Origin: Nereocystis luetkeana
Taxonomy: Eukaryota > Sar > Phaeophyceae > Laminariales > Laminariaceae
Assembly (NCBI GenBank): GCA_031213475.1
Contig: JARUPZ010000026.1
Coordinates: 6,803,785 to 6,867,784 of the forward strand
DNA length: 64,000 nt
Reading direction: 5' to 3'
A model generated the notes under the pieces. That model was not told the DNA's origin. It saw only the letters and a list, made by a program, of their open reading frames with translations, and ran no database searches. A program made the translations under genes and the position numbers. Shown in pieces: positions 1 through 64,000 of the stretch (positions within the stretch are counted from its first letter, which is position 1; every line of letters begins with the position of its first letter).

Positions 1-1
1 T

Positions 2-440
2 GCACAGATGTGCCCGTGTGGCAGAGCGATAGAGAGTAGAACTCACATAGTGGGAGAATGTGAAATACACAAGGAGGAACGGGATGTGTTAGAAGAGGAG
101 ATGAGAGAAATAGACGAATGTGACGTGGAGGAGTTCGGTACAGTAGATAGCAGCGAGAAAACGGTCGCTATCCTAGGAGATAGATGGTGGCCACAGGCGG
201 CCAAACAGGAAGGGGATAAGACAAGCAAACAGTTTCTATGTAATATATGGAAACAACGTAGTGAGCGGCCAATTGTTGGAGGTGGCTCCATTAGGAGTAG
301 GAACGGTGCTCCGTCTCGAAGGGGATGCGTGGTCAATGGTCAAATGACTAAGGCAAGAAACGAATGAGTACCTCCCCCCCGGTGGCCATACAACTGCGGC
401 CATGCATGGCATGAGTATACCACCCCCCCCCCCCCCTATT
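2..440 (+). mobile_element. LINE 3' end (C-terminal end of the RT protein) with C-rich tail
   Basis: The first open frame has CPCGRAIESRTHIVGECEIH..ER, the CxC...H...C zinc-knuckle-like motif found after reverse transcriptase in non-LTR retrotransposons, then DRWWPQAAKQEGD and a stop. It ends GAGTACC-poly(C), and a second C-tailed fragment follows. The element is cut by the window edge. The copy at 25425-26450 confirms the family. Confidence 0.7.
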
Positions 441-969
441 CTAGATAGGTTGGGTTGGCGTCGGTTGGCAACCACACAGTAAAACATGCTGCTCACTACG
501 TGAGCTAGACCACCGGGGTACCGTTTTTATTTTTTTTTGGCGGTCGCCCGCAGCTGGTTGTCGAGTTAGATCATTTGTGCGAGGTAAAGAACCTTTACTC
601 CGCACAAGGGAATTGATCGTATCACGTAGTGTTCAAGGTAAGGCGCCCAAGCGGCAGCTACATTGTACTCCCCTTGCTGTCTCTGGAAGTGCTTACGCCG
701 GAAATTAAACCAAAACTCATTGAAGCTGTCATCCATATGCAAGTCCACCTCAAAAGCGGTTCTTAGTGGGATGCAGCTCACCCTTCATGCGACTCGCCGG
801 ACACTTCAAGGCGGGTTGGTGCAAGCAATGTCTGCCTGGTCGGTGAAAACCCGACATGCTCCGTCCCGGCATTGTAGGGATGCGAGGGTCTATGGCCATA
901 CGACTACGGCCATGCATGAGATCGAGTACATCTCTCCTATCGAGTACACCCCCCCCCCCTCCCCCCGTG
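436..969 (+). mobile_element. Family-3 poly-C-bounded element, near full length
   Basis: About 530 bp starting after a C run at AGGTTGGGTTGGCGTCGG and ending GGCCATGCATGAGATCGAG-TAC-poly(C). No coding frame is convincing. Its 3' end resembles the LINE 3' end (GCTCCGTC..., ...GACTA.GGC.A..., GAGTAC-polyC), suggesting it is mobilised by that LINE. Confidence 0.6.
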
Positions 970-1147
970 CCTGAGGGCGCCGTTTTTTAGTTTTTTGTTT
1001 AGTTTTTGGCGGTTACCACGGCTGGCGGTCGAGTTAGTGCTCTGTACGGGGTGGAGAACCTTCACTTCGCACCAGGAGGATGATCGTATCACGCAGTGTG
1101 CTCACCAGGTGTAAGGTAGGGCACCCCGAGAGGGAGGTACTACATAT

Positions 1148-1254
1148 ATTACGGTGAATCATAGTTAACAGGACCTATGGTATACATAAAAACCTGTATA
1201 TTTAACCATTTTTACTAGCAATATTTGGTCCTATTAACTATGGCCCCCCGTAGT
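1148..1254. mobile_element. MITE-A copy
   Basis: Copy with degenerate left end (TTACGGTGAATCATAG) and right end CCCCCCGTAGTA. Serves as the empty-site reference (AAACCTGTATATTT) for the micro-insertion in the copy at 22364. Confidence 0.6.
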
Positions 1255-1264
1255 AGTAAGCCCA

Positions 1265-1745
1265 TTGCTGCCTCAGGAAAGTGGGCGTGCCAGAAAACGA
1301 TATTCACTTCATTCTGTTGCAAATCCGCCTCTAAAAGCGGTTCTTGGTAGGATGCAGCTCACCCTTCATGCGACTCCCCCAACACCCCTCGGCGCTTCGC
1401 GCTTGGCGCAAGCATTGTCTTGCCTGGTTGGGAAAGACCCGACGTGCTCCGTCCCGGTATTGTAGGAATGCGAGGGTGTGTGGTCGTACGACTACGGCCA
1501 TGCATGACGTGGCCCCCACGCGGCATGGTCATACGACTACGGCCATACCAGGTACATGATATCGAGTACACCTCCCCTCCCCCCCTGTAGTAGGGATGCG
1601 AGGGTATAGGGTCATACGAGTACGGCCATGATATTGAGTATACCCCCCCCCCCCCCCCCCCCGCCTCCGGGTCTATGGTCAAACGACTACACGGCCATGC
1701 ATGAGATCGAGTACATCTCTCCTATCGAGTACACCCACCCCCCCC
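1265..1745 (+). mobile_element. Family-3 copy plus extra C-tailed 3' ends
   Basis: A partial family-3 copy (from CTGCCTCAGG..., internal GGTTCTTGGTAGGATGCAGC) is followed by three successive 3' tails, each ending in a C run at about 1580, 1660 and 1740. Confidence 0.5.
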
Positions 1746-1764
1746 TCTCCCGTAGACATCCCCC

Positions 1765-2170
1765 CCCATGATATATCATCTACAGACAGATCATCTACAG
1801 ATAGATCAGCTACAGATATATCATCTACGTGTATATCAGGTACAGATATATCATCTACAGATATATCATCTACAGATAAATCATGCACAGATAGAACATC
1901 TACGGATAGATCATCTACAGATAGATCATCTACAGGAAAATAATCTAGATCCTAAACTGCAGTTATTAAATGCTGTGCTGGATCTGTGTAGCGCAGATCC
2001 AACCCCAGGGAATATGTGCTACCGTTAGATCAGCAGGTTGTTGCACGGCTCCCACGCGACAACATGAGCTGTGGATCACACAGATCAGGAATAGTAGAAA
2101 ATATATCTGCCTCCAAAGAACTAGATCGTGTAGCAGGAATCGATGATGATCTGTCTCCGAGGTGTGAGGG
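1765..2170. mobile_element. GATC-subrepeat fold-back-like element
   Basis: A tandem array of a ~12-bp unit (ATCTACAGATAG type) is followed by a core with GGATCTGTGTAGCGCAGATC and AACATGAGCT, shared with the copies at 12868, 34214, 34555, 43393 and 47400. Confidence 0.5.
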
Positions 2171-2190
2171 AACACCCAGAAAGGTGGTTG

Positions 2191-2292
2191 CCCCCCTTCA
2201 AAACTACAGTCCCGTTTTGGGGACAAACCACTCAAATCCTGCTGTAGATAAGTTTCTCCCCTAAACGGGGCTGCAGCCCTACGTCAAGAGGG
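2191..2292. mobile_element. MITE-B copy
   Basis: CTACAGTCCCGTTTTGGGGA ... CCTAAACGGGGCTGCAG; palindromic arms around a short loop. Confidence 0.6.
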
Positions 2293-2837
2293 TGAAACAT
2301 TCCTGACAGAGTGGTATAGGCCAATTTAAGATTTGCCGCATTGATTGTCGCTCGTAGTGTCTCTCCAAGCCGAATTTTCCTTTTTGAAAAATGTTTTTTT
2401 TTTTGGGATCTTCCTAGGGGCCCAGCACCTTTGTGTGACCACGGACTCCTTTTTTTTTTTTGTAGTTGATGTGAGAACAACAATAACGACAGTAAGTTGG
2501 CACAGAAGGGAGGGAGGTAGACTTGGTGCGTGGGTTTCCTTTTGTTTCCGAGGTTTTCTTCTTTCGGGAAAGTTTATGAGTGATCAATGTTGAAGATCAT
2601 GCTGCACATTGTCGGGTGTCAAGGGAAATAATAATAACAGCAACACCCAACACCTACACCAACAACAACATATATGCGCACCTACCTCACAGTCATGCCC
2701 GCACTTGAACTCCCTTATTTGAGGCTTCAGGAAAGGAGAAAATTGACCCCAAAGCTTGACGATTATGTGCGACAGCATCGGCCACTGCTTAGCTGGGCGG
2801 GGGATGACAGACACATTGCGCACCTCAGACAGACCGT

Positions 2838-3305
2838 GATATATCCTATCTATCTATCTACAGATATATCATCTACCGGTAGTTCATCACCTGCCGTTTT
2901 TGAGAGGTTGCGCAAACATCCAACCCAAGGACACATGTGCTACGTACGTACAGCAGTAGATCGTTCGGATTTACGACTCCCACCCGGCGACATCGGCTGG
3001 GCCATGTCATGCCTACAAAGATCGAGAGATAGATCTGGCCTTGAAAATCTACTGCTGTAGATCACGGACTGGGAATCGATGATCTGTAGATGATCTGTGG
3101 ATTATGTGCGGATGATCTGTAGATGATCTGTAGATTTTCTGTACCAGGTAGATGATCTGTAGCTGATCTACATCTGATCTATTGATGATATGTAGATGAT
3201 ATGTAGATGTTCAGCATATGATCTGTAGATGATCTGTAGATGATCTGTAGATGTTCAGCATATGATCTGTAGATGATCTGTAGATGATCTGTCTGTCCGA
3301 GATGT
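2838..3305. mobile_element. GATC-subrepeat fold-back-like element
   Basis: A short left subrepeat array, core with ACACATGTGCTAC, then more than ten right-hand GATGATCTGTA units ending GATGATCTGTCTGTCCGA. Confidence 0.5.
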
Positions 3306-3422
3306 GGAACATTGCGCCCGCTACTCGCGCTGCTGACACCGCACTTTTTTGTATTTCTTTTTTTTTCCCGTCCGATTGGTTATCTTCGCCCCCTTATCGC
3401 TCCTGCTCCCTCCTACTTGCTG

Positions 3423-3531
3423 TATTACGGGGGAGCATAGTAAATAGGACCAAATGTTGTGAGTAAAATTAGGTGAATATATAGTTTTTTGTTTCTACCA
3501 TAGGTCCTATCAACTATGCCCCCCCGTAATA
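3423..3531. mobile_element. MITE-A copy
   Basis: TIRs TTACGGGGGAGCATAGTAAA / CAACTATGCCCCCCCGTAA, flanked by TA on both sides. Confidence 0.7.
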
Positions 3532-3534
3532 GTT

Positions 3535-3650
3535 GTAACTCAAACCTGGGGTGTCACTATAATAGGTAGGCTCTTCTTCCCCCATAATCCCGGCTACGGT
3601 GCGTGCCTTGCATTTTTATCGCGAGAAGAGCTCAGACCTTTCATCACACT
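3535..3650 (-). mobile_element. SINE body fragment
   Basis: Matches the SINE body (GTAACTC.., GGCTCTTC.., TTTTTATCGCGAGAAGA) without the tRNA head. Confidence 0.5.
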
Positions 3651-3657
3651 GCTCCCA

Positions 3658-3762
3658 TTACTGGGAACCATATTAAATAGGACCTACGCTACATACAAAA
3701 AACTACACATTTAGCTATTTTTACTGACAATATATGGTCCTATTTACTATGGTCCCCCGCTA
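3658..3762. mobile_element. MITE-A copy
   Basis: TIRs TTACTGGGAACCATATTAAA / TTTACTATGGTCCCCCGC; left end mutated. Confidence 0.6.
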
Positions 3763-4305
3763 TAGACGGTGCATAAAACCAAAATTTATCACTCAAGCCG
3801 TTGCTATATTTGGGTCCCGAAAGTGTCAATACGACACTGCAACAACCCCATCCCCGCCCCCGTTCCCCGCCTCCGCCCCCGCCTCCGCCCCGCCCCCAAA
3901 ACAAAATAGGGTACGAAAAATTGGTACCGACGGCAGGAGAACAACGGGTGGCGACCAATCACGATCAAAGCCCTCTCTTCCGCCAAGGAGGACCCCGTGA
4001 CGATCGAAACGGCGGAGACGCCTGCCGCGAGAAGCGGGGATGGAAACACCGGGTCCCCGGTTGGGGGTTTCCACTACTCGAAGATTGTGAGGGAGGAGTG
4101 CCGCGTTGCCAAGATGAAGCAACGGGTGAGTGGGTTGGGGATGACGGGAGTCGGTCCGCTTTTGGAACCGGGGGGGGGGGAGCAGGAGAGAGAGAGAGGG
4201 AGAGAGAGAGAGAGAGAGTTGGTGGAAGGAGCAAGCGATGATTTATTTATTTTTTCCATCCCGTCAACTGTCTCCGCCCTTCTTTTCTCTCGCCTTCATA
4301 TCAAC

Positions 4306-4412
4306 ATGACGGGGGACCATATTAAGCAGGACCTCTGGTACACACAAGAACCAACACATTTCCCGATTTTTACTAACAATATTTGGTCCTATTTACTATG
4401 GTCCCCCGTGAT
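4306..4412. mobile_element. MITE-A copy
   Basis: TGACGGGGGACCATATTAAG to CTATGGTCCCCCGTGA; standard length. Confidence 0.65.
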
Positions 4413-4509
4413 ACTTATAATTCAGACACCCGTCGTCACACAGCAGGGTCTTCTACCCTCAGCTCACCACCGTACGGACGGCCATGCATAACATGAACAC
4501 GTACACTCC

Positions 4510-4690
4510 CCCCAACTACGGCACTCTCTCCTTGCATTTTTTTGTTTTGGTATTTTATCGCGCGAAGGGCTCACTCAGCGCTTTGTTCCCTCGTCGACCC
4601 GCATCGAGTTGTGGACGACCTTGTGTTGGGGTATCGTATCGAGAGTTTAGATATACCGGTACGAAAAAAATCGAGAGCTCCCATTATATC
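4510..4690 (-). mobile_element. SINE body fragment
   Basis: Diverged body segment with TTTTATCGCGCGAAGGGCTC and CCTCGTCGACCCGCATCGAG. Confidence 0.45.
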
Positions 4691-4837
4691 GTATCGAAGG
4701 CGTTTTGCTCTCGACCTCCTAGCATCCCCGTGCTTTTAGCGCTGGGGCATGGTGGTACATTTTTCAAGAGCGTGTGTGTCGCGGGGTATGCTTATGGGTG
4801 CACCTCGTATGCTCTGGGGGTACACATTATCTGCTGA

Positions 4838-5320
4838 TACCCGGGTACACATACTCTAGGGATACCCGGGTACATATACTCTAGGAATACCCGGGTACAC
4901 ATACTCTAGGGATACCCGGGTACACATGACCTAGGGACACCGGGGTACATATACTCTGGGGGTGTCCGGGTACACATACTCTGGGGATACCCGTGTACAT
5001 GTACTCTGAGGGTACCCGGGTACATATACTCTGAAGATACCCGGCCATATACTCTAGAGATACGCGGGTACAGACACTCTGGGGATACCCGGGTACAGAC
5101 ACTCTGGGGATACCCGGGTACAGACACTCTGGGGATACCCGGGTACACATGCTCGAGGGATACCCGGGTGCATACACAGGTGTGACCTAAACAATAGTAC
5201 CCCCGAGAATATATCCTATTTACAGCAGACACATACACTCTGGAGACACCCGGGTGCATATACTCGGGGGATTCCCGGGTACACATACTCTAGGGATACC
5301 CGGGTCCATACCCCAGTGTG
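4838..5320. repeat. 25-bp minisatellite (CCCGGGTAC)
   Basis: About 13 copies of GATACCCGGGTACACATACT-CTAGG at 4838-5170 and three at 5231-5312. A segment with CCCCGAGAATATATCCTA separates them and is itself repeated at 5355. Each unit holds the palindrome CCCGGG. Confidence 0.75.
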
Positions 5321-5399
5321 ACCAAAAGAACCGGGGTTGAATACCCAAGTACCCCCGAGAATATATCCTACTTACATCAAACAGACACATATGCTACAG

Positions 5400-6900
5400 T
5401 AGAGGTGCACCATCGAGGAGCTCTACCAGGTATTCCGTTAGTGCTAAGATCAAGGTCGGGACACTTTGTATCCCTGGACAGGTTCACCTATTAAGTCGGT
5501 ACTCGTTGGTGCTGACGTGTGTTGTTTGCTTAGAGATACTAGAAGCGCAGTTGATTCCTTTCGTGCACGCGAAGTCTGAGGGCAAGACTCGTGCCTCGCT
5601 GGGAACCCCCCTGGTTTCCCATCTAAGATACGCCTCCCAAGTACTACAAATACGATCCCAATACCTGAACCCAGGTAATCACCGGGATTTCAGCCTCATT
5701 CAAAGCAGTACCATAAGACTAGCCCACTCTGATGAGCCGTATATGCAGAATTATGGGGAATTCGTGGAAATCCCGGCTCCACAAGCTAGAACATGAGTCG
5801 AAGATGCGGCTCCTCAAAACCCACTCCCACACCTCTGAACGGCAAGGTGCGTCAAAAAAGAGAAGGAAAGAAAGGCCGAGCCTTAAAGGGCAGGAATAAA
5901 TTGGTTACGAAATCCACCGCCATGCCACCCGCAACGGAGGTAGGGCAAGAAAGTGTCTACGGAAAAGCGAAAAGTGAACGCAAAAAAAGAAGGCGATGAA
6001 GAGGGGTCGAAACGTCATCCTGGGTGACGTGGTACGGGATTCCATGGGAAGTTGTTGAACACGTATTGCGTCAACCCCGCGGGCAAATACTTGGGCATGT
6101 TGCCACGGTCGTCGGGGTTGGCACAGGGCTTACAGCGTTGAACTGATACGCGCCGACGCGCATCAGCGCCGGGTACATCGGAAGGAAGAAAGCAGTAATA
6201 CCTGTAACATTAGTGAGTCAAGAGCTGTTTTTGACAAAATATGAAAGCGCACTGTGAAGAAGTGCAGAAGTATGAGCTGGTAAGAGACACAGGGATGCCG
6301 ATACTGCGTAGCGCACGCTGCTAGTAGATCACGATCTTCTTACTATTGCAACTCAAGTGAGTCGACAGGGAGAGAGAGAGCTCGAGTGAGCGAGGGTGGG
6401 CTTCGTCGAGAACACAACTCAGCCCAGTCGTTGACCAAAACTAACCTGGTACGAATGCAGGCGCGAGTCTTTCCACGAAGAAGATTCCCAAAGCGTTACG
6501 GGCAGCCAAATAGGATTCGCATACGGGTATATTCCCAGAACGCTACGTGTAGCCGTGTAAGATTCGAAAAAACGAACATGTACGTTCCTATTTGGTGGAT
6601 GCGCTACTACATCACATTAGCCCACCCTGAATAGTCGTAGATGCAGATCACACGACGATAAAAGGATGATGACTATGTCATCCCAAAATCTGGAAGAGAG
6701 ATCGAAGATGCGGCTATTCAACTATGAAAGGAGGTGATAGATCTACCCCACACCTCGTAGTGAGGCTTCGACGCCTCACTCAAGAAAGAAGCGACTATCC
6801 AGAAGGAGAAAAATCTAAACGCAAGAAACCAGACAAGGCGCAGCACCCCGATTAACCATCCCCAAGGCCCTAGAGGTTCACAAAGCTATTTGTGTTGCTG
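5400..6900. other. Degenerate duplicated region without a recognised gene
   Basis: Segments near 5720-5990 and 6610-6830 share scattered blocks (AGCCCACTCTGA / AGCCCACCCTGA; GTCGAAGATGCGGCT / ATCGAAGATGCGGCT; CCACACCTC; Lys/Arg-rich frames), suggesting an old ~900-bp duplication. Open frames here (5506-5796, 5793-5999, 6386-6634) match nothing I know. Confidence 0.3.
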
Positions 6901-7303
6901 AACAAATTTCGGCATATCTCGACGATTTTTGGGTTAAGGAGCCCCCGACATTAATAAACGAAATTAGGCAGACAAAATCTAAACCTCCCCTCCCGCAGCA
7001 CGCCTCAACAAATCCCTGAGATATGCGGTTCCCCGTGGCTTTTCTCGGTATTTCTTTCTGTACGTGTACACCCGAACCAGGCAGATATTTCTGCGAGGGA
7101 TCGACGTCGAAGTTCACGCTTGCATGCTGTCGGATGGGAAACAACAACAGCAATCCCTGGGTTTTCTCCTCTCGGGAGCGGAGAATGTTTCTGGGTGATC
7201 CGCGTTGAAGCTCGTGCATTCATGCATGCATGCCGCTTGCACATCATCGCTGGATGGAAAAACACGATACGAAAAACAAGCAATCATAAAATATTACAAG
7301 ACC

Positions 7304-7416
7304 ATTACGGGGGACCATGGTAAATAGGACCAAATATTGTTGGTAAAAACAGCGAAATATATGGGTTTCTTGTGTGTACCGTAGGTTCTATTTACTATGG
7401 CACGCCCCCCCGTAAT
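7304..7416. mobile_element. MITE-A copy
   Basis: Starts TTACGGGGGACCATGG and ends CCCCCCCGTAA. Lies just upstream of the 7497 exon acceptor. Confidence 0.65.
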
Positions 7417-7496
7417 ACTGCACATACTTACACAACAACTTGCCTATATACGTGTGTATGTGTACCGTCTACACGTTTTTTGCTGTTATATCTCAG

Positions 7497-8020
7497 AAAC
7501 GGCGATGGATGAGATCCATGTACACCGCAGGGCTAGCCGAAGCGAAGGGCGCAACCGAAAGGCGACAACAAGAAGGATGGGACGATGTTTTCGCCGGTCG
7601 TTCAAGTCACGCCCACCACCACGACTACAACAACGACAACAACAACGACAACAGCAACGTCGCAGCCTCTAGACGCCAGCCGCACCCAGGGTCCACGCTC
7701 CCGAATGACAGCGGCGGTGATGGCGGTTGTAGCGGTGGTGGTGGTGGTGGTGGTGGTGGTGGCGGTGGTGGTGACGGCAGTGGTGGTAGAGGTGGTAGAG
7801 GTGGGAGTGGTGTTGTTGGTGATGGTCTTAATGTTGGTGCCAAAGGTGGTGGGGGTGGTAGTGAAAGGGGTGCTCCAGGATGGGAGCGAGAGGGGCATGC
7901 GGCAGTGAGAAGAGGTCGGCAACGGGGGACGGGCGAACAGCGGCGAAAAAAAGAAGAAGAAGAAGAAGAAGACGAAGGCTCCTTGCTGGTGAAGTGGAGC
8001 AAGGGGCTGGATTTTGACAG
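7497..8020 (+). CDS. Unknown low-complexity protein, internal or first exon
   Basis: An open frame follows acceptor TATCTCAG at 7495-7496. It encodes AGLAEAKGATERRQQEGWDD, an Asn/Asp-rich block, a run of about 20 Gly, a basic segment, seven Glu and then EGSLLVKWSKGLDFD. It ends at CAG|GCGAGT, a GC-type donor, leaving phase 2. The reason for this unusual donor is that the exon at 10393 then continues the protein as RYSSEW..IATSG. The 5' limit is uncertain: the frame stays open upstream of the acceptor and several ATGs are possible (for example 7518). Alternating frames in the GGT/CAA repeats here are shadows. I do not recognise the family. Confidence 0.5.
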
Positions 8021-8104
8021 GCGAGTCCGAAGCGAAACAGAGTTGGAAAGCGAAACCACGAATGTGTGTTGTTGCAGAAGGTCAACATTTTATTTTTTAT
8101 GTTT

Positions 8105-8431
8105 TTGCTCATCCCTCTTCGCACATCTTCTTCTCTCTCTCTCCTGCCCACTCGTAACTCATATCCGGGGTCACATAGCAGGCTCTTCTACCCCCTTCCC
8201 GCTACGGTTCATGCCTTCATTTTTATCGCGAGAAGATTTCAGCCTTTTCTTCCCTCGTCGACTCGCATCGAATTGTGTCTACCCACGCTGCAAGGCGCTC
8301 TCAACAAATTGAATCCTTTCGATTTTTATTTTTGCAAATAAAGTCAAAAGCCCGACCCACCTGGGGCTCGAACCCAGGACTCAAACACAAGTAGAATTCG
8401 AGGTTAACCACTTGAACCACCGGGGCGACCG
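8105..8431 (-). mobile_element. tRNA-derived SINE, copy 1
   Basis: On the minus strand the element begins with a tRNA-like head (box A-like TGGTTCAAGTGG, box B GGTTCGAGCCC), followed by a body of about 240 nt and an A-rich end. The head does not fold as a full cloverleaf, so it is a SINE promoter rather than a tRNA gene. Confidence 0.7.
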
Positions 8432-9165
8432 GCTTAACATACTGCCCCCCCAATCCAACCCCCAACCCAAGCCAACCCAGCCCAACGCAATACAACACAA
8501 CATAACACAACTCAACACAAGCAGTATGTTGCAATCCGGCGTTCGTGATTGTGCTTCCTGAAATGGTTGTAACCCTAACTATATGTGGTGAGCTTTAAAA
8601 ATAAATAAAGGGAAAAGAAAGACACCTCCTCGGCGCGTGTGAGATCGACAATTTCATCGTCGACATTCACACTTGCATGCCGCGTGCGACACCTCGATCG
8701 CGCTTGCTATGCACGATAGGGGCGTAAATATACGATTCCCAGATGCGTGTCGTCGAAGCACTGGGATTCCGAGATGGAAAGCCTTTTCTCGACGCAAGGT
8801 GGACGCCTTTTCGTTTGCTCCTTCCGCTGCCGTGCCCGCCTGCCACGACCTCGCCCGGGGAGGGCCTTCCCGGTGGCCTACTCAAGGGCGCTCCTGCGGC
8901 CGGTGTAAGCGCAGAAGCAGGCGAAACCTTTTTATAAAGGCCGGCTTGTTCATGCCCTCTTGCGAATACTATTGAAACAAACATGTTTTACCCGGGAAAT
9001 TATTGAATAGCGCAGGATACATACATCGGTAAGGATAGGAAGACGTTCGGGCTTGCCCGAAACCCCGAGCACTATTTATATCACTCCGAAACATATCCCG
9101 CACTAATTCCGAGCCGGTGTGTTTTCGAATCGTGCGTGCAGTTTATTCCAAAAGGGGGTTAAACA

Positions 9166-9252
9166 TTTTAGGGCCGCAGTTCCATTTTGGGGGCAAACTA
9201 CTTAGAATTTGAGCGGTTTGCCCTCGAAACGGGACTGCAGTTCTAAAACCTT
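9166..9252. mobile_element. MITE-B copy
   Basis: TTAGGGCCGCAGTTCCATTT ... CGAAACGGGACTGCAGTTC. Confidence 0.65.
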
Positions 9253-9589
9253 ACACCAAGAATACTGAAAAAAGGTCTCGCACTAATTCCAAGTAGAATT
9301 TCCCAACGCAATGGTTGCAGCTATGCAAGGGGTTAATTAAACGATGTCACGCACTTTTTGCTGGTCATTTCACGACTGTTATGCAGCGCCAACGATATGT
9401 GTTGGTGCTTAGTTCCCCCAAAATCAGTGTACTCTGCTTTCATCGTACTGGTTGGGACGGTCGTGCGTGGGGAGGTTTACCAATCTCAGCAAGCGACCGA
9501 CGAGCACAGCAATAGTACGGTCCCGCCGGCAGTAAGAATACGCCTACCAGGTATAACTTTAAGCAACCCTCGAAACCTTGTTTGTGGCA

Positions 9590-9687
9590 CCGGGCTCAAG
9601 AAACCGACGCGGGTCGACGATGGAGGAAAAGCGCTGAACTCTTCTCGTAATAAAAAAAAAGGCAAGGCACACATACCGTAGTGGGGA
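9590..9687 (+). mobile_element. SINE body fragment, opposite orientation
   Basis: GGGTCGACGATGGAGGAAAA ... CTTCTCGTAATAAAAA ... ACCGTAGTGGGGAGGA is the reverse complement of the SINE body. It is cut on the right by MITE-A (9688-9867). Confidence 0.45.
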
Positions 9688-9867
9688 GGAGGGACACTGT
9701 AAATAGGACCAAATATTGATTCTTCTTTCGGGAAAGTTATGAGTGATCCATGTTGAAGATCATGCTGCACAATGTCGGATGGCAAGAGAAATAATAATAG
9801 TAAAAAATAGCGAAGTATATGGGTTTTCGTGCCCACCGTAGGTCCTATTTACTGTGGTTGGTCCCCC
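9688..9867. mobile_element. MITE-A copy interrupted by a 78-bp repeat
   Basis: Left part GACACTGTAAATAGGACC and right part GTAGGTCCTATTTACTGTGG are split by 9720-9797. The insert is homologous to 2560-2640 (GAAGATCATGCTGCACA). Confidence 0.6.
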
Positions 9868-9869
9868 TC

Positions 9870-9977
9870 TATTACGGGGGGGCATAGTTAACAGGACCAA
9901 ATATTGTTAGTAAAAATGGTTAAACATATAGGTTTTTATGTGTACCATAGGTCCTGTTAACTACGGTCCCCCGTAAT
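9870..9977. mobile_element. MITE-A copy
   Basis: Well-preserved: TATTACGGGGGGGCATAG to GGTCCCCCGTAATA. Reference for the copy at 41572. Confidence 0.7.
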
Positions 9978-10106
9978 AGTAGTGACCCCCGGGTCTGAAT
10001 TACGATTATTGATAACAGGGAGCAGGGGCAAGAAAGGGCGAAGACAATTAAACAGGATGGGGAACAAAAATAACGAAGAAAAAAATTGAAGCATAGGCTA
10101 TGATAG

Positions 10107-10188
10107 ACCACTCTGTCCCACTATATAAACATCGCTTTTACACTAATTATTAAATCGAACGGTTCTTATATTTCGGGACCGAGTGGTA
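10107..10188. mobile_element. MITE-C (Stowaway-like) copy
   Basis: CCACTCTGTCCC ... GGGACCGAGTGG inverted ends about 80 bp apart. The end sequence resembles Stowaway/Tc1-mariner termini (CTCCCTCCGTCCC type). Confidence 0.55.
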
Positions 10189-10392
10189 CCTGGTATACCT
10201 CGTGGGAGGGTTTCGTGTATGCGCTTTGCCGCCGAGCGCGATTTTCTGGATCCAAATTTCTCACCTGGTATGTGGATAGGCTGTTGCGTAAACACGAGCC
10301 CGACGTTCTTTGTTGTTGTTTTTTGTTATCCGTGGGCCTGCGCCAACTGTATACGTGTCGCGTACTCTGCTGAACCTTTTAACGTAACCCAG

Positions 10393-10609
10393 GTACTCGT
10401 CGGAGTGGAGGCAAATCGCGACGTCCGGTCCCAGCGAGCCCTGGAGAAACGGCGACGACTTCGCAGAGTACGTCGCCAACAAGGAAGCGAGGATTGCCGC
10501 TAGCACTCTAGAGAGAAACAGACGCCAAGCGACACCGATAGCGAGGAAGATGGCGATGGTGGTAACACCGCCAAGCTCCTCTTCCTCTTCCATCCCTTGC
10601 CTCGACTGA
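10393..10609 (+). CDS. Unknown protein, terminal exon
   Basis: Follows acceptor AACCCAG. With the phase-2 end of the 7497-8020 exon it reads R-YSSEWRQIATSGPSEPWRN, then GDDFAEYVANKEARIAAST, a basic ERNRRQATPIARK segment, and ends SSSSSSIPCLD with TGA at 10607-10609. The segment LDFD-RY-x3-W-xx-IATS is continuous only if the GC-AG splice is used; I take that continuity as support. The codon-like composition and Ser-rich C-terminus look coding, while the minus-strand frame here is a shadow. The 2.4-kb intron holds a SINE, MITE-A and MITE-B copies and a MITE-C. Confidence 0.5.
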
Positions 10610-11735
10610 AATCGTTGCTGCATTCGCCAGACGACCGCGTCGTCACCCTCGTTTTAAATAGAGCACGCCTAAGTATGTTAGTCCTCCTGCGGATTGGAAA
10701 GGCGAAGCATAAGGTCAGATGTGACCATCGTCAGCGGCGGCGGCATTAGTATTGTGACCGAAGCAGGTCCTTGCGAAGGAGCGGGCCCCAGGGAACACGC
10801 CCGGGATGTCGGTGCAATACTTCGAAGTATACAGTTATATTCGTTCCATCTCCATTCGTTCGATCAGCTCTCTCTTGTCTCCAGGGAAGCTCACACCATC
10901 AATCATGGCCGGAAACAAAACCAGTGCTAAAAAACGAGGGGGGTGCGTCTCGGTGAGCATCCCCCATTCCCAACACTCATGCCCGCTTGTCACAAGAGTA
11001 GCGTCATTTACCCTACGAACCCTAAAACAAGAAATGGTTTCCTACCAGCATGCCTGTAGTTGTATGTCACTCCATCGCGTAGGAGCGTGTGCGTACTGGT
11101 GGTGTCGAGCGACGAAGCTGCGGACATCTGTATAGGACACCCGTTCCGAGTTTATACGATCAAGAAGCGAACGACCGTTTCTTAAGGCTGAGATGCACTG
11201 GATGCTAAGACGTTTCGGCGCTTTTACGGTGCCTTAAGTTACACGAGTGTAAAGTAAACTACATCACTACCTGGTATGTATTTTGCCCTCCGACAGTGTA
11301 CCGTACGCGTTCCAGTCCTACATTCTTCGACTCTCTTCAAACACCGCAGCAAGTCTTTTTTTAACCACTGTTGAGCCAACCTACATCCCATTTCTTCCTT
11401 CTTGAAGGCTCCTCCTTACGCCTCCATCCCTTATCGAATCCTCGTTTACCCTTTTATACCCGTCAACACTCCACCCCCACGCGTAGACTACATAGAGCGT
11501 ACCCTTACCCTGAGCCAATACAAATCGTTAGGGATCTTATGAGGGGGGGAAAAAAGCTCGACAGTCATGCCTGGAGTGAGATATAAGGGGTCAGACAAAC
11601 TGACAAGACAGGTGTTAGGCGACTGCTATGAGAACACGGAGTGTCCTCTGCTAGGCTTGCCTCTTGAGCAGGTCCTCGTTGTTTCTCGTGCGTGTTCGCT
11701 GCTTAGGTATAGAAGAAGAACACCTTGCCAAACTG
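10610..11735. other. Interval with no recognised feature
   Basis: Downstream of the plus-strand gene. No coding frame, MITE or array stands out. A palindromic ATACTTCGAAGTAT lies at about 10818. Confidence 0.4.
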
Positions 11736-11744
11736 GTTTGTGCC

Positions 11745-12867
<1,123 letters not shown>

Positions 12868-12875
<8 letters not shown>

Positions 12876-13115
12876 CTAGACCTTTCGAGGCGGGCAGACC
12901 TATTCCCGATCTTGCATGATCAATGTAGCTCATGCTGCCGGGTTGAGACCCCTACAACAATCTGCGCGATCTAACACATGTTCTCTGGGTTGGATCTCTG
13001 CTTCAGTAGTTGGATCTGCCCTCTAAGGCAGATGCTGCATAACCTCCCACAACGGCAGGTGGGGAACTAAAGGATCTATCTGTAGATCATAATCTATCTG
13101 TAGATGATCTGCGCG
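12868..13115. mobile_element. GATC-subrepeat element core
   Basis: Core GGCAGACCTATTCCCGATCT ... GTAGCTCATGCTGCCGGG ... GGATCTGCCCTC ... TCTGTAGATGATCTG; follows the CAGA array. Confidence 0.5.
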
Positions 13116-13689
13116 AGGTGTGCTCTTCTTCACGAGACGTCTGGTATGAAGCTCGCGCCATGTGGAGGGGAGCCCTTGCGGACATGCGCTTCGTAAAACT
13201 AGCCTAATATGACCCGATGGCTGACCGAACCAAGCGTGCGCGCCGTTTGATTACGTACGTACTGTAATCCCGAGTATAAACCGCCTCGGCAGCACGAGCG
13301 GGCGGTTGCAGCTGTTCAAGGGTAGAAGGTAAAAACCGACACACTGTAGATATACTCTTGTGTAAATGTATCGCTTCCAATCTCCTGGCGACTCCAATAT
13401 TTTTCTCCCAAGCTGTAACATGATCGACGGCGGGTGACAGCCCCGCGCCCCCGCCTCCCTGTTCCAGACGTTTGCTCGTAACGGACATCGGCGGTGGGGG
13501 GGTGGTTCCTTTTCTTTTTTTTCTGCTTTTTCTTCTTGACTGACACATAAAAACGCAGGTACTGTAAAATTAATACTACTGTTGTATACAGGACACTGCA
13601 TGCTAAAAAACGTGGCACTACGTTCAACCCTCGTGGTTCGAACCGCAAGTCGCACTTCAAAACCAACCTTGAGCAGCACTCGAGGCAAA

Positions 13690-14770
13690 ACTCAAGTTCT
13701 TTGAAAAGCCAACCTCAAGTTGTAGACAAGGCTGGCCTAATCTCAAGCTCAGTTGCGCAGTAGGCTAACCCCAACTTGCACATTGGGCTCACATCAAGTT
13801 GCGCTTTAAAAGTTAACTTCAAGTTGCGCAAAGCGGGACCAACATCAAAATCGCACACAAGATAAAGTCAAGGTGAACAGAAAGCCAACCTCGAGCTGCA
13901 CAGAAAGCCAACTTCGAGAGGCGACAACGCTAACATCGAGTTGTACCAAAAAAAAAAACTCAGGGTGCACGCACGCACGGCTACGTAACATCGAGTCGCA
14001 CATCACAACCCGACCGCAACTTGCACGTACGGCTATTCCTAACCTCAAGTTGCACACAGAGCCAACCTCAGCTTGCGTGCAAGGCTGACTTCCACTTGCA
14101 CACAAGGCTAACTTCCACTTGCACGCAAGGCTAACTTCAACTTGCCCCCTCGTAGGCAAAATCAAAAGCTGCACAAAAGGCCAGCACAACCTCAAGTTGC
14201 GCACAAAGCCAACCGCACGTCGCACCCACGTAAGGCTACCCAACCTCAAAATCGCACGAAAGGCTAACTTCAAGTTCCACACAAGGCCAACTTACCACCA
14301 AGTTGCACAGAAAGCCACACTTCGAGTTGCGCCCAAAAACTCACCCCACAGCAGCAGGGAAGGGTGTCACATTTTCCGGCTACCCATAAGGCGGAGCAGC
14401 TCGTTAATCTCACCCGAAACATGACTTTGAAAAAAGTTGGTTTTGCGCAACCCGACCTACGTGTGTATGCGCTAGTCCAAAAACACGTATACCGTTGTAG
14501 ATCGCGTATCATAGTCACCGGTGTGGTAATAATTGCTCACTTGAGGAGTTCAGCCGGTCAGAAAACATTGCCTCAGAAGGCAAAAAAGCGCAAACCCCTA
14601 CCGTGGGATGAGCCGACGAGGCTGCCCAATCTCAGCTTGCAACGCATAGCCAACCCCAACTTGCACACAAGGCTAACCTCAGGTTGGCACACACAGGTCC
14701 AACTCCGACGTACACACAAGGCCAACCTCAAGTTGCATGCGAGACTACCCCGACCTCAACACGACAAATA
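13690..14770. repeat. Degenerate ~27-30-bp minisatellite
   Basis: Repeated AACCTCAAGTTGCACACAAGG-type units with many substitutions, dense at 13690-14330 and again at 14610-14760. Open frames here follow the periodicity. Confidence 0.65.
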
Positions 14771-14774
14771 AACA

Positions 14775-15634
14775 TAAGGCACTCTACAGAGGTACATGTC
14801 ACACCGGTATCCTCGCCATGCAACAACCTTGCGAGCAGGCAGGGAAAAACATGTTCGCGTTCCGTGCAAACTACTGTAATATACCTGTCGAGCACCAAAA
14901 AACATGGACGAAATTGAGCGAGCCCCAACAGCTGATTCCTTGTTCGGGGTACACTGAAACCATACCCCCCCCTCCGAGCCTCCTTCCTCACTCCAGCGCG
15001 AAGGGCACAATAACCTCGTCGAATTTGGAGGCGTTTTCGGGTCAGGAGGCGAAAATTGAGGGGCAACAATACAGCGTCGGCCACACCTCTGGTAGCAACC
15101 CGGCTTGCTGAGGGGTGGCATTACTTAGCACCGGACACACGCACACTATAAACTATAACAGTACTCGTGCTGATACAATGCTAACCCTAAGACACATAGT
15201 TGGCGAGACCACGTGTCTCAACGGTTTGGTCGTCGTATCATACCATATAAGATTCCCGAACAAAAAAGGATACGCAAAAACGAAAATGGACGGCAACCGG
15301 CCGATGCACCGGAAAACAGACCAAAACGAAAACAGAAACGCCTCGACAGCGTGAGACATTTATACCCAGGACTTACACGGTCGGTCTCCCCAGACCGTAC
15401 GAAAAACATCGCGAGATGCACTATAAGTAGCATGGCCGTAGTACATGCCCGCTCACCCACCCACCTTCTTAACTACCCGTGTTGCATACCTGGCACAAAA
15501 TTTGGCGCCGGCGGTTTTCACTTGGTAGCCGCGGTCCTCACATATAAATCAGAGCTATATAGGATATCGCCGTGAAAATGTACACCCTCCCGACCCCTCT
15601 GCCCCCATCGCACTCCCTGACCCCCCCCTCCCCC
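14775..15634. other. Interval with no recognised feature
   Basis: No repeat family or convincing coding frame seen. Confidence 0.35.
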
Positions 15635-15800
15635 CCCGGTGCTCCGTCTCGAAAGGGGTGCTTGGTCAATGATCAAACGACTACGGCAAGCAACCAGTGC
15701 GTACCCCCCCCCCCCCGCTCCGTTCCGTCATTGTAGGGATGCGAGGGTCCATGGTCATACAAAAACGGCCATGCATGACATGAGTCCCCCCCCCCCCCCC
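15635..15800 (+). mobile_element. Two family-3/LINE 3' tail fragments in tandem
   Basis: A LINE-like tail (GGTCAATGATCAAACGACTA) ends in C13. It is followed by a family-3 tail (GGGATGCGAGGGTCCATGGT) ending in a C run of about 16. Confidence 0.5.
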
Positions 15801-15999
15801 CCGACCCCCCGCCCCCCACCTCCTGACGGACTCCCCGTCAACACCACCACTACACTCCAACCAGCAAAAACCGCGCCGCACCGAATCACGTGGGAGTCCA
15901 GAGAGCGACACACCTCACAGCGCCGAACACGCGCAACGTTTCGAAAACATTGGGAATGCGTGGAAGCACCCGCGTCCTCCATCCTACAATTCACAAAAA

Positions 16000-17310
16000 A
16001 CAAACCCTAGATATATATCAAACCAGCAGCAGGTCTTCCCGTCATTTTCCTATGTTCGAATTTCACACCAAACAAAAAGTGGTACGAGAGCGGCAATTTC
16101 ATCATCAGGCCCTCTCCGCCTTTTCCCATCTTAAAATTCACGGCAGCCTCAACTTTTTATTCTCGATGGTCATAAATTTCCGTCAAAACTGTCGTCGAAT
16201 ACTATGACATAAGTAAAGGACATCCTTCCCGAGAAACAGGTGCATCCTCTGAAGGCTTCCCGATGTCGAATACCTATCACAACCAAAAAACGGAAGGAGC
16301 TTTAGATCCACCACAAATCTTCCGCCATTCGTTTTGCGAACTTCACGACAGCAGAGCAATCGAGTACAGCATCACCGAACGGCCCTCCGCCTTTCCCCAC
16401 CCCAAACATCAAAACAACAGAAAGCTCTCGATGATCGGTCACTTTCTGCGCCAAAAAACCATCTCCCTAAGTCGGCGACTGACAAAGAAACAACAACCAG
16501 ATTTATCTCGATGCTCGTGCTCGTACGTGTCTTCCGTTAAAAAGCCATCTCTTGGCCTCCGCAACAGCGTAACTGCTCGTCATGACCGCACTCTCCACTA
16601 AAACCACAAACCTCGCGTTTCGCAAGCAAAACAACACACCGCGGGGTTGTGGTTACACATCCTTCGCAAACAGCAACATCTCGGATTTCATAGCAACAAC
16701 AGAAGAGCTCGATATGTGCACAATGCTACGCAACAACCCATCGTCTCGGATTTCGCAACAAAAACAACAGCAAGTGCTCGTCATGGTCACACCCGAGGAG
16801 AAAAGGCAGCTCAGGTTTCGCAACAACGACAGCAGTGTTCGATAGTGTCACATCGTCGGCAAAAAAAAAGGCGAATTTTGGGCAAAAGCAGAAGCTCTCT
16901 CGGTATGGTCACATCCTCTGCAGAACACCATCTCGGATTTGATACTAGCAACAAGTGCTTGTCAATGACACACCCTTCCAACAAAAAAAAAATAATCAGA
17001 TTTCGCAATTGACAAACCAAAGTGCTCGCTCTTGTCACGTCGTTCACAAGAACACAAAGCAGGAGCCGCTCTCGTTTTGGTCAGACACCCTTCGCTACGA
17101 AAAAAAAACGTTTCCGGATTTTCGCAACAACCACAACATCAACAGATTATCTCCATGGTCCCATCCGGCACCAAAACAAAACGTGTCTGATTCTGTAATA
17201 ACAACAACAGCAACAACAACCAACAGCAGCAGCAGCAGCAGCAGCAGAAAGGCTTGGCATGCTCACATTCGTCACAGAGCATTACCGCTCTCGCCGGGAA
17301 TGCCATATAC
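16000..17310. repeat. Degenerate ~75-bp periodic array
   Basis: Loosely repeated units with CTCG.CATGGTCACA, a short A-rich run, CTCGGATTTCGCAACAACAA and AGTGCTCG. Very diverged, and without a stable reading frame. Confidence 0.45.
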
Positions 17311-18059
17311 CCCGGTGACACCGTAGAGCAGCGCTAACGATATCTCTTGCCATATTTTTCCCTGGGTGCTACAGTACCTTGATACGTGCGTGTACGTATA
17401 CGCGGTCGTCGGGATGGTGGTGGGGGTCGGTGTGAGGGATAAGGTCTATCTTCGGTTGGGAACTTCCGATCCGAACAGAAACAAGCGACAACCTCTTACC
17501 TAACCACGGTGTTAGCACCCTCCCCCCCCCCCACCCCCCCCCACCCCCCCCGCCGCCGCACACTCTCATCCCCGATCGATAAAAAAATCAGAGAGACCGA
17601 ACCGTTCTTCCATTCCCAGAATGACAGAGTGCTCTCTCAGGTTTTCGTAACAAACAAAAATGCTTGTGTGGTGACATATGACATATACGCTTCCCCCAAA
17701 AAATGCATCCGGACATTTTTTCTCAACAAAATGAAGGCGCTATTCTTTTGGAGCTCAACACATTCGAAAAAAAAAATGGAACTAACAGTACCCACGTCCT
17801 ACGGGACAGACTACTTGAAAAGAGTGTGCATGTTGTTGTTGTTGTTTTTTTTTTTTTTTGGCAGTAGCACAAAACGGTTTAGAAAAAAAAACATTTGTGT
17901 CGAAATGCACAACGAAAACTGATCAAAGGCGCACACGCTCCCTCACGAAGAAGGTCCCCTTCTCCGCCCAAGAACCACAACACAGCGATAAGCTCTCCTT
18001 GATGGTGTTCATACACCCCTACACCCCTTTCGCGTCCCCTCTCCTATGGCCCAGCCATC

Positions 18060-19100
18060 CGCCAGCAGCACTCTCGTGTCGCCTTCTCGTGTGCTGCATT
18101 CTCATGATTCCACTCTCATGTTCCAATCTACAGTAGTGTTTCACTCTAGTGTTTCACTCTCGTAATGCACTCTTCTCGTGATACACTTTTATGTCCCCCG
18201 TTTCCCAGGCCCAACGAACAAGGGCAAAAGGTAGGACAACCCCCTCTTCCCGAGGCCAACCAAACACGCCTTCCAGCCGCCCCTCCATTGGCCAAGCTAT
18301 CTCGCGTTCCTCTCTTGCGTACAAACTCTCGCGCTGCATTCTCGTGTTTTCACTCCCGTGTTTTCACTCTCGTGATTCACTCTCGTGCCCCCCGTATCCC
18401 AGGCTCAAACGAAAAAACGCCGGGAAAAGGTTGCAAACCCCTCATCTCCCCCGGGGCCAATCAAACACGCCTTCGAGCCACCCCACCACTGACTGGCCCA
18501 GGTATCCGCCAGGAGCACTCTCGTGTTTCACCTCTTGTGTTGCACTCTCGTGTTTCACCTCTTGTGTTTCCCGTCGCTCAGGCCAAATGGAATAAAAAAC
18601 GCCCGGGGAAAAAAAAATGCAAGCGTCCCTCCCTCAGTCCAGACAAACATGCCTTTCAGCCATCCCTCCCCCGCCCCAGGTATCCGCCAGCAGCACTCTC
18701 GTGTACCATTATCGTGTCCCTCTCTCGTGCCCACCAGTTCCCATGCTCAACGAAAAAACGCCGGGAAAAAGCTGCAACCCCCCCCCCCCCCCCCCCCCGC
18801 GCTGGCCCAGTTATCCACCAGCAGCATCCTCGTGTTTCACTCTCGTATTTCACCCTCGTGTTCTCCATTCCATACGCCTATCGATACAATGCCAAGTGAA
18901 AAAGTAGTAACCCCCCCCTCCGAGGCCAATCAAACACGGCTTCCAAGACCTTCTCCGCTGGCCCAGCCATCCGTAAGCAGCACTTCAGTGTTGCTCCGTT
19001 TCGTAGGCCCAACGAAAAAACGCCGCAAACAGCACCAATCCCCCCCCCTCCCTAGGCCAATCAAACACGCCTTCCAGGCCCCTCTCCGCTGCCCCAGCCA
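18060..19100. repeat. Satellite of 125-225-bp units overlapping the MFS gene 3' end
   Basis: Seven units with CGCTGGCCCAGCCATCCG.CAGCAGCACTCTCGTG at about 18045, 18285, 18495, 18665, 18795, 18950 and 19085, each with CCAATCAAACACGCCTTCCA-like and AACGAAAAAACGCC blocks. The right-most unit encodes the end of MFS exon 12 including its stop. Confidence 0.7.
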
Positions 19101-19864
19101 TCCGTCAACAGCGAATTGTCCTTCCCGTTCCCCGACTCAGAAGCACCGCCGATACCGCCACCGCCACCTTTGCTTGCGCGTTTCTTCTTATCCCCTCCCC
19201 CTACCGTCGTCCCCCCGGACCTTTCCCGCCTTTCCCCGCCTCGAACTCTTCGCGTTTCTCGGGTCGCGGTTCTTCCTCGCGGTCGCGGCTCCCTGCGCTC
19301 TCCGCGCTCACTACGCTCAGCGCAAGCGTCGTTCTCGAACGCATCTCTCTTGAAACCGCCATTCGCGGAGCCGCCGATGGCCGAGGCCCCACCACCGCCT
19401 CCGCCACCGCCTCCTCCGTCGCTCTCCCAACCCCCCGGCGACGAGGCCGTTCTTGAGAACGTTCTCCGGACCATCTCGCACATGGACACCGCGATCCTAC
19501 CCCTGGGGTGCGGGGCCTCCACAGCGCCGTACGCTGCCAACGGTCGCCTATCGATACCGTTTCCGTTAAAAATGTTACCGTTGACACCACCACCGCCACC
19601 GTCACGACCGTTTCTCTCAACAAAGTTATCGAATTTCGACCCCCGGAAATAGTAGCCGGCGGTTTTTCGCCAACTAGCATCCCCTCCTCCTCCTCCTCCT
19701 CCACCCCACCCCCCTCCCCCGGGCCCCTCCGTCTCCCCGTCTTCAAGGAGACCTTCGGCGTTCTCCATGATCGACCTAATCTCCAGCCTCCGCCTGTGCT
19801 TGTGGCTGACCATGAAGCCCACGGCGGTGAACAGGAAGAAGGAGCTACAGTAGCTCAGGAAGAT
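19061..19864 (-). CDS. MFS transporter exon 12 (TM12, Gly/Arg-rich tail, stop)
   Basis: Begins IFLSYCSSFFLFTAVGFMVS (TM12) and HKHRRRLEIRSIMENAEG, then about 225 residues of Gly-, Arg- and Ser-rich tail ending DGWGSGEGPGRRV and a stop at 19061-19063. Acceptor CAACAG is preceded by a long C-rich tract on the sense strand. The last ~16 codons and the stop lie in the first unit of the satellite array at 18060-19100. Confidence 0.75.
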   Translation of the reverse strand: MFLSYCSSFFLFTAVGFMVSHKHRRRLEIRSIMENAEGLLEDGETEGPGGGGWGGGGGGGGDASWRKTAGYYFRGSKFDNFVERNGRDGGGGGVNGNIFNGNGIDRRPLAAYGAVEAPHPRGRIAVSMCEMVRRTFSRTASSPGGWESDGGGGGGGGGGASAIGGSANGGFKRDAFENDACAERSERGERREPRPRGRTATRETRRVRGGERRERSGGTTVGGGDKKKRASKGGGGGIGGASESGNGKDNSLLTDGWGSGEGPGRRV

Positions 19865-22800
19865 CTGTTGGGGGGGGGGCACCGGTGGGCGTGGGTGGGC
19901 GTGGGTGGGTGGGCATGGTTGCCTTAGGCCATTCAATCATTGAGCCCGCATCCCTTTTCGAGAGGGAGCACAGGGGAATAGGGTGAGGGTAGTCGTTGGG
20001 GTTGGGGTGGGGGTGGTTGGGGTGGGAGTTGGACAGGGGGTGGATGGGGTAGGGTGGGGGTGGGGTGGGTGCGTGTTTGGGTGGGGGGTGGGTGCCCGGA
20101 GTTGAATGAAAAAAGGAGAAGAAAAAGAAGACAATCGAAGCGGGGGTGCACAAGAGACTTGATTTTCTGTGGCGGGGGGTGGACTGGAGGCAAGACAGCG
20201 GGAACACACAAGCGCGGCCTGTGTACCACTGCGGCTTGCGAAACACACATCGAGCATTTGATGAACCAATGCGGTCGAGAGCTCAGTATGCTGATGCGCC
20301 GTGCAACACAAGCTCCTAAACAAAAGAAGAAGAAGAAGACGAAGAAGGCAATCCCTTTCGGTTGCATGAACGGCGATGACAGGAGCGAAATGAACTAAAG
20401 GTTACAGACAGGAAATTATGAAGCAATTTACACCAATGAAACGAACGCAATGACAGTTACGGGCACGATACGGAACAGTGGTTACAGAAGGTAACCTGCA
20501 TGTTTGGGGTTCCGAATTACGGTTACAGAAACGAAACAAAACGACGGTTACAGACAAGAAAAGACCGAACGACGGTTACAGACAGGAAAAGACCGAACGA
20601 CGGTTACAGACAAGAAAAGACCGAACGACGGTTACAGAAACGAAAGGAGTATGTTTTGCACCTACGGCAACAGAAAACGACGGTTACAGAAACGAAACGA
20701 AACGAAGCGGAGACAGAAACAAAACGAAAGCAAATAAAATACCCAAAACGTTCTTCTCTGCGCTCACAATGGCAAACATGGGGCGGCGAACGGAAGCCAA
20801 ACCGGTCTCCCGCCAAGAGATGAACCAAGGGCCGACATTGCAGATAACCGAGTTGAGAAACAGGAGGATGGCTACGCTAGTGCCCGTTATCTCCTTCGGC
20901 AGCTCCATCTGAATCGGCCGAAATCAGCAAAAAAGGCGGGGACAGGGGGCGGGGACAGGGGGGTGGGTGGGGATAGGGAGGTTGGCGGGGGGTGTACTCA
21001 TGCCATGCATGGTCGTAGTCGTATGACCATAGACCCTCGCATCGCTACAATGCCGGGACGGAGCATGTCGGGTTTTCACCGACCAGGCAGACATTGCTTG
21101 CACCAAGCTATGCGAAGCGCCGTGAGGTGTCTGGCGAGTCGCATGAAGGGTGGGGGGGGGTGGGGATAAGGATGTTGGCGGGGGGTGTACTCATATCATG
21201 CATGGTCGTAGTCGTATGGCCTTAGACCCTTGCGATCCTACAATGCCGGGACGAGCACCCTTCCTACTCCCAATAGAGACAGACCTACGGAGGACGTTTT
21301 GGCGCTCATTACGTTTTCTCAATATATTACCTAGAAAACTTTTGCTACAGTAGTACTAATAGTATTATCCCCTTCCTGTTTCGCCGCCTGTGGCCACCAT
21401 TTATCTACTAATACGGGCCTCACGGCAACATGAGCTAGATCATACACGAACGGGAATATGTGATCTGTCTGCCTCGAATGATCTAAATCATCGAGTGGGA
21501 ATCGATTATCTGAATGTAATCTGTAGATGATTTGTCTGTCCGAAGCATGCAAATATATTGAGACTGCTGGTTCGTCCCTAAAACGGCAGTACGGTGGTAG
21601 AATACTGTTCACGGGGGACCATATTAAATAGGAACTACGTACGGTACAGACAAAAACCTATAAATTTCGCTATTTTTACCAACAATATATGGTCCTATTT
21701 ACTATGGTCCCCCGTGCTTTCATTACTTTTTTTAAATACCAATATATTTGGTTCTATTTACCATCGCCCCCCGTAGTAATAGCTACTATACCAGGTGAAA
21801 GTAGATCATAAACTCACTCACCTGCAGCAAGGCCATATGCCCGGCCCCCAGCCAGCACTCGGCTACACCTGCAACAAGGCCAATCTCCCCACTATTCAAT
21901 TTCCAAGAAATACATGAATAAACCCACCTGCAGCGAAAAGGCCATGCCCGACCCCAGCCAGCCCTCACCTACACCTGCACGAATAATTTTCCACGTCAAA
22001 TAATATATATATATATACACCTGCAACAAGGCCAAGTCCCCCCGCCCCCCCCCTCGATAATATTGAGTACACCCCCCCCCCACATCATTTCCCAGGTCAA
22101 ATACACTTGCAGCACCAATTCCCAACTCAAATACACAAATTCCGTTCAGCGAGACCAACACACTACACCTGCGACAAGGCCAATCTTACTTAGGGCCCTA
22201 ACCTACAACCCTTTCTTTTAGTGCAGCAGTCCCGTTTAGGGGACGAACCACTCGAATTCTAAGTACCTTCTCCCCAAAACGGGACTGCACTACTAGAGGG
22301 GGACCAACCATAGTAAATAGGACCTACGGTATGCACAAAAACCTAGATATTTCCTTTTTTTACTATTACGGGGGACCATAGTTAATAGGACCTATGGTAT
22401 ACATAAAAACCTACCTGGTATATATTTAACCAGTTTTACTAACAATATGTGGTCCTATTAACTATGATGGCCCCCCGTATTAGCACTATTTGGTCCTATT
22501 TACTATGGTCCCCCGTGATAAAGGGGTTATGGCTCGTCTTGAAAAAAAAATGCCTTCTTCCAAAGAGGGGGGGGGGAGGTACCGTAACCCTTATAGGACC
22601 CCAGTCCCGTTCGGGGACAAACTACTTGTATTTTGAGTGATTTGTCCCCACATATGGGACTGCGGTGCTAAAAGGGTTAAGGGCTGTTTCGAGTCTTAAC
22701 GAGACGTAACGGAGTTTAATGCGACCAAAAGAAAACGCCGTCAGACCGGAAATCCCACAACAAACAGGGGAGCAGTGTAGAGGCCCTGCAGTAGTCGCAT

Positions 22801-24833
22801 CAAGGGTCCATTTTGCACGGAACCAAATAACCGCCCTGTGGGATAAAGGTGCATCTCGAATACTCGTACATCGCTCTTGTTCCCCTACAACATATATAGG
22901 GTGTTAGCCAAAATCAGGTATACCTGACCATTTTTCAGCCAGAAAATCAAAAACATGCTAAAAACAGGTACAAACACACACCCCAGGAGCCCTGCTATTG
23001 GCCAGGCTGACATCGCAACTGATTTTGGCTCGAAGGGGCAAAGGTATACCTGTTTTTTTCTACTCTGTCTAGCTTCCAACTGACGTTGGCCAACTTTGAA
23101 CCAATCAGAGAGACCATGCGTACACCGTTTTTTCGTTAATGTACGGGTACACGAATAATATCCCTTGTAGCACTGCAGTCCCGTTTCGGGGGCAAAGCAC
23201 TTGAAATTAGAGTGGTTTGTCCCTAAATCGGGACTGCAGTTCCAAGGCCATCTCTTACGGCAAACCGGTTTTGGTTTCTGGAAATCGAGGTTTCAGCACC
23301 TTCGCAGGCGTGTTGGAGCAGGGAAACGGGCGAATCGGGCCTGTTTTTCTTGAAGTCCCACCATCCACTTTGCGAGAGGCATGCAACGCCGTTTGCCGTT
23401 TCTTCAGGATAGCACTTTGAAAAATTGTCGATACATTCCAGCTTTCTCTATTTAATTTTGGGCGCGATTTATGTGAAAAGGAGGCCATTTTTTCGGCTGA
23501 AACGTTGGTATATATCTAAAAATGCCTTGTTGGTGTTTTTTTGTCTAAAAATGACAACATCTTAAAAACTTCGAACGACACCCCTGGAGAAAAGAAAAAC
23601 GGGTCTAGATACCTCTCCCCGATATACTGCAAGTATTCTGAGAAGAGCGAGAGCCTGATTTGGTCGGACTCGGGGTCTAAAATACGTGAAAGCACGTATA
23701 AAGCACAGTTTCGGGGAAGTTTTTCGGTTTTCAAAACCCTCCCATAAGAGATGGCCTAGAGGGGATAAGGTTGAGATTTCAGGTTTACTTAATTTCCTCT
23801 CCCATTATTCCACCGTGCCATTTTCTGCCTCGGTTGAAATTCTTCTGTATTAACGTATAAACTGCGTACTACTGTGGTATCGTACGTCGTATGAAAAAAC
23901 ACGTGTATATATACATGCATACGTGCGTACGCTGGCTTCACTTTTTCTTCGTTGGGGTGTGCGATGTGCTTCAGTTAGTTGGTTGTGATGTGTACTCTGT
24001 TGTTTCCCATGGCCACAGCAGTCCGTACAGCACCATGGTCACACGACATTTCGTCTGCACCACCCCGCGTCGAGGTGGTCTCAGGTTCGGTACGCGGCAA
24101 GACAATTTCGTGCCGAGCGGGCGGTTCCGCGAGGACGGTCTAGAAGCGTGCTTTAAAGCTGCCAACGGGGGGGAGGGCGCCAGAGTAAATACTCTAGGCG
24201 CTCCCCCCGTGGCGAAACGAACGAAACCTATTAATGGTGACTCTCTGCAGGTCCAAGTGGAGCCCGTGGTACCTACACCCTAAACAAAGAAAGACAATTC
24301 AAATTTTGGAGGCCATGTGGGACGCTTAATGCTTTAGGCGCATTATTGTTTTACCGGATTTTCATGGACACAACACCGCTCGTGGCGCGCGTTTTTACTT
24401 GGTTTTAGAACGTACCTGATTTTGGCTTAAATGGATCAGGTATACCTGTTTTAGGCATTTGCCCATATATAATATATATAGATATATCGCGGTTTTGAGA
24501 TCTAAATGCGATACAGGTATCCTGCACAGCAAGCAACCTCAGAACGGCAGCTTAGTGTTTAGAGGACCTGCTGCAAGATGATCTCTTGCAGATCGTCGTA
24601 TATGTGTGCGGTAAGTTTCCGAGCAAACAAGTTGTTGTTGTTGTTGTCGTCGTTGTTGTTGTTATTACTGCTGCTGTTGTTGTGATTGTTGTACCTGTTG
24701 TTTTTAATCCTCCGGCGCATTGGTAAAACATAAAGCTCAACCCTTTCAAAGTGCTTGGAACTAGAGTGGTTTCGTCCCCCGAACGGGGCTGCAGTCCTAA
24801 AACGGTTAAGATCACCAAACACAAGGAAAAATT

Positions 24834-24878
<45 letters not shown>

Positions 24879-27800
24879 CTGCAGCAAGGCCATGCCCGGC
24901 CCCAGCCAGCACTCCCCGACCAGGTAGGTCAGGAAGAGCGCGGCGATAGATACTCCGAAGCTTTTGGAGAACAAAACCACAGCCATCGGAAAGATAGCCG
25001 CGGCGCTGCCCAGGGCGGGCAGGTACCCGAGAACCCCCTCGTTACGTATGCGCAGCCTGAACGACGGAACACCCGAAAGAATGCGGGCGCAAACACAGGG
25101 TGGGGGGAGCGGGGGAGGGGGGGGGGGGCACTTTATAAGAGAGATGTACTCGATCTCATGCATGGCCGTAAGTAGTCGTCTGACCATAAGACCCTCCTCA
25201 CATCCATGCGTACAATGCCGGGAAGAAGTTTTCAGGGATTTCACCGGCCAGGCAGACATTGCTTGCACCAAGCTTTTGCGATTCGCCGTGAGGTGTCCGG
25301 CAGAGTCGCATGAAGGGTGAGCGGCATCCTACTAAGAACCGCACGTGAGGTGGACTTGCATGTGGATGACAGCGTCAATAAGTTAAATTATTTCCGGTGT
25401 GTGTGTGTGGGGGGGGGAGGGGGGGGGGGGGGGTACTCATTTGTTGCTTGCCTTAGTCATTTGACCATTGACCACGCATCCCTTTCGAGACAGAGCATCA
25501 TTTTTACTCCTACTAGAGACACCTCCAACATTTGGGCGCTCATTACGTTGTTTCCATATAATACGCAGATTTGTCCCCTTGCTGTTTGGCCGCCGGTGGC
25601 CACCATCTTCCTCCTATTTACGGGGGACCATAGTTAATAGGACCTACCGTACACACAAAAACCAATATACTTACCTATTTTTAGTAACAAGATTTGTTCC
25701 TACTTCCTATGGCTCCCCGTACTAGGATAGCGATAGTTTTCTCGCTGCTATCTAGTGCATCAAACTCCTCCATGTCACATTCTTTCCCTCATTCCCTCTT
25801 CCAACACATTCCGTTCCTCCTTGTATATTTCACATTTCCTACTCTGTGAGTTCTACTCTATTGCTTCTTCAACCTTGTCATGTCTCTGTTCGTCTTGAGT
25901 GGGTGCATTCCCAGTTCTGATATTAATACTGTATTACGAGTCGTTTTTGAGCATCCTAGGACTTTTTTAGCTGCTGTCATCTGTAGTGTTTCCAACTGTT
26001 TTACGAGTTTCGCGTTTCCTTCCCATACTTCTCCTGCATATTCTGGCTATGGTACTATCACATTCATCAGGATACATCTCTTAATCCTGGTGTCAAGGTG
26101 CGAGTCTGTTAGGATCGCATCTATCTTGCCTACGTGTACTTTACCCTTTCCTATTACTTTCGCGACGATATGTGTATCCCAAGAGCAGTATTTTGATATC
26201 TATACGCCAAGGTACAAGGTACGTATACTGGTCTACGATCGGCAACTCATTTCTCTCCACTTCCAACCGAATTTTTTCGGGTTTACCTCATCTTCGTTAC
26301 AAACAACTACCTGGCTGCCTGGTATTTAATACTGCGCATTTCTTGACGTTCGCCGTCACCCTCCATTTCCTAGTGTATTCTAGCGCCTTCCCTATTTGAA
26401 CCTGCAATCCTTCGGGTGTTTCTGCTACCCTCACGACGCCATCGGGGGGAGGGGGGGTACTCGATAGGAGATATGTACTCGATCTCATGCATGGCCGTAG
26501 TCGTATGAATCCTCGCATCCCTACGATGCCGGGACGGAGCAAGTCGGGTTTGCACCGACCAGGCAGACATTGCTTGCACCAAGCGCGAAGCGAAACGTGA
26601 GGCGTCTGGCGAGTCGCATGAAGGGTGAGCTGCATCCTACTAAGAACCGCTTTCGAGGCGGACTTGCGTATGGACGACAGCTTCAATGAGTTGATTTAAT
26701 TTCCGGTGTAGGCATTTCCAGAGACAGCATTGGGAGTACTACCTGTATGTAACTGCCTCTTGGGTGCCTTATCTTGAACACTACGTGATATGATCATTCC
26801 CATTTGGGCGGAGTGCGGGGGGGGGGGGGCGGGGGGGGGGGGGGCGTACTCATTAGTTGCTTGCCTTAGTCATTTGACCATTGACCACGCATCCCTTTCG
26901 AGAAGGAGGGAGGGGGGGGGGGGGGGGGGGGGCAAAGTGAGAGTCTACGAGGTACTATGGAGTACTGGGTTCGTTAAAAGAGTACTCAGTGTTGCATGTT
27001 TCTATTTCCAAAAGTGTAAACGGCGGACAACGCGAACGTGCGTGCAAACACACGACGACGGCTCCACGTGGGGGAACACGCATGAAGGTCCACGACAAAA
27101 ACAGACGACTGCACCCCACCCACCCCCACACGCTCATCATGCCCGAATGAAACAAAAACAAAAAAATCGAGAGCTCAAAACCGAGGAAGGCGCACGCGAG
27201 GAAAAAACAAAGAGAGAAAAAAAAAGCGCAGGCAATTGATTTGCCAATATAATTTTTCTCAAAAAAAGGTCTCTGCAAGGCTGATTTCTAGAAAAAAAAA
27301 AAACGGTGTCTGCAGGCTTGGCAAACAGAAGAAAGCGGCTTCGGCAGGCTTTTTGGTTCGGAAAGAAAGAAAGAAAAAAAAACAACACGGGCCTCTGCGT
27401 ATGTTGGATAATACCAACTTCTCTGTACGAGCTGGCCATGCCCCCGACGCTAAAAATGAAACGGTTTCGGCAAATCTGTTTTGGGGATTTGGTTACATAA
27501 AACACGGATTTGTGCAGGTTTGATTCCGAAGAAAAAAGGTTAATGAAGGTTCGGTTAAAAAAAAAAACAATATTACGTACGTACATGTTATTGAGTATTC
27601 CTGTCGGGGTTACCTTCTGTAGAAACTGGTCACATGCCCCCGAAAATGCTAAAAACCAAAAACAACTCTTATCAGCAGATTCGGTTCTATTCTAAAAGCT
27701 GCAATAAAAAAAAGTGGGGTTCGGTTTATGGATATATATTTGTTTTTTTGAAAGAAAAAAAACGAACAAACAAACAAACAAACAAACAAACAGCAACCAT

Positions 27801-30800
27801 TTTTGCTAATCGACGCGGTTCGTGAAGAAAAAAAAACACAGCGTTAGTTTCTGCAGATTTGGTTCTGAAAAAAGGAACGGCGTCATGTTGATGTGCCTGG
27901 TACGCACCTATCGGAGATTGCGCCGCCGCCGTAGGAGCTGGCCATACCCCCGACGCTCACGAAGCCCGCGTTGAGGATGCTGAACAGGGAAGTCTGGGAA
28001 GGGAATGCCCTGTGGTAATACGTCTGTTGCGAGAAAAACAAAACAAAACAAACAAGCAAACAAACAAACAAACAAAAACAAAAAGAGGGTCAAACCAAAA
28101 AAGCGCAAAAAGAAGAGAAAACGAAGCAGGAGAAGAAAAAAGGAGCAAAGGTAACCAAAGATGAAAAAATAAATAGTATTTGAAAACATACCTGTACAAA
28201 AAATTAAAAAAAGACATACATACAACGAAAACAACAAGACGTGTACAAGTACATCATGCTAATTCATTATATACCCATTACAGGGAAAAATAGTAATCAG
28301 GACCAAATTTGCTTGGTAAAAATACTGGAATACATAGATTTTTTTCAAGATTATGAGCCCTCATTGCTATGCCCCCTCTCCGTAGTCGGATGTCGACCGA
28401 TTCTTACAAAAGGTTTACTTAGGATACAGCAGTGTTTCGCCGGTTCGCAAATACAAACCAGTATACCAGGTAGGTTTCTTGTAGCTGCTGTACCTCTTCC
28501 CATACGTGCGTTTCGTGATTCGTTCGGACGAACTGTTAATACGGGGAACCATAGCTAATAGGACCTAGGGTACACACCAACACCTATATAATTCCCTATT
28601 TTTACGAACAATATTTGGTCCTATTTACTACGGCCCCCCGCAATATTAACAACTCCAGATTACGGCCAATCCGCCGTTGGGTCGGAGAGGCCCCTTCTGA
28701 TCCCGATTACCACAATGTAAATAAAAAAGCGGGCAAACTGATACCTGGTATTGAAGAAGAACGAAAAAAACGCAAGAACCATAATTTTTATCTCTAGTAC
28801 CAGATTTAGAGGCGTTCCCCCGCCCCCCGATATTTACCAGGTACGAATATACAAACAAGACCAAAACAGCGTGAAGAACGTAACAGGGGAGTGTACCGGT
28901 TGGGTTTTTGTGCTCTCGTTATGTTGAGCGAACGCGCGATTTCAGCGACGACAGAAAAAGAAGAGGAAACTATAAGATTGACCACATGACGATCCAGCCG
29001 GAAAGAGAACCACAGCTCAGTTCGGTGCTTCCTCCAAAATCCGCAAGTCAGTCGCCTGACAAACACCGCACTCTCGTCGGTTTTTTTTATCGCTCGGACC
29101 CTGTTAGAACCGCAGTCCCGTTGCGGGGACAAACCACTCAAAATGTAAGCAGTTCGTCCCCAAAACAGGACTACTGCAGTCCTAAATGGGTCAGTCAAAC
29201 TACGTTAGGCCCCGAAACAACGGGCGCGCAATCCTTCCCGCGTCGCAACAGATCATCTACAGATAGATCAGATAGATCATATTCCGCCAGACGCGCGCTA
29301 CGACAGAGGCAGCACTGTTCCGCTAAATATTTTCTGAGGAACAGGGCTCCTTAGATTAGAACATATAGCCCCTTTTAGGACTGCAGTCCCGTTTTTGGGA
29401 CAAATCACTTAGAATTAGTGTGGTTTGTCCCTGAATCGGGACTGCAGTACTAAGGGGGTTGCCCCAAATTCGTCGGAACAGTGCAATTCTTTTTTCGAAA
29501 ACTGACTTTTTTGTATGCAGCTGGGGCCACCATGGATGGGCTTATTCATCAACCACAGCACTTTTGATTTTTGGTGGAGTCAGTTTTCGGGTGACACAGC
29601 AGTGACATGCTGTGAAAGTATGGAGCTCCTTGAGGTCAAGCGAGGAGCCTCAGAGAAAAAAAAAAATGGTGCGCCTCTACGTACTGCTGTAGCATGCGTG
29701 ACCAGCAGCTCCTAACCTGCAGATACGATGTATACAGTATTAGTAGAGGTGCCCCCACAATGCGGCCTGAATAAGATGGCATCCCGATATAAGGCGGTCA
29801 AAATCGCCTGGGGCAACGGGGGGAGTGCGCTCATAGCGTGGAACGTGTAAGGCGGCTTCCCCCCACAATGCGGTCTGAGTGAGGCGGTATCCCTATATAA
29901 GGCGGTCAGGATCGCTTGGCGGGACCGGGGAATTGCACCCGTAACGTGCAACGTGTAAGGAGGCTTCCCCCGAATCCTGCGGTCATATTGCTCTCACAGG
30001 CACACCGCCCCCCTCCTTACCGGAGGCCACCCACTGTGTTGGGCAGGAGGGCCTGTGGAGTATATACAGGAGACCCGACACGGAAAACATGTGCTGCCAA
30101 CGGTAGGTAAATCATGCGGATGATGCAGCGGCTTCCCCTGGTCAACACGTACTGCTGTGAGTAGATCATAACGGTTCAGGACTCTCCGTCTGTCCCGAAA
30201 ACATCTACAGATCATGACGCGGAAAAGTAGATGATCCGAAGTCCCGAGCGTGTGTGTACGTGCAGCCTTATTTTTTTGGCACTACCGCAAAACGTATCCC
30301 ACACTATTTTCGAAAGGGCTGCGACCTGCCTGGACGTCACTTCACATGTCGCAGCCAACTACCCTCGGTGTGAATACAAGGAACGCTTGACCTTCATGTG
30401 AATGCCTAAGCGGGCCTCATATCTCTGCGCGGAGTGGCAGCAGCCATCAGTCGGGTGGCGATTCAGCCAACTACTACGGGGGGGCATAGTAAAAAGGACC
30501 TGTGGTACACACAAAACCCTATATATTCACCTATTTTTACCAACAATATTTGATCCTGTTTACTATGGCCTCCCGTGATAGACGACTTCGTCCATCGGCG
30601 AAATACACACACATATTTCCAGCCGCGAGTGCGCAAGTCTTAAGACACGAAAACACGTAAATCTTGCAGCTGATTACCGCAAGCAGCTGCAGTACCTGGC
30701 CAACCAATAACTAATCGGCGACTTCTAGTCAGCCGACTATACTAGTCATGGAGCCTAACGACTAGTCGGCGGCTTATATTAAGCCAACCTACAGCCCTAT

Positions 30801-32920
30801 ATACTAATCATGGAACCTAATAACACGTCGGCGGCTTATAGTAGTCAACCATGTCACAGCCCTCTGCATGAATCATGGCAACCACCAACTAGTCGGCGGC
30901 TCATATTACGGGGGGCCATAGTAAATAGGACCAAAACATTGTTAGCAAAAACCGGGAAATATGTAAGTTTTGTGTGTACCGTAGGTCCTATTAACTATGG
31001 TCCCCCGGAATAGTAAGCCAACCCATCGTCCTATATACTAATCATGGAGCCTAATATCTAGTCGGCGGCCTATATAGTAGTCAGCCAAGTCACAGCCCCA
31101 ACTTTTCAATAAACTTGTCCCTCTCGAAACGTGCGCAGTGGAAAAGGGGTTGTAAGGGCAGGGAGGCGGGGGCGGGAGGGGAGGGGGGGAGGGGGAGGGA
31201 GAGAGAGACGGCAAGCAGAAAAGTGGACATTTTTGTTACTTGGTCAAATCTCTCACCGCCATGTAAGACGCCATGCTCCAGGTCGCCACCATTCTCGCGG
31301 AGGACGCAGCGAACAGCACAAGCACCACCCGGTTCGAATATATCGTCCTCAGCGCTTGTCTGATGTCGTGCTTTCCCCCGCCTCCCCCCCCCCCTCCCCT
31401 CCCTACACCCCCCCCCCCCTCTCGGGCGGCCAAAGTCCCCTCCCCGTCCCCCCCGTCCAATCGAGCCTCCCGCAGGGTCATCCTCGTACCACCCCCATCC
31501 GCTACCGTTAACATCCGTGCTACCACCGCCGACGTAGCGGGAGGGGGGGGCTGCTAAGGCCCCCCCCCCGCCGCAGCCGCGGCCTCCGTCCAGCTCGAAA
31601 CTTTTCGCGCGCTTGAGATGCCGCCGCCGCCGCCGCCGCCGCTGCCGCCCCCCTCCCCCACCACAACCGTCGCGGCGGCGGCACCCGATAAGCGTGTCCG
31701 CGTGGCAGCACGCGCACCGGTCAAACTCCTCCCCAACCTCCTCCTCTTCCCCCGCCTTCCCGCTCTCCCCCCCCCGCCCCTTGCAGCCACGAACACCCCC
31801 GTTATCGTTACCGCTACCGCTACCTCTACCTTTTCCGCCACCACCACCACCACCACTACCGTCAGCCCCTAGAAAGTGCGTCCCGCACTCGACCGTGTGG
31901 TCGAACGAGGCTGCTGTCGCCAACAGGGGCCTCGAGGGGGAAGAAAGAGGCAGGTCAGAGTCGTCCCCCGATCCCGGCAGGTCCGACCCTTGCGCGAACG
32001 GAGTCCCCTCAAAGCCATCAGCAGGGTGGAGGCGGCTCTGACGTGCGGGGCGGGGGGCGTCATGGCGGTTGTGGTAGCCGCCGTCTCTCAGGTCTTTTCC
32101 TTCCGCTGGCGCCCACGGCCGTCGGGTTAGCTTCTTCGCCAACGCCGAACGGTGATTAACCCCCTCACCACCGCCGACACTACCGCCAACGCCACCGCTC
32201 GCGAGAGGCGACTCGTCAACGATCAACAATCCCCGAGAACTAGGGGCGGGGGAGGGGGAAGCAGAAGAGGGAGGGGAGGGAGCGACGGCGGCAGTCGCGG
32301 CGGTAGAGCCGAAGGTGGAATCGCCGGAGGAGGCGGTAACCGGTACCCCCGCCAAATTCGGCACCCCTGGAGACACCGACCTATCCGCATTCCCATTGCC
32401 CTTCCCATTCTCGTACCCGTGTTCAGCAGAGGGTTTCGAGTGAGAGGAGGAGGCGGTAGTAGCTTGGTACCCGGCGGCGGCATCCGCCGGGATGGCGCCA
32501 TGATCGCCGCCATTTTGAAACGGCAGTAATGCTGTGATTCCGCCGCTTCCGTAACTGTCGCTGCCGTAACCGCCAACACCGCGGCCATCGCCGCCGCTGC
32601 GACCATAATGGTGGTTGTTGGTGATGATGGTGGTGGTGGGGGTGCTCTTGGCCAAGATGGCGGAGGAGTACGTTTCAGAGCTTGGTGACTCGGGGTCGTC
32701 CGGGAGCTTGGTGTATCCGACGGCCGAGGGTGGCATGACAGGATGGTGCTCAACCGTAAAAAAGAGGACGGCTGCTGTGAAAACCCCGAAAGCTCCGGAG
32801 ACGAACGCCGTGCTTCTCCAGCCTGGTGATGGTGGTGGTGGGCGGGGAGGGGGTGGGCGGGGGGGGGGGGGTGTACTCATTTTCATGCATGGCCGTTGAG
32901 GGGAGGGGGGGGGGGGGGGG

Positions 32921-32955
<35 letters not shown>

Positions 32956-35900
32956 AGTAGTAGTAGTAGTAGTAGTAGAAGTAAATGTGGTAGCAGCAGT
33001 ACTGTAGTAGCAGTAGTAGTAGTAGCAGTAGGAGTAGAAGTGGTAGCAGCATCTTCAGCGGCAGCAGGCGGGACCGCCAACGTGGTGTGGGGAATTCATA
33101 GCAACAACGCCAGACAAACGAGACAGATAAAACTATCAAAATTATATCGGCGAGGATAGGCACGTTTGTCGACGTCAGTACCGCCAGCCGCCGCTATTTT
33201 AACCAATAATGAATACCTGGTACCTCACATTTATACGTAGCGCTACCGCAAAATTGGAAAATACCGCAGCTTTCGCCTGCCCGATATACTACTACCAAAA
33301 CATTCATTAAGAGATACACGGTTTCAGGTAGTTGATTGCCTTCACGTTGGCGGCTGCCGCTATACATGCTTCTTTCATAAAAAAGAGAAAACGACATCAC
33401 AGCAGCAGTCCCTCCCATGTCCGAACGAACAATCATACCCAGTTGAGTGGGATTTCTGTAACGAATTGATTTTTTTTATAAAAAAAATAAAAATGTTCTT
33501 GTTGCTAAATCTCGTAGGTACGGTGTATACGTATGGACAATACACACACACCAAGCTTGCGAACATATATTTTGAGGGGGGGAAAAAAAATCACAGCTTT
33601 GCTTTTGTCTTTTCCTTTCCAAAATATGCCTTCCCTGTCGGTCGCGGAAAAAAGCGAGCGTGTTTTTGTACGTACGTACTGCCGCAAATGTCGGGGGGGG
33701 GAAATCTCGGGGGGTTGGAGACTCCAACACTATGATTGTTGTGGTACACGAACGCAGTTGGTTGACAAGACTCCATCCACGTCGACGGCTTTCGTTATGG
33801 TTCCATTCATTGGAAGAGAAGACGACACCACGCCACACCACAGCAGCAGCAGCAGCAGCAGTCCCTCCCATGTCCGAACGAAAAACAAAATCACTGGGTT
33901 GGGATTTATGTAGCAGGTATATGCTATTAATATATGTATGCCCGGTACCAGGGACCAGGTACAGTATATGCACACGAGGAATACCAGGTACACAGTATCA
34001 ATATTGATCCCATGTTTTTCATCATCTCTTTTTTTTTTCGGTGTTGATATAAGAGATACACCCCTGGGTCTGCGGAAGCACTATTAATAGTGTGGTATCT
34101 ATTGTGGGTATCGCGAATCACTTTTTTCTTGGTGTCCAAAAACCTTTGAAAAAAAGAAAGAAAAATCTCGCCCTGTTGAAAAAAGAAAAGTCCAATCGAA
34201 AAAAAAGGAGTGGTCGGACAGATCATCTACAGATCATCTACAGATCATTCCTACAGTCCCTGCTTTAAATCTCTCGAGGCAGACCTATTCCCGATTTTGT
34301 ACGAATCTACCTCATGTCGGGTGGGGACCCGTATATAATCTGCGTGATCTACAGATCTACACTATTAATCAGCACATGTTTCCTGGATTGGATCTGTAAC
34401 CACGCAGATCCTTTACAACTCCTCACAACGGCATGGATGAGGAACTACTGTAGATGATCTGCTTTTAAGATCATGATCTTCATGGGGTGTGGAACCTTGT
34501 GCCCGAAATGTGGATAACAGTTGAATTAATAGTGGGCTTCAACAAACTCCTCGTACCACCTAAAAACATCAGCAGATCACCTACAGATCAGCTACAGATC
34601 ATCGACTGCCACTTGATGATATATATCATCCAAGGCAGATAGATCATATATTCCCGACCTTGTGTTAAGATCTACGAGCTCAAGTTGCCGGGTTGGGCCC
34701 GGGGACCCGGACAATCCGCATGATCTATTGACGAAGCAATTGTGTTTTGGGATGGATCTGCTCGGTCAGACAGATCCTGCACAATCTCTCACGGCTGCGC
34801 GTAAGGAACTAGATGATCTAGGTCATGATCTATCTATAGATCATCTGTCTGATCTATCTGACGGAGGTGTGAAAACTTCCCACTTTTGATCGGGGCACAC
34901 AAAAAAAACGAGAGCTTGAGCTCTATTTTTTCACCAATCCGCCCGAGGATGAGAAGAAAAAAACAAGTAAAAGAACACGACATCCCACGACGTACACAGA
35001 GAGCCTGTAGCAATTAACTGACCCCGACACCCCACGAGGTACACATCCGGCAGCAATCAACTGACCCCGTTAGAACAGAACAGAACAAATCAACGAACAA
35101 TCTGCCGAGTACCAGGTACCGATCGGTACATGCTACGTACGCCCTACAGCATACTTCCAAGGGGGCATTCCTACCGACGAGCAACAACAAAACGTCACAA
35201 AATCGTGACGAAAAAAAAACAAGACATGCTCGCGAATCACCCGAGAAATCATACGTACAGCGAAACGCTTTTCGGTCGAGAAATTTGATGTTACGCTTCC
35301 GTGACGAAAAATATACTGGATGTATATATATACATCGAAGTATATATATATTCAACTTGACATGAAGCCAATTTATAAATATCGCCAATCCTACGAGTTT
35401 TGTTTGCTTTACGTTTGTTAGGCATGGCCTAAAATGCCCCATGTACCTGGTCTACACGAATGCGTTTTTTTTTTTTCCTTATACCTCTGGAGAGAGTTGG
35501 GGAGATCGAAAAATAGAAATCTAAAGCTATCATAAATACGGGGGACCACAGCAAGTAGGACCTATGGTACACACAATGAAACCTACCAGGTATATAATTA
35601 CCAGGTATCATTTTTCTAATATTTGGTCCTATATACTATGGCCCCCATTAATAGTAATAGTAATATTTCGTACCAGGTACCAGGTATATATATATATTGT
35701 GAATTCGGGGAAACGAAATCATAAAAGGCGTACCTGGTATTTGCCTTCGAGGGTCAGGTCTAGCCACCGAAAAAAAAACATGAATCGTGATGAAAAAAAA
35801 AAACATGACCATTTTCGAGAATCGCGATATTAGTCCACACCCACAAGTTACAAAAAATCAGGGCAAAAATTGATGTCACGATTTTGTGACCAAAAAAAAT

Positions 35901-38900
35901 GTGAGTAGTCTTTCTAAATGTTTGTTTCCTGAAGCCAATTACAAGTATCACGAACGTTGATTTTTTTGCTTTCGTCAGGAATGACCCTAAACGCCAGAAT
36001 TGTATACCAGGTACATAAACGGGAACGAGAACGGGTACTTGGAACATACGCCGGAGTGCGGCTTCGTTGCGACCCGGAGTCCTCATTAACAGGAGCAGCA
36101 GCAACTGCAACAGCAACAACTGCAACCGCACCGGATCAAAATCACCAACATCGCAAGCCAAACATGAACAGACGAGAGCAGCAACGACGGCACGCAACTT
36201 GCAGTGCTCGCCGCTAAGAACATTTTTTTTCCAGGTAATTTTATCTCAGGCGTCCCCAAAATACCAAGCCTTGATGTTAGTGTCAAGCTCTTATTTATTC
36301 GTGCTTAGACCATGAATTCAGCACCCCACACCACCACCACCACCATCACCACCAAAAACTCACCTATCGTACCCGCCAGCGCGAGGCAGAGGCTGGAAAG
36401 CGCCGACCCTAGGTACGTACCCGTCGAGTAAATCCCGTTCGCGGTCGCCCTCTTCGAGTGAGGAAAGTAGAGCGTGATCAGCGCGTAGCACGCCGGCGCG
36501 TTGAACGCTTGGCCCATGCCCAGAAAGTTCCGAGCCACCTGGTTTTGTCGCGGACGCGGCCGATACGCGACAGCACTGAATCAAGAATATCCAACTCTCA
36601 AGCCCCCTCCCCCCCATCCCAACTATTACGGGGGACCATTTTAAATAGGGCCTACGGTACACTCTAAAAAGTATATATTCCCCTATTTCTATCAACAATG
36701 TTTGGTCCTATTTACTATGGCTCCAAAAGCTATATATTCCCCTATTTTTACCCACAATGTTTGGTCCTATTTACTATGGCCCCCCGTACTACAGTAGTTT
36801 TGTCCGCAACAATGTGGATGAAGGTCGAAAAGGGGCCAACCCTTCAAGTGCTGCACTGTACATGTACCCAAAGTTGACTCTATTACGGGGGGGCCGTAGT
36901 AAATAGGACCAAATTTCGTTCGTAAAAACAGGTAAATATGCAGGTTTTTGTGTGTACCATAGGTCCTATTGACTATTACGGGGGACCATAGTAAACAGGG
37001 CCAAAATATTGTTAGTAAAAATAGCGAAATATATAGGTTTTTGTATGGGCCGTAGGTTCCATTTAATATGGTCCCCCGTAATAATTATATGTACCTGGTG
37101 AGTGTTTTGTCCCCACCGCGGGAGGGCAACCCTAAACGGTCACGGGTTGGGGCTTGCGTAGCTAGTTTGTAGCAGCACGCTCCTGGCGCGTTTTCGACGC
37201 CTCCCCGAGGCCATGAAAACCCCCGAGACATCAAGTTTTTCATCGACGCAAGTTTTTCACAGGGACATCAGAGTACCAGGTAAGTGGTACCTGGTACATG
37301 TTGCATGCGACAACAAATTCACGTCTTTTTTTTTTTGTCTCACCTATCTATTCTGTTTGTCTTGTCTTATTTTGCGTGTTTCAGGCTGTGTTTGCGGGTC
37401 TTGTGTTCGCCTGTTTTGCTGTGTCCTGTCAATCTTCTGATTTTTTTTCCCGTGTCCTAGATGTCCCACGTACCAGGTACCAGTTTTGTTTTGCAAGGTC
37501 TGCCGGTAAATTTCAGTTTGTTCGTTCTTTTTATCCTCCAGCGGGTTGGTAAAAAAAAAAAAAAAAAAAAAAAACTCCACCCCTTTTATTAAATAGTACT
37601 GCAGTTCTGTTTCCGCGACAAACCACAAAATTTCAACTCGTTTGTCCCGACAGCGGGATCGCGTTTGTAGAAGGGGCACGCTCGACATACTTGCACGACC
37701 ACTTCAAGATGCGTGTCGTGTGTCAATTCAACCCGTCGCTGCCGTTCCGACAGCGGAACCGGCTGCTGCTACGAGTATATATACCTCGGGCGCGTCAGCA
37801 TGTTGACCCGGCCCGACCCCGCAGACGCAGCAGGTTTGTCAGTTTTGTTGGTCCAATCAAATTTCGTCTCCGTGGAATGTCGTGTCTACTTCGCTTTTTC
37901 GTCTATTTCCCGGTCTTGCCAGAAAGCTGTAACAAATATTGCAAAGGGTTTTTTTTTCCGCAACGATACAACGAGTAAGTGGTATTTATTTTGTCACAAG
38001 AGTCCTCCGTTCGTCGATTCCGTATTTGTTTTGTACCGGGGATGTTTTTTCCCGTCTTTACGAGGAAAATGGCCATACGTCGGTTGACACCCCTCTTTCT
38101 ATATCCCTTGACCGACCGCCGTCAATCGCCCTTGACGGACAGCCGTCAATTCCCCATGACGAAAATCCGAGGGGGGGAAATCCGTCAATCCCCCTTGATG
38201 GAAATCCGTCAATCTCCCTTGACGGAGATCCGTCGACACACCTAGACGGACAGCCGTCAATACACCTTGACGGAAATCCGACAAGGCCTTCTGACTGAAA
38301 TCCATCAAGCCCGCTTGACGGAAATTCGTCGAGCCCACTTGACAGAAACCCATCAATCCTTTTTGACGGAGACCCGTCAAGCCCCCTTGACGGGAAGCGG
38401 TCAATTACACTTGACGGACATCCGTCAGCCCCCCTTGACGAACAGCCGGCAATCCCCCTTGACGGACATCCATAAAAAACCCTTGACGGACAGAAGTCAA
38501 GCCCCCTCGACGGAAATCAGTAAAGGACCCTTGACTGGACGCCGTCAAGGCCTCACGACCGAAAGGTTTCGAGGAAAACCCAACAGAAAAGATAGTATGT
38601 TAAGTCTAATAGGGCCTTGACGGGACACAATTAGACCGCCAACCAACACCCTTTGACGGACAAACCCCTATACTAAACCTGGTATATTGAATTCTAAATA
38701 TGGCCTTGACGGGCCAAAACTGGACCGTCAACATCCTTGACTGGAAGCTTGACGGACAGCCGTCAAGGAACCCCCCACGAGACCTAGAATATTCAAGTCT
38801 AAAGAGGGTCTTGACGGCCCAAAAATAGACCGTCAATCAACACCCTTAACATACAGCGGTCGTGCAACCCCCAATGCTAAACCTAGTATGTTAAGCATAA

Positions 38901-41900
38901 AAAGGGACTTGACGGCACGGGCCGAAACTAGAAAGTCATCGATCTCTTTGCTCACCAGAAGGCACGAGAAGCTCTGGCAGGTGCCATGCGCGGCGGCGGC
39001 GAGACTCCAAACCAGAATAGCGCCGGTATGCAGCAGCCTGGTGTAGGGTAAACAGGTGAGCGATCGCGAGGCATGTCGCCGACGGCGGCGGGGGAGGAGG
39101 GGGGGGCGTACTCGATCTCATGCATGACCGTAGTCGTATGACCATAGACCCTCTACTCCCTACAATGCCGGGACGGAGCACGTCGGGTTTTCACCGAACA
39201 GGCAAACATTGCTTGCACCAAGCGCGAAGCGCCGAACGGTGTCGGGCAGGTCGCGTGAAGGGAGAGCCGCATCCTACTACGAACCGTTTTTGAGGCAGAT
39301 TCTCTTGCATATGGGCGGGCGGGGGGGGGGGGGCGTACTCATGTGTCGCTTGCCTTATCCCCTTTCTGTTTCGCCGGGAGAGTCGGGGGGGGGGGGGGGG
39401 GGGGGGGTTATTGCCCTGCATGGCCGTAGTCGTATGACCATAGACCCTCACATCCGTACAATCCCGGGACGGAGCACGTCGGGTGGGGGTGGTTGGGTTT
39501 CACAAACGATAGTCACACTTGTATGGATGCAGCAGTGGAGGCGAGGGGGGCGGGTGTACTCGATAGGAGATATGTACTCGATCCCATGCATGGCCGTACG
39601 TAGACCCTCGCATCCTTACAATGCCGGGACGGAGCATGTCGGGTTTTCACCGACCAGGCAGACATTGCTGGCACCAAGCGCAGTTGTATAGAGGAAGCAG
39701 TGGAGGTGCGGGGGGGGGGTATAATCATTGGCACACTTGTGTGGAAGAATTATTGAGCTCGCGCTTGCTTGGCGTCGGAAAAAACGGCAAAAAAGGTAGT
39801 GGGGCATACGGCCGAGAGAGGGGGGGGGGGGGTGTGATTTATTGCAGTCACACGTGTATGCAGGGGTCTGGTGTCGAGCATTGCGGTACAGGATAAGGAG
39901 GCACATCGCCGACGGAGGAAAGAACGGGGGGGGGGGGGGGGGCAAAAAACGGACAATATAGCCAAAAATGATGTCTCATACTCTGTAACCGGCTCGACAA
40001 ATAAAATACCGGTATGCCATGGAAGTAGTACACCAACACCACCAGCAACAGCACTGGCAGAAACAGCACCACCAAAACCACAACGGAAACCCTCCCCCCG
40101 CCCACTCCTGCCACCAACCACCACCACCACCGGCCACATAAATCCCGAGAAAAACACCCCATAGGCGCCTACCCCCCCCCCCCCCCCCCCCTACTCTGCC
40201 GCCTCCTCACCTTCTGTCCAGCGTGTCTGTCAACCGCCCGGCGAACAGCGTTGCCACCGCGAAAATGATCGTGAAGCCAACCCCGGACAGGATCGCGTAC
40301 TGGGAGGTGTCGATACAGGCTCCGTCCTACGGTTCGGGTGTAAACACGGGTCGGGGCGGATCGTCGCATGAGATGTCAAGATAAGAAAGAGCTTCGAAAA
40401 ACGATGGGTTTTTTTTTAATTTTGAATTTTTTGAATTTTTGAATTTTTAGTTTTTTTTTTTTTTTCACCGATACTTATTATTTTTCAGTTCAAAACTTGG
40501 AAGGACTTCTTGACGGTTCACCAAACCACCTTCTGGACAAGCCGTGGTGGTCAAAGGTATCCGTCCTTCTCCCCCCCCCCCCCTATTATATGTAGGTTGG
40601 GTTCGCGTCGATTGGCAACGAGACTGTAAAATATGCCGCTCACTACTCGTACGTGCGTGACAACCAGGGTACCGTTTTTTTGTTTTTTTTGGCGGTCGCC
40701 CACAGCTGGTTGTCGAGCTAGATAATTTGTGCGAGGTAAAGAACCTTCACTCCGCACAAGTGGGAATGATCGTATCACGTACTGGTAGTGTTCGAGGTAG
40801 GGCACCCAAGAGGCAGTTACATAGTACTCCCATTGCTGTCTCTGGAAGTGGCTACACCGGAAATTAAACTAACTCATTGAAGCCGTCATCTATATGCAAG
40901 TCCGCCTCACAAGCGGTTCTTAGTACTGTAGGATGCAGCTCACCCTTCATGCGACTCGCCGGGCACCTCACGGCGCTTCGCGCTTGGTGCAAGCGATGTC
41001 TGCTTGGTCGGTGAAAACCCGACATGCTCTGTCCCGGCATTGTACGGATGCAAGGGTCTATGGTCATACGACTACGGCCATCCATGAGATCGAGTGAATC
41101 TTCTATCAAGTACACCCCCCCCCCCCGGGATGCGCGGGTCCATCTATGGTCATACGACTACGGCCATGCATGAGATCGAGTGCATCTCTCCGATCGAGTA
41201 CACCCCCCCCCCCCCCCCCGGTGCACGCCTCTCTGCTTTCTATTAATAGTCGTAACACAGATCCGGGGTAAAAAAACAGGATTTCTTTTCCCTCCTCTCC
41301 CCACTACGGTTTTTGCCTTGGCAGGCGTTTTTGTCGCGGGAAAGACTAGACAGCGTCAAAACTCATTGCACACACCACTCTATATACCCCTAAAAGCAAG
41401 GGACGTTCTAACCTGATTTTGGTGTATAAATGGTCACTATATTTCGGGACAGAGTGGCACGTGGGAGGAACCCATATCGACCCACACTTCTTAATATCTG
41501 GCATTCACATCCAAGAAAAAATATTTCTGGTGGTGAAACATCATCATATGGCTTACTGCTGTACTACGGGGGGCCATAGTTAACAGGACCAAATCTTGTC
41601 AGTAAAAATGGTTAAACACATACCTGGTAGTTTTTTATGTATACCATAGGTCCTATCAACTACGGTCCCCCGTAACAGTGTACGAGTATATACGTACCGT
41701 GTGATTGCGTCGTTTCACCATCAACACATACTGGCACACAAAACATAGCGGGTGATTGCTTGAAAGAGAACTTCATCCGATTACTTTTATTTTTTATTTT
41801 TTATACTTGTTTTTTACTATCACTTTCACTTTCCAGCTTATCCCCTTTAGAACCGCGGTCCCGTTTGGGGACAAACTAATTGAAATTTGAGTGGGTAGCC

Positions 41901-44900
41901 CCCCGAACCGGGACTGCGGTTCTTGAAGGGTTAAGACATGTGCCAATGGAAACGCGAAGTCAAAATTTCTTCTTCCTACAACATTGCTTTCAAAGAACGG
42001 GGGAAAATGCGAAAATATCCCCGGTACCGCCGCTGTGGGAAAAAAAGGGAAAAATGGGTTTTGTTCTTCTTTTTCTAACGGCTGCAGGCGGCACAATTTC
42101 TTTTTTTTCTCGTTGCAACTTGTCAACACGCTGATAAAAATCATCTCATGCGACGATAGACGCTCGATCCCGACATGGACTCAGCCCACGGCCAACCCGC
42201 TTCGTGTCGGGCATGGTCAACGAGTATAGATGACGGGCTCGAATAAATCGGGTGGATCCATGGTCTAGGGGGCAAGAGCTTGCCGGCGGCGTCCTACGGT
42301 ATCCTCCCAAACCTGAAAAAAAACCCTACAGTTTGCCATTCAAGACGGATCGAGAATTTTTGTCATCTGTTTCGTGCATACCAGCGGCCAATTGCTTTTT
42401 TACCCTACGCCTGGCCAGCGCCCGCCACATCTCACCGGCCATTGTGTGAACACGGTGACCCCAGGGTGGGTCGGAGCCCCTAACGAGCGCACTCCGTTCA
42501 GAATTCATGACGCAGTCGTCGGTTTTGTCGATCGAAGTCTGCTGGGGACTCGGAATCCCCCCGCTTCGAACCAAAAACATCCGCCTGAGTTTTTCTGAAG
42601 CCGATCTTGTTGCAACATCGGCCCCAGAATTGTTTTTTTCGGGCTTTTCCAAAAGTTGAGAATTTTGTTTTTTACTAACCGTGCCCATAGAAAGCGTGTT
42701 CTATTTTTTTTTTGGCGGGTATCTTTGAAATTCAAACCATTTGTTGATACTTCGCTTTCCCATTGGCGTAGGTCTAACTCGCATGAGGGCTTTTTGCCCT
42801 CAGCCATCTTTTGGACAAGCTGTGGTCACAAGTGTCGTCCCTTCTCCCCCCCGGCACGTGCCTTCTTTTGGTCTTGCATAGGGTTCAGCATTCCCGCTGC
42901 TCGTCGATTTTCATCGAATGTATAGCTAACTCACGCTCTCGCGCTTTCCGCTAATCAAAATTTATGCAAGAAAAAATCCCTACGACTATGCACTCGGATA
43001 GAATCGAACCCACCAAATCGATTTTGGTAGGCACTACTTCGAAGTATGTACATATTATACGTGAAAACATATCAGGTCCGTAGGTACGTACGTAGCGGGT
43101 ATTTTTCGTGGAGGCTTCAGCATCAAGAGGTGAATATAGAGACCGCCTCACAACGACTCAAAACGTCTCACGAGCAAACGCCACCAACAACAAAAAATCA
43201 CGCAGCAGCTCAACACCAACCACCGACCCGGGCTTTACCCCCTGTTGCCCAACCCTAGCCCGACCGCGACACTCATTTATCCTGACCCCCACTCGGGGGG
43301 GGGGGCAACACTGCAGCGAAACGCGTCGGCGATAGAGAAGGCGTACGGCGTCTCACCACCCTCTTGACTGCTGCAAACAACACACGGCTCGGACGGATCA
43401 TCTACAGATCATCTACAGATCGTCTACAGATCATACACATATTGTCTACAGATCATCTACAGAACACCCGCAGATTCCACATATCGTCTACAGATGATCT
43501 ACATATGATCTACAGATGATCTACAGATCATCGATTTTTTTCCCACTAGATCTACTGTACATCGTGTGCAATCTAGCTCGTGCTGCCGAGTGGGACCCGT
43601 ATAATCCGCATGATCTACTAACTAGCACATGTTTCCCGGGTTGGATCTGTAACTAGAGTATGTAGATCCTTCACAACCTCTAACAACGGCAGGCGAGGAA
43701 CTAGATAATCTGTAGATAGATCAGATAGATCATGATCTGTCCGATATGTTGTTTACACTACTCCACACGAAATCCCAACCAGTTTGTGCCAAAAAACGCG
43801 CGGTACATACAGCTTCTACATGTGTGGGATAGTATAATACGTTCATGGTGGGGTAAAAATACGTTCATGCAAAAAATCGCGAAGCAACTCGAAAAACCAA
43901 CTTTCAAGTTTTTTTTTCTTTTCCCATCGCCCCAGCTGAATTATTTCATTTCAGAGTTATCCGTGGGCCCAGCCAGAAACCACTCCTGGATTATCCCACA
44001 GTTTCATGGCCTCGGGGAAGAACAGATCAGTTTTCCGAGGCTCAAATCAATTAAATCCACTCCAACGCATCCTTTTCTAAACTTCTTCCCTTTGGGTCTG
44101 GCCCAAAGCTCAGCGAAAAAACCACGTCCAGAATATTCCCACTTCCCCCAACAGCGAATCGCTTCAGACCTTCACATCCTGCCCCCCCCCAATTAACCCG
44201 ACGCTGTCATCTATATGCAAGAAAGTCGGCCTCGCAAGAGGTTCTTAGTAGAAGGATGCAGCTCACCCTTCATGTGACTCGCCGAGTACCTCACGGCGCT
44301 TCGCGCTTGGTGCTACTTCGCGCTTGGTGCTAGCGATGCCTGCCTGGTCGGTGAAAACCCGACGTGCTCCGTCTCGGGATCGTAGGGATGCGAGGGTCTA
44401 CGGTCATACGACTACGGCCATGCATGATAATGAGTACCCCCCCCCCCCCCCCACCCCCCCCCCCCCCCCCCCCCCCTCTTGTATGCCGCACCTTTAGATT
44501 GTAAAACCCCGTGTTGAAAGCGTTTCGGCAAGTCAGGCATTCTTCCTCGCTCAAGCTCGAAGTCTGCTCGGGGGACAGCATACACGGAACGATGTTGTTT
44601 CAAGAAAAAACGCGGCAAAATAAAAACAAGTCAGTCGGCTCGGCGTGAATGCTGAACCAATAACTAAAACGCATTTATATAGATGTATCCTTCGACGTAC
44701 AGACCGCACAAGGGAATTGACCGCATCACGCATTGTTCCAAGGTAAGGCGCCCAAGAGGCAGTTACATAGTATACTTCGAAGTATATGTTATATATCACG
44801 GGGTATTGCGTTGCATTGCATTGCATGCAAGACGATAAATAATTTACCAAGTTACCAGGTACCTGGTAGGCCTTATGACGCGCAGTATTATATACGACTA

Positions 44901-45951
44901 CCTGGTATAGTACACGACGAGGAACCACACCACTCCGTCCCTACATACACGGATCATTTACATATTTTTTTCTCATCCCATTCATTATCTTCGCACATCT
45001 TCTTCTCTCTCTCCTTCCAACTCGTAACTCAGATCCGGGGTCACATAGCAGGCTCTTCTCCCCCCTTCCCGCTACGGTACGTGCCTTCATTTTTTATCGC
45101 GAGAAAATTTCAGCATTTTCTTCCCTCGTCGACTCGCATCGAATTGTGCCTACCCACGCTGCAAGGCGCTCTCAACAATTGAATCCTTTTTTTTATTTTT
45201 GCAAATAAAGTCAAAGTCCGACCCACCTGGGGCTCGAACCCAGGACTCAAACAAGTAGAATTCGAGGTTAACCACTTGAACCACCGGGGCGACCGGCTAC
45301 TATGGTCCCATATACACGATACCAGGTAGTCGTTATTCCAAATGTTCCGAAATATGTATCACCCGTGTGATAAGCTAACACACACCCTCGGACTATTTTC
45401 CACGCTGAATTTTATCTCTCGACACCGGGGAGGGTGGAAAAAAACGCCGAGCGATGTATATATCATGTGTCTACGCATGGAAATATCTCCACGAGATCTT
45501 TTCCCCAACATTTATCACCCGTGTGATAAGCTAACACACCCCCCCGGGCTATTTTCCACGCTGAACTTCATCTCTCGAAACCGGGGAGGGTGGAAGCACA
45601 CGCCGAGCGATGTATGTATGTATGTATGTATGTATGTATGTATGTATGTATGTATGTATGTATGTATGTATGTATGTGTGTATGTATGTGTCTACGCATG
45701 GAAATATCTCTATGGGGTCTTTTTTCCAACGCCGACAATTTCGTCGTGTGTGTGTGCCCCTTCAGCCCCCCCCCGAATACATATGCAAGTCCGCCTCAAA
45801 AGCTGTTCTTAGTAGGATGCAGCTCACCCTTCATGCGACTCGCCAGACACCTCACGGCGCTTCGCGCTTGGTCCAAGCAATGTCTGCCTGGTCAATGAAA
45901 ACACGACATGCTCCGTCCCGGCATTGTAGGGATGCGAGGGTCTGTCACACC

Positions 45952-45983
<32 letters not shown>

Positions 45984-48900
45984 GTTTCGGGGAAAATCGG
46001 TTCGGAAATTCGTCCCCAGGGCGTGTGTTGTCTTCATCACCCTAGTGTGATAAGTGTGATACAGAATGTTGTGAGTCATCTTTGAGTTTCAGCTTTTAGC
46101 TCTTGGGAGCTCTTACACCCAACGACCTTCTGGGCCAAAAGCCGTGGTCACTGGTGTCCTCCCCTATCCCCCCCGGATGCATGCCTTCACATAGATACAC
46201 CGCAAACAACGTAACGTACATACGGTTCGGCATTCCCGCTGCTCGTCTGAATTTTCATCCAAGTGTAATGGGCCGCCCCGTGTTCACGTCGCGCTGCACC
46301 GGTGCCTTTAAAAAATAGTGCCAACACGGGATAGCTAGCTGGTAACGTGGGAGAGCGAAAACGACGAGCCAGTGTCCACAAGTTGCATCGCACTGGAGGC
46401 AGCAGGACTGGCTATTCTGATAGCAGGCGGGGGGTCTATTCCCCGCTTCATCCCGCTGCGACTAAGCTTCGTGGACAAAATGACTTGCAACGATTAAAAG
46501 AGGGATCGGAACTCTTGCCGCGATAACACCCCGGCGGACAGTAAAAGCGTCACAATGAAACACCAGGAAAAGTCCCAGGAGCAGTGCAGCAGCAGCAATG
46601 ATGCCTCCATGCACAGTAGCGCCGTTATCGTATGCGCCAGCCACTAATGCCGGCCCTACAGCGGCAACCGGCACACTGGTTGATCCAATCAGCGCCAGGC
46701 TATTTCACAGGCACTCGTGTACATAGAGGAATACTGCTGATTTTACGGATCGATATTCGGTTTACATATTGGATTGGCATCTACGCTATTTCTGCTGTCG
46801 TCTCCCCGAATTCGGAAAATAAGTAATTACTGCTCTAATTTAAGTACGATTTTATTTAATCACTCTTATTGTCGGAAGGCAAGCATAATAATAATATAGC
46901 GGGCAAGTGGCACTGTATACTCAAACAGCACTACAGACCACTATTACGGGGGAACATAGTAAATAGGACCAAATATTGCTAGTAAAAATAGGAAAATATA
47001 TACCTGGTAGGTTTTTGTGTGTACCGTAGGTCCTATTTACTATGCCCCCCCGTAATTACTGCATAGAAAAGGGTCAAATTAGAAATGAGCCCCCCAAGAC
47101 TTTACTGCAGGGCTGCCGTATCGTTGTGGGGACAAAACACCTCACACCTCGTGCAGGTGATGATCTATCTGATCTGTCTACCGTAGGTCATCAATCAATA
47201 GTTCCTCTCGCCTACCATCGTGGGGTACAGCTGATGATCTATCTGAGCTGGCTACAGTAGGTCATCTAGTTCCTCTCGCCTACAATCGTGGGGTACACGT
47301 GATGATTTATCTGATCTGTCTGCAGTAGATCATCTATTACGGGGGACCACAGTAAATAGGGTCAATTATCGTTGGTAAAAATAGCAAAATATAAAGGTTT
47401 AGGTATGTTCCTCTCGCCTACCATCGCGGGGAGCTGTGCAGGATCTGTGCATATTAAAGATCCAACGCAGGAAAAAACGTCCTAGATAGATCATGCAGAC
47501 TACACGGGTCCCACCCGGTAACATGAGCTATTAACAGATCAATCACGCAAGCTCGGGGAAATATCAGCCTTGAAGATTTTTAGTGCTGCAGTCCCGTTCT
47601 GGGGACGAACTACTTAGACTTTGAGTGGATTGTCCCCAAGACGGGACTGCGTTTCTAAAGGGGATAAAATATCCACGGACATCATGAACTATGGGAATCG
47701 TCTATCCGATCTGTACTATTACTAGGTATGAAACACTTGGAATTAGGCTGAGAATTAGGATTGGGAACAGCAGCGCAGTGGTACAGGGAGGGCGTCAGCA
47801 GGGGTCGACCGACGAGTAGGCTGAGCTTCGTTTTGGCATGCTTTCTGGTACCAGAAGCCAGTGATGTCTTCGGAGAGGTCGGCCCGCGTGGAGCACGATT
47901 CTTCGAGCGAAGTTCAAATGCTGCGACGCGAGTTCAAGCTGGCGTTGGAGCATAGGCGGGCATCGATGGCGTATGCCATGAGAAGCATGATGGCCGAGTT
48001 CATGAGGAGCAACGGTCGATCGGAGCCAGGGGGCGCTGAAGGCAGCGTTGCTGAATGAGAGAGTGCATCGTATACCTGTGGACTTTATTCAGGTTGCGCC
48101 AAATCAGCTGGCGTGAGGACGACGACGACAACATCAACACCACGACCACGACATCCACAACAACAGAAACAGCAAACAACGAACAACAACTCAAGGTTCC
48201 TTCTTATCGGAGGGCGTTTTTTCCATAATTTCCAAAGTTTGGAAATAATTGGAGATATGCATCAATATACGGAGGCGTTCTGTCACTATTCGTGAAATTC
48301 TCCAGAACCCAAAATATCAAGTTCGTTAATATTCGAATATTTGGAAAAAAAAAAAAACGGGAAAATATGGACGATTGAAAAATTGCGCGAAAAAAATGCC
48401 GAAAATTTGGGAAAAAAGCTCTCCGATAAGAATTGGGTTGACATATATATGATACTGTCATTTCGTATCAACCCTTTTCTTTTTACTTCAAGAACCGCAG
48501 TCCCGTTTTGGGGACAAACTACTTCAAATTTGAGTGAATTGTCCCCAAAACGTCTGCAGTTCTAAAAGGGATAATAGTACCCTATCCTACGTACGAGCAC
48601 GCATCTGAAGGCCCTACCATACGTACGTATTTGAAGAACTAAAAAAGACACCTCACCTGTTGTCGTAAAAGTGACAAATATCGCAAATTTCCTCGAAAGT
48701 CATACCATATTTGCGAGCTGTTTTTCAACATAAATAGTATCGTACCAGGTACGTACTGCTGTATGATACGTAACCCTCCTCGCCGAAAGGGCATCGGCTG
48801 TGAAAAGTGACAAAAGATCGAAAAGATCCTCGAAACTCATGCCACAAAAAGTAGTTGCAAGCGATTTTTTTTCAATAGTATCGTGCTCCTGTACGAGTAC

Positions 48901-51900
48901 GATAATCCTCCTCGCCGAAAGGGCATGCAGCACGCTCACCTCCTCCTCGATGTAGCAGAGCGGAAGGAACGAGACGTTGTCGCACACAGGGCAGTCTTCC
49001 ACCGACACCGCCGACAGGTTGCTCTGTTTGCCGCACAAGCGAATAACGTCAGCGTCAGGAGGAACGGCGCGGAGCGGTGCAGTCAGATGCGGCGTAACCG
49101 GTGACGGTTGAGGGTGATGGTGGGGGAAAATGTCAGGTCAAGTCCAGCCAGTCCAGTCCATTCCAGTCCAGTTCAGTCCAGCAAAGAAACATTATATTTA
49201 TTAGTAAACATCATTTTTCCCGTTTCGTTTTTTTTTTTGTACCAGGCATCGTATACTGGGTATATATTTGAGCACATCAGCCAATCCACCCAGTCCGGTT
49301 ACGTACCGGAGTCCAGGTAAATTCACTTGACAATCCAGCCAAGTTAAACGTAACATGTAATTATTTTTTCGCCCGGCGTCCGAAAAAAGAGGAAGGATAC
49401 AAAAAAAAACAAAAAAGAGAAAAAAAAGAAAAGAGAGAGGATCGTACAAGGGAGAAAAACACCCAAGAAAGAAAACAGAGGAACACAGGCGCGAGATGGG
49501 GCAAATGGGGGAGGAGGGGGTTGGGGGGAGCAGGTACCGAACGTATATCATTGTCTGCCATCCACATCAGGGTTTCGCAGGGTGTATGTGCAGGCCACGG
49601 ATGGCACATAGCGTGTGCGTTACGATAATACACCAAGCTGGCCAATCATCGATCGAGGTTTCGTGCGTAGGACGTGCAGGACGGCTAAAACGTGAAGCAT
49701 ACCTGGTGTCTCTGGAACCTACATAGGTGTGGTGAATGTTTTACTGGCCCGTATCGTCACATGGTCCCCTGGAACAAATAAATACCTTAATTCACACTAC
49801 TCATAGCTCAAGTCTCAAGTACTACTACTAATACTCCTGGAGCCAACAAACTTAATTTCACCTTGTTTCGACAAACGACTGTAGATGTCAACAATCAAGC
49901 CAGCTGGCCAGTGAACTATTGGAGTTCCGCAGGACGTAAACCCAACGAATTACAGCGTGTGCGCGAAACGATGCAATTTCATGAAAAACCAAGCCAGTCA
50001 ATTAAAGACCGATATTTTCCCCGATGGCGAAAAGGCGTTACGAACTGATGACCGTTTTTTTGAAGAACACAAGCGGCCGGCCAATCAACGATCGGGATTC
50101 CGCACAAAGCACAACCTAAGAAAAAAGGGAGCGGGTGATACGCACGACCAATGACGACGGTAACTATTCCAGCCAATGAAAAAATTGGCGTTCGGAAGGC
50201 CTCAAACACGAAATACTGCTGAAAATAAGGGTATATAATATGTTCCTACCGTACTTCCTAAGGGTAATAATCAGGCCAGCCAATCACAAGCAACGATCGA
50301 GGTTCCGTACATAGAACGTAATTATTTGTAAGCACAGATGCTTCATTTGTTTTCTTCCCCATTTACCATCAACACCTTCGCTCTTTTTCTCTCGCCTTTC
50401 TGCTGTTACTAATGGTCGTAACTCAGATCAACCATTGGGCCACAAAACAAGGCTCTTCTCCCTCCCCTCCCCAGCAGGGCTTTTACCTCTTGGAAGGCCT
50501 TTTTATCACGAGAAGGGTATGTACATAGAGCACTTTCTCTCCATCGTCGAATCGCGTCGAATTTTGAGTTTTGAATATTGCATACACACGCTGGTACTGC
50601 CGTAAGAGCCTGTACGAGTACGTAGGACGGTACCACTTAAAACCGTGCCCGGAAGGGCAAAACCCCCCCCGACCGTTTCGGGAACAACTGCTCGAATTAA
50701 TTCAGACGTCCTACTGCTGTCGTCGATACATGTTTCAGCAAAGCAGCAGTGCAGCTGCAGTTATGCAGGAGTACAGGCCATGGGACAGAAAAAAAAAAAA
50801 AAAAAAAAAGAGGAAAAAAGACAAGCACGGAGAACTACAAAAGACGAAGCCCCCGTTTCCGGTACACCTACTTGAAATTAGACTCACTGCAGCAGATACA
50901 TGTTTTATGCACGGCAGTGCAGCAGCACTTCTGGAGTACAGGGGGCCACATGGGAAATGAAAAAAAGAAATAACAAAAAAACAAAAAAGACAAGCAACGA
51001 GAAAATACCAAGACGAATCTACTAATAATACGAAAACAGAGGGGTACCCCGGATGACCAACACCCCGGCACCCGGCGGGTCAAAGGGCCGGTTCGGGCTT
51101 TCGAATGGAAGCCCGCGGCTCTTTCGGTCGGCGGGTACGCATCCGAAAGTCCGGCGAGTTCGAGTTTTCACCCGGGCACCCACCCGTATGTGCGACACGC
51201 CCCCCCCCCCCCCCCCCCGCCTCCATCATCCCTCGCAATATCTCCAGAGGGTCATTCTAATCGACAGGAAAAGGGGTCTCCTTCCGCCCCACGCTCTCAG
51301 CAATTCCTCGTTCGCGTCTTTTCAACTTGTTTCCCCCTTTTAGCACTGCACTCCCGTTGCGCAGTCAGATTTAGGTTTTATGTAAGGTTAGTGCAGCACT
51401 GAGAGGGTCACGACGAGTTTCCCATGCAAGGGTTTCCACTATTTTCTTGGGGGTTTTCGTGTGTATATTCCGTTAGTTGGTTCGTAGCGTGTCGAATTCG
51501 ATCGATATACCTCGCTATGAAAGGCGATAATAGGGAAAGGGCCAGACGTTGGTTTTGATGTTATTCGGGAGAGGGGGGGGGGGGGGGGGGGGAGAGATAG
51601 GGTTTTGATAGAGAGATAAGAAGCATATGCAAATGTATATACCACTCTGTTCCAAAATGTAAGTACCGTTTGTATGCTAATATTCGATTAAAAATGTAAT
51701 TATATTGGGGGACAGAGTGGTATAATCAGCATCCCCCCAAACAACCACAGCCCAGAGTAATGGTAAACCCAGCAGCCAACCCTGAGGGCTGAGGATGTCC
51801 TGCAGAGTGAGACAATATATTATGTCTACACTTGTGCACACGCACCCCACAAGCAGCAGCAGCAGCAGCAGCAGCAGTGGGCAGCGAGGGTCGCGCATGC

Positions 51901-54118
51901 ATATTGTGTACACCGAACAGACTACAAACGGCAAATAACAAATAACCGTTGACTCGATGAGTTGCTTGCTGTCGACCCTTGGACAGTTTTATATCCACCG
52001 GCCGCGGGTACGGGGATAGGGGTCTGTGTAGGAGGGGGGGGGGGGGGGACACAAATAATAAAAAAATCGCGTATTGCACTACTTGCCGCCGCCGCCGCCG
52101 CCGCCGCCACCGCCGCTGCTGCTGAAACTTTGTAACTGCGCTTATCACCACATGTCGTTCCCACTTTAAGCGGTTTATGTGAGTTTGTTCATACCTTATT
52201 TCTCAACAATATGTACAAATACGAAACGACCGCGTGTTTGCGTGTACGTTCATGTTTTCAAAACAGAATACTCTCATTGATATGATGTGAGTTTTCTTTT
52301 TTTTCTTAACCTCCGGCGGATTGATAAAAATAAAGCTTAGGCTCAGCACGCTTCCTTCCACATTCTCGTGTCGTGTGTGAATTCAACCTATAGCTAGTAC
52401 AACAGTGGGGGGGGGGGGGGGGGATAAGGGACGACATTTGTCACCACGGCTTGTCCAGAAAGGCCGCTGCTAAAAAATGAAACTAATATATGCGAGTTCG
52501 AGTTGAGCTGCTGGAAAGTAAACGTGAAGCGGAAAAAAACAAAAACACAACTATTACATAGTAAACAGAACCAAATATGAGTAGTAAAAATATGAAAATA
52601 CATGCCTGGTAGGTTTTTGTGTGTACCGTAGGTCCCAGTAACTATTGCCCCCCGTAATACTGCTGTACAGTACCTGGTATATCATACCCTGCGGAGGGGG
52701 GGGGGGGGGGGGGGGGGCTTCAGGGGTTTGAACCCCGGTAAAAACATCCTTCCGCCATCGCTGAAAGCGCGAGAGCAAAACTCGGGCAAGAACGAAAAAA
52801 TCAAACCTCGATAAAACAAGTCGATGAGCAGTGGAATGAACTGAACGAAACGGGTCAACCCCACCCGCCACCAAAACCCAGGTACGCTGAATACACCATT
52901 TGCAGTACTATTGTTGTACACCTACGGCAGATGCACAGGAGACCTTCTACATAAGAAAGTGAGCACTGATAAATTCAGGGTGGTGTCAATAGGAACTTAA
53001 GGAATTCGCGAACCGTCACACTCTATTTATGGTCATTCTTATCGGAGGGCTTTTCCCCCAAACGTTCGACATTTTTTTCGCGCAATTTTTCAATCTTCCA
53101 TATTCTCCTGTTTTTTTTTCCTCCAAATATTGGAATGTTAACGAACTTGATATTTTTGGTTCGGAAGAATTTCACGAATAGTGACAGAACGCCTCCGTAT
53201 ATGGATACATATCTCCCATTATTTCCAAACTTTGGAAATTATGCAAAAAACGCTCTCCGATAAGAATGAACCTTAGTTCACTAAAAATCTTTTTTGAAGG
53301 GACGACGCCGGGCCACGCAGGACGGTGGAAACCTCAATTTTCCAGCGGTATGCTGCTGCCATCGTATCACACCGCCTCTCCAGCTCTCACGCTCCCTACT
53401 TTGCGGCAGCCATGGCACGACAACAGTCGCACATCGAGCTCTTCCTCGGTGGCGGCCACGGGCGGTTCTTACGTGTGTGCGTGTGTAGGATGTTTCCTGC
53501 CCTGTAGCCGTGGAAAAGGAAACGAATGTTCTGAAAAAGATCGGTCCAACAAATTGGATGCTGCGCAGGGGGGGCGGGACGATAAAAACCACGCACACTG
53601 GTTGTGTGCACCTCGGAACCGCGCAGCTGCGGTACACACTGCTATGAGAGCAGCGGTACAGCAACGGCAGTACAACAGCAGCGAGCGGTACATCATGCAC
53701 CCGCGCTTGAAGCTCTGGCCTTCGTGACAGCCACCGTGTTTTTCGTCTGTTGTGTCGTGACCACATTTCTACGACCAATTTAAAATGAAAGTAACATCGT
53801 GTAACCTCAAAATGTCATCATGTCACCGGATACAGAGGAACGCCTCCTCACCGATGATGACGATGTTCCCGCTTTTTTAACTTGCGAAACTCCCCGGGAT
53901 TTCAAGCCAACCGCATCCCGAAGAGAAACCTGAACCTTGTAATCTCCAGGCAGGGCGTACAATAAGCTGGTCTACACATTGGACTGCTGCCATGCTAATA
54001 TTGTTGAGAGAGAAATCGCTTTCTATACGTACGTAGAGCACCGGCGAGATGACGGGCCCGAAAAAACGAAAAAACGAAAAACAAAACGGATGCACGAATG
54101 CCACTGGAGTTATGATTC

Positions 54119-54154
<36 letters not shown>

Positions 54155-57100
54155 CCATCCCATTCATTATCTTCGCACATCTTCTTCTCTCTCTCCTTCC
54201 AACTCGTAACTCAGATCCGGGGTCACATAGCAGGCTCTTCTCCCCCCTTCCCGCTACGGTACGTGCCTTCATTTTTATCGCGAGAAGATTTCAGCCTTTT
54301 CTTCCCTCGTCGACTCGCATCGAATTGTGCCTACCCACGCTGCAAGGCGCTCTCAACAATTGAATCCTTTTTATTTTTATTTTTGCAAATAAAGTCAAAG
54401 TCCGACCCTCCTAGGGCTCGAACCCAGGACTCAAACAAGTAGAATTCGAGGTTAACCACTTGAACCACCGGGGCGACCGACATACATACGTATGGCACAT
54501 ATTGATAGCATAGATGGACTATTAATACCAGGTACCAGGTACTGCTGTAGTTACACACACATCATGCCGGCTGCCGTTCCGACTCCCTGTCTCCTGCGTA
54601 CGTACGTAACCATTTGCTTCCCCTCCGTCCGTGCCCAGGAGTGCCTAAGCTCTTTCCATCTCCACCGCCGTATGTATGACGCAAGCGCATGCATACTGTT
54701 TGTTAATACTCTTACGGGGGACCATATTAAATAGGACCTACGGTACACAGAAAAACCAATATATTTCGCTGATTTTATCAACAATATTCGGTCCTATTTA
54801 CTATGGCCCCCCGTAATATATAACGAGGGACCATAGTAAATCCCTGGTAGGACCTACGGTACACGCAAAATCCCTATATTTCCCTGTTTTTGCTAACAAT
54901 TTGTGATCCGATTTACTAACGTCCCCGTATGAGGGCTGGGCACTGGCACAGCAGTATGTACTCTACTGTTTGGGTCGGCCGGTATATTCGCCAGCAGTCC
55001 AAATCTTACGTGCGTCCAAGAAACACGCCATACTACACTACTGCTGTAGTTGGGAAACCCACCAAACGCGTTTCGGAGAAAGGGAGACGAGAGGAAGAGC
55101 GTCACATCATCGCCACACTTTCGCATGCATTTGCTCGATTTGTTCTTATAAAATTGTACCAGGTACCTGGTACATTTTTATTGTTTTGTTGTTGTTCCCA
55201 CAATAACTCTTACACCAAGGAGTCCGTGGTCACACCAAAGGTTCTGTACGTACAGCAGTATGTACAAAAAATGTTCGACGCCAGCTGTGAGGCTACTTCT
55301 TATGCAGTCGGAAACTAGGATTGAAAAAGCCGGTTTCCGATCGGTTATTTTTTCGACTGGATTGCGAATAGCTACCCCTTCTTATCGTCCGTCGGATCGA
55401 ATATACAGTTTTTGTGTTTTTTCTGCGAGACCAGGAGACGCTTGATGCAAGCGAGAGAGTGTAGCCTGACCACTGCTGTAGCAACGAGAAAAATGGGTAG
55501 GGTAGACGGAAGTCGGTTCCAAACTGCTTCCCCGTAGTGCTCGTGGGGTAAGAGAGGTCTTCATCCTCCAGCACCTGCGCCCAACCACACATACATGCTG
55601 ATGTCTCGCTTCTTCCTCGAGCAGCGTGTGAGCTTCGCACGCGGGGCGTTCTCCTCCATCTCGTCCTCGAGGCCATCAAGACGCTGGGTTTCTTCGACAG
55701 TCGCCAAAGCTACAGCCAGCGCAGCAGTTGGCAAAAAGTCATACTGGTAGTCGATACCGCACACTGCTTCGATCGGGTGCTGTCACGTGCTGCTGACGGA
55801 CATAGATGAGGGTATATCACGCTGACTCGAGCAGCAACAGAAGTGGCAGCAGCCAAGCCAGCGTCGCCGCTCTTGTGGTGTGGGGTTGCGTCGTATGTCG
55901 TGTTGATGTGTGGGTGTGTGATACTCGTACGGGTATGCGGCTGGACTTTCTAACATTTCCGATGCACGAATCCGACTGACGAGTTGGATCGGAAATCTCA
56001 GTTTTTCGACTGTCTGGTCCAGTTGGAAATCATACTCGTAATCGTTTTTTTTTAATTGAAAAGGCGCTTTTTCAACTGCATAAATTTGCCTTTTCTTGTC
56101 TCCAATCGGAAACCGGCTTTTTCAATCCTAGTTTCCGACTGCATAAGAAGTGGCCTTCGAGTACGACCGTTCGAAGCATTATGTACAATATGTATATTTT
56201 TTCTGCGTCCGACCGCACAGCACCCCCGGCCAACGCAGTTTTGGGCCTCGACTTAACCCTCACGGCAGTACTGCAGTCCCGTTTTGGGGACAAAATACAC
56301 TAATTTCAAGTAGTTTGTCGCCAAAACGGGAGTGCGGTCCTTGACATAAACGAGCATATTCACGCCTCCTCCTACGACGCCTCCTTCAGGCCCCCCTACA
56401 GTAAGGAAGACCGATTGGCCGAGCATGGCCACTATTTTCGCTGCAATCCAGTCAAACTGTTTGATTTGACCTGTGAGCAGTACCATCGCCACCAACTGAG
56501 TCAGGCAGTGCCCAAGCACTGACACATACTCTTACCCCAGGGTGGAAAAGAAACAGCTCGAAAATACGCTAAAGTATATACGTAAAAAAAAGAATCGTTT
56601 CGTCTTCATATAGGAAACTAATCGGTTCTTATATTTTCGGACATAGTGGATTTTCGCGGTGCATGTTGTTGGGACGAGCGGGCAAAGGCCTGCCTGGCTC
56701 CGGGAACAGAGGGTAAACGCCAGCCCAGAGGAAAGGATTTCGACCGAACGCCACGAAACCCCTTATTGAGGAGCTCGGGAGACCGGGGGTAGCCGGTAGC
56801 CAGACAGCTTCGACCCCCAAGTGGATTGCGCCGGTGGATTACTACTGCCAGTACATGCTGTGCCAGTGCGCAGCCCTAATCGTAGATGCATACTCGTGCA
56901 AGTACTGCTGGTGCCGGTACTGCTGTTTCTCCATCTCCAACACATAAACGTTACCAGAGTATGCGAAATAAATCAGTGATCGCACCCTCCAGGCCACGAG
57001 GGCGCTAAACGTTGGGGACTATTTCGTGTATGTACCGGGTACAAAATACTGCTGCAGTACACCAGTAGTAATTGAACAAGCTACCCTAGGCCATAAAGAC

Positions 57101-57267
57101 CAATTGGTCACGGAAAGCAGTAGCAGGTGCACACAGGAACTCACAATGAGGTATCGATGCCAGACGTTGATGACGTTGAGGGCCGTCAGGACTGCGAGGG
57201 CGTAGTGCGCTCGGGGAGGGAGACGCTCTTTCGGGGCGGCGTCCGGCACGGTACGAGCCCCACCCAT
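19061..57267 (-). CDS. Spinster-like MFS transporter gene, 12 inferred exons (whole gene)
   Basis: Predicted polytopic membrane transporter of the major facilitator superfamily, closest in pattern to Spinster-type lipid/sphingolipid transporters; the substrate cannot be told. The exons are 57145-57267, 53936-53971, 48940-49023, 44492-44563, 40211-40326, 38956-39037, 36364-36538, 31257-32822, 27908-28023, 24879-25056, 20768-20908 and 19061-19864, all minus strand. Each boundary has AG before it and GT after it, and phases match across every junction except within exon 8. Landmarks are TM1 in exons 1-2, motif A GRLTDTLDRR after TM2 in exon 5, WSLAAAAHGTCQSF in TM3, ARNFLGMGQAFNAP in TM4, and a second motif-A-like GGGAISDRLRIR at the exon 9/10 junction. 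Two low-complexity expansions (exon 8 loop, exon 12 tail) make the protein about 1,160 residues, against about 500 for typical Spinsters. Introns hold most of the window's repeats. No transcript evidence was available. Confidence 0.85.
19866..20105. repeat. G/T-rich tract next to MFS exon 12 acceptor
   Basis: GGGTGGG-type sequence on the plus strand (C-rich on the gene's sense strand), with many G-triplets that could form quadruplexes. It lies directly upstream of the exon 12 acceptor. Confidence 0.6.
20520..20705. repeat. 28-bp minisatellite
   Basis: Units of CGAACGACGGTTACAGACAA..GAAAAGAC repeated about five times, with diverged flanking units. Lies in the intron just downstream of MFS exon 11. 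Confidence 0.7.
20768..20908 (-). CDS. MFS transporter exon 11 (TM11)
   Basis: Forty-seven codons, MELPKEITGTSVAILLFLNS, VICNVGPWFISWRETG, LASVRRPMFAI. The LP..I.G...A...F..N.I...GP pattern is TM11 and its exit loop. Acceptor GATTCAG, donor GTGAGC, phase 0 on both sides. The internal ATG is not a start; the exon joins in frame to LLQ of exon 10. Confidence 0.8.
20960..21250 (-). mobile_element. Two family-3 copies, minus orientation
   Basis: Two partial copies in tandem, each opening on the plus strand with a G-rich tract and GGTGTACTCAT...CATGCATGG. They lie within the intron between MFS exons 10 and 11. Confidence 0.5.
21250..21415 (-). mobile_element. LINE 3' fragment
   Basis: Minus-strand copy of the C-terminal DKWWPQAAKQEGD segment and the following 3' region, matching 180-330 of the window-edge copy. 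It is joined to a family-3 tail upstream on the plus strand. Confidence 0.55.
21420..21548. mobile_element. GATC-subrepeat element fragment
   Basis: ACATGAGCTAGATCATACAC ... AATCTGTAGATGATTTGTCTGTCCGA. Confidence 0.45.
21610..21716. mobile_element. MITE-A copy plus a partial second copy at 21734-21778
   Basis: CACGGGGGACCATATTAAAT to TACTATGGTCCCCCGTG. The adjacent right half of a second copy ends CCATCGCCCCCCGTAGTA. Confidence 0.65.
21815..22190 (-). pseudogene. Decayed tandem echoes of MFS exon 10 end
   Basis: At least five partial copies of the exon 10 3' end and its donor (plus-strand CACCTGCAGCAAGGCCAT...CCCGGCCCCAGCCAGCACTC) at about 21821, 21861, 21931, 22017 and 22165. Fragments such as GECWLGAGHMALLQ can still be read. 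Source exon at 24879-25056. Confidence 0.65.
22209..22298. mobile_element. MITE-B copy
   Basis: TTTAGTGCAGCAGTCCCG ... CCAAAACGGGACTGCACTAC; abuts a MITE-A. Confidence 0.65.
22293..22520. mobile_element. MITE-A copy split by a nested MITE-A
   Basis: Outer copy: GGGGGACCAACCATAGTAAA ... TTTTTTACTA | insert | GCACTATTTGGTCC...CCCCCGTGA. It is continuous with other copies once 22364-22482 is set aside. Confidence 0.65.
22364..22482. mobile_element. MITE-A copy nested in another MITE-A
   Basis: Intact TIRs (TTACGGGGGACCATAG / ACTATGATGGCCCCCCGTA), and carries a TA-CCTGG-TA micro-insertion at 22412-22420. It postdates the outer copy. Confidence 0.7.
22585..22680. mobile_element. MITE-B copy
   Basis: AACCCTTATAGGACCCCAGT ... 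GGGACTGCGGTGCTAAAAGG. Confidence 0.65.
23161..23770. mobile_element. MITE-B copy split by a 511-bp TIR element
   Basis: Left part TGTAGCACTGCAGTCCCG ... GGGACTGCAGTTCCAA. The end motif AGAGGGGATAAGG resumes after 23756. Confidence 0.5.
23246..23756. mobile_element. 511-bp element with GGCCATCTCTTA inverted ends
   Basis: Left end GGCCATCTCTTACGG and right end CCCATAAGAGATGGCC are inverted repeats of 12 bp. It interrupts a MITE-B and has no recognisable coding frame. Only one copy is seen here, so the family is tentative. Confidence 0.45.
24739..24810. mobile_element. MITE-B right-half copy
   Basis: ACCCTTTCAAAGTGCTTGGA ... CGAACGGGGCTGCAGTCC; the left arm is missing. Confidence 0.5.
24841..24876. 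repeat. (TA)n tract at the exon 10 donor
   Basis: About 18 TA units starting just after the GTGA donor of MFS exon 10. Confidence 0.85.
24879..25056 (-). CDS. MFS transporter exon 10 (TM9-TM10)
   Basis: Encodes LRIRNEGVLGYLPALGSAAA, IFPMAVVLFSKSFGVSIAAL and FLTYLVGECWLGPGMALLQ. The GECWLGP signature near the end of TM10 is typical of Spinster-like proteins. Acceptor GTTCAG, donor GTGATA, outgoing phase 0. The following intron starts with a (TA)n tract, and the acceptor is preceded by the poly-C tail of a family-3 repeat. Confidence 0.85.
25110..25410 (-). mobile_element. Family-3 copy abutting MFS exon 10
   Basis: Partial copy running from its C tail (G run at about 25110-25130) to ATTTCCGGTGT. 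The tail lies about 45-75 nt upstream of the exon 10 acceptor and gives a C run on the sense strand. Confidence 0.55.
25425..26450 (-). mobile_element. 5'-truncated LINE copy (RT to 3' end), interrupted by a MITE-A
   Basis: The minus strand reads VAETPEGLQVQIGKALEYTR and KWRVTANVKKCAV (reverse transcriptase palm/thumb). It then has KVLGCSKTTRNTVLISELGM (post-RT region) and a 3' end homologous to window positions 40-370, ending in poly-C (G on the plus strand). Several in-frame stops show it is dead. MITE-A at 25618-25722 interrupts it, and the window-edge copy supplies the empty site. Confidence 0.7.
25618..25722. mobile_element. MITE-A copy inside a LINE, with defined empty site
   Basis: TTACGGGGGACCATAG to GGCTCCCCGTAC, flanked by TA. 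The homologous LINE at positions 165-185 lacks it, showing insertion at a TA with TA duplication. Confidence 0.75.
26440..26815 (-). mobile_element. Family-3 copy, minus orientation
   Basis: A longer copy including the GGATGCAGCTCACCC and CTGTCTCTGG-like internal blocks in reverse, directly abutting the LINE copy on its left. Confidence 0.55.
26815..26935 (-). mobile_element. LINE 3' tail fragment between G runs
   Basis: Short copy of the LINE terminus (GTACTCATTAGTTGCTTGCC on the plus strand), bounded on both sides by G runs. It is another C-tailed insertion in tandem with the family-3 copy next to it. Confidence 0.5.
27400..27660 (-). pseudogene. Decayed echoes of MFS exon 9
   Basis: Minus strand SVGGMASSYREVGII at about 27405-27460 resembles exon 9 VSVGGMASSYGGGAISDR. 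A more decayed copy with the same GGGGGCATG core lies at about 27620-27650. Surrounding A-rich sequence is also repeated. Confidence 0.55.
27908..28023 (-). CDS. MFS transporter exon 9 (TM8)
   Basis: Encodes TYYHRAFPSQTSLFSILNAG, FVSVGGMASSYGGG and AISD plus a split Arg. The YY...F...N...GG..SDR pattern is the second-half motif A of MFS transporters. Acceptor CAACAG, donor GTGCGT, outgoing phase 2. Decayed copies lie downstream at about 27.6 and 27.4 kb. Confidence 0.85.
28277..28386. mobile_element. MITE-A copy, diverged
   Basis: ATTACAGGGAAAAATAGTAA to GCTATGCCCCCTCTCCGTAG; many substitutions. Confidence 0.5.
28538..28647. mobile_element. MITE-A copy
   Basis: TTAATACGGGGAACCATAGC to TACTACGGCCCCCCGCAA. 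Confidence 0.65.
29098..29191. mobile_element. MITE-B copy
   Basis: TTAGAACCGCAGTCCCGTTG ... AAAACAGGACTACTGCAGTC; an extra ACT sits in the right arm. Confidence 0.65.
29369..29460. mobile_element. MITE-B copy
   Basis: CCTTTTAGGACTGCAGTCCC ... TCGGGACTGCAGTACTAAGG. Confidence 0.7.
29757..29990. repeat. ~122-bp tandem duplication
   Basis: ACAATGCGGCCTGA...ATATAAGGCGGTCA...GGCTTCCCCC occurs twice, with a partial third unit. Confidence 0.65.
30055..30240. mobile_element. GATC-subrepeat element fragment
   Basis: Core fragment with GAAAACATGTGCTGCCAACG and GAGTAGATCATAACG, ending in ATCTACAGATCATG units. Confidence 0.4.
30473..30580. mobile_element. MITE-A copy
   Basis: TACTACGGGGGGGCATAG to TTTACTATGGCCTCCCGTGA. 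Confidence 0.65.
30690..31100. repeat. ~80-bp tandem array (AGTCGGCGGCTTATA)
   Basis: About five units with TAGTCGGCGGCTTATATTA, CCCTATATACTAATCATGGA and GCCTAA; one is interrupted by MITE-A. Just downstream (sense strand) of the MFS exon 8 donor. Confidence 0.7.
30905..31012. mobile_element. MITE-A copy inside a tandem array
   Basis: ATTACGGGGGGCCATAG to GGTCCCCCGGAATA, inserted in an ~80-bp tandem-repeat unit that resumes (GTAAGCCAACC) on the far side. Confidence 0.7.
31257..32822 (-). CDS. MFS transporter exon 8 (TM6, giant Gly/Ser-rich loop, TM7)
   Basis: Opens with GWRSTAFVSGAFGVFTAAVL and FFTVEHHP (TM6), then about 440 residues rich in Gly, Ser, Pro, Ala and Arg. It closes with KHDIRQALRTIYSNRVVLVL and FAASSARMVATWSMASYMA (TM7), in phase with exon 9. 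Spinster TM6-TM7 loops are normally a few tens of residues. The opening and closing parts lie in different frames, differing by one base over 1,566 nt. The break lies somewhere in the homopolymer-rich stretch around 31.4-31.6 kb. A length error in a C/G run or a short unrecognised intron would explain it. Acceptor CACCAG, donor GTGAGA. Confidence 0.75.
32860..32960 (-). mobile_element. C-tailed fragment and long G tract near MFS exon 8
   Basis: TGTACTCATTTTCATGCATGGCCG, the family-3 terminus in reverse, is followed by about 60 nt almost entirely G on the plus strand. It lies 20-140 nt upstream of the exon 8 acceptor. Confidence 0.45.
32955..33060. repeat. (GTA)n / (GCA)n microsatellite
   Basis: AGTAGTAGTAGTAGTAG and related trinucleotides following the long G tract. 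Confidence 0.8.
33180..33915. repeat. ~440-bp tandem duplication in the exon 8 upstream intron
   Basis: Blocks such as ACAGCAGCAGTCCCTCCCAT-GTCCGAACGA occur at about 33400 and 33865, the second with an expanded CAG run. Confidence 0.55.
34214..34510. mobile_element. GATC-subrepeat fold-back-like element
   Basis: Starts CGGACAGATCATCTACAGAT; core CGAGGCAGACCTATTCCCG ... CACATGTTTCCTGGATTGG; right end GTAGATGATCTG. Carries TA-CTG-TA at 34446-34452. Confidence 0.55.
34555..34885. mobile_element. GATC-subrepeat fold-back-like element
   Basis: Same plan as the neighbouring copy. Its GGAACTAGATGATCTAGG at 34802-34819 is the empty-site counterpart of 34441-34460. Confidence 0.55.
34900..36010. repeat. 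Diverged ~600-bp duplication
   Basis: Shared blocks at 35200-35420 and 35780-35990: GTGACGAAAAA, GAATC.C..GA.A, TGAAGCCAATT.A.A..TATC and GTTAGGCATGGCCTAAA / GTCAGGAATGACCCTAAA. Confidence 0.4.
35534..35652. mobile_element. MITE-A copy with two micro-insertions
   Basis: AATACGGGGGACCACAGC to TATGGCCCCCATTAATA. Extra TA-CCAGG-TA at 35584-35592 and at 35599-35607 compared with other copies. Confidence 0.65.
36364..36538 (-). CDS. MFS transporter exon 7 (TM4-TM5)
   Basis: Encodes VARNFLGMGQAFNAPACYAL, ITLYFPHSKRATANGIY and STGTYLGSALSSLCLALAGT, then I and a split Gly. The R-LG-G-A signature of TM4, the YFP..KR cytoplasmic turn and TM5 fit Spinster-type MFS proteins closely. Acceptor AACCAG, donor GTGAGT, outgoing phase 1. 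Confidence 0.9.
36624..36791. mobile_element. MITE-A copy with internal duplication
   Basis: The right half (AAAGTATATATTCCCCTATTT to TATGGC) occurs twice, making the copy about 168 bp. Confidence 0.6.
36881..36973. mobile_element. MITE-A copy, right end missing
   Basis: TATTACGGGGGGGCCGTAG to AGGTCCTATTGACTA, abutting another MITE-A. Confidence 0.6.
36973..37083. mobile_element. MITE-A copy
   Basis: ATTACGGGGGACCATAG to GGTCCCCCGTAATAA, head-to-tail with the previous copy. Reference for the copy at 46942. Confidence 0.7.
37580..37677. mobile_element. MITE-B copy, diverged
   Basis: AGTACTGCAGTTCTGTTTCC ... CGGGATCGCGTTTGTAGAAG. Confidence 0.5.
38100..38570. repeat. ~24-bp hairpin minisatellite (TTGACGGA..TCCGTCAA)
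   Basis: About 19 tandem units, each a short inverted repeat such as TTGACGGACAGCCGTCAA or TTGACGGAAATCCGTCAA, separated by C-rich spacers. Confidence 0.85.
38590..38935. repeat. ~120-bp repeat related to the hairpin array
   Basis: About three units with GGCCTTGACGGG, ACCGTCAA.CAACACCCTT, CCCCCA and a TAGTATGTTAAG/TAGAATATTCAAG block. Confidence 0.6.
38956..39037 (-). CDS. MFS transporter exon 6 (TM3)
   Basis: Completes the split Arg codon of exon 5 and encodes LLHTGAILVWSLAAAAHGTC then QSFSCLL, the classic WSLA...G...SF pattern of Spinster TM3. Acceptor ACACCAG, donor GTGAGC, outgoing phase 0. A family-3 repeat with its poly-C facing the exon ends about 60 nt upstream of the acceptor. Confidence 0.85.
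39085..39745 (-). mobile_element. Cluster of family-3 copies, minus orientation
   Basis: At least four partial copies in tandem (about 39095-39320, 39325-39360, 39385-39485, 39545-39720), each headed by a G run and GTACTC. They lie just upstream of MFS exon 6 on the sense strand. Confidence 0.5.
40211..40326 (-). CDS. MFS transporter exon 5 (TM2 and motif A)
   Basis: Encodes DGACIDTSQYAILSGVGFTI, a hydrophobic IFAVATLF, then AGRLTDTLDR. This matches TM2 followed by the MFS motif A loop (GxLxDxxxRR, completed across the splice). Acceptor CCGTAG, donor GTGAGG, outgoing phase 2. A sense-strand G run follows about 20 nt after the donor. Confidence 0.85.
40565..41215 (+). mobile_element. Near full-length family-3 copy carrying three TA micro-insertions
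   Basis: Colinear with the copy at 436-969 from TAGGTTGGGTTCGCGTCG to GAGTACACC-poly(C), followed by a second short tail to 41215. Against the 436-969 copy and other copies it has extra CTCG, CTGG and CTG, each flanked by TA, at 40644-40651, 40780-40787 and 40924-40930. Confidence 0.6.
41225..41350 (-). mobile_element. SINE body fragment
   Basis: Diverged body with GTCGTAACACAGATCCGGGG and TTTTTGTCGCGGGAAAGAC. Confidence 0.45.
41572..41677. mobile_element. MITE-A copy with micro-insertion
   Basis: TACTACGGGGGGCCATAG to GGTCCCCCGTAACA. TA-CCTGG-TA at 41621-41629. Confidence 0.65.
41842..41934. mobile_element. MITE-B copy
   Basis: CCTTTAGAACCGCGGTCCCG ... CGGGACTGCGGTTCTTGAAG. Confidence 0.7.
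42240..43390. other. Interval with only a dispersed-repeat fragment
   Basis: The stretch 42800-42915 (GGACAAGCTGTGGTCACAAG, CAGCATTCCCGCTGCTCGTC) recurs at 46120-46265 and in part at 40525 and, inverted, at 52440. Nothing else recognised. Palindromic TACTTCGAAGTA at about 43036. Confidence 0.4.
43393..43745. mobile_element. GATC-subrepeat fold-back-like element, long left array
   Basis: Starts CGGACGGATCATCTACAG with about ten left units, core with TAGCTCGTGCTGCCGAGTGG, and ends ATCATGATCTGTCCGATAT. The ends are inverted. Confidence 0.55.
44195..44480 (+). mobile_element. Family-3 copy abutting MFS exon 4
   Basis: Partial copy from GCTGTCATCTATATGCAAG to GAGTACCC with a C tract of about 35 nt. 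The tail stops about 12 nt short of the exon 4 donor. Confidence 0.55.
44492..44563 (-). CDS. MFS transporter exon 4 (Cys-rich loop, part 2)
   Basis: Twenty-four codons in phase 0, acceptor GAGCAG and donor GTGCGG. It encodes TSSLSEEECLTCRNAFNTGF then YNLK, with a second CxxC. A long G run on the sense strand starts about 12 nt after the donor and is the poly-C tail of a repeat-family-3 copy. Confidence 0.75.
44965..45295 (-). mobile_element. tRNA-derived SINE, copy 2
   Basis: Nearly colinear with copies 1 and 3. Box B GGTTCGAGCCC lies at about 45230 and a short A tail (T run on plus) at 44965. Confidence 0.7.
45345..45735. repeat. ~180-bp tandem duplication with (TATG)n expansion
   Basis: CACCCGTGTGATAAGCTAAC...GTCTACGCATGGAAATATCT occurs twice. 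The second unit has about 17 TATG repeats where the first has a single short TATATC stretch. Confidence 0.8.
45778..45985 (+). mobile_element. Family-3 copy with 30-nt C tail
   Basis: Partial copy from ATATGCAAGTCCGCCTC to the end of a C run of about 31 nt. It contains the unmodified TTCTTAGTAGGATGCAGC used as an empty-site reference. Confidence 0.5.
46438..46700 (-). other. Unassigned minus-strand open frame with hydrophobic segments
   Basis: The frame reads STSVPVAAVGPALVAGAYDN, GATVHGGIIAAAALLLGLFL and a second hydrophobic stretch near its stop. It lies in an MFS intron and has no in-frame splice partner that I can see. It may be a chance frame or a fossil exon. Confidence 0.15.
46942..47056. 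mobile_element. MITE-A copy with micro-insertion
   Basis: TATTACGGGGGAACATAG to GCCCCCCCGTAAT. TA-CCTGG-TA at 47001-47009, absent from the copy at 36973. Confidence 0.7.
47335..47405. mobile_element. MITE-A left half
   Basis: TATTACGGGGGACCACAG to AAAATATAAAGGTTTA; the right half is absent and GATC-type repeat sequence follows. Confidence 0.55.
47578..47667. mobile_element. MITE-B copy
   Basis: TTTTAGTGCTGCAGTCCCG ... ACGGGACTGCGTTTCTAAAG. Confidence 0.65.
47755..48058 (+). mobile_element. Possible gag-like relic of an LTR-type element
   Basis: Fragments reminiscent of retroelement capsid proteins (AQWYREGV and REFKLALEHRRAS) occur here. It looks broken and short. No flanking long terminal repeats were found, so the family is only a guess. 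Confidence 0.2.
48201..48432. mobile_element. MITE-D copy 1, ~232 bp, TTCTTATCGGAG ends
   Basis: Terminal inverted repeats TTCTTATCGGAGGGCG / AGCTCTCCGATAAGAA. The copy at 53035 is colinear in the opposite orientation. Confidence 0.65.
48485..48574. mobile_element. MITE-B copy
   Basis: CTTCAAGAACCGCAGTCCCG ... CCCCAAAACGTCTGCAGTTC. Confidence 0.65.
48655..48935. repeat. ~140-bp tandem duplication beside MFS exon 3
   Basis: Two units with AAAAGTGACAAA, CCTCGAAA.TCAT.CCA and CCTCCTCGCCGAAAGGGCAT. The second runs into the exon 3 donor. Confidence 0.65.
48940..49023 (-). CDS. MFS transporter exon 3 (Cys-rich loop, part 1)
   Basis: Twenty-eight codons in phase 0, acceptor AAACAG and donor GTGAGC. 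It encodes SNLSAVSVEDCPVCDNVSF followed by LPLCYIEEE, the start of a Cys-rich extramembrane loop between TM1 and TM2. The intronic sequence next to the donor is duplicated in tandem (48655-48935). Confidence 0.7.
49570..50330. repeat. Degenerate repeat with CCAATCA.CGATCGAGGTTCCG
   Basis: Four loosely spaced copies near 49645, 49900, 50085 and 50285, otherwise diverged. No coding frame stands out. Confidence 0.4.
50380..50590 (-). mobile_element. SINE body fragment
   Basis: Diverged body with GTCGTAACTCAGATCAACC, TTTTTATCACGAGAAGGG and CCATCGTCGAATCGCGTCGA. Confidence 0.5.
51332..51409. mobile_element. MITE-B-like relic
   Basis: CCTTTTAGCACTGCACTCCC ... GTTAGTGCAGCACTGAGAGG; end arms are recognisable, centre unrelated. 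Confidence 0.35.
51641..51721. mobile_element. MITE-C (Stowaway-like) copy with TA flanks
   Basis: TA-CCACTCTGTTCCAAAATG ... GGGGGACAGAGTGG-TA. Both TA flanks are intact. Half copies of the family end occur near 41430-41455 and 56610-56650. Confidence 0.65.
52552..52660. mobile_element. MITE-A copy with micro-insertion, left end eroded
   Basis: TATTACATAGTAAACAG to ACTATTGCCCCCCGTAATA. CCTGG-TA insertion at 52605-52611. Confidence 0.6.
53035..53268. mobile_element. MITE-D copy 2, opposite orientation
   Basis: ATTCTTATCGGAGGGC / CGCTCTCCGATAAGAAT, with the internal GACAGAACGCCTCCGTATAT matching copy 1 in reverse. Confidence 0.65.
53936..53971 (-). CDS. MFS transporter exon 2 (36-nt microexon)
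   Basis: Twelve codons, TSLLYALPGDYK, between acceptor TGTAG and donor GTTCAG, phase 0 on both sides. It completes TM1 (HRYLI + TSLLYALPG) and links in frame to exon 3. The donor is weak, so this exon rests on hydrophobic continuity and phase. Without it, exons 1 and 3 still join in frame but TM1 would be short. Confidence 0.5.
54121..54479 (-). mobile_element. tRNA-derived SINE, copy 3, with long A tail
   Basis: Same head and body as copies 1 and 2, but with about 33 T on the plus strand at 54122-54154, that is a long poly-A tail. It may be the youngest copy. Confidence 0.75.
54712..54817. mobile_element. MITE-A copy
   Basis: TTACGGGGGACCATATTAAA to CTATGGCCCCCCGTAATA. Confidence 0.7.
54821..54930. 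mobile_element. MITE-A copy, diverged, with micro-insertion
   Basis: TAACGAGGGACCATAGTAAA to AACGTCCCCGTA. TCCCTGGTAGG replaces TAGG near 54841-54850. Head-to-tail with the copy at 54712. Confidence 0.55.
55570..55790 (-). other. Possible coding fragment, unassigned
   Basis: Minus-strand frame with CGIDYQYDFLPTAALAVALA, TVEETQRLDGLEDEMEENAP and RAKLTRCSRKKRDISMYVWL, protein-like in composition. It lies in the first or second intron of the MFS gene. Available splice phases do not fit between exons 1 and 3. It could be a relic or an exon of another transcript. Confidence 0.25.
56255..56347. mobile_element. MITE-B copy
   Basis: CGGCAGTACTGCAGTCCCG ... TCGCCAAAACGGGAGTGCGG. Confidence 0.65.
57145..57267 (-). 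CDS. MFS transporter exon 1 (start codon, TM1)
   Basis: Forty-one codons from ATG at 57267 to donor GTGAGT, phase 0. The start sits in AAAAATATGGG. After about 20 polar residues (MGGARTVPDAAPKERLPPRA), a hydrophobic stretch YALAVLTALNVINVWHRY begins TM1; the NVWHRY ending takes the place of the NYxDR signature of Spinster TM1. No better upstream start was seen. Confidence 0.8.
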
Positions 57268-58079
57268 ATTTTTGTTGCGCGTGCTTTTTCACTCCAGTCT
57301 CCTCCCGTTCCTCAACTTCGATGTAAACTTCTCTAGGCCTTTCTCCTCAAAGCATACTACTTCGCCTCGACTTCAGTAAGACAGGACGATCCGAACAGGA
57401 GCTCTGGCACTTGGTTTGGGGCGGCTAATCTGTTGTCATGCCCCGGACTATGTCGTGCCAGAAAAAGAAAACGCGGAGGAATCGATAAACCAAAATAGTT
57501 TTCATAATGAAACTGAGGCTAGCACAAACAGGGATGAGGGGGTACCTAAGATGATCTGAGCGAAATGTGTCGTGACGGTGTACTTCCATACACCTCGCTC
57601 GTTTTTCTGTGCCGGGAGCGTCTGTAGGTGTACTCCAATCCATTATCCTGTATTGAGGACGAGAACCAAAAATGGCTTATACATCGCTTGAAATGGGATA
57701 GGGGAGTTGTAGAGAATTTTCCGGAAGTAAATTTTTCAAATCGTTTCATTTTTTATTTTTCGCAAAAATTTGTTTTTCTCAAAAGTCGGCTGTTGCCTCT
57801 CCTCACCAGACAGATACTCCGAACACATTTCCCCTTGAGTCGATCCTGACCCCTACGCGAACGCGACTGCGGAACCGGACCCAGGCAACTTCCACGGAGA
57901 CACCGAACCGCACCCGTTTCTCCGTCTACGCCGCCGCATTCGATTCCGGGGGCGGGTGGAAACTCAAAAGCTGCTGGAGATTGAAGTGATTTGCTGGAGT
58001 ATCGTATTTGGAGGACCCGACGAGCACATCAACACTGAAAAATATAACACACACGCGCGTGGCATCCCCAAAACAAAAG
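57268..58079. promoter_or_regulatory. Shared upstream interval of two divergent genes
   Basis: About 810 bp between the ATG of the minus-strand MFS transporter and the ATG of the plus-strand secreted protein. I see none of the dispersed repeat families inside it, unlike almost every other interval of this size here. It probably holds both 5' UTRs and promoters. No TATA box or named binding site could be assigned. Confidence 0.45.
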
Positions 58080-58280
58080 ATGACCGTCTCGGATAGGCGA
58101 AGGACGCGCGCAGCCATCTGGTGCACGCTTTTCGTCGGTCTGTTGCTGGTCTCCTCTGTCAGCGCCGTCGCGAACGATAACGATGACTCGAACAACCTCG
58201 GGCTCCTGACAGGTGCTTGCGCGGACAATTTTTGCCGGAGTGGTGTGAGCGGCCTCGACCTCTGGCTTTCGTTGGAAGAG
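58080..58280 (+). CDS. Secreted Cys-rich protein, exon 1 (signal peptide)
   Basis: Sixty-seven codons starting AACAAAAGATGACC, ending at donor GTGAGT. MTVSDRRRTR is followed by a strong hydrophobic segment AAIWCTLFVGLLLVSSVSA, with likely signal-peptidase cleavage after SVSA. The mature part has ACADNFC. The protein probably enters the secretory pathway; its function is unknown. The gene diverges from the MFS transporter gene, with about 810 bp between the two ATGs. A second GT at 58285 would end the exon in phase 1 and make the next candidate exon continuous. Confidence 0.6.
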
Positions 58281-58978
58281 GTGAGTGATATGAACGAACC
58301 AAGCCTTCCGATTTTTAGGGCAGCGGTTTTTCAGCTAGCGGGTGTAACTTACTCCGCGCACATTCGGCCCGGCTCCCCCGGGGGGGTGTAGGGTGGCTGC
58401 GTTCGGCCTGTCGCAGAGACGTTTCTCCCACAGTGCGCTACACAACTGCTCCTTGGTCACCCAGGATCACCTTCATCACGTGTCTTCTTTTTTTTCCCCA
58501 CCGACTCGCGGGAAGTTGCCTTCCTAGAGTCCTTTTTCTCGCGTCCCCCATCTTTGCTCACTACCTTTTGGCCCTCCTTGCTTGGTTGCTGTCTACCTTC
58601 TGAAAGCCTCTCTAGTTTGCTCGCCCACGAAGCGACTGTCCGACGACGAGAGCTCGCAGTGCCCAGGCCCCCTTCTCCACCCTAGTGCTCAACGGCGCTC
58701 GTCCTGTTGACTGCCTGGGCACGGATCTATATCGGTGCACCTGTTCGCATAGCACACCACAACAGACACGTCTGTCGTCAGCTCAGCTCTGGTGACTGGA
58801 AAAAAAAATACGGACCCAAGGACACAGACCCGCTTTTCTGCAAGAGCAGCAGCAGTAGCAGTGGTCCTCGGTCACGCCTATTGATAATGAAATGTAACGA
58901 TCACGCGGTCACGCGGTCGCTCTCCGTTTCCGTCGCAATCCTCGCAAGTGCTAGTCGGCTTTCCCTCTCCGCTGTCAG

Positions 58979-59071
58979 GAGCCCGCTACTGCGCGCCGGG
59001 CGCCCCGACCTCCGGCGTCACGTGCCTTATCGGCTCAATAAACGTGACACACAATGTAAAACTTGCTTCTG
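58979..59071 (+). CDS. Candidate exon of the Cys-rich secreted protein
   Basis: Between acceptor CTGTCAG and donor GTACAA. In phase 1 it reads ARYCAPGAPTSGVTCLIGSI then NVTHNVKLASG, with two Cys and an N-glycosylation sequon (NVT). It enters in phase 1, so it needs either the alternative exon 1 donor or an unseen exon between. Supported only by splice signals and shared Cys-richness. Confidence 0.35.
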
Positions 59072-59481
59072 GTACAAAAATTGCTCGAAATCGGCAAAAT
59101 GCAGAAATCACGAAAAATTGCTGCGTATTGCTGCGTGTTTTCCGCGATAATTTCCGACCAAAACGGCCAACTACAACAGCGATACGAGTAAGACACGGAC
59201 GTTAACATGAACACCATGTATACACCAGTAGATAGTGGAAAGTGGAAAGGCCTCGACTGCAGCCGTGGGATGAATGATTGCCTTGAACCGGCGCACTTCA
59301 CTTCATGTCATACGCTGCGCAGCACAGCTCCCATCTTCTTCATGTCGGTCGCATGACCTCCTTCCTCTCTCACTACCTGCGGGCCCTCGAAAGTCGGCTG
59401 TTTTTATTGTCCGTTTTCTGTCACAGCAGTGTCCTGTCACTTTTTGCCAACCTGTCGTTTTGTGTGTGTTTTCCCCAACAG

Positions 59482-59630
59482 GTTGTGATTCTCACAGCGC
59501 GTGGCCTTGTACGCCCTCCTACTCGTGTAACACGTATCCGCACTCTCGTCCTATCTATTACACGAGGTACACTACAAACTGCTACGTAGCCGTGTCGTGT
59601 AGAGTTTGGGTAAATAATTGCGCGGGGTGA
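59482..59630 (+). CDS. Candidate terminal exon of the Cys-rich secreted protein
   Basis: After a pyrimidine-rich tract and CCCCAACAG. In phase 1 it continues GCDSHSAWPCTPSYSCNTYP, then a Tyr-rich stretch and CYVAVSCRVWVNNCAG with a TGA stop. Seven Cys in about 50 residues match the Cys-rich character of the two upstream exons. The predicted whole is about 150 residues. The alternative frame (VVILTARGL...) also runs some distance, so confidence is modest. Confidence 0.35.
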
Positions 59631-60421
59631 GAACGTGAAAAAAACGATAAAAAAAACCGAAACACTTGATTATTGTATCAGATACACGCTCGTATTGGAA
59701 AAAAAAGCGTGACGGTTCGTACATATGATAACTGTATTATTACTGAGCTATAAATACGTGGTGCTCTCTGACCTGGTATAGTACTCACCTCGTACCAGGT
59801 ACTAAACTATTATAGGCACCAGCTATATACCTCTTGGCTACCTGGTATTGTTCGTGCTGTACGTACCAGCGACTACAGCAGTATACGTGCCGTACTCGCG
59901 TGTACTCGATGTCGACCGGTAGCAAGCGCGGTTTAACGTGAAGAACACACACACTCACCAATCGTATACTGGTACCCTGTAACTCGAGAGCTTGAGGGAG
60001 CACAACCGCGGCTGCAGTACGAGTACGTATTCTTCGATACTGCTGTGCCTGGAACGTGGCAGGTCATGCATGCTTCTTGTGACATACCGGGTACTATATC
60101 ACACTCTCTTCGAACGTAAAGGACGGTTTTGATTTAATATTAATATTCTAGGCGACCTTATTTTTACGGACGGGTGAAACGAGCTACTGCTGCTGTATTT
60201 TTACTGTTGTACTAGTCAAACACGCATGAAAACACGTACGTGTAGCTCGCCAGAAATTCGGAGCTGATTTTCTCTCGACAATTGGAGAGGTGCAAACAAA
60301 CAGCTCCCTCGGCTTCGAGACACTCGGCTTCGAACTTGGTCCCGCGGGGATTATTGTTTAATAGTACGTATTAATATTGTGTTTTGTTGTACTGTTACGC
60401 CCTCTAAAAAAAAGTATATAT

Positions 60422-60660
60422 ACGACTGCAGTCCCGTTTTGGGGATAAACCACTCGAATTCAAGTAGTTTGTCCCCAAAACGGGGCTGCGGCTCTAAAAG
60501 TGCTGCACTTAAATCTCGCTGGATTTCCTCATGTTTTGTCGCCAACACGGGAGTGCGGTCTTTCATTACTTTTTAGAACTGCAGTCCCATTTTGGAGACT
60601 AGCCACTCGAATTTCAAGTAGTTTGTCCCCAAAACGGGACTCCGGTCCTATAAGGGATAA
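60422..60660. mobile_element. Two MITE-B copies and a half copy in a cluster
   Basis: Copy at 60422-60502, right half at 60533-60565, and full copy at 60570-60660. The half copy shares GTCGCCAA.ACGGGAGTGC with 56320-56340. Confidence 0.6.
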
Positions 60661-61359
60661 AAGGGGTTTTACCGCCGCGCCTTGGTACCCATACCGAACA
60701 AACATACGCGTATCATGATACCACTCGTTTTATATTGTACCCATGATCCATGGTGCGGTTGCTGTTGTACCAGGTAGTTCGCATCAAACTGATATCGTAA
60801 GACAGACGGGTGTCAACCCTGCGCCATGTTTTTCCCGGGTACTCACGGGTGTTACAGCTTGCCAATAGCCATCACGGGCGTGCTTCATACAGTATGCACA
60901 TACCCACCGGATATTTTGGGCCCCGACCACACGGGTACCCGCTATTTCGCTCGGGAAACCCCGGGGATGATAATTTATCATCCCTCGAGCAGCTTGTCGC
61001 ACGACATTCCAGGAAACCCTTTCCAAAAGGAGTGAAATACATGGATATCTCGCATGTACATCCCAAAACAACACGAGATATCCCCACACCCCCACTACGT
61101 ACGTAGTTTCAAAGGTGTACAGCAGCAATGAAGCAGCCTATCTCATCAAGTATTTACATAAGTGGTACAAATCTGTCCCGGAGTATAAGCGTCGTTTTGT
61201 TTTGATATTAATATACAAATATTCCTTATAATCAGGGACATGATAGTTGCTGGACCAGGCGCCAAGTTCGAACGTGCCGCTAACAGGGACGTGATTAAGG
61301 GGATGCTATCTTGCCATCCCCGGGGTCTCCAGGGTAAAACATCGGGTATCCGGGACCCC

Positions 61360-61620
61360 AATACCGGCGAGTGTCGGGCGTTATTAATTTACCCCCCCCC
61401 CCAAAAAAAAAATGGGTATCGTTGGAAAACGGTTATCGGCAGGTATATCACCTCGGTACCAGGTACCAGGGTAGCCGTTAATGAATGAAAACCCCAATAC
61501 CGGCGAGTGTCGGGCGTTATTAATTTACCTCCCCCCAAAAAAAATAATGGGTACTCGTTGGAAAACGGTTATCGGCAGGTATATCACCTCGGTACCATTA
61601 GCCGTTAATGAATGAAACCC
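61360..61620. repeat. ~120-bp tandem duplication with micro-insertion difference
   Basis: ACCCCAATACCGGCGAGTGT...GTTAATGAATGAAA occurs twice. Copy 1 has GGTACCAGGTACCAGGGTAG where copy 2 has GGTACCATTAG. Confidence 0.8.
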
Positions 61621-62055
61621 TACGTACGCAGTAGGAGAATATATGAAAAGGGGGTAACAGTACTTCTTTACCAGGTACACAATACCAGGTCGGTATCACA
61701 AATATTTTCGAGGGCGGTGTCCGCTCCGCGAGGTGCTTCCGCCCGCTATGAAGCTACGCTCGCGCAAGGAAATATAGAAGAAACACGTGAAGCGAACAGA
61801 GAGGTTACTGGTTTGGTGCAACTGTAGAGTTGAGAAGTGAAGATGCCTCAAACAGCTCCGTCCATGCTCCATGAAAATCATCACGGACTGCAAGGGTTTT
61901 TAGTGCACGGCAATGCTCGTAGGGTCTATGCTATATACCTGGTATATATATATGCCGCCTGCCCGCGCGCTGCTGTCGGGCGACGAATGAGAAGCTGACA
62001 AAACAGCAGCGTTCCTTGGGTCTCTGGTCTTACGCCTCTCTCTGAATTTGGTTCC

Positions 62056-62160
62056 AACCCCTTTCAGGCGTACTGCAGCACCGCTTGGGGGACAAACTGA
62101 CAAACTCCTTGGAATCTGATTGGTTTGTCTCCAAAAAGAAGACTGCCGTTCTGGAAAAGT
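62056..62160. mobile_element. MITE-B copy, diverged
   Basis: CCTTTCAGGCGTACTGCAGC ... AGACTGCCGTTCTGG. Confidence 0.5.
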
Positions 62161-62254
62161 TGACGCGTTCACGATTCCAAATACGAGGGGCATGCCGTGG
62201 GTCGGGTCGGGTCGGGTCGGGTCAAGGTGGTTTTTAGTGGGCCGGTTGTGCTCT

Positions 62255-62351
62255 TAACCCCTTTAGTACCGGAGTCCCGTTTTGGGGACAAACCTGTCAA
62301 ATTCCCAAGTAGTTTGTCCCCGAAACGGGACTGCGGTTCTAAAAGGGTTGA
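62255..62351. mobile_element. MITE-B copy
   Basis: AACCCCTTTAGTACCGGAGT ... GGGACTGCGGTTCTAAAAGG; well-preserved. Confidence 0.7.
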
Positions 62352-63689
62352 GACCCAGGTACCCAGGTCCAGCAGTATGCGGGACGTGGAAGAGGTACGT
62401 ACCTGTTCGTGTACCGTATACGGCCCGGAAAACGACAGGGATTTTACCGACCGCCCTAGTACTGTTAATACCATTTACTTTGTAAGGTGTGAACGCGTGG
62501 CCGTTGGAGTAGTTGCAGCCATGAAGCGCAAAGATATCGAGAGACACGTCAAGCAACGCAAAACGTGCGGTGTCAACTGTCGACGTGTAGGTAGGGTCGA
62601 GTGTTCCACACTTCAAACCTACCAGTACCAGGTATCAGTTTGGTGTCAGTCATGGCATGTCGAGGCAAGGCGGCTAAGGCTGTCAAGGAGCGAGACTGCT
62701 GTGTCCAGATATCTAGGATCGCATTTCGTAACGCTCAAATCGGCGCATTGATGACTTTATTTACTGCGTCGACCTTCGGGACCGCCGTGTATAAAACGAC
62801 AAAAAACCTACGAGTGCGCTCTATCTATGCATATATATAGCGACTATCAGCTGTAAGAACTGAGTGCAGCAGAATGGTGCTACTGGATGTCGACTGGTAG
62901 AAAGAACAGGGTGTAATGTGAAGAACACACACACAAACTGCTGTCGTGGAACTTGTGTCACTGGTTTCATGTGAGCGGCCGGCCGTATCTCCTCATGTGC
63001 GAGCGTGCGAGAGTAAACATTGCACGATTGGTCTCCGCATTCGATCGAATACGCCGTACGTACGTACGTACGTACTATAATAGCGTGTTCAAATTCCTCA
63101 AGTATGTCTAAGTGCCAGAAGGACGTGTCTTATCCCCCATTATGTTTCGTCGTCTTAAGGTCCCATTTTGTTTCGGCTGAGGTTTAGATAAATAGACTTT
63201 TACTGGCAATGTCTCAACGCGCTCCTGCGGCGTGTCTTGAACATTTTCACAAGGGTTTTTTTATTTCGAGGATTGTGAACCAACCCCCTCTTCTCCGTCA
63301 GTCAACTTTCACGTATGGTCTCGGGGAATGGTTAGTGGAGGGGGCAGCACTCAGGGAAAGCCCGGCACGCCCAACGACGTGATGTGGTGAAAACTACTTG
63401 CTAGGTTTGGCGATGTTCTACTTTGCTACTTGCGGCGTGGTTCCGCCTTTCGTTACGCATCTGTACACCTCGCCAGGTTGCTGGTACCCCCGAGTGTACG
63501 AACTACTGCTGTACGTACGTACGTACGAACGAACCAGGTTTTTTTCTGGAGGATTTTATCTGTTGATCGTGTATGGTGGTGTTTCTTTTTTGGCTGGTGG
63601 GAGGGGTAGATGATGACATCATAATGGGTTTCCAACATGGGGACTCGAAAACGTGTAAGGGTCGTTTTTAACGACACGTATTTGGCAAG

Positions 63690-63896
63690 AAAAAACTTGC
63701 CAAAATCGCAAGTTTTTGGAAATTTGGATTTGCCAAAATAGCACGTTTTTTGCCCAAGCCTTTTTATGGATATTCCCCAAGAAGCCCTTCGTTGGCAAGT
63801 TGTTGGAAATTTGGACTTGCTGTTTCACTTGGCAAGTTTTTGGCAAGGCTTGAAAACCCAAATTTCCAAAAACTGTGCTATTTTGGCAAGTTTCAC
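63690..63896. mobile_element. Palindromic element with ~50-bp inverted arms
   Basis: AAACTTGCCAAAATCGCAAG...TTTTTGGAAATTTGG at the left is the imperfect inverse of the right arm ending CTATTTTGGCAAGTTTCAC. A third TTGTTGGAAATTTGGACTTG lies between. Probably a fold-back or MITE. Confidence 0.5.
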
Positions 63897-64000
63897 CCGA
63901 AAGCTGGGGTTGATGGGCTCGGTTAGCCATCTGGGGGCGATTAAGAAATTGGCGAAAGTTTCAAGTTGAGGGTGGTCAGAACAGGACGGACGCGTTCGTT

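Follow-up and report, generated by a model that had tools for sequence, protein, structure and literature searches.

TA-flanked CCWGG insertions in Nereocystis luetkeana as candidate excision scars of a TA-targeting transposon

TACCWGGTA sites in the window, the genome and MITE-A

The window is a stretch of 64,000 nucleotides. A comparison of ten of its reading frames with Pfam yielded three weak matches below the cut-off and no gene. It contains copies of a repeat, MITE-A, and 41 sites of the form TACCWGGTA, against a mean of 0.37 and a maximum of 2 in 200 dinucleotide shuffles; TA is present on both sides in 41 of the 151 CCWGG of the window. The preliminary description had put these figures at about 40 and about one by chance. 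In the following list, the sites are termed scars, with the middle base in brackets; strand is given for the MITE-A copies, which were located by alignment and have approximate ends.

1546..1554, scar (A) in a dispersed repeat, empty copies elsewhere with TG for TA; exact pattern and repeat comparison
3142..3150, scar (A) as a clean 7-bp insertion between the units of 11-bp tandem array GATGATCTGTA
5424..5432, scar (A), exact pattern
9545..9553, scar (A), exact pattern
10187..10195, scar (T), exact pattern
11268..11276, scar (T), exact pattern
22361..22483, + strand, MITE-A copy with one scar
22412..22420, scar (T), MITE-A hot spot; exact pattern and alignment
28464..28472, scar (A), exact pattern
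28742..28750, scar (T), exact pattern
28835..28843, scar (A), exact pattern
33214..33222, scar (T), exact pattern
33946..33961, probable eroded double scar TACCAGGGACCAGGTA
33982..33990, scar (A), exact pattern
35110..35118, scar (A), exact pattern
35537..35654, + strand, MITE-A copy with two scars
35584..35592, scar (A), MITE-A hot spot; exact pattern and alignment
35599..35607, scar (A), the second in MITE-A copy 35537..35654; exact pattern and alignment
35671..35686, double scar A,A with common TA (35671-35679, 35678-35686)
35731..35739, scar (T), exact pattern
36005..36013, scar (A), exact pattern
37274..37282, scar (A), exact pattern
37288..37296, scar (T), 14 bp from scar 37274..37282; exact pattern
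37471..37479, scar (A), exact pattern
41557..41679, - strand, MITE-A copy with one scar
41621..41629, scar (T on +, A in MITE orientation), MITE-A hot spot; exact pattern and alignment
44853..44868, double scar A,T with common TA (44853-44861, 44860-44868)
44899..44907, scar (T), exact pattern
45320..45328, scar (A), exact pattern
46940..47056, - strand, MITE-A copy with one scar
47001..47009, scar (T on +, A in MITE orientation), MITE-A hot spot; exact pattern and alignment
48743..48751, scar (A), exact pattern
52556..52663, - strand, MITE-A copy with eroded scar
52603..52611, eroded scar, MITE-A hot spot, one substitution in a TA; alignment
52671..52679, scar (T), exact pattern
54526..54541, double scar A,A with common TA (54526-54534, 54533-54541)
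54814..54926, + strand, MITE-A copy with eroded scar at another TA
54841..54850, eroded scar CCCTGG, damaged TA, possibly a 6-bp scar; alignment
55157..55172, double scar A,T with common TA (55157-55165, 55164-55172)
59793..59801, scar (A), exact pattern
59839..59847, scar (T), exact pattern
60768..60776, scar (A), exact pattern
61457..61473, scar (A) joined to 6-bp scar TACCAGGGTA (61464-61473)
61669..61677, scar (A), exact pattern
61936..61944, scar (T), exact pattern
62626..62634, scar (A), exact pattern

Across the whole 465-Mb genome, TACCWGGTA occurs 182,395 times, i.e., ~105 times as often as the reversed pattern (1,744) and far above expectation. EsV-1-7 domains agree with its assignment to a brown alga. 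The genome mean is one site per 2.55 kb, or 0.39 per kb, which is exceeded in the window (0.64 per kb). The TA-flanked CCWGG insertions first noticed in the window are therefore real, and the phenomenon is larger than initially stated.

For MITE-A, 33 of 39 copies from the window and the sampled loci were aligned, those shorter than ~85 bases being dropped. A clean insertion of TA plus CCWGG, with the TA duplicated, separates copies of MITE-A and also of other repeats. Eight of the 33 copies carry nine CCWGG-type inserts at four different TA positions; since the extra bases are missing in the other 25, gain is the simpler direction. The 7-bp gain is also seen at 1546, in the dispersed repeat, and at 3142, in the 11-bp tandem array, and a related repeat copy (61531-61620) has CGGTACCATTAGCC at the place of scar 61457..61473, without the 7 bp. 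The five full sites previously reported in MITE-A (22412, 35584, 35599, 41621, and 47001) are all exact TACCWGGTA, and the two eroded cases are genuine, that at 52603 having one substitution in a TA and that at 54841 being CCCTGG with a damaged TA. Among the copies thought to show the unfilled TA, that at 9870 does so, whereas that at 1148 has TG there and that at 36973 is a tandem pair of copies that differ in having either TA or TG there. A 17-base MITE-A word had no match in viral_contigs.

A single exact 22-base pattern detects 1,367 filled MITE-A hot spots in the genome. Among 100 of these matches listed, 33 have T and ~67 have A by hand count, which is not 50:50, and MITE-A words lie close to 24 of 106 isolated scars; some filled copies may therefore descend from a scarred parent. 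Extended to the whole set, descent would mean that most scars were amplified along with a small number of MITEs and other repeats and that the tandem pairs arose by slippage. Tandem scar pairs number 15,917 genome-wide, compared with 2 for the control, and the two letters are the same in 60% of them, a departure from 50:50 that suits descent. However, A and T are mixed in the remaining 6,378 (40%), both subfamilies of MITE-A have hot-spot inserts, with A as well as T, and 130 sampled scars have 123 distinct left-flank 8-mers, the commonest found 4 times. The sample thus points toward scars lying mostly in unrelated unique sequence, and descent as the main source is distinctly unlikely.

Target preference, insert sizes and decay

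The scar flanks show a weak, two-fold symmetric preference centred on TA, approximately W A W n A T R-TA-Y A T n W T W. The left and right flank preferences agree with an r of 0.79 over 36 cells (106 sites), compared with a mean of 0.00 and a maximum of 0.49 for 400 random TA sets, and the scar target matrix gives a mean percentile of 0.80 in 5-fold cross-validation (82 sites). The target statistics exclude sites with a further CCWGG nearby and cover 105 or 106 sites. With a matrix built from the 82 sites without nearby MITE-A words, the MITE-A hot TA is placed at the 99.9/99.8 percentile of all TAs, and it is the top-scoring TA in each of two MITE-A consensuses, which were written by eye. A palindromic, TA-centred target preference of this kind is that of Tc1/mariner-type footprints. 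MITE families are usually defined by terminal inverted repeats plus internal sequence; the repeated unit here does not form one, as it stops at the TAs and the base preference fades beyond ~9 bp.

Loci L001-L008, which were picked by pattern and partly overlap, were left out of the sample, flank, target, ladder, decay, and MITE-A counts. Two loci without exact scars, L010 (10% G+C) and L037 (a large palindrome), were left out of the flank, target, ladder, decay, and MITE-A end counts, L010 also of the search for CCWGG-ended elements, and L041 of the left/right flank correlation.

The inserts form a size ladder. In the 314-kb sample, the 6-bp inserts comprise nine CCAGGG and no CCTGGG (expected 0.83 each), the 4-bp inserts 26 CCAG and 16 CCTG (expected 9.4 and 12.8), and the 7-bp inserts two CCAGGGG and two CCTGGGG, both of the latter in one repeat context. 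The 3-bp step (59 CCA and 13 CCT) cannot be used, as TACCATA is part of the MITE-A sequence. Genome-wide, TACCWGGGTA is found 13,000 times, compared with 771 for its control, and its middle base is A in 93 among 100 matches listed (a single tandem array accounts for 7 or 8 of these). At MITE-A-type sites, TACCAGGGTA outnumbers TACCTGGGTA by 68 to 3 and TACCAGGGGTA outnumbers TACCTGGGGTA by 5 to 0 among 100 of 288 matches listed. The 6-nt scars amount to ~7% of the exact 5-nt number (9 vs. 132 in the sample; 13,000 vs. 182,395 genome-wide), and the 5-nt scar itself is longer than the ~2–4 nt of a Tc1/mariner-type footprint. As the 6-bp inserts are mostly CCAGGG and seldom CCTGGG, the inserts can be interpreted as the outermost bases of an element with the end 5'-CCAGGG, and the ladder implies a candidate end 5'-CCAGGG(G). 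Slippage at G was ruled out as the source of the 6-bp class by the same asymmetry, since it should extend A and T scars equally.

The scars also decay: 94 excess one-substitution variants accompany the 132 exact sites of the sample, and transitions are favoured. The unit is palindromic, is strongly preferred over neighbouring words, and provides one dominant junction word. Being palindromic, dense, and mostly exact, it could be a protein binding site or a replication or chromatin mark spread by selection. Yet, the decay looks neutral, tandem pairs with a common TA mix A and T, and clean 7-bp gains are seen in MITEs and in a tandem array, many of them at one repeat position; a selected motif is thus the least probable explanation.

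A candidate excision mechanism and the search for its donor

We consider it probable that TACCWGGTA sites are excision scars of a candidate TA-targeting cut-and-paste transposon, similar to Sleeping Beauty but with a 5-nt stagger. The Tc1/mariner-type excision reading of the preliminary description is hence supported: the TA duplication, the TA-centred preference, the predicted hot spot, the CCAGG/CCAGGG ladder, and the re-use of scar TAs all fit it. Each TACCWGGTA would represent one visit of a DNA transposon, which would select a TA whose flanks match the weak symmetric preference, duplicate that TA on entry, and later leave. On exit, the strand cut would lie ~5 nucleotides inside the element ends, which are predicted to start with 5'-CCAGGG(G); the donor would carry inverted repeats TACCAGGG...CCCTGGTA. 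Single-stranded CCAGG tips would then remain at both sides of the break and pair except for the middle A:A, and sealing and mismatch repair would yield CCAGG or CCTGG between two TAs, i.e., TACCAGGTA and TACCTGGTA. Occasional cuts one or two bases deeper would give CCAGGG and CCAGGGG. Because every cut-and-paste move would leave a scar, a few long-active copies could accumulate scars in numbers far above their own.

The search for an autonomous CCWGG-ended TA element, proposed in the preliminary description, was carried out and gave none in ~290-340 kb or among the genome matches listed. Within the first 288 kb, no inverted-repeat pair starting with TACCWGG was conspicuous, four pairs having 13/20 matches; in the reversed-arm background, the figure was 1 of 649 pairs, with a higher score of 16. 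In 338 kb, no CCWGG-ended TA elements were seen apart from pairs built of scars or half-scars. Genome-wide, TACCAGGGG ends showed no recurrent paired end among the matches listed (100 of 1,750 and 100 of 420), and a search for intact ends returned some repeated sequences with no inward-facing pair among those listed. One promising repeat, TACCAGGGGTGCTATGACGC, was rejected: the reading frame next to it has the YMDD motif of reverse transcriptases, recognized by eye, and no inverted partner is present on the same 500-base piece.

Among transposase families, DDE_3 gave no matches (its control search was positive in 3 of 14 genomes), nor did Transposase_1, whose control search was silent too. DDE_1 gave 28 matches, 13 of which, at 12 loci including the large palindrome L037, were inspected; no terminal inverted repeats starting with CCWGG were seen around these 13, and clear TA-flanked inverted repeats were present in two. 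In both of these preserved pogo-like elements, L031 with ends CAGTGGGGGGCCC and L040 with ends CAGTACCGGCCCGC, the inverted repeats are near-perfect and the TA is duplicated; they were rejected as donors, as their CAGT ends predict TACWGTA rather than CCWGG. TACWGTA itself reaches only 3.7x its expected number (108 vs. 28.9), with the control TACSGTA at 2.4x (68 vs. 28.2). MITE-A was likewise rejected, since its ends, TA|TTACGGGGG, preceded by TA in 20 of 22 sampled, predict another scar. The donor may be rare, lost, or something else.

That no larger donor was found in the sequence searched would suit a 7-bp unit that is itself mobile, a minimal insertion sequence of palindromic form that some enzyme copies into TA sites without a larger element, for which the short mobile palindromes of organelle genomes offer a comparison. 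The unit is indeed palindromic and strongly preferred over its neighbours. Nevertheless, the 6-bp class adds G almost only on the A strand, which fits a longer end tip and not a closed 5-bp palindrome, and an enzyme moving 5 bp is not known to us; a self-mobile unit is unlikely. Missing donors, together with the one dominant junction word, would also be accounted for by programmed or trans-driven DNA elimination, in which a transposase used by the host removes many CCAGGG-ended segments in development and the assembly represents the processed genome. However, known TA elimination in ciliates leaves one TA and adds no bases, and the scars decay and are therefore inherited through the germ line, a pattern not expected from plain somatic removal. 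Elimination is accordingly very unlikely. A brown-algal lineage might run, or have run, a 5-nt-stagger system whose CCAGGG-ended elements were nearly all removed, perhaps by a host-controlled transposase in development. Such thorough removal seems improbable; if true, the genome would be a datable excision record of some 180,000 exact scars without a resident element.

Under the excision reading, with one footprint per 2.55 kb, transposon history, target choice, and repair could be read from exits alone, and the small mutations left by cut-and-paste elements may be much more numerous than their copy number suggests. Repair, decay rate, and target preference could be measured on a set of some 180,000 candidate events, and any scars present in one strain and absent from another would lend themselves to use as genetic markers.

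Comparison with known TA-targeting systems

Mariner-Tc1 elements have TA as their target site, and Stowaway MITEs are of the TA-targeting kind. A literature search of titles and abstract openings, with subscription journals mostly outside its reach, returned no TACCWGGTA scar and no excision scars from brown algae. In Ectocarpus, TcMar-2_Ec32 and TcMar-N1_Ec32 are described, in the sections consulted, as Mariner-Tc1 families with thousands of copies, most of them non-autonomous (PMC12477816); a word search of the main text of that paper gave neither 'footprint' nor 'excision'. They represent a brown-algal superfamily of TA elements, which is their likeness to the system here. For Stowaway MITEs in grasses, the opening of the abstract reports small excision footprints and presence/absence across a phylogeny (PMC1925063); a uniform genome-wide scar is not what that opening describes.

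Pogo-like transposons (Passer; DDE_1) are TA-targeting relatives, represented in this genome by the DDE_1 matches, but the CAGT ends of L031 and L040 set them apart from the scar. Passer footprints are 0-4 bp (PMC9976928), and published Tc1/mariner and pogo footprints span 0-4 nt (PMC9976928, PMC7913693), according to the excerpts available from these papers. The closest likeness is to Sleeping Beauty/Tc1-type excision, whose experimental footprints, in the consulted parts of the reports, are TACAGTA and TACTGTA, i.e., TA-CWG-TA (PMC4378557, PMC7827188, PMC7913693). Insertion at TA, TA duplication, and W in the middle of a palindrome are common to both (PMC4378557, PMC7827188, PMC7913693), as is an AT-rich palindromic target preference among Sleeping Beauty/Tc1 relatives; the footprint there equals the tip of the element end, and here the candidate end 5'-CCAGGG(G) would correspond to it. 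As far as those excerpts extend, the two differ in length, with five nucleotides here and three there, and in setting, with ~180,000 scars in one genome compared with footprints from experiments. If confirmed, a 5-nt stagger would extend the cut geometries known from TA elements.

Abundance of the TACCWGGTA word

TACCWGGTA, i.e., CCWGG with a duplicated TA (7 bp added), occurs 41 times in the window, against a mean of 0.37 and a maximum of 2 in 200 dinucleotide shuffles. The runner-up TA-N5-TA words are far behind, with counts of 15 for GTAAA and 14 for GGACC, the latter being a word of MITE-A, a repeat family of the window. Across the genome (465,085,209 bases in 1,987 contigs, with the window at C26:6803785-6867784), 182,395 places were counted versus 1,744 for the backward-read pattern. 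The excess over chance noticed in the preliminary description is thus genuine, very strong, and genome-wide. In a 200-kb sample, composed of 18 10-kb stretches chosen from 16 contigs blind to the motif and two flanking the window, single stretches hold 0 to 9 copies and the total is 72, which places the window, with 41 in 64 kb, on the rich side.

Further features were recorded:

Window 3050-3059: example of a second TA-bounded micro-motif, TACTGCTGTA/TACAGCAGTA
Window 11747-12871: ACAG tetranucleotide array of 1.1 kb, open in several frames

The second micro-motif was found at 31 places in about 314 kb, compared with about 0.45 expected under a dinucleotide model; its flanks are varied, an empty copy was found for only 1 of 34, and the motif may represent another kind of scar. 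The EsV-1-7 domain is described as having proliferated in brown algae and as otherwise mostly known from giant viruses (PMC12477816). For this domain (PF19114), a first look at the genome gave 1,713 candidates, often several per open frame, and all 150 of the 150 scored were above the cut-off. The genome is accordingly taken to be that of a brown alga.

Insertion into repeats and preferred TA targets

MITE-A is an element of about 110 bp with TTACGGGGGACC ends, usually flanked by TA, and comprises at least two subfamilies.

Window 9867-9986: example MITE-A copy, one of 21 aligned window copies

TACCWGGTA is an insertion. When 33 of the 39 MITE-A copies found in the window and sampled loci were aligned, eight carried CCWGG-type inserts (nine inserts at four TA positions) and 25 did not, bearing out the earlier remark that copies differ by an extra CCWGG and TA. 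Six of the insert-bearing copies share one hot spot, AAAACC-TA-TATATTT. Clean 7-bp gains are also present within a dispersed repeat (window 1546), whose empty copies have TG there, and within an 11-bp tandem array (window 3142); the latter was seen in a separate comparison, being missed by the empty-copy search with its low-complexity filter on. That search, with 7 bp deleted, found an ungapped empty copy in the sample for 13 of 132 scars; several matches were weak, and those of MITE-A and 1546 were strong. Since control words also found empty copies (1/34, 10/114, 6/69, and 3/21, mostly poor matches), the search alone is not strong evidence, but the alignment is.

The insertions go to preferred TA targets. 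At 105 isolated sites, with the insert removed, the flanks show a two-fold symmetric preference: A is favoured at −6 and −3, T at −2, and A or T at −7, while G is scarce at −5 and position −1 is a purine and hardly ever T. Left and right flanks agree with an r of 0.79, while 400 random TA sets reach at most 0.49; the control motifs TACWGTA, TACSGTA, TACTGCTGTA/TACAGCAGTA, and TAWTA have their own biases without this pattern. A target matrix trained on 82 sites, none with MITE-A words nearby, gave held-out sites a mean percentile of 0.80, with 45% in the top tenth. In each of the two subfamily consensuses, which were drawn up by eye and scored away from their ends, the highest-ranking of the scored TAs was the MITE-A hot spot (percentiles among all TAs: 99.9 and 99.8). 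TAs bordering scars also score high (mean percentile 0.90, a partly circular result because the original target makes up one flank), in keeping with the 15,917 tandem scar pairs found genome-wide.

Plain slippage cannot account for many of these pairs, because 6,378 (40%) mix scars with A and T as the middle base. The 60:40 split of same and mixed pairs nevertheless allows for some descent through copying and for biased repair, as do the 33 with T among the 100 hot-spot matches listed (1,367 places; counted by hand). MITE-A words are found close to 24 of the 106 isolated scars. One-substitution variants in the sample exceed expectation by 94, next to 132 exact sites, with transitions (56) ahead of transversions (38), and this excess gives a mean divergence of roughly 8% per site. 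We read the scar events as being of mixed age and decaying without visible constraint.

Insert size classes and a probable element end

Among 6-bp inserts in 314 kb, CCAGGG occurs nine times and CCTGGG not at all. The 4-bp class leans to A as well (CCAG 26, expected 9.4, versus CCTG 16, expected 12.8), 7-bp inserts are evenly divided (two with A, two with T), and the 3-bp class was spoiled by a MITE-A word. Genome-wide, TACCWGGGTA is found at 13,000 places versus 771 for the control, with A in 93 of the 100 matches listed, although 7 or 8 of the 93 lie in one 528-bp tandem array. A 6/7-bp search of MITE-A-type sites returned 288 places versus 27 in the reversed control; among the matches listed (100 of 288), TACCAGGGTA outnumbers TACCTGGGTA by 68 to 3, and TACCAGGGGTA its T counterpart by 5 to 0. 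A closed palindrome should gain bases equally in A and T scars, whereas the extra bases here accompany mostly A scars. These words point to an element end of 5'-CCAGGG, probably running on to CCAGGGG.

G000:C1:1305185-1308362 (a contig of the same genome): tandem array with a scar in each unit, seven TACCAGGGTA 6-bp scars at exact 528-bp spacing and one more 1,040 bp ahead

Donor search and excision model

No inverted-repeat pairs with CCWGG tips stood out in 288 kb or 338 kb, none lay around 13 of the 28 pogo-like DDE_1 matches in the genome, and no candidate element ends recurred in pairs among the matches listed genome-wide; DDE_3 had no match in the genome. The absence of a donor from the searched sequence is the main gap in the transposon reading. 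Cut-and-paste movement does not lower the number of copies, yet each move adds a scar, so that a low donor copy number is no contradiction. Two pogo-like elements at sampled loci outside the window are well preserved:

L031:2253-4860: near-perfect inverted repeats, TA duplication
L040:910-2883: near-perfect inverted repeats, TA duplication

The TA occupied by each adjoins CCAGG, although just 2.4% of TAs touch CCWGG; they may share a target taste with the scar-maker, but two cases do not allow a firmer statement. For the L040 protein, the nearest cluster of relatives represents 350 sequences.

Judging from the words themselves, exit of a donor would leave 5-nt CCAGG tips facing each other, which would pair at four of five positions around a central A:A mismatch; its resolution would give exactly TACCAGGTA or TACCTGGTA. 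A model in which filling proceeds end by end would predict the same words. The best reading of TACCWGGTA is as the excision scar of a cut-and-paste transposon that targets TA and leaves a footprint of five nucleotides. Of the Tc1/mariner-type scar proposed at the outset, the mode of working is retained, but assignment to Tc1/mariner is withheld because a length of 5 nt is outside the range in the literature searched and the sequence searches turned up neither a donor nor its transposase. Sleeping Beauty is described as cutting three nucleotides inside its ends, the footprints being the 3' overhangs (PMC7827188), and its footprints are given as TACAGTA or TACTGTA (PMC4378557). The Sleeping Beauty footprint has three nucleotides, whereas the scars described here have five.
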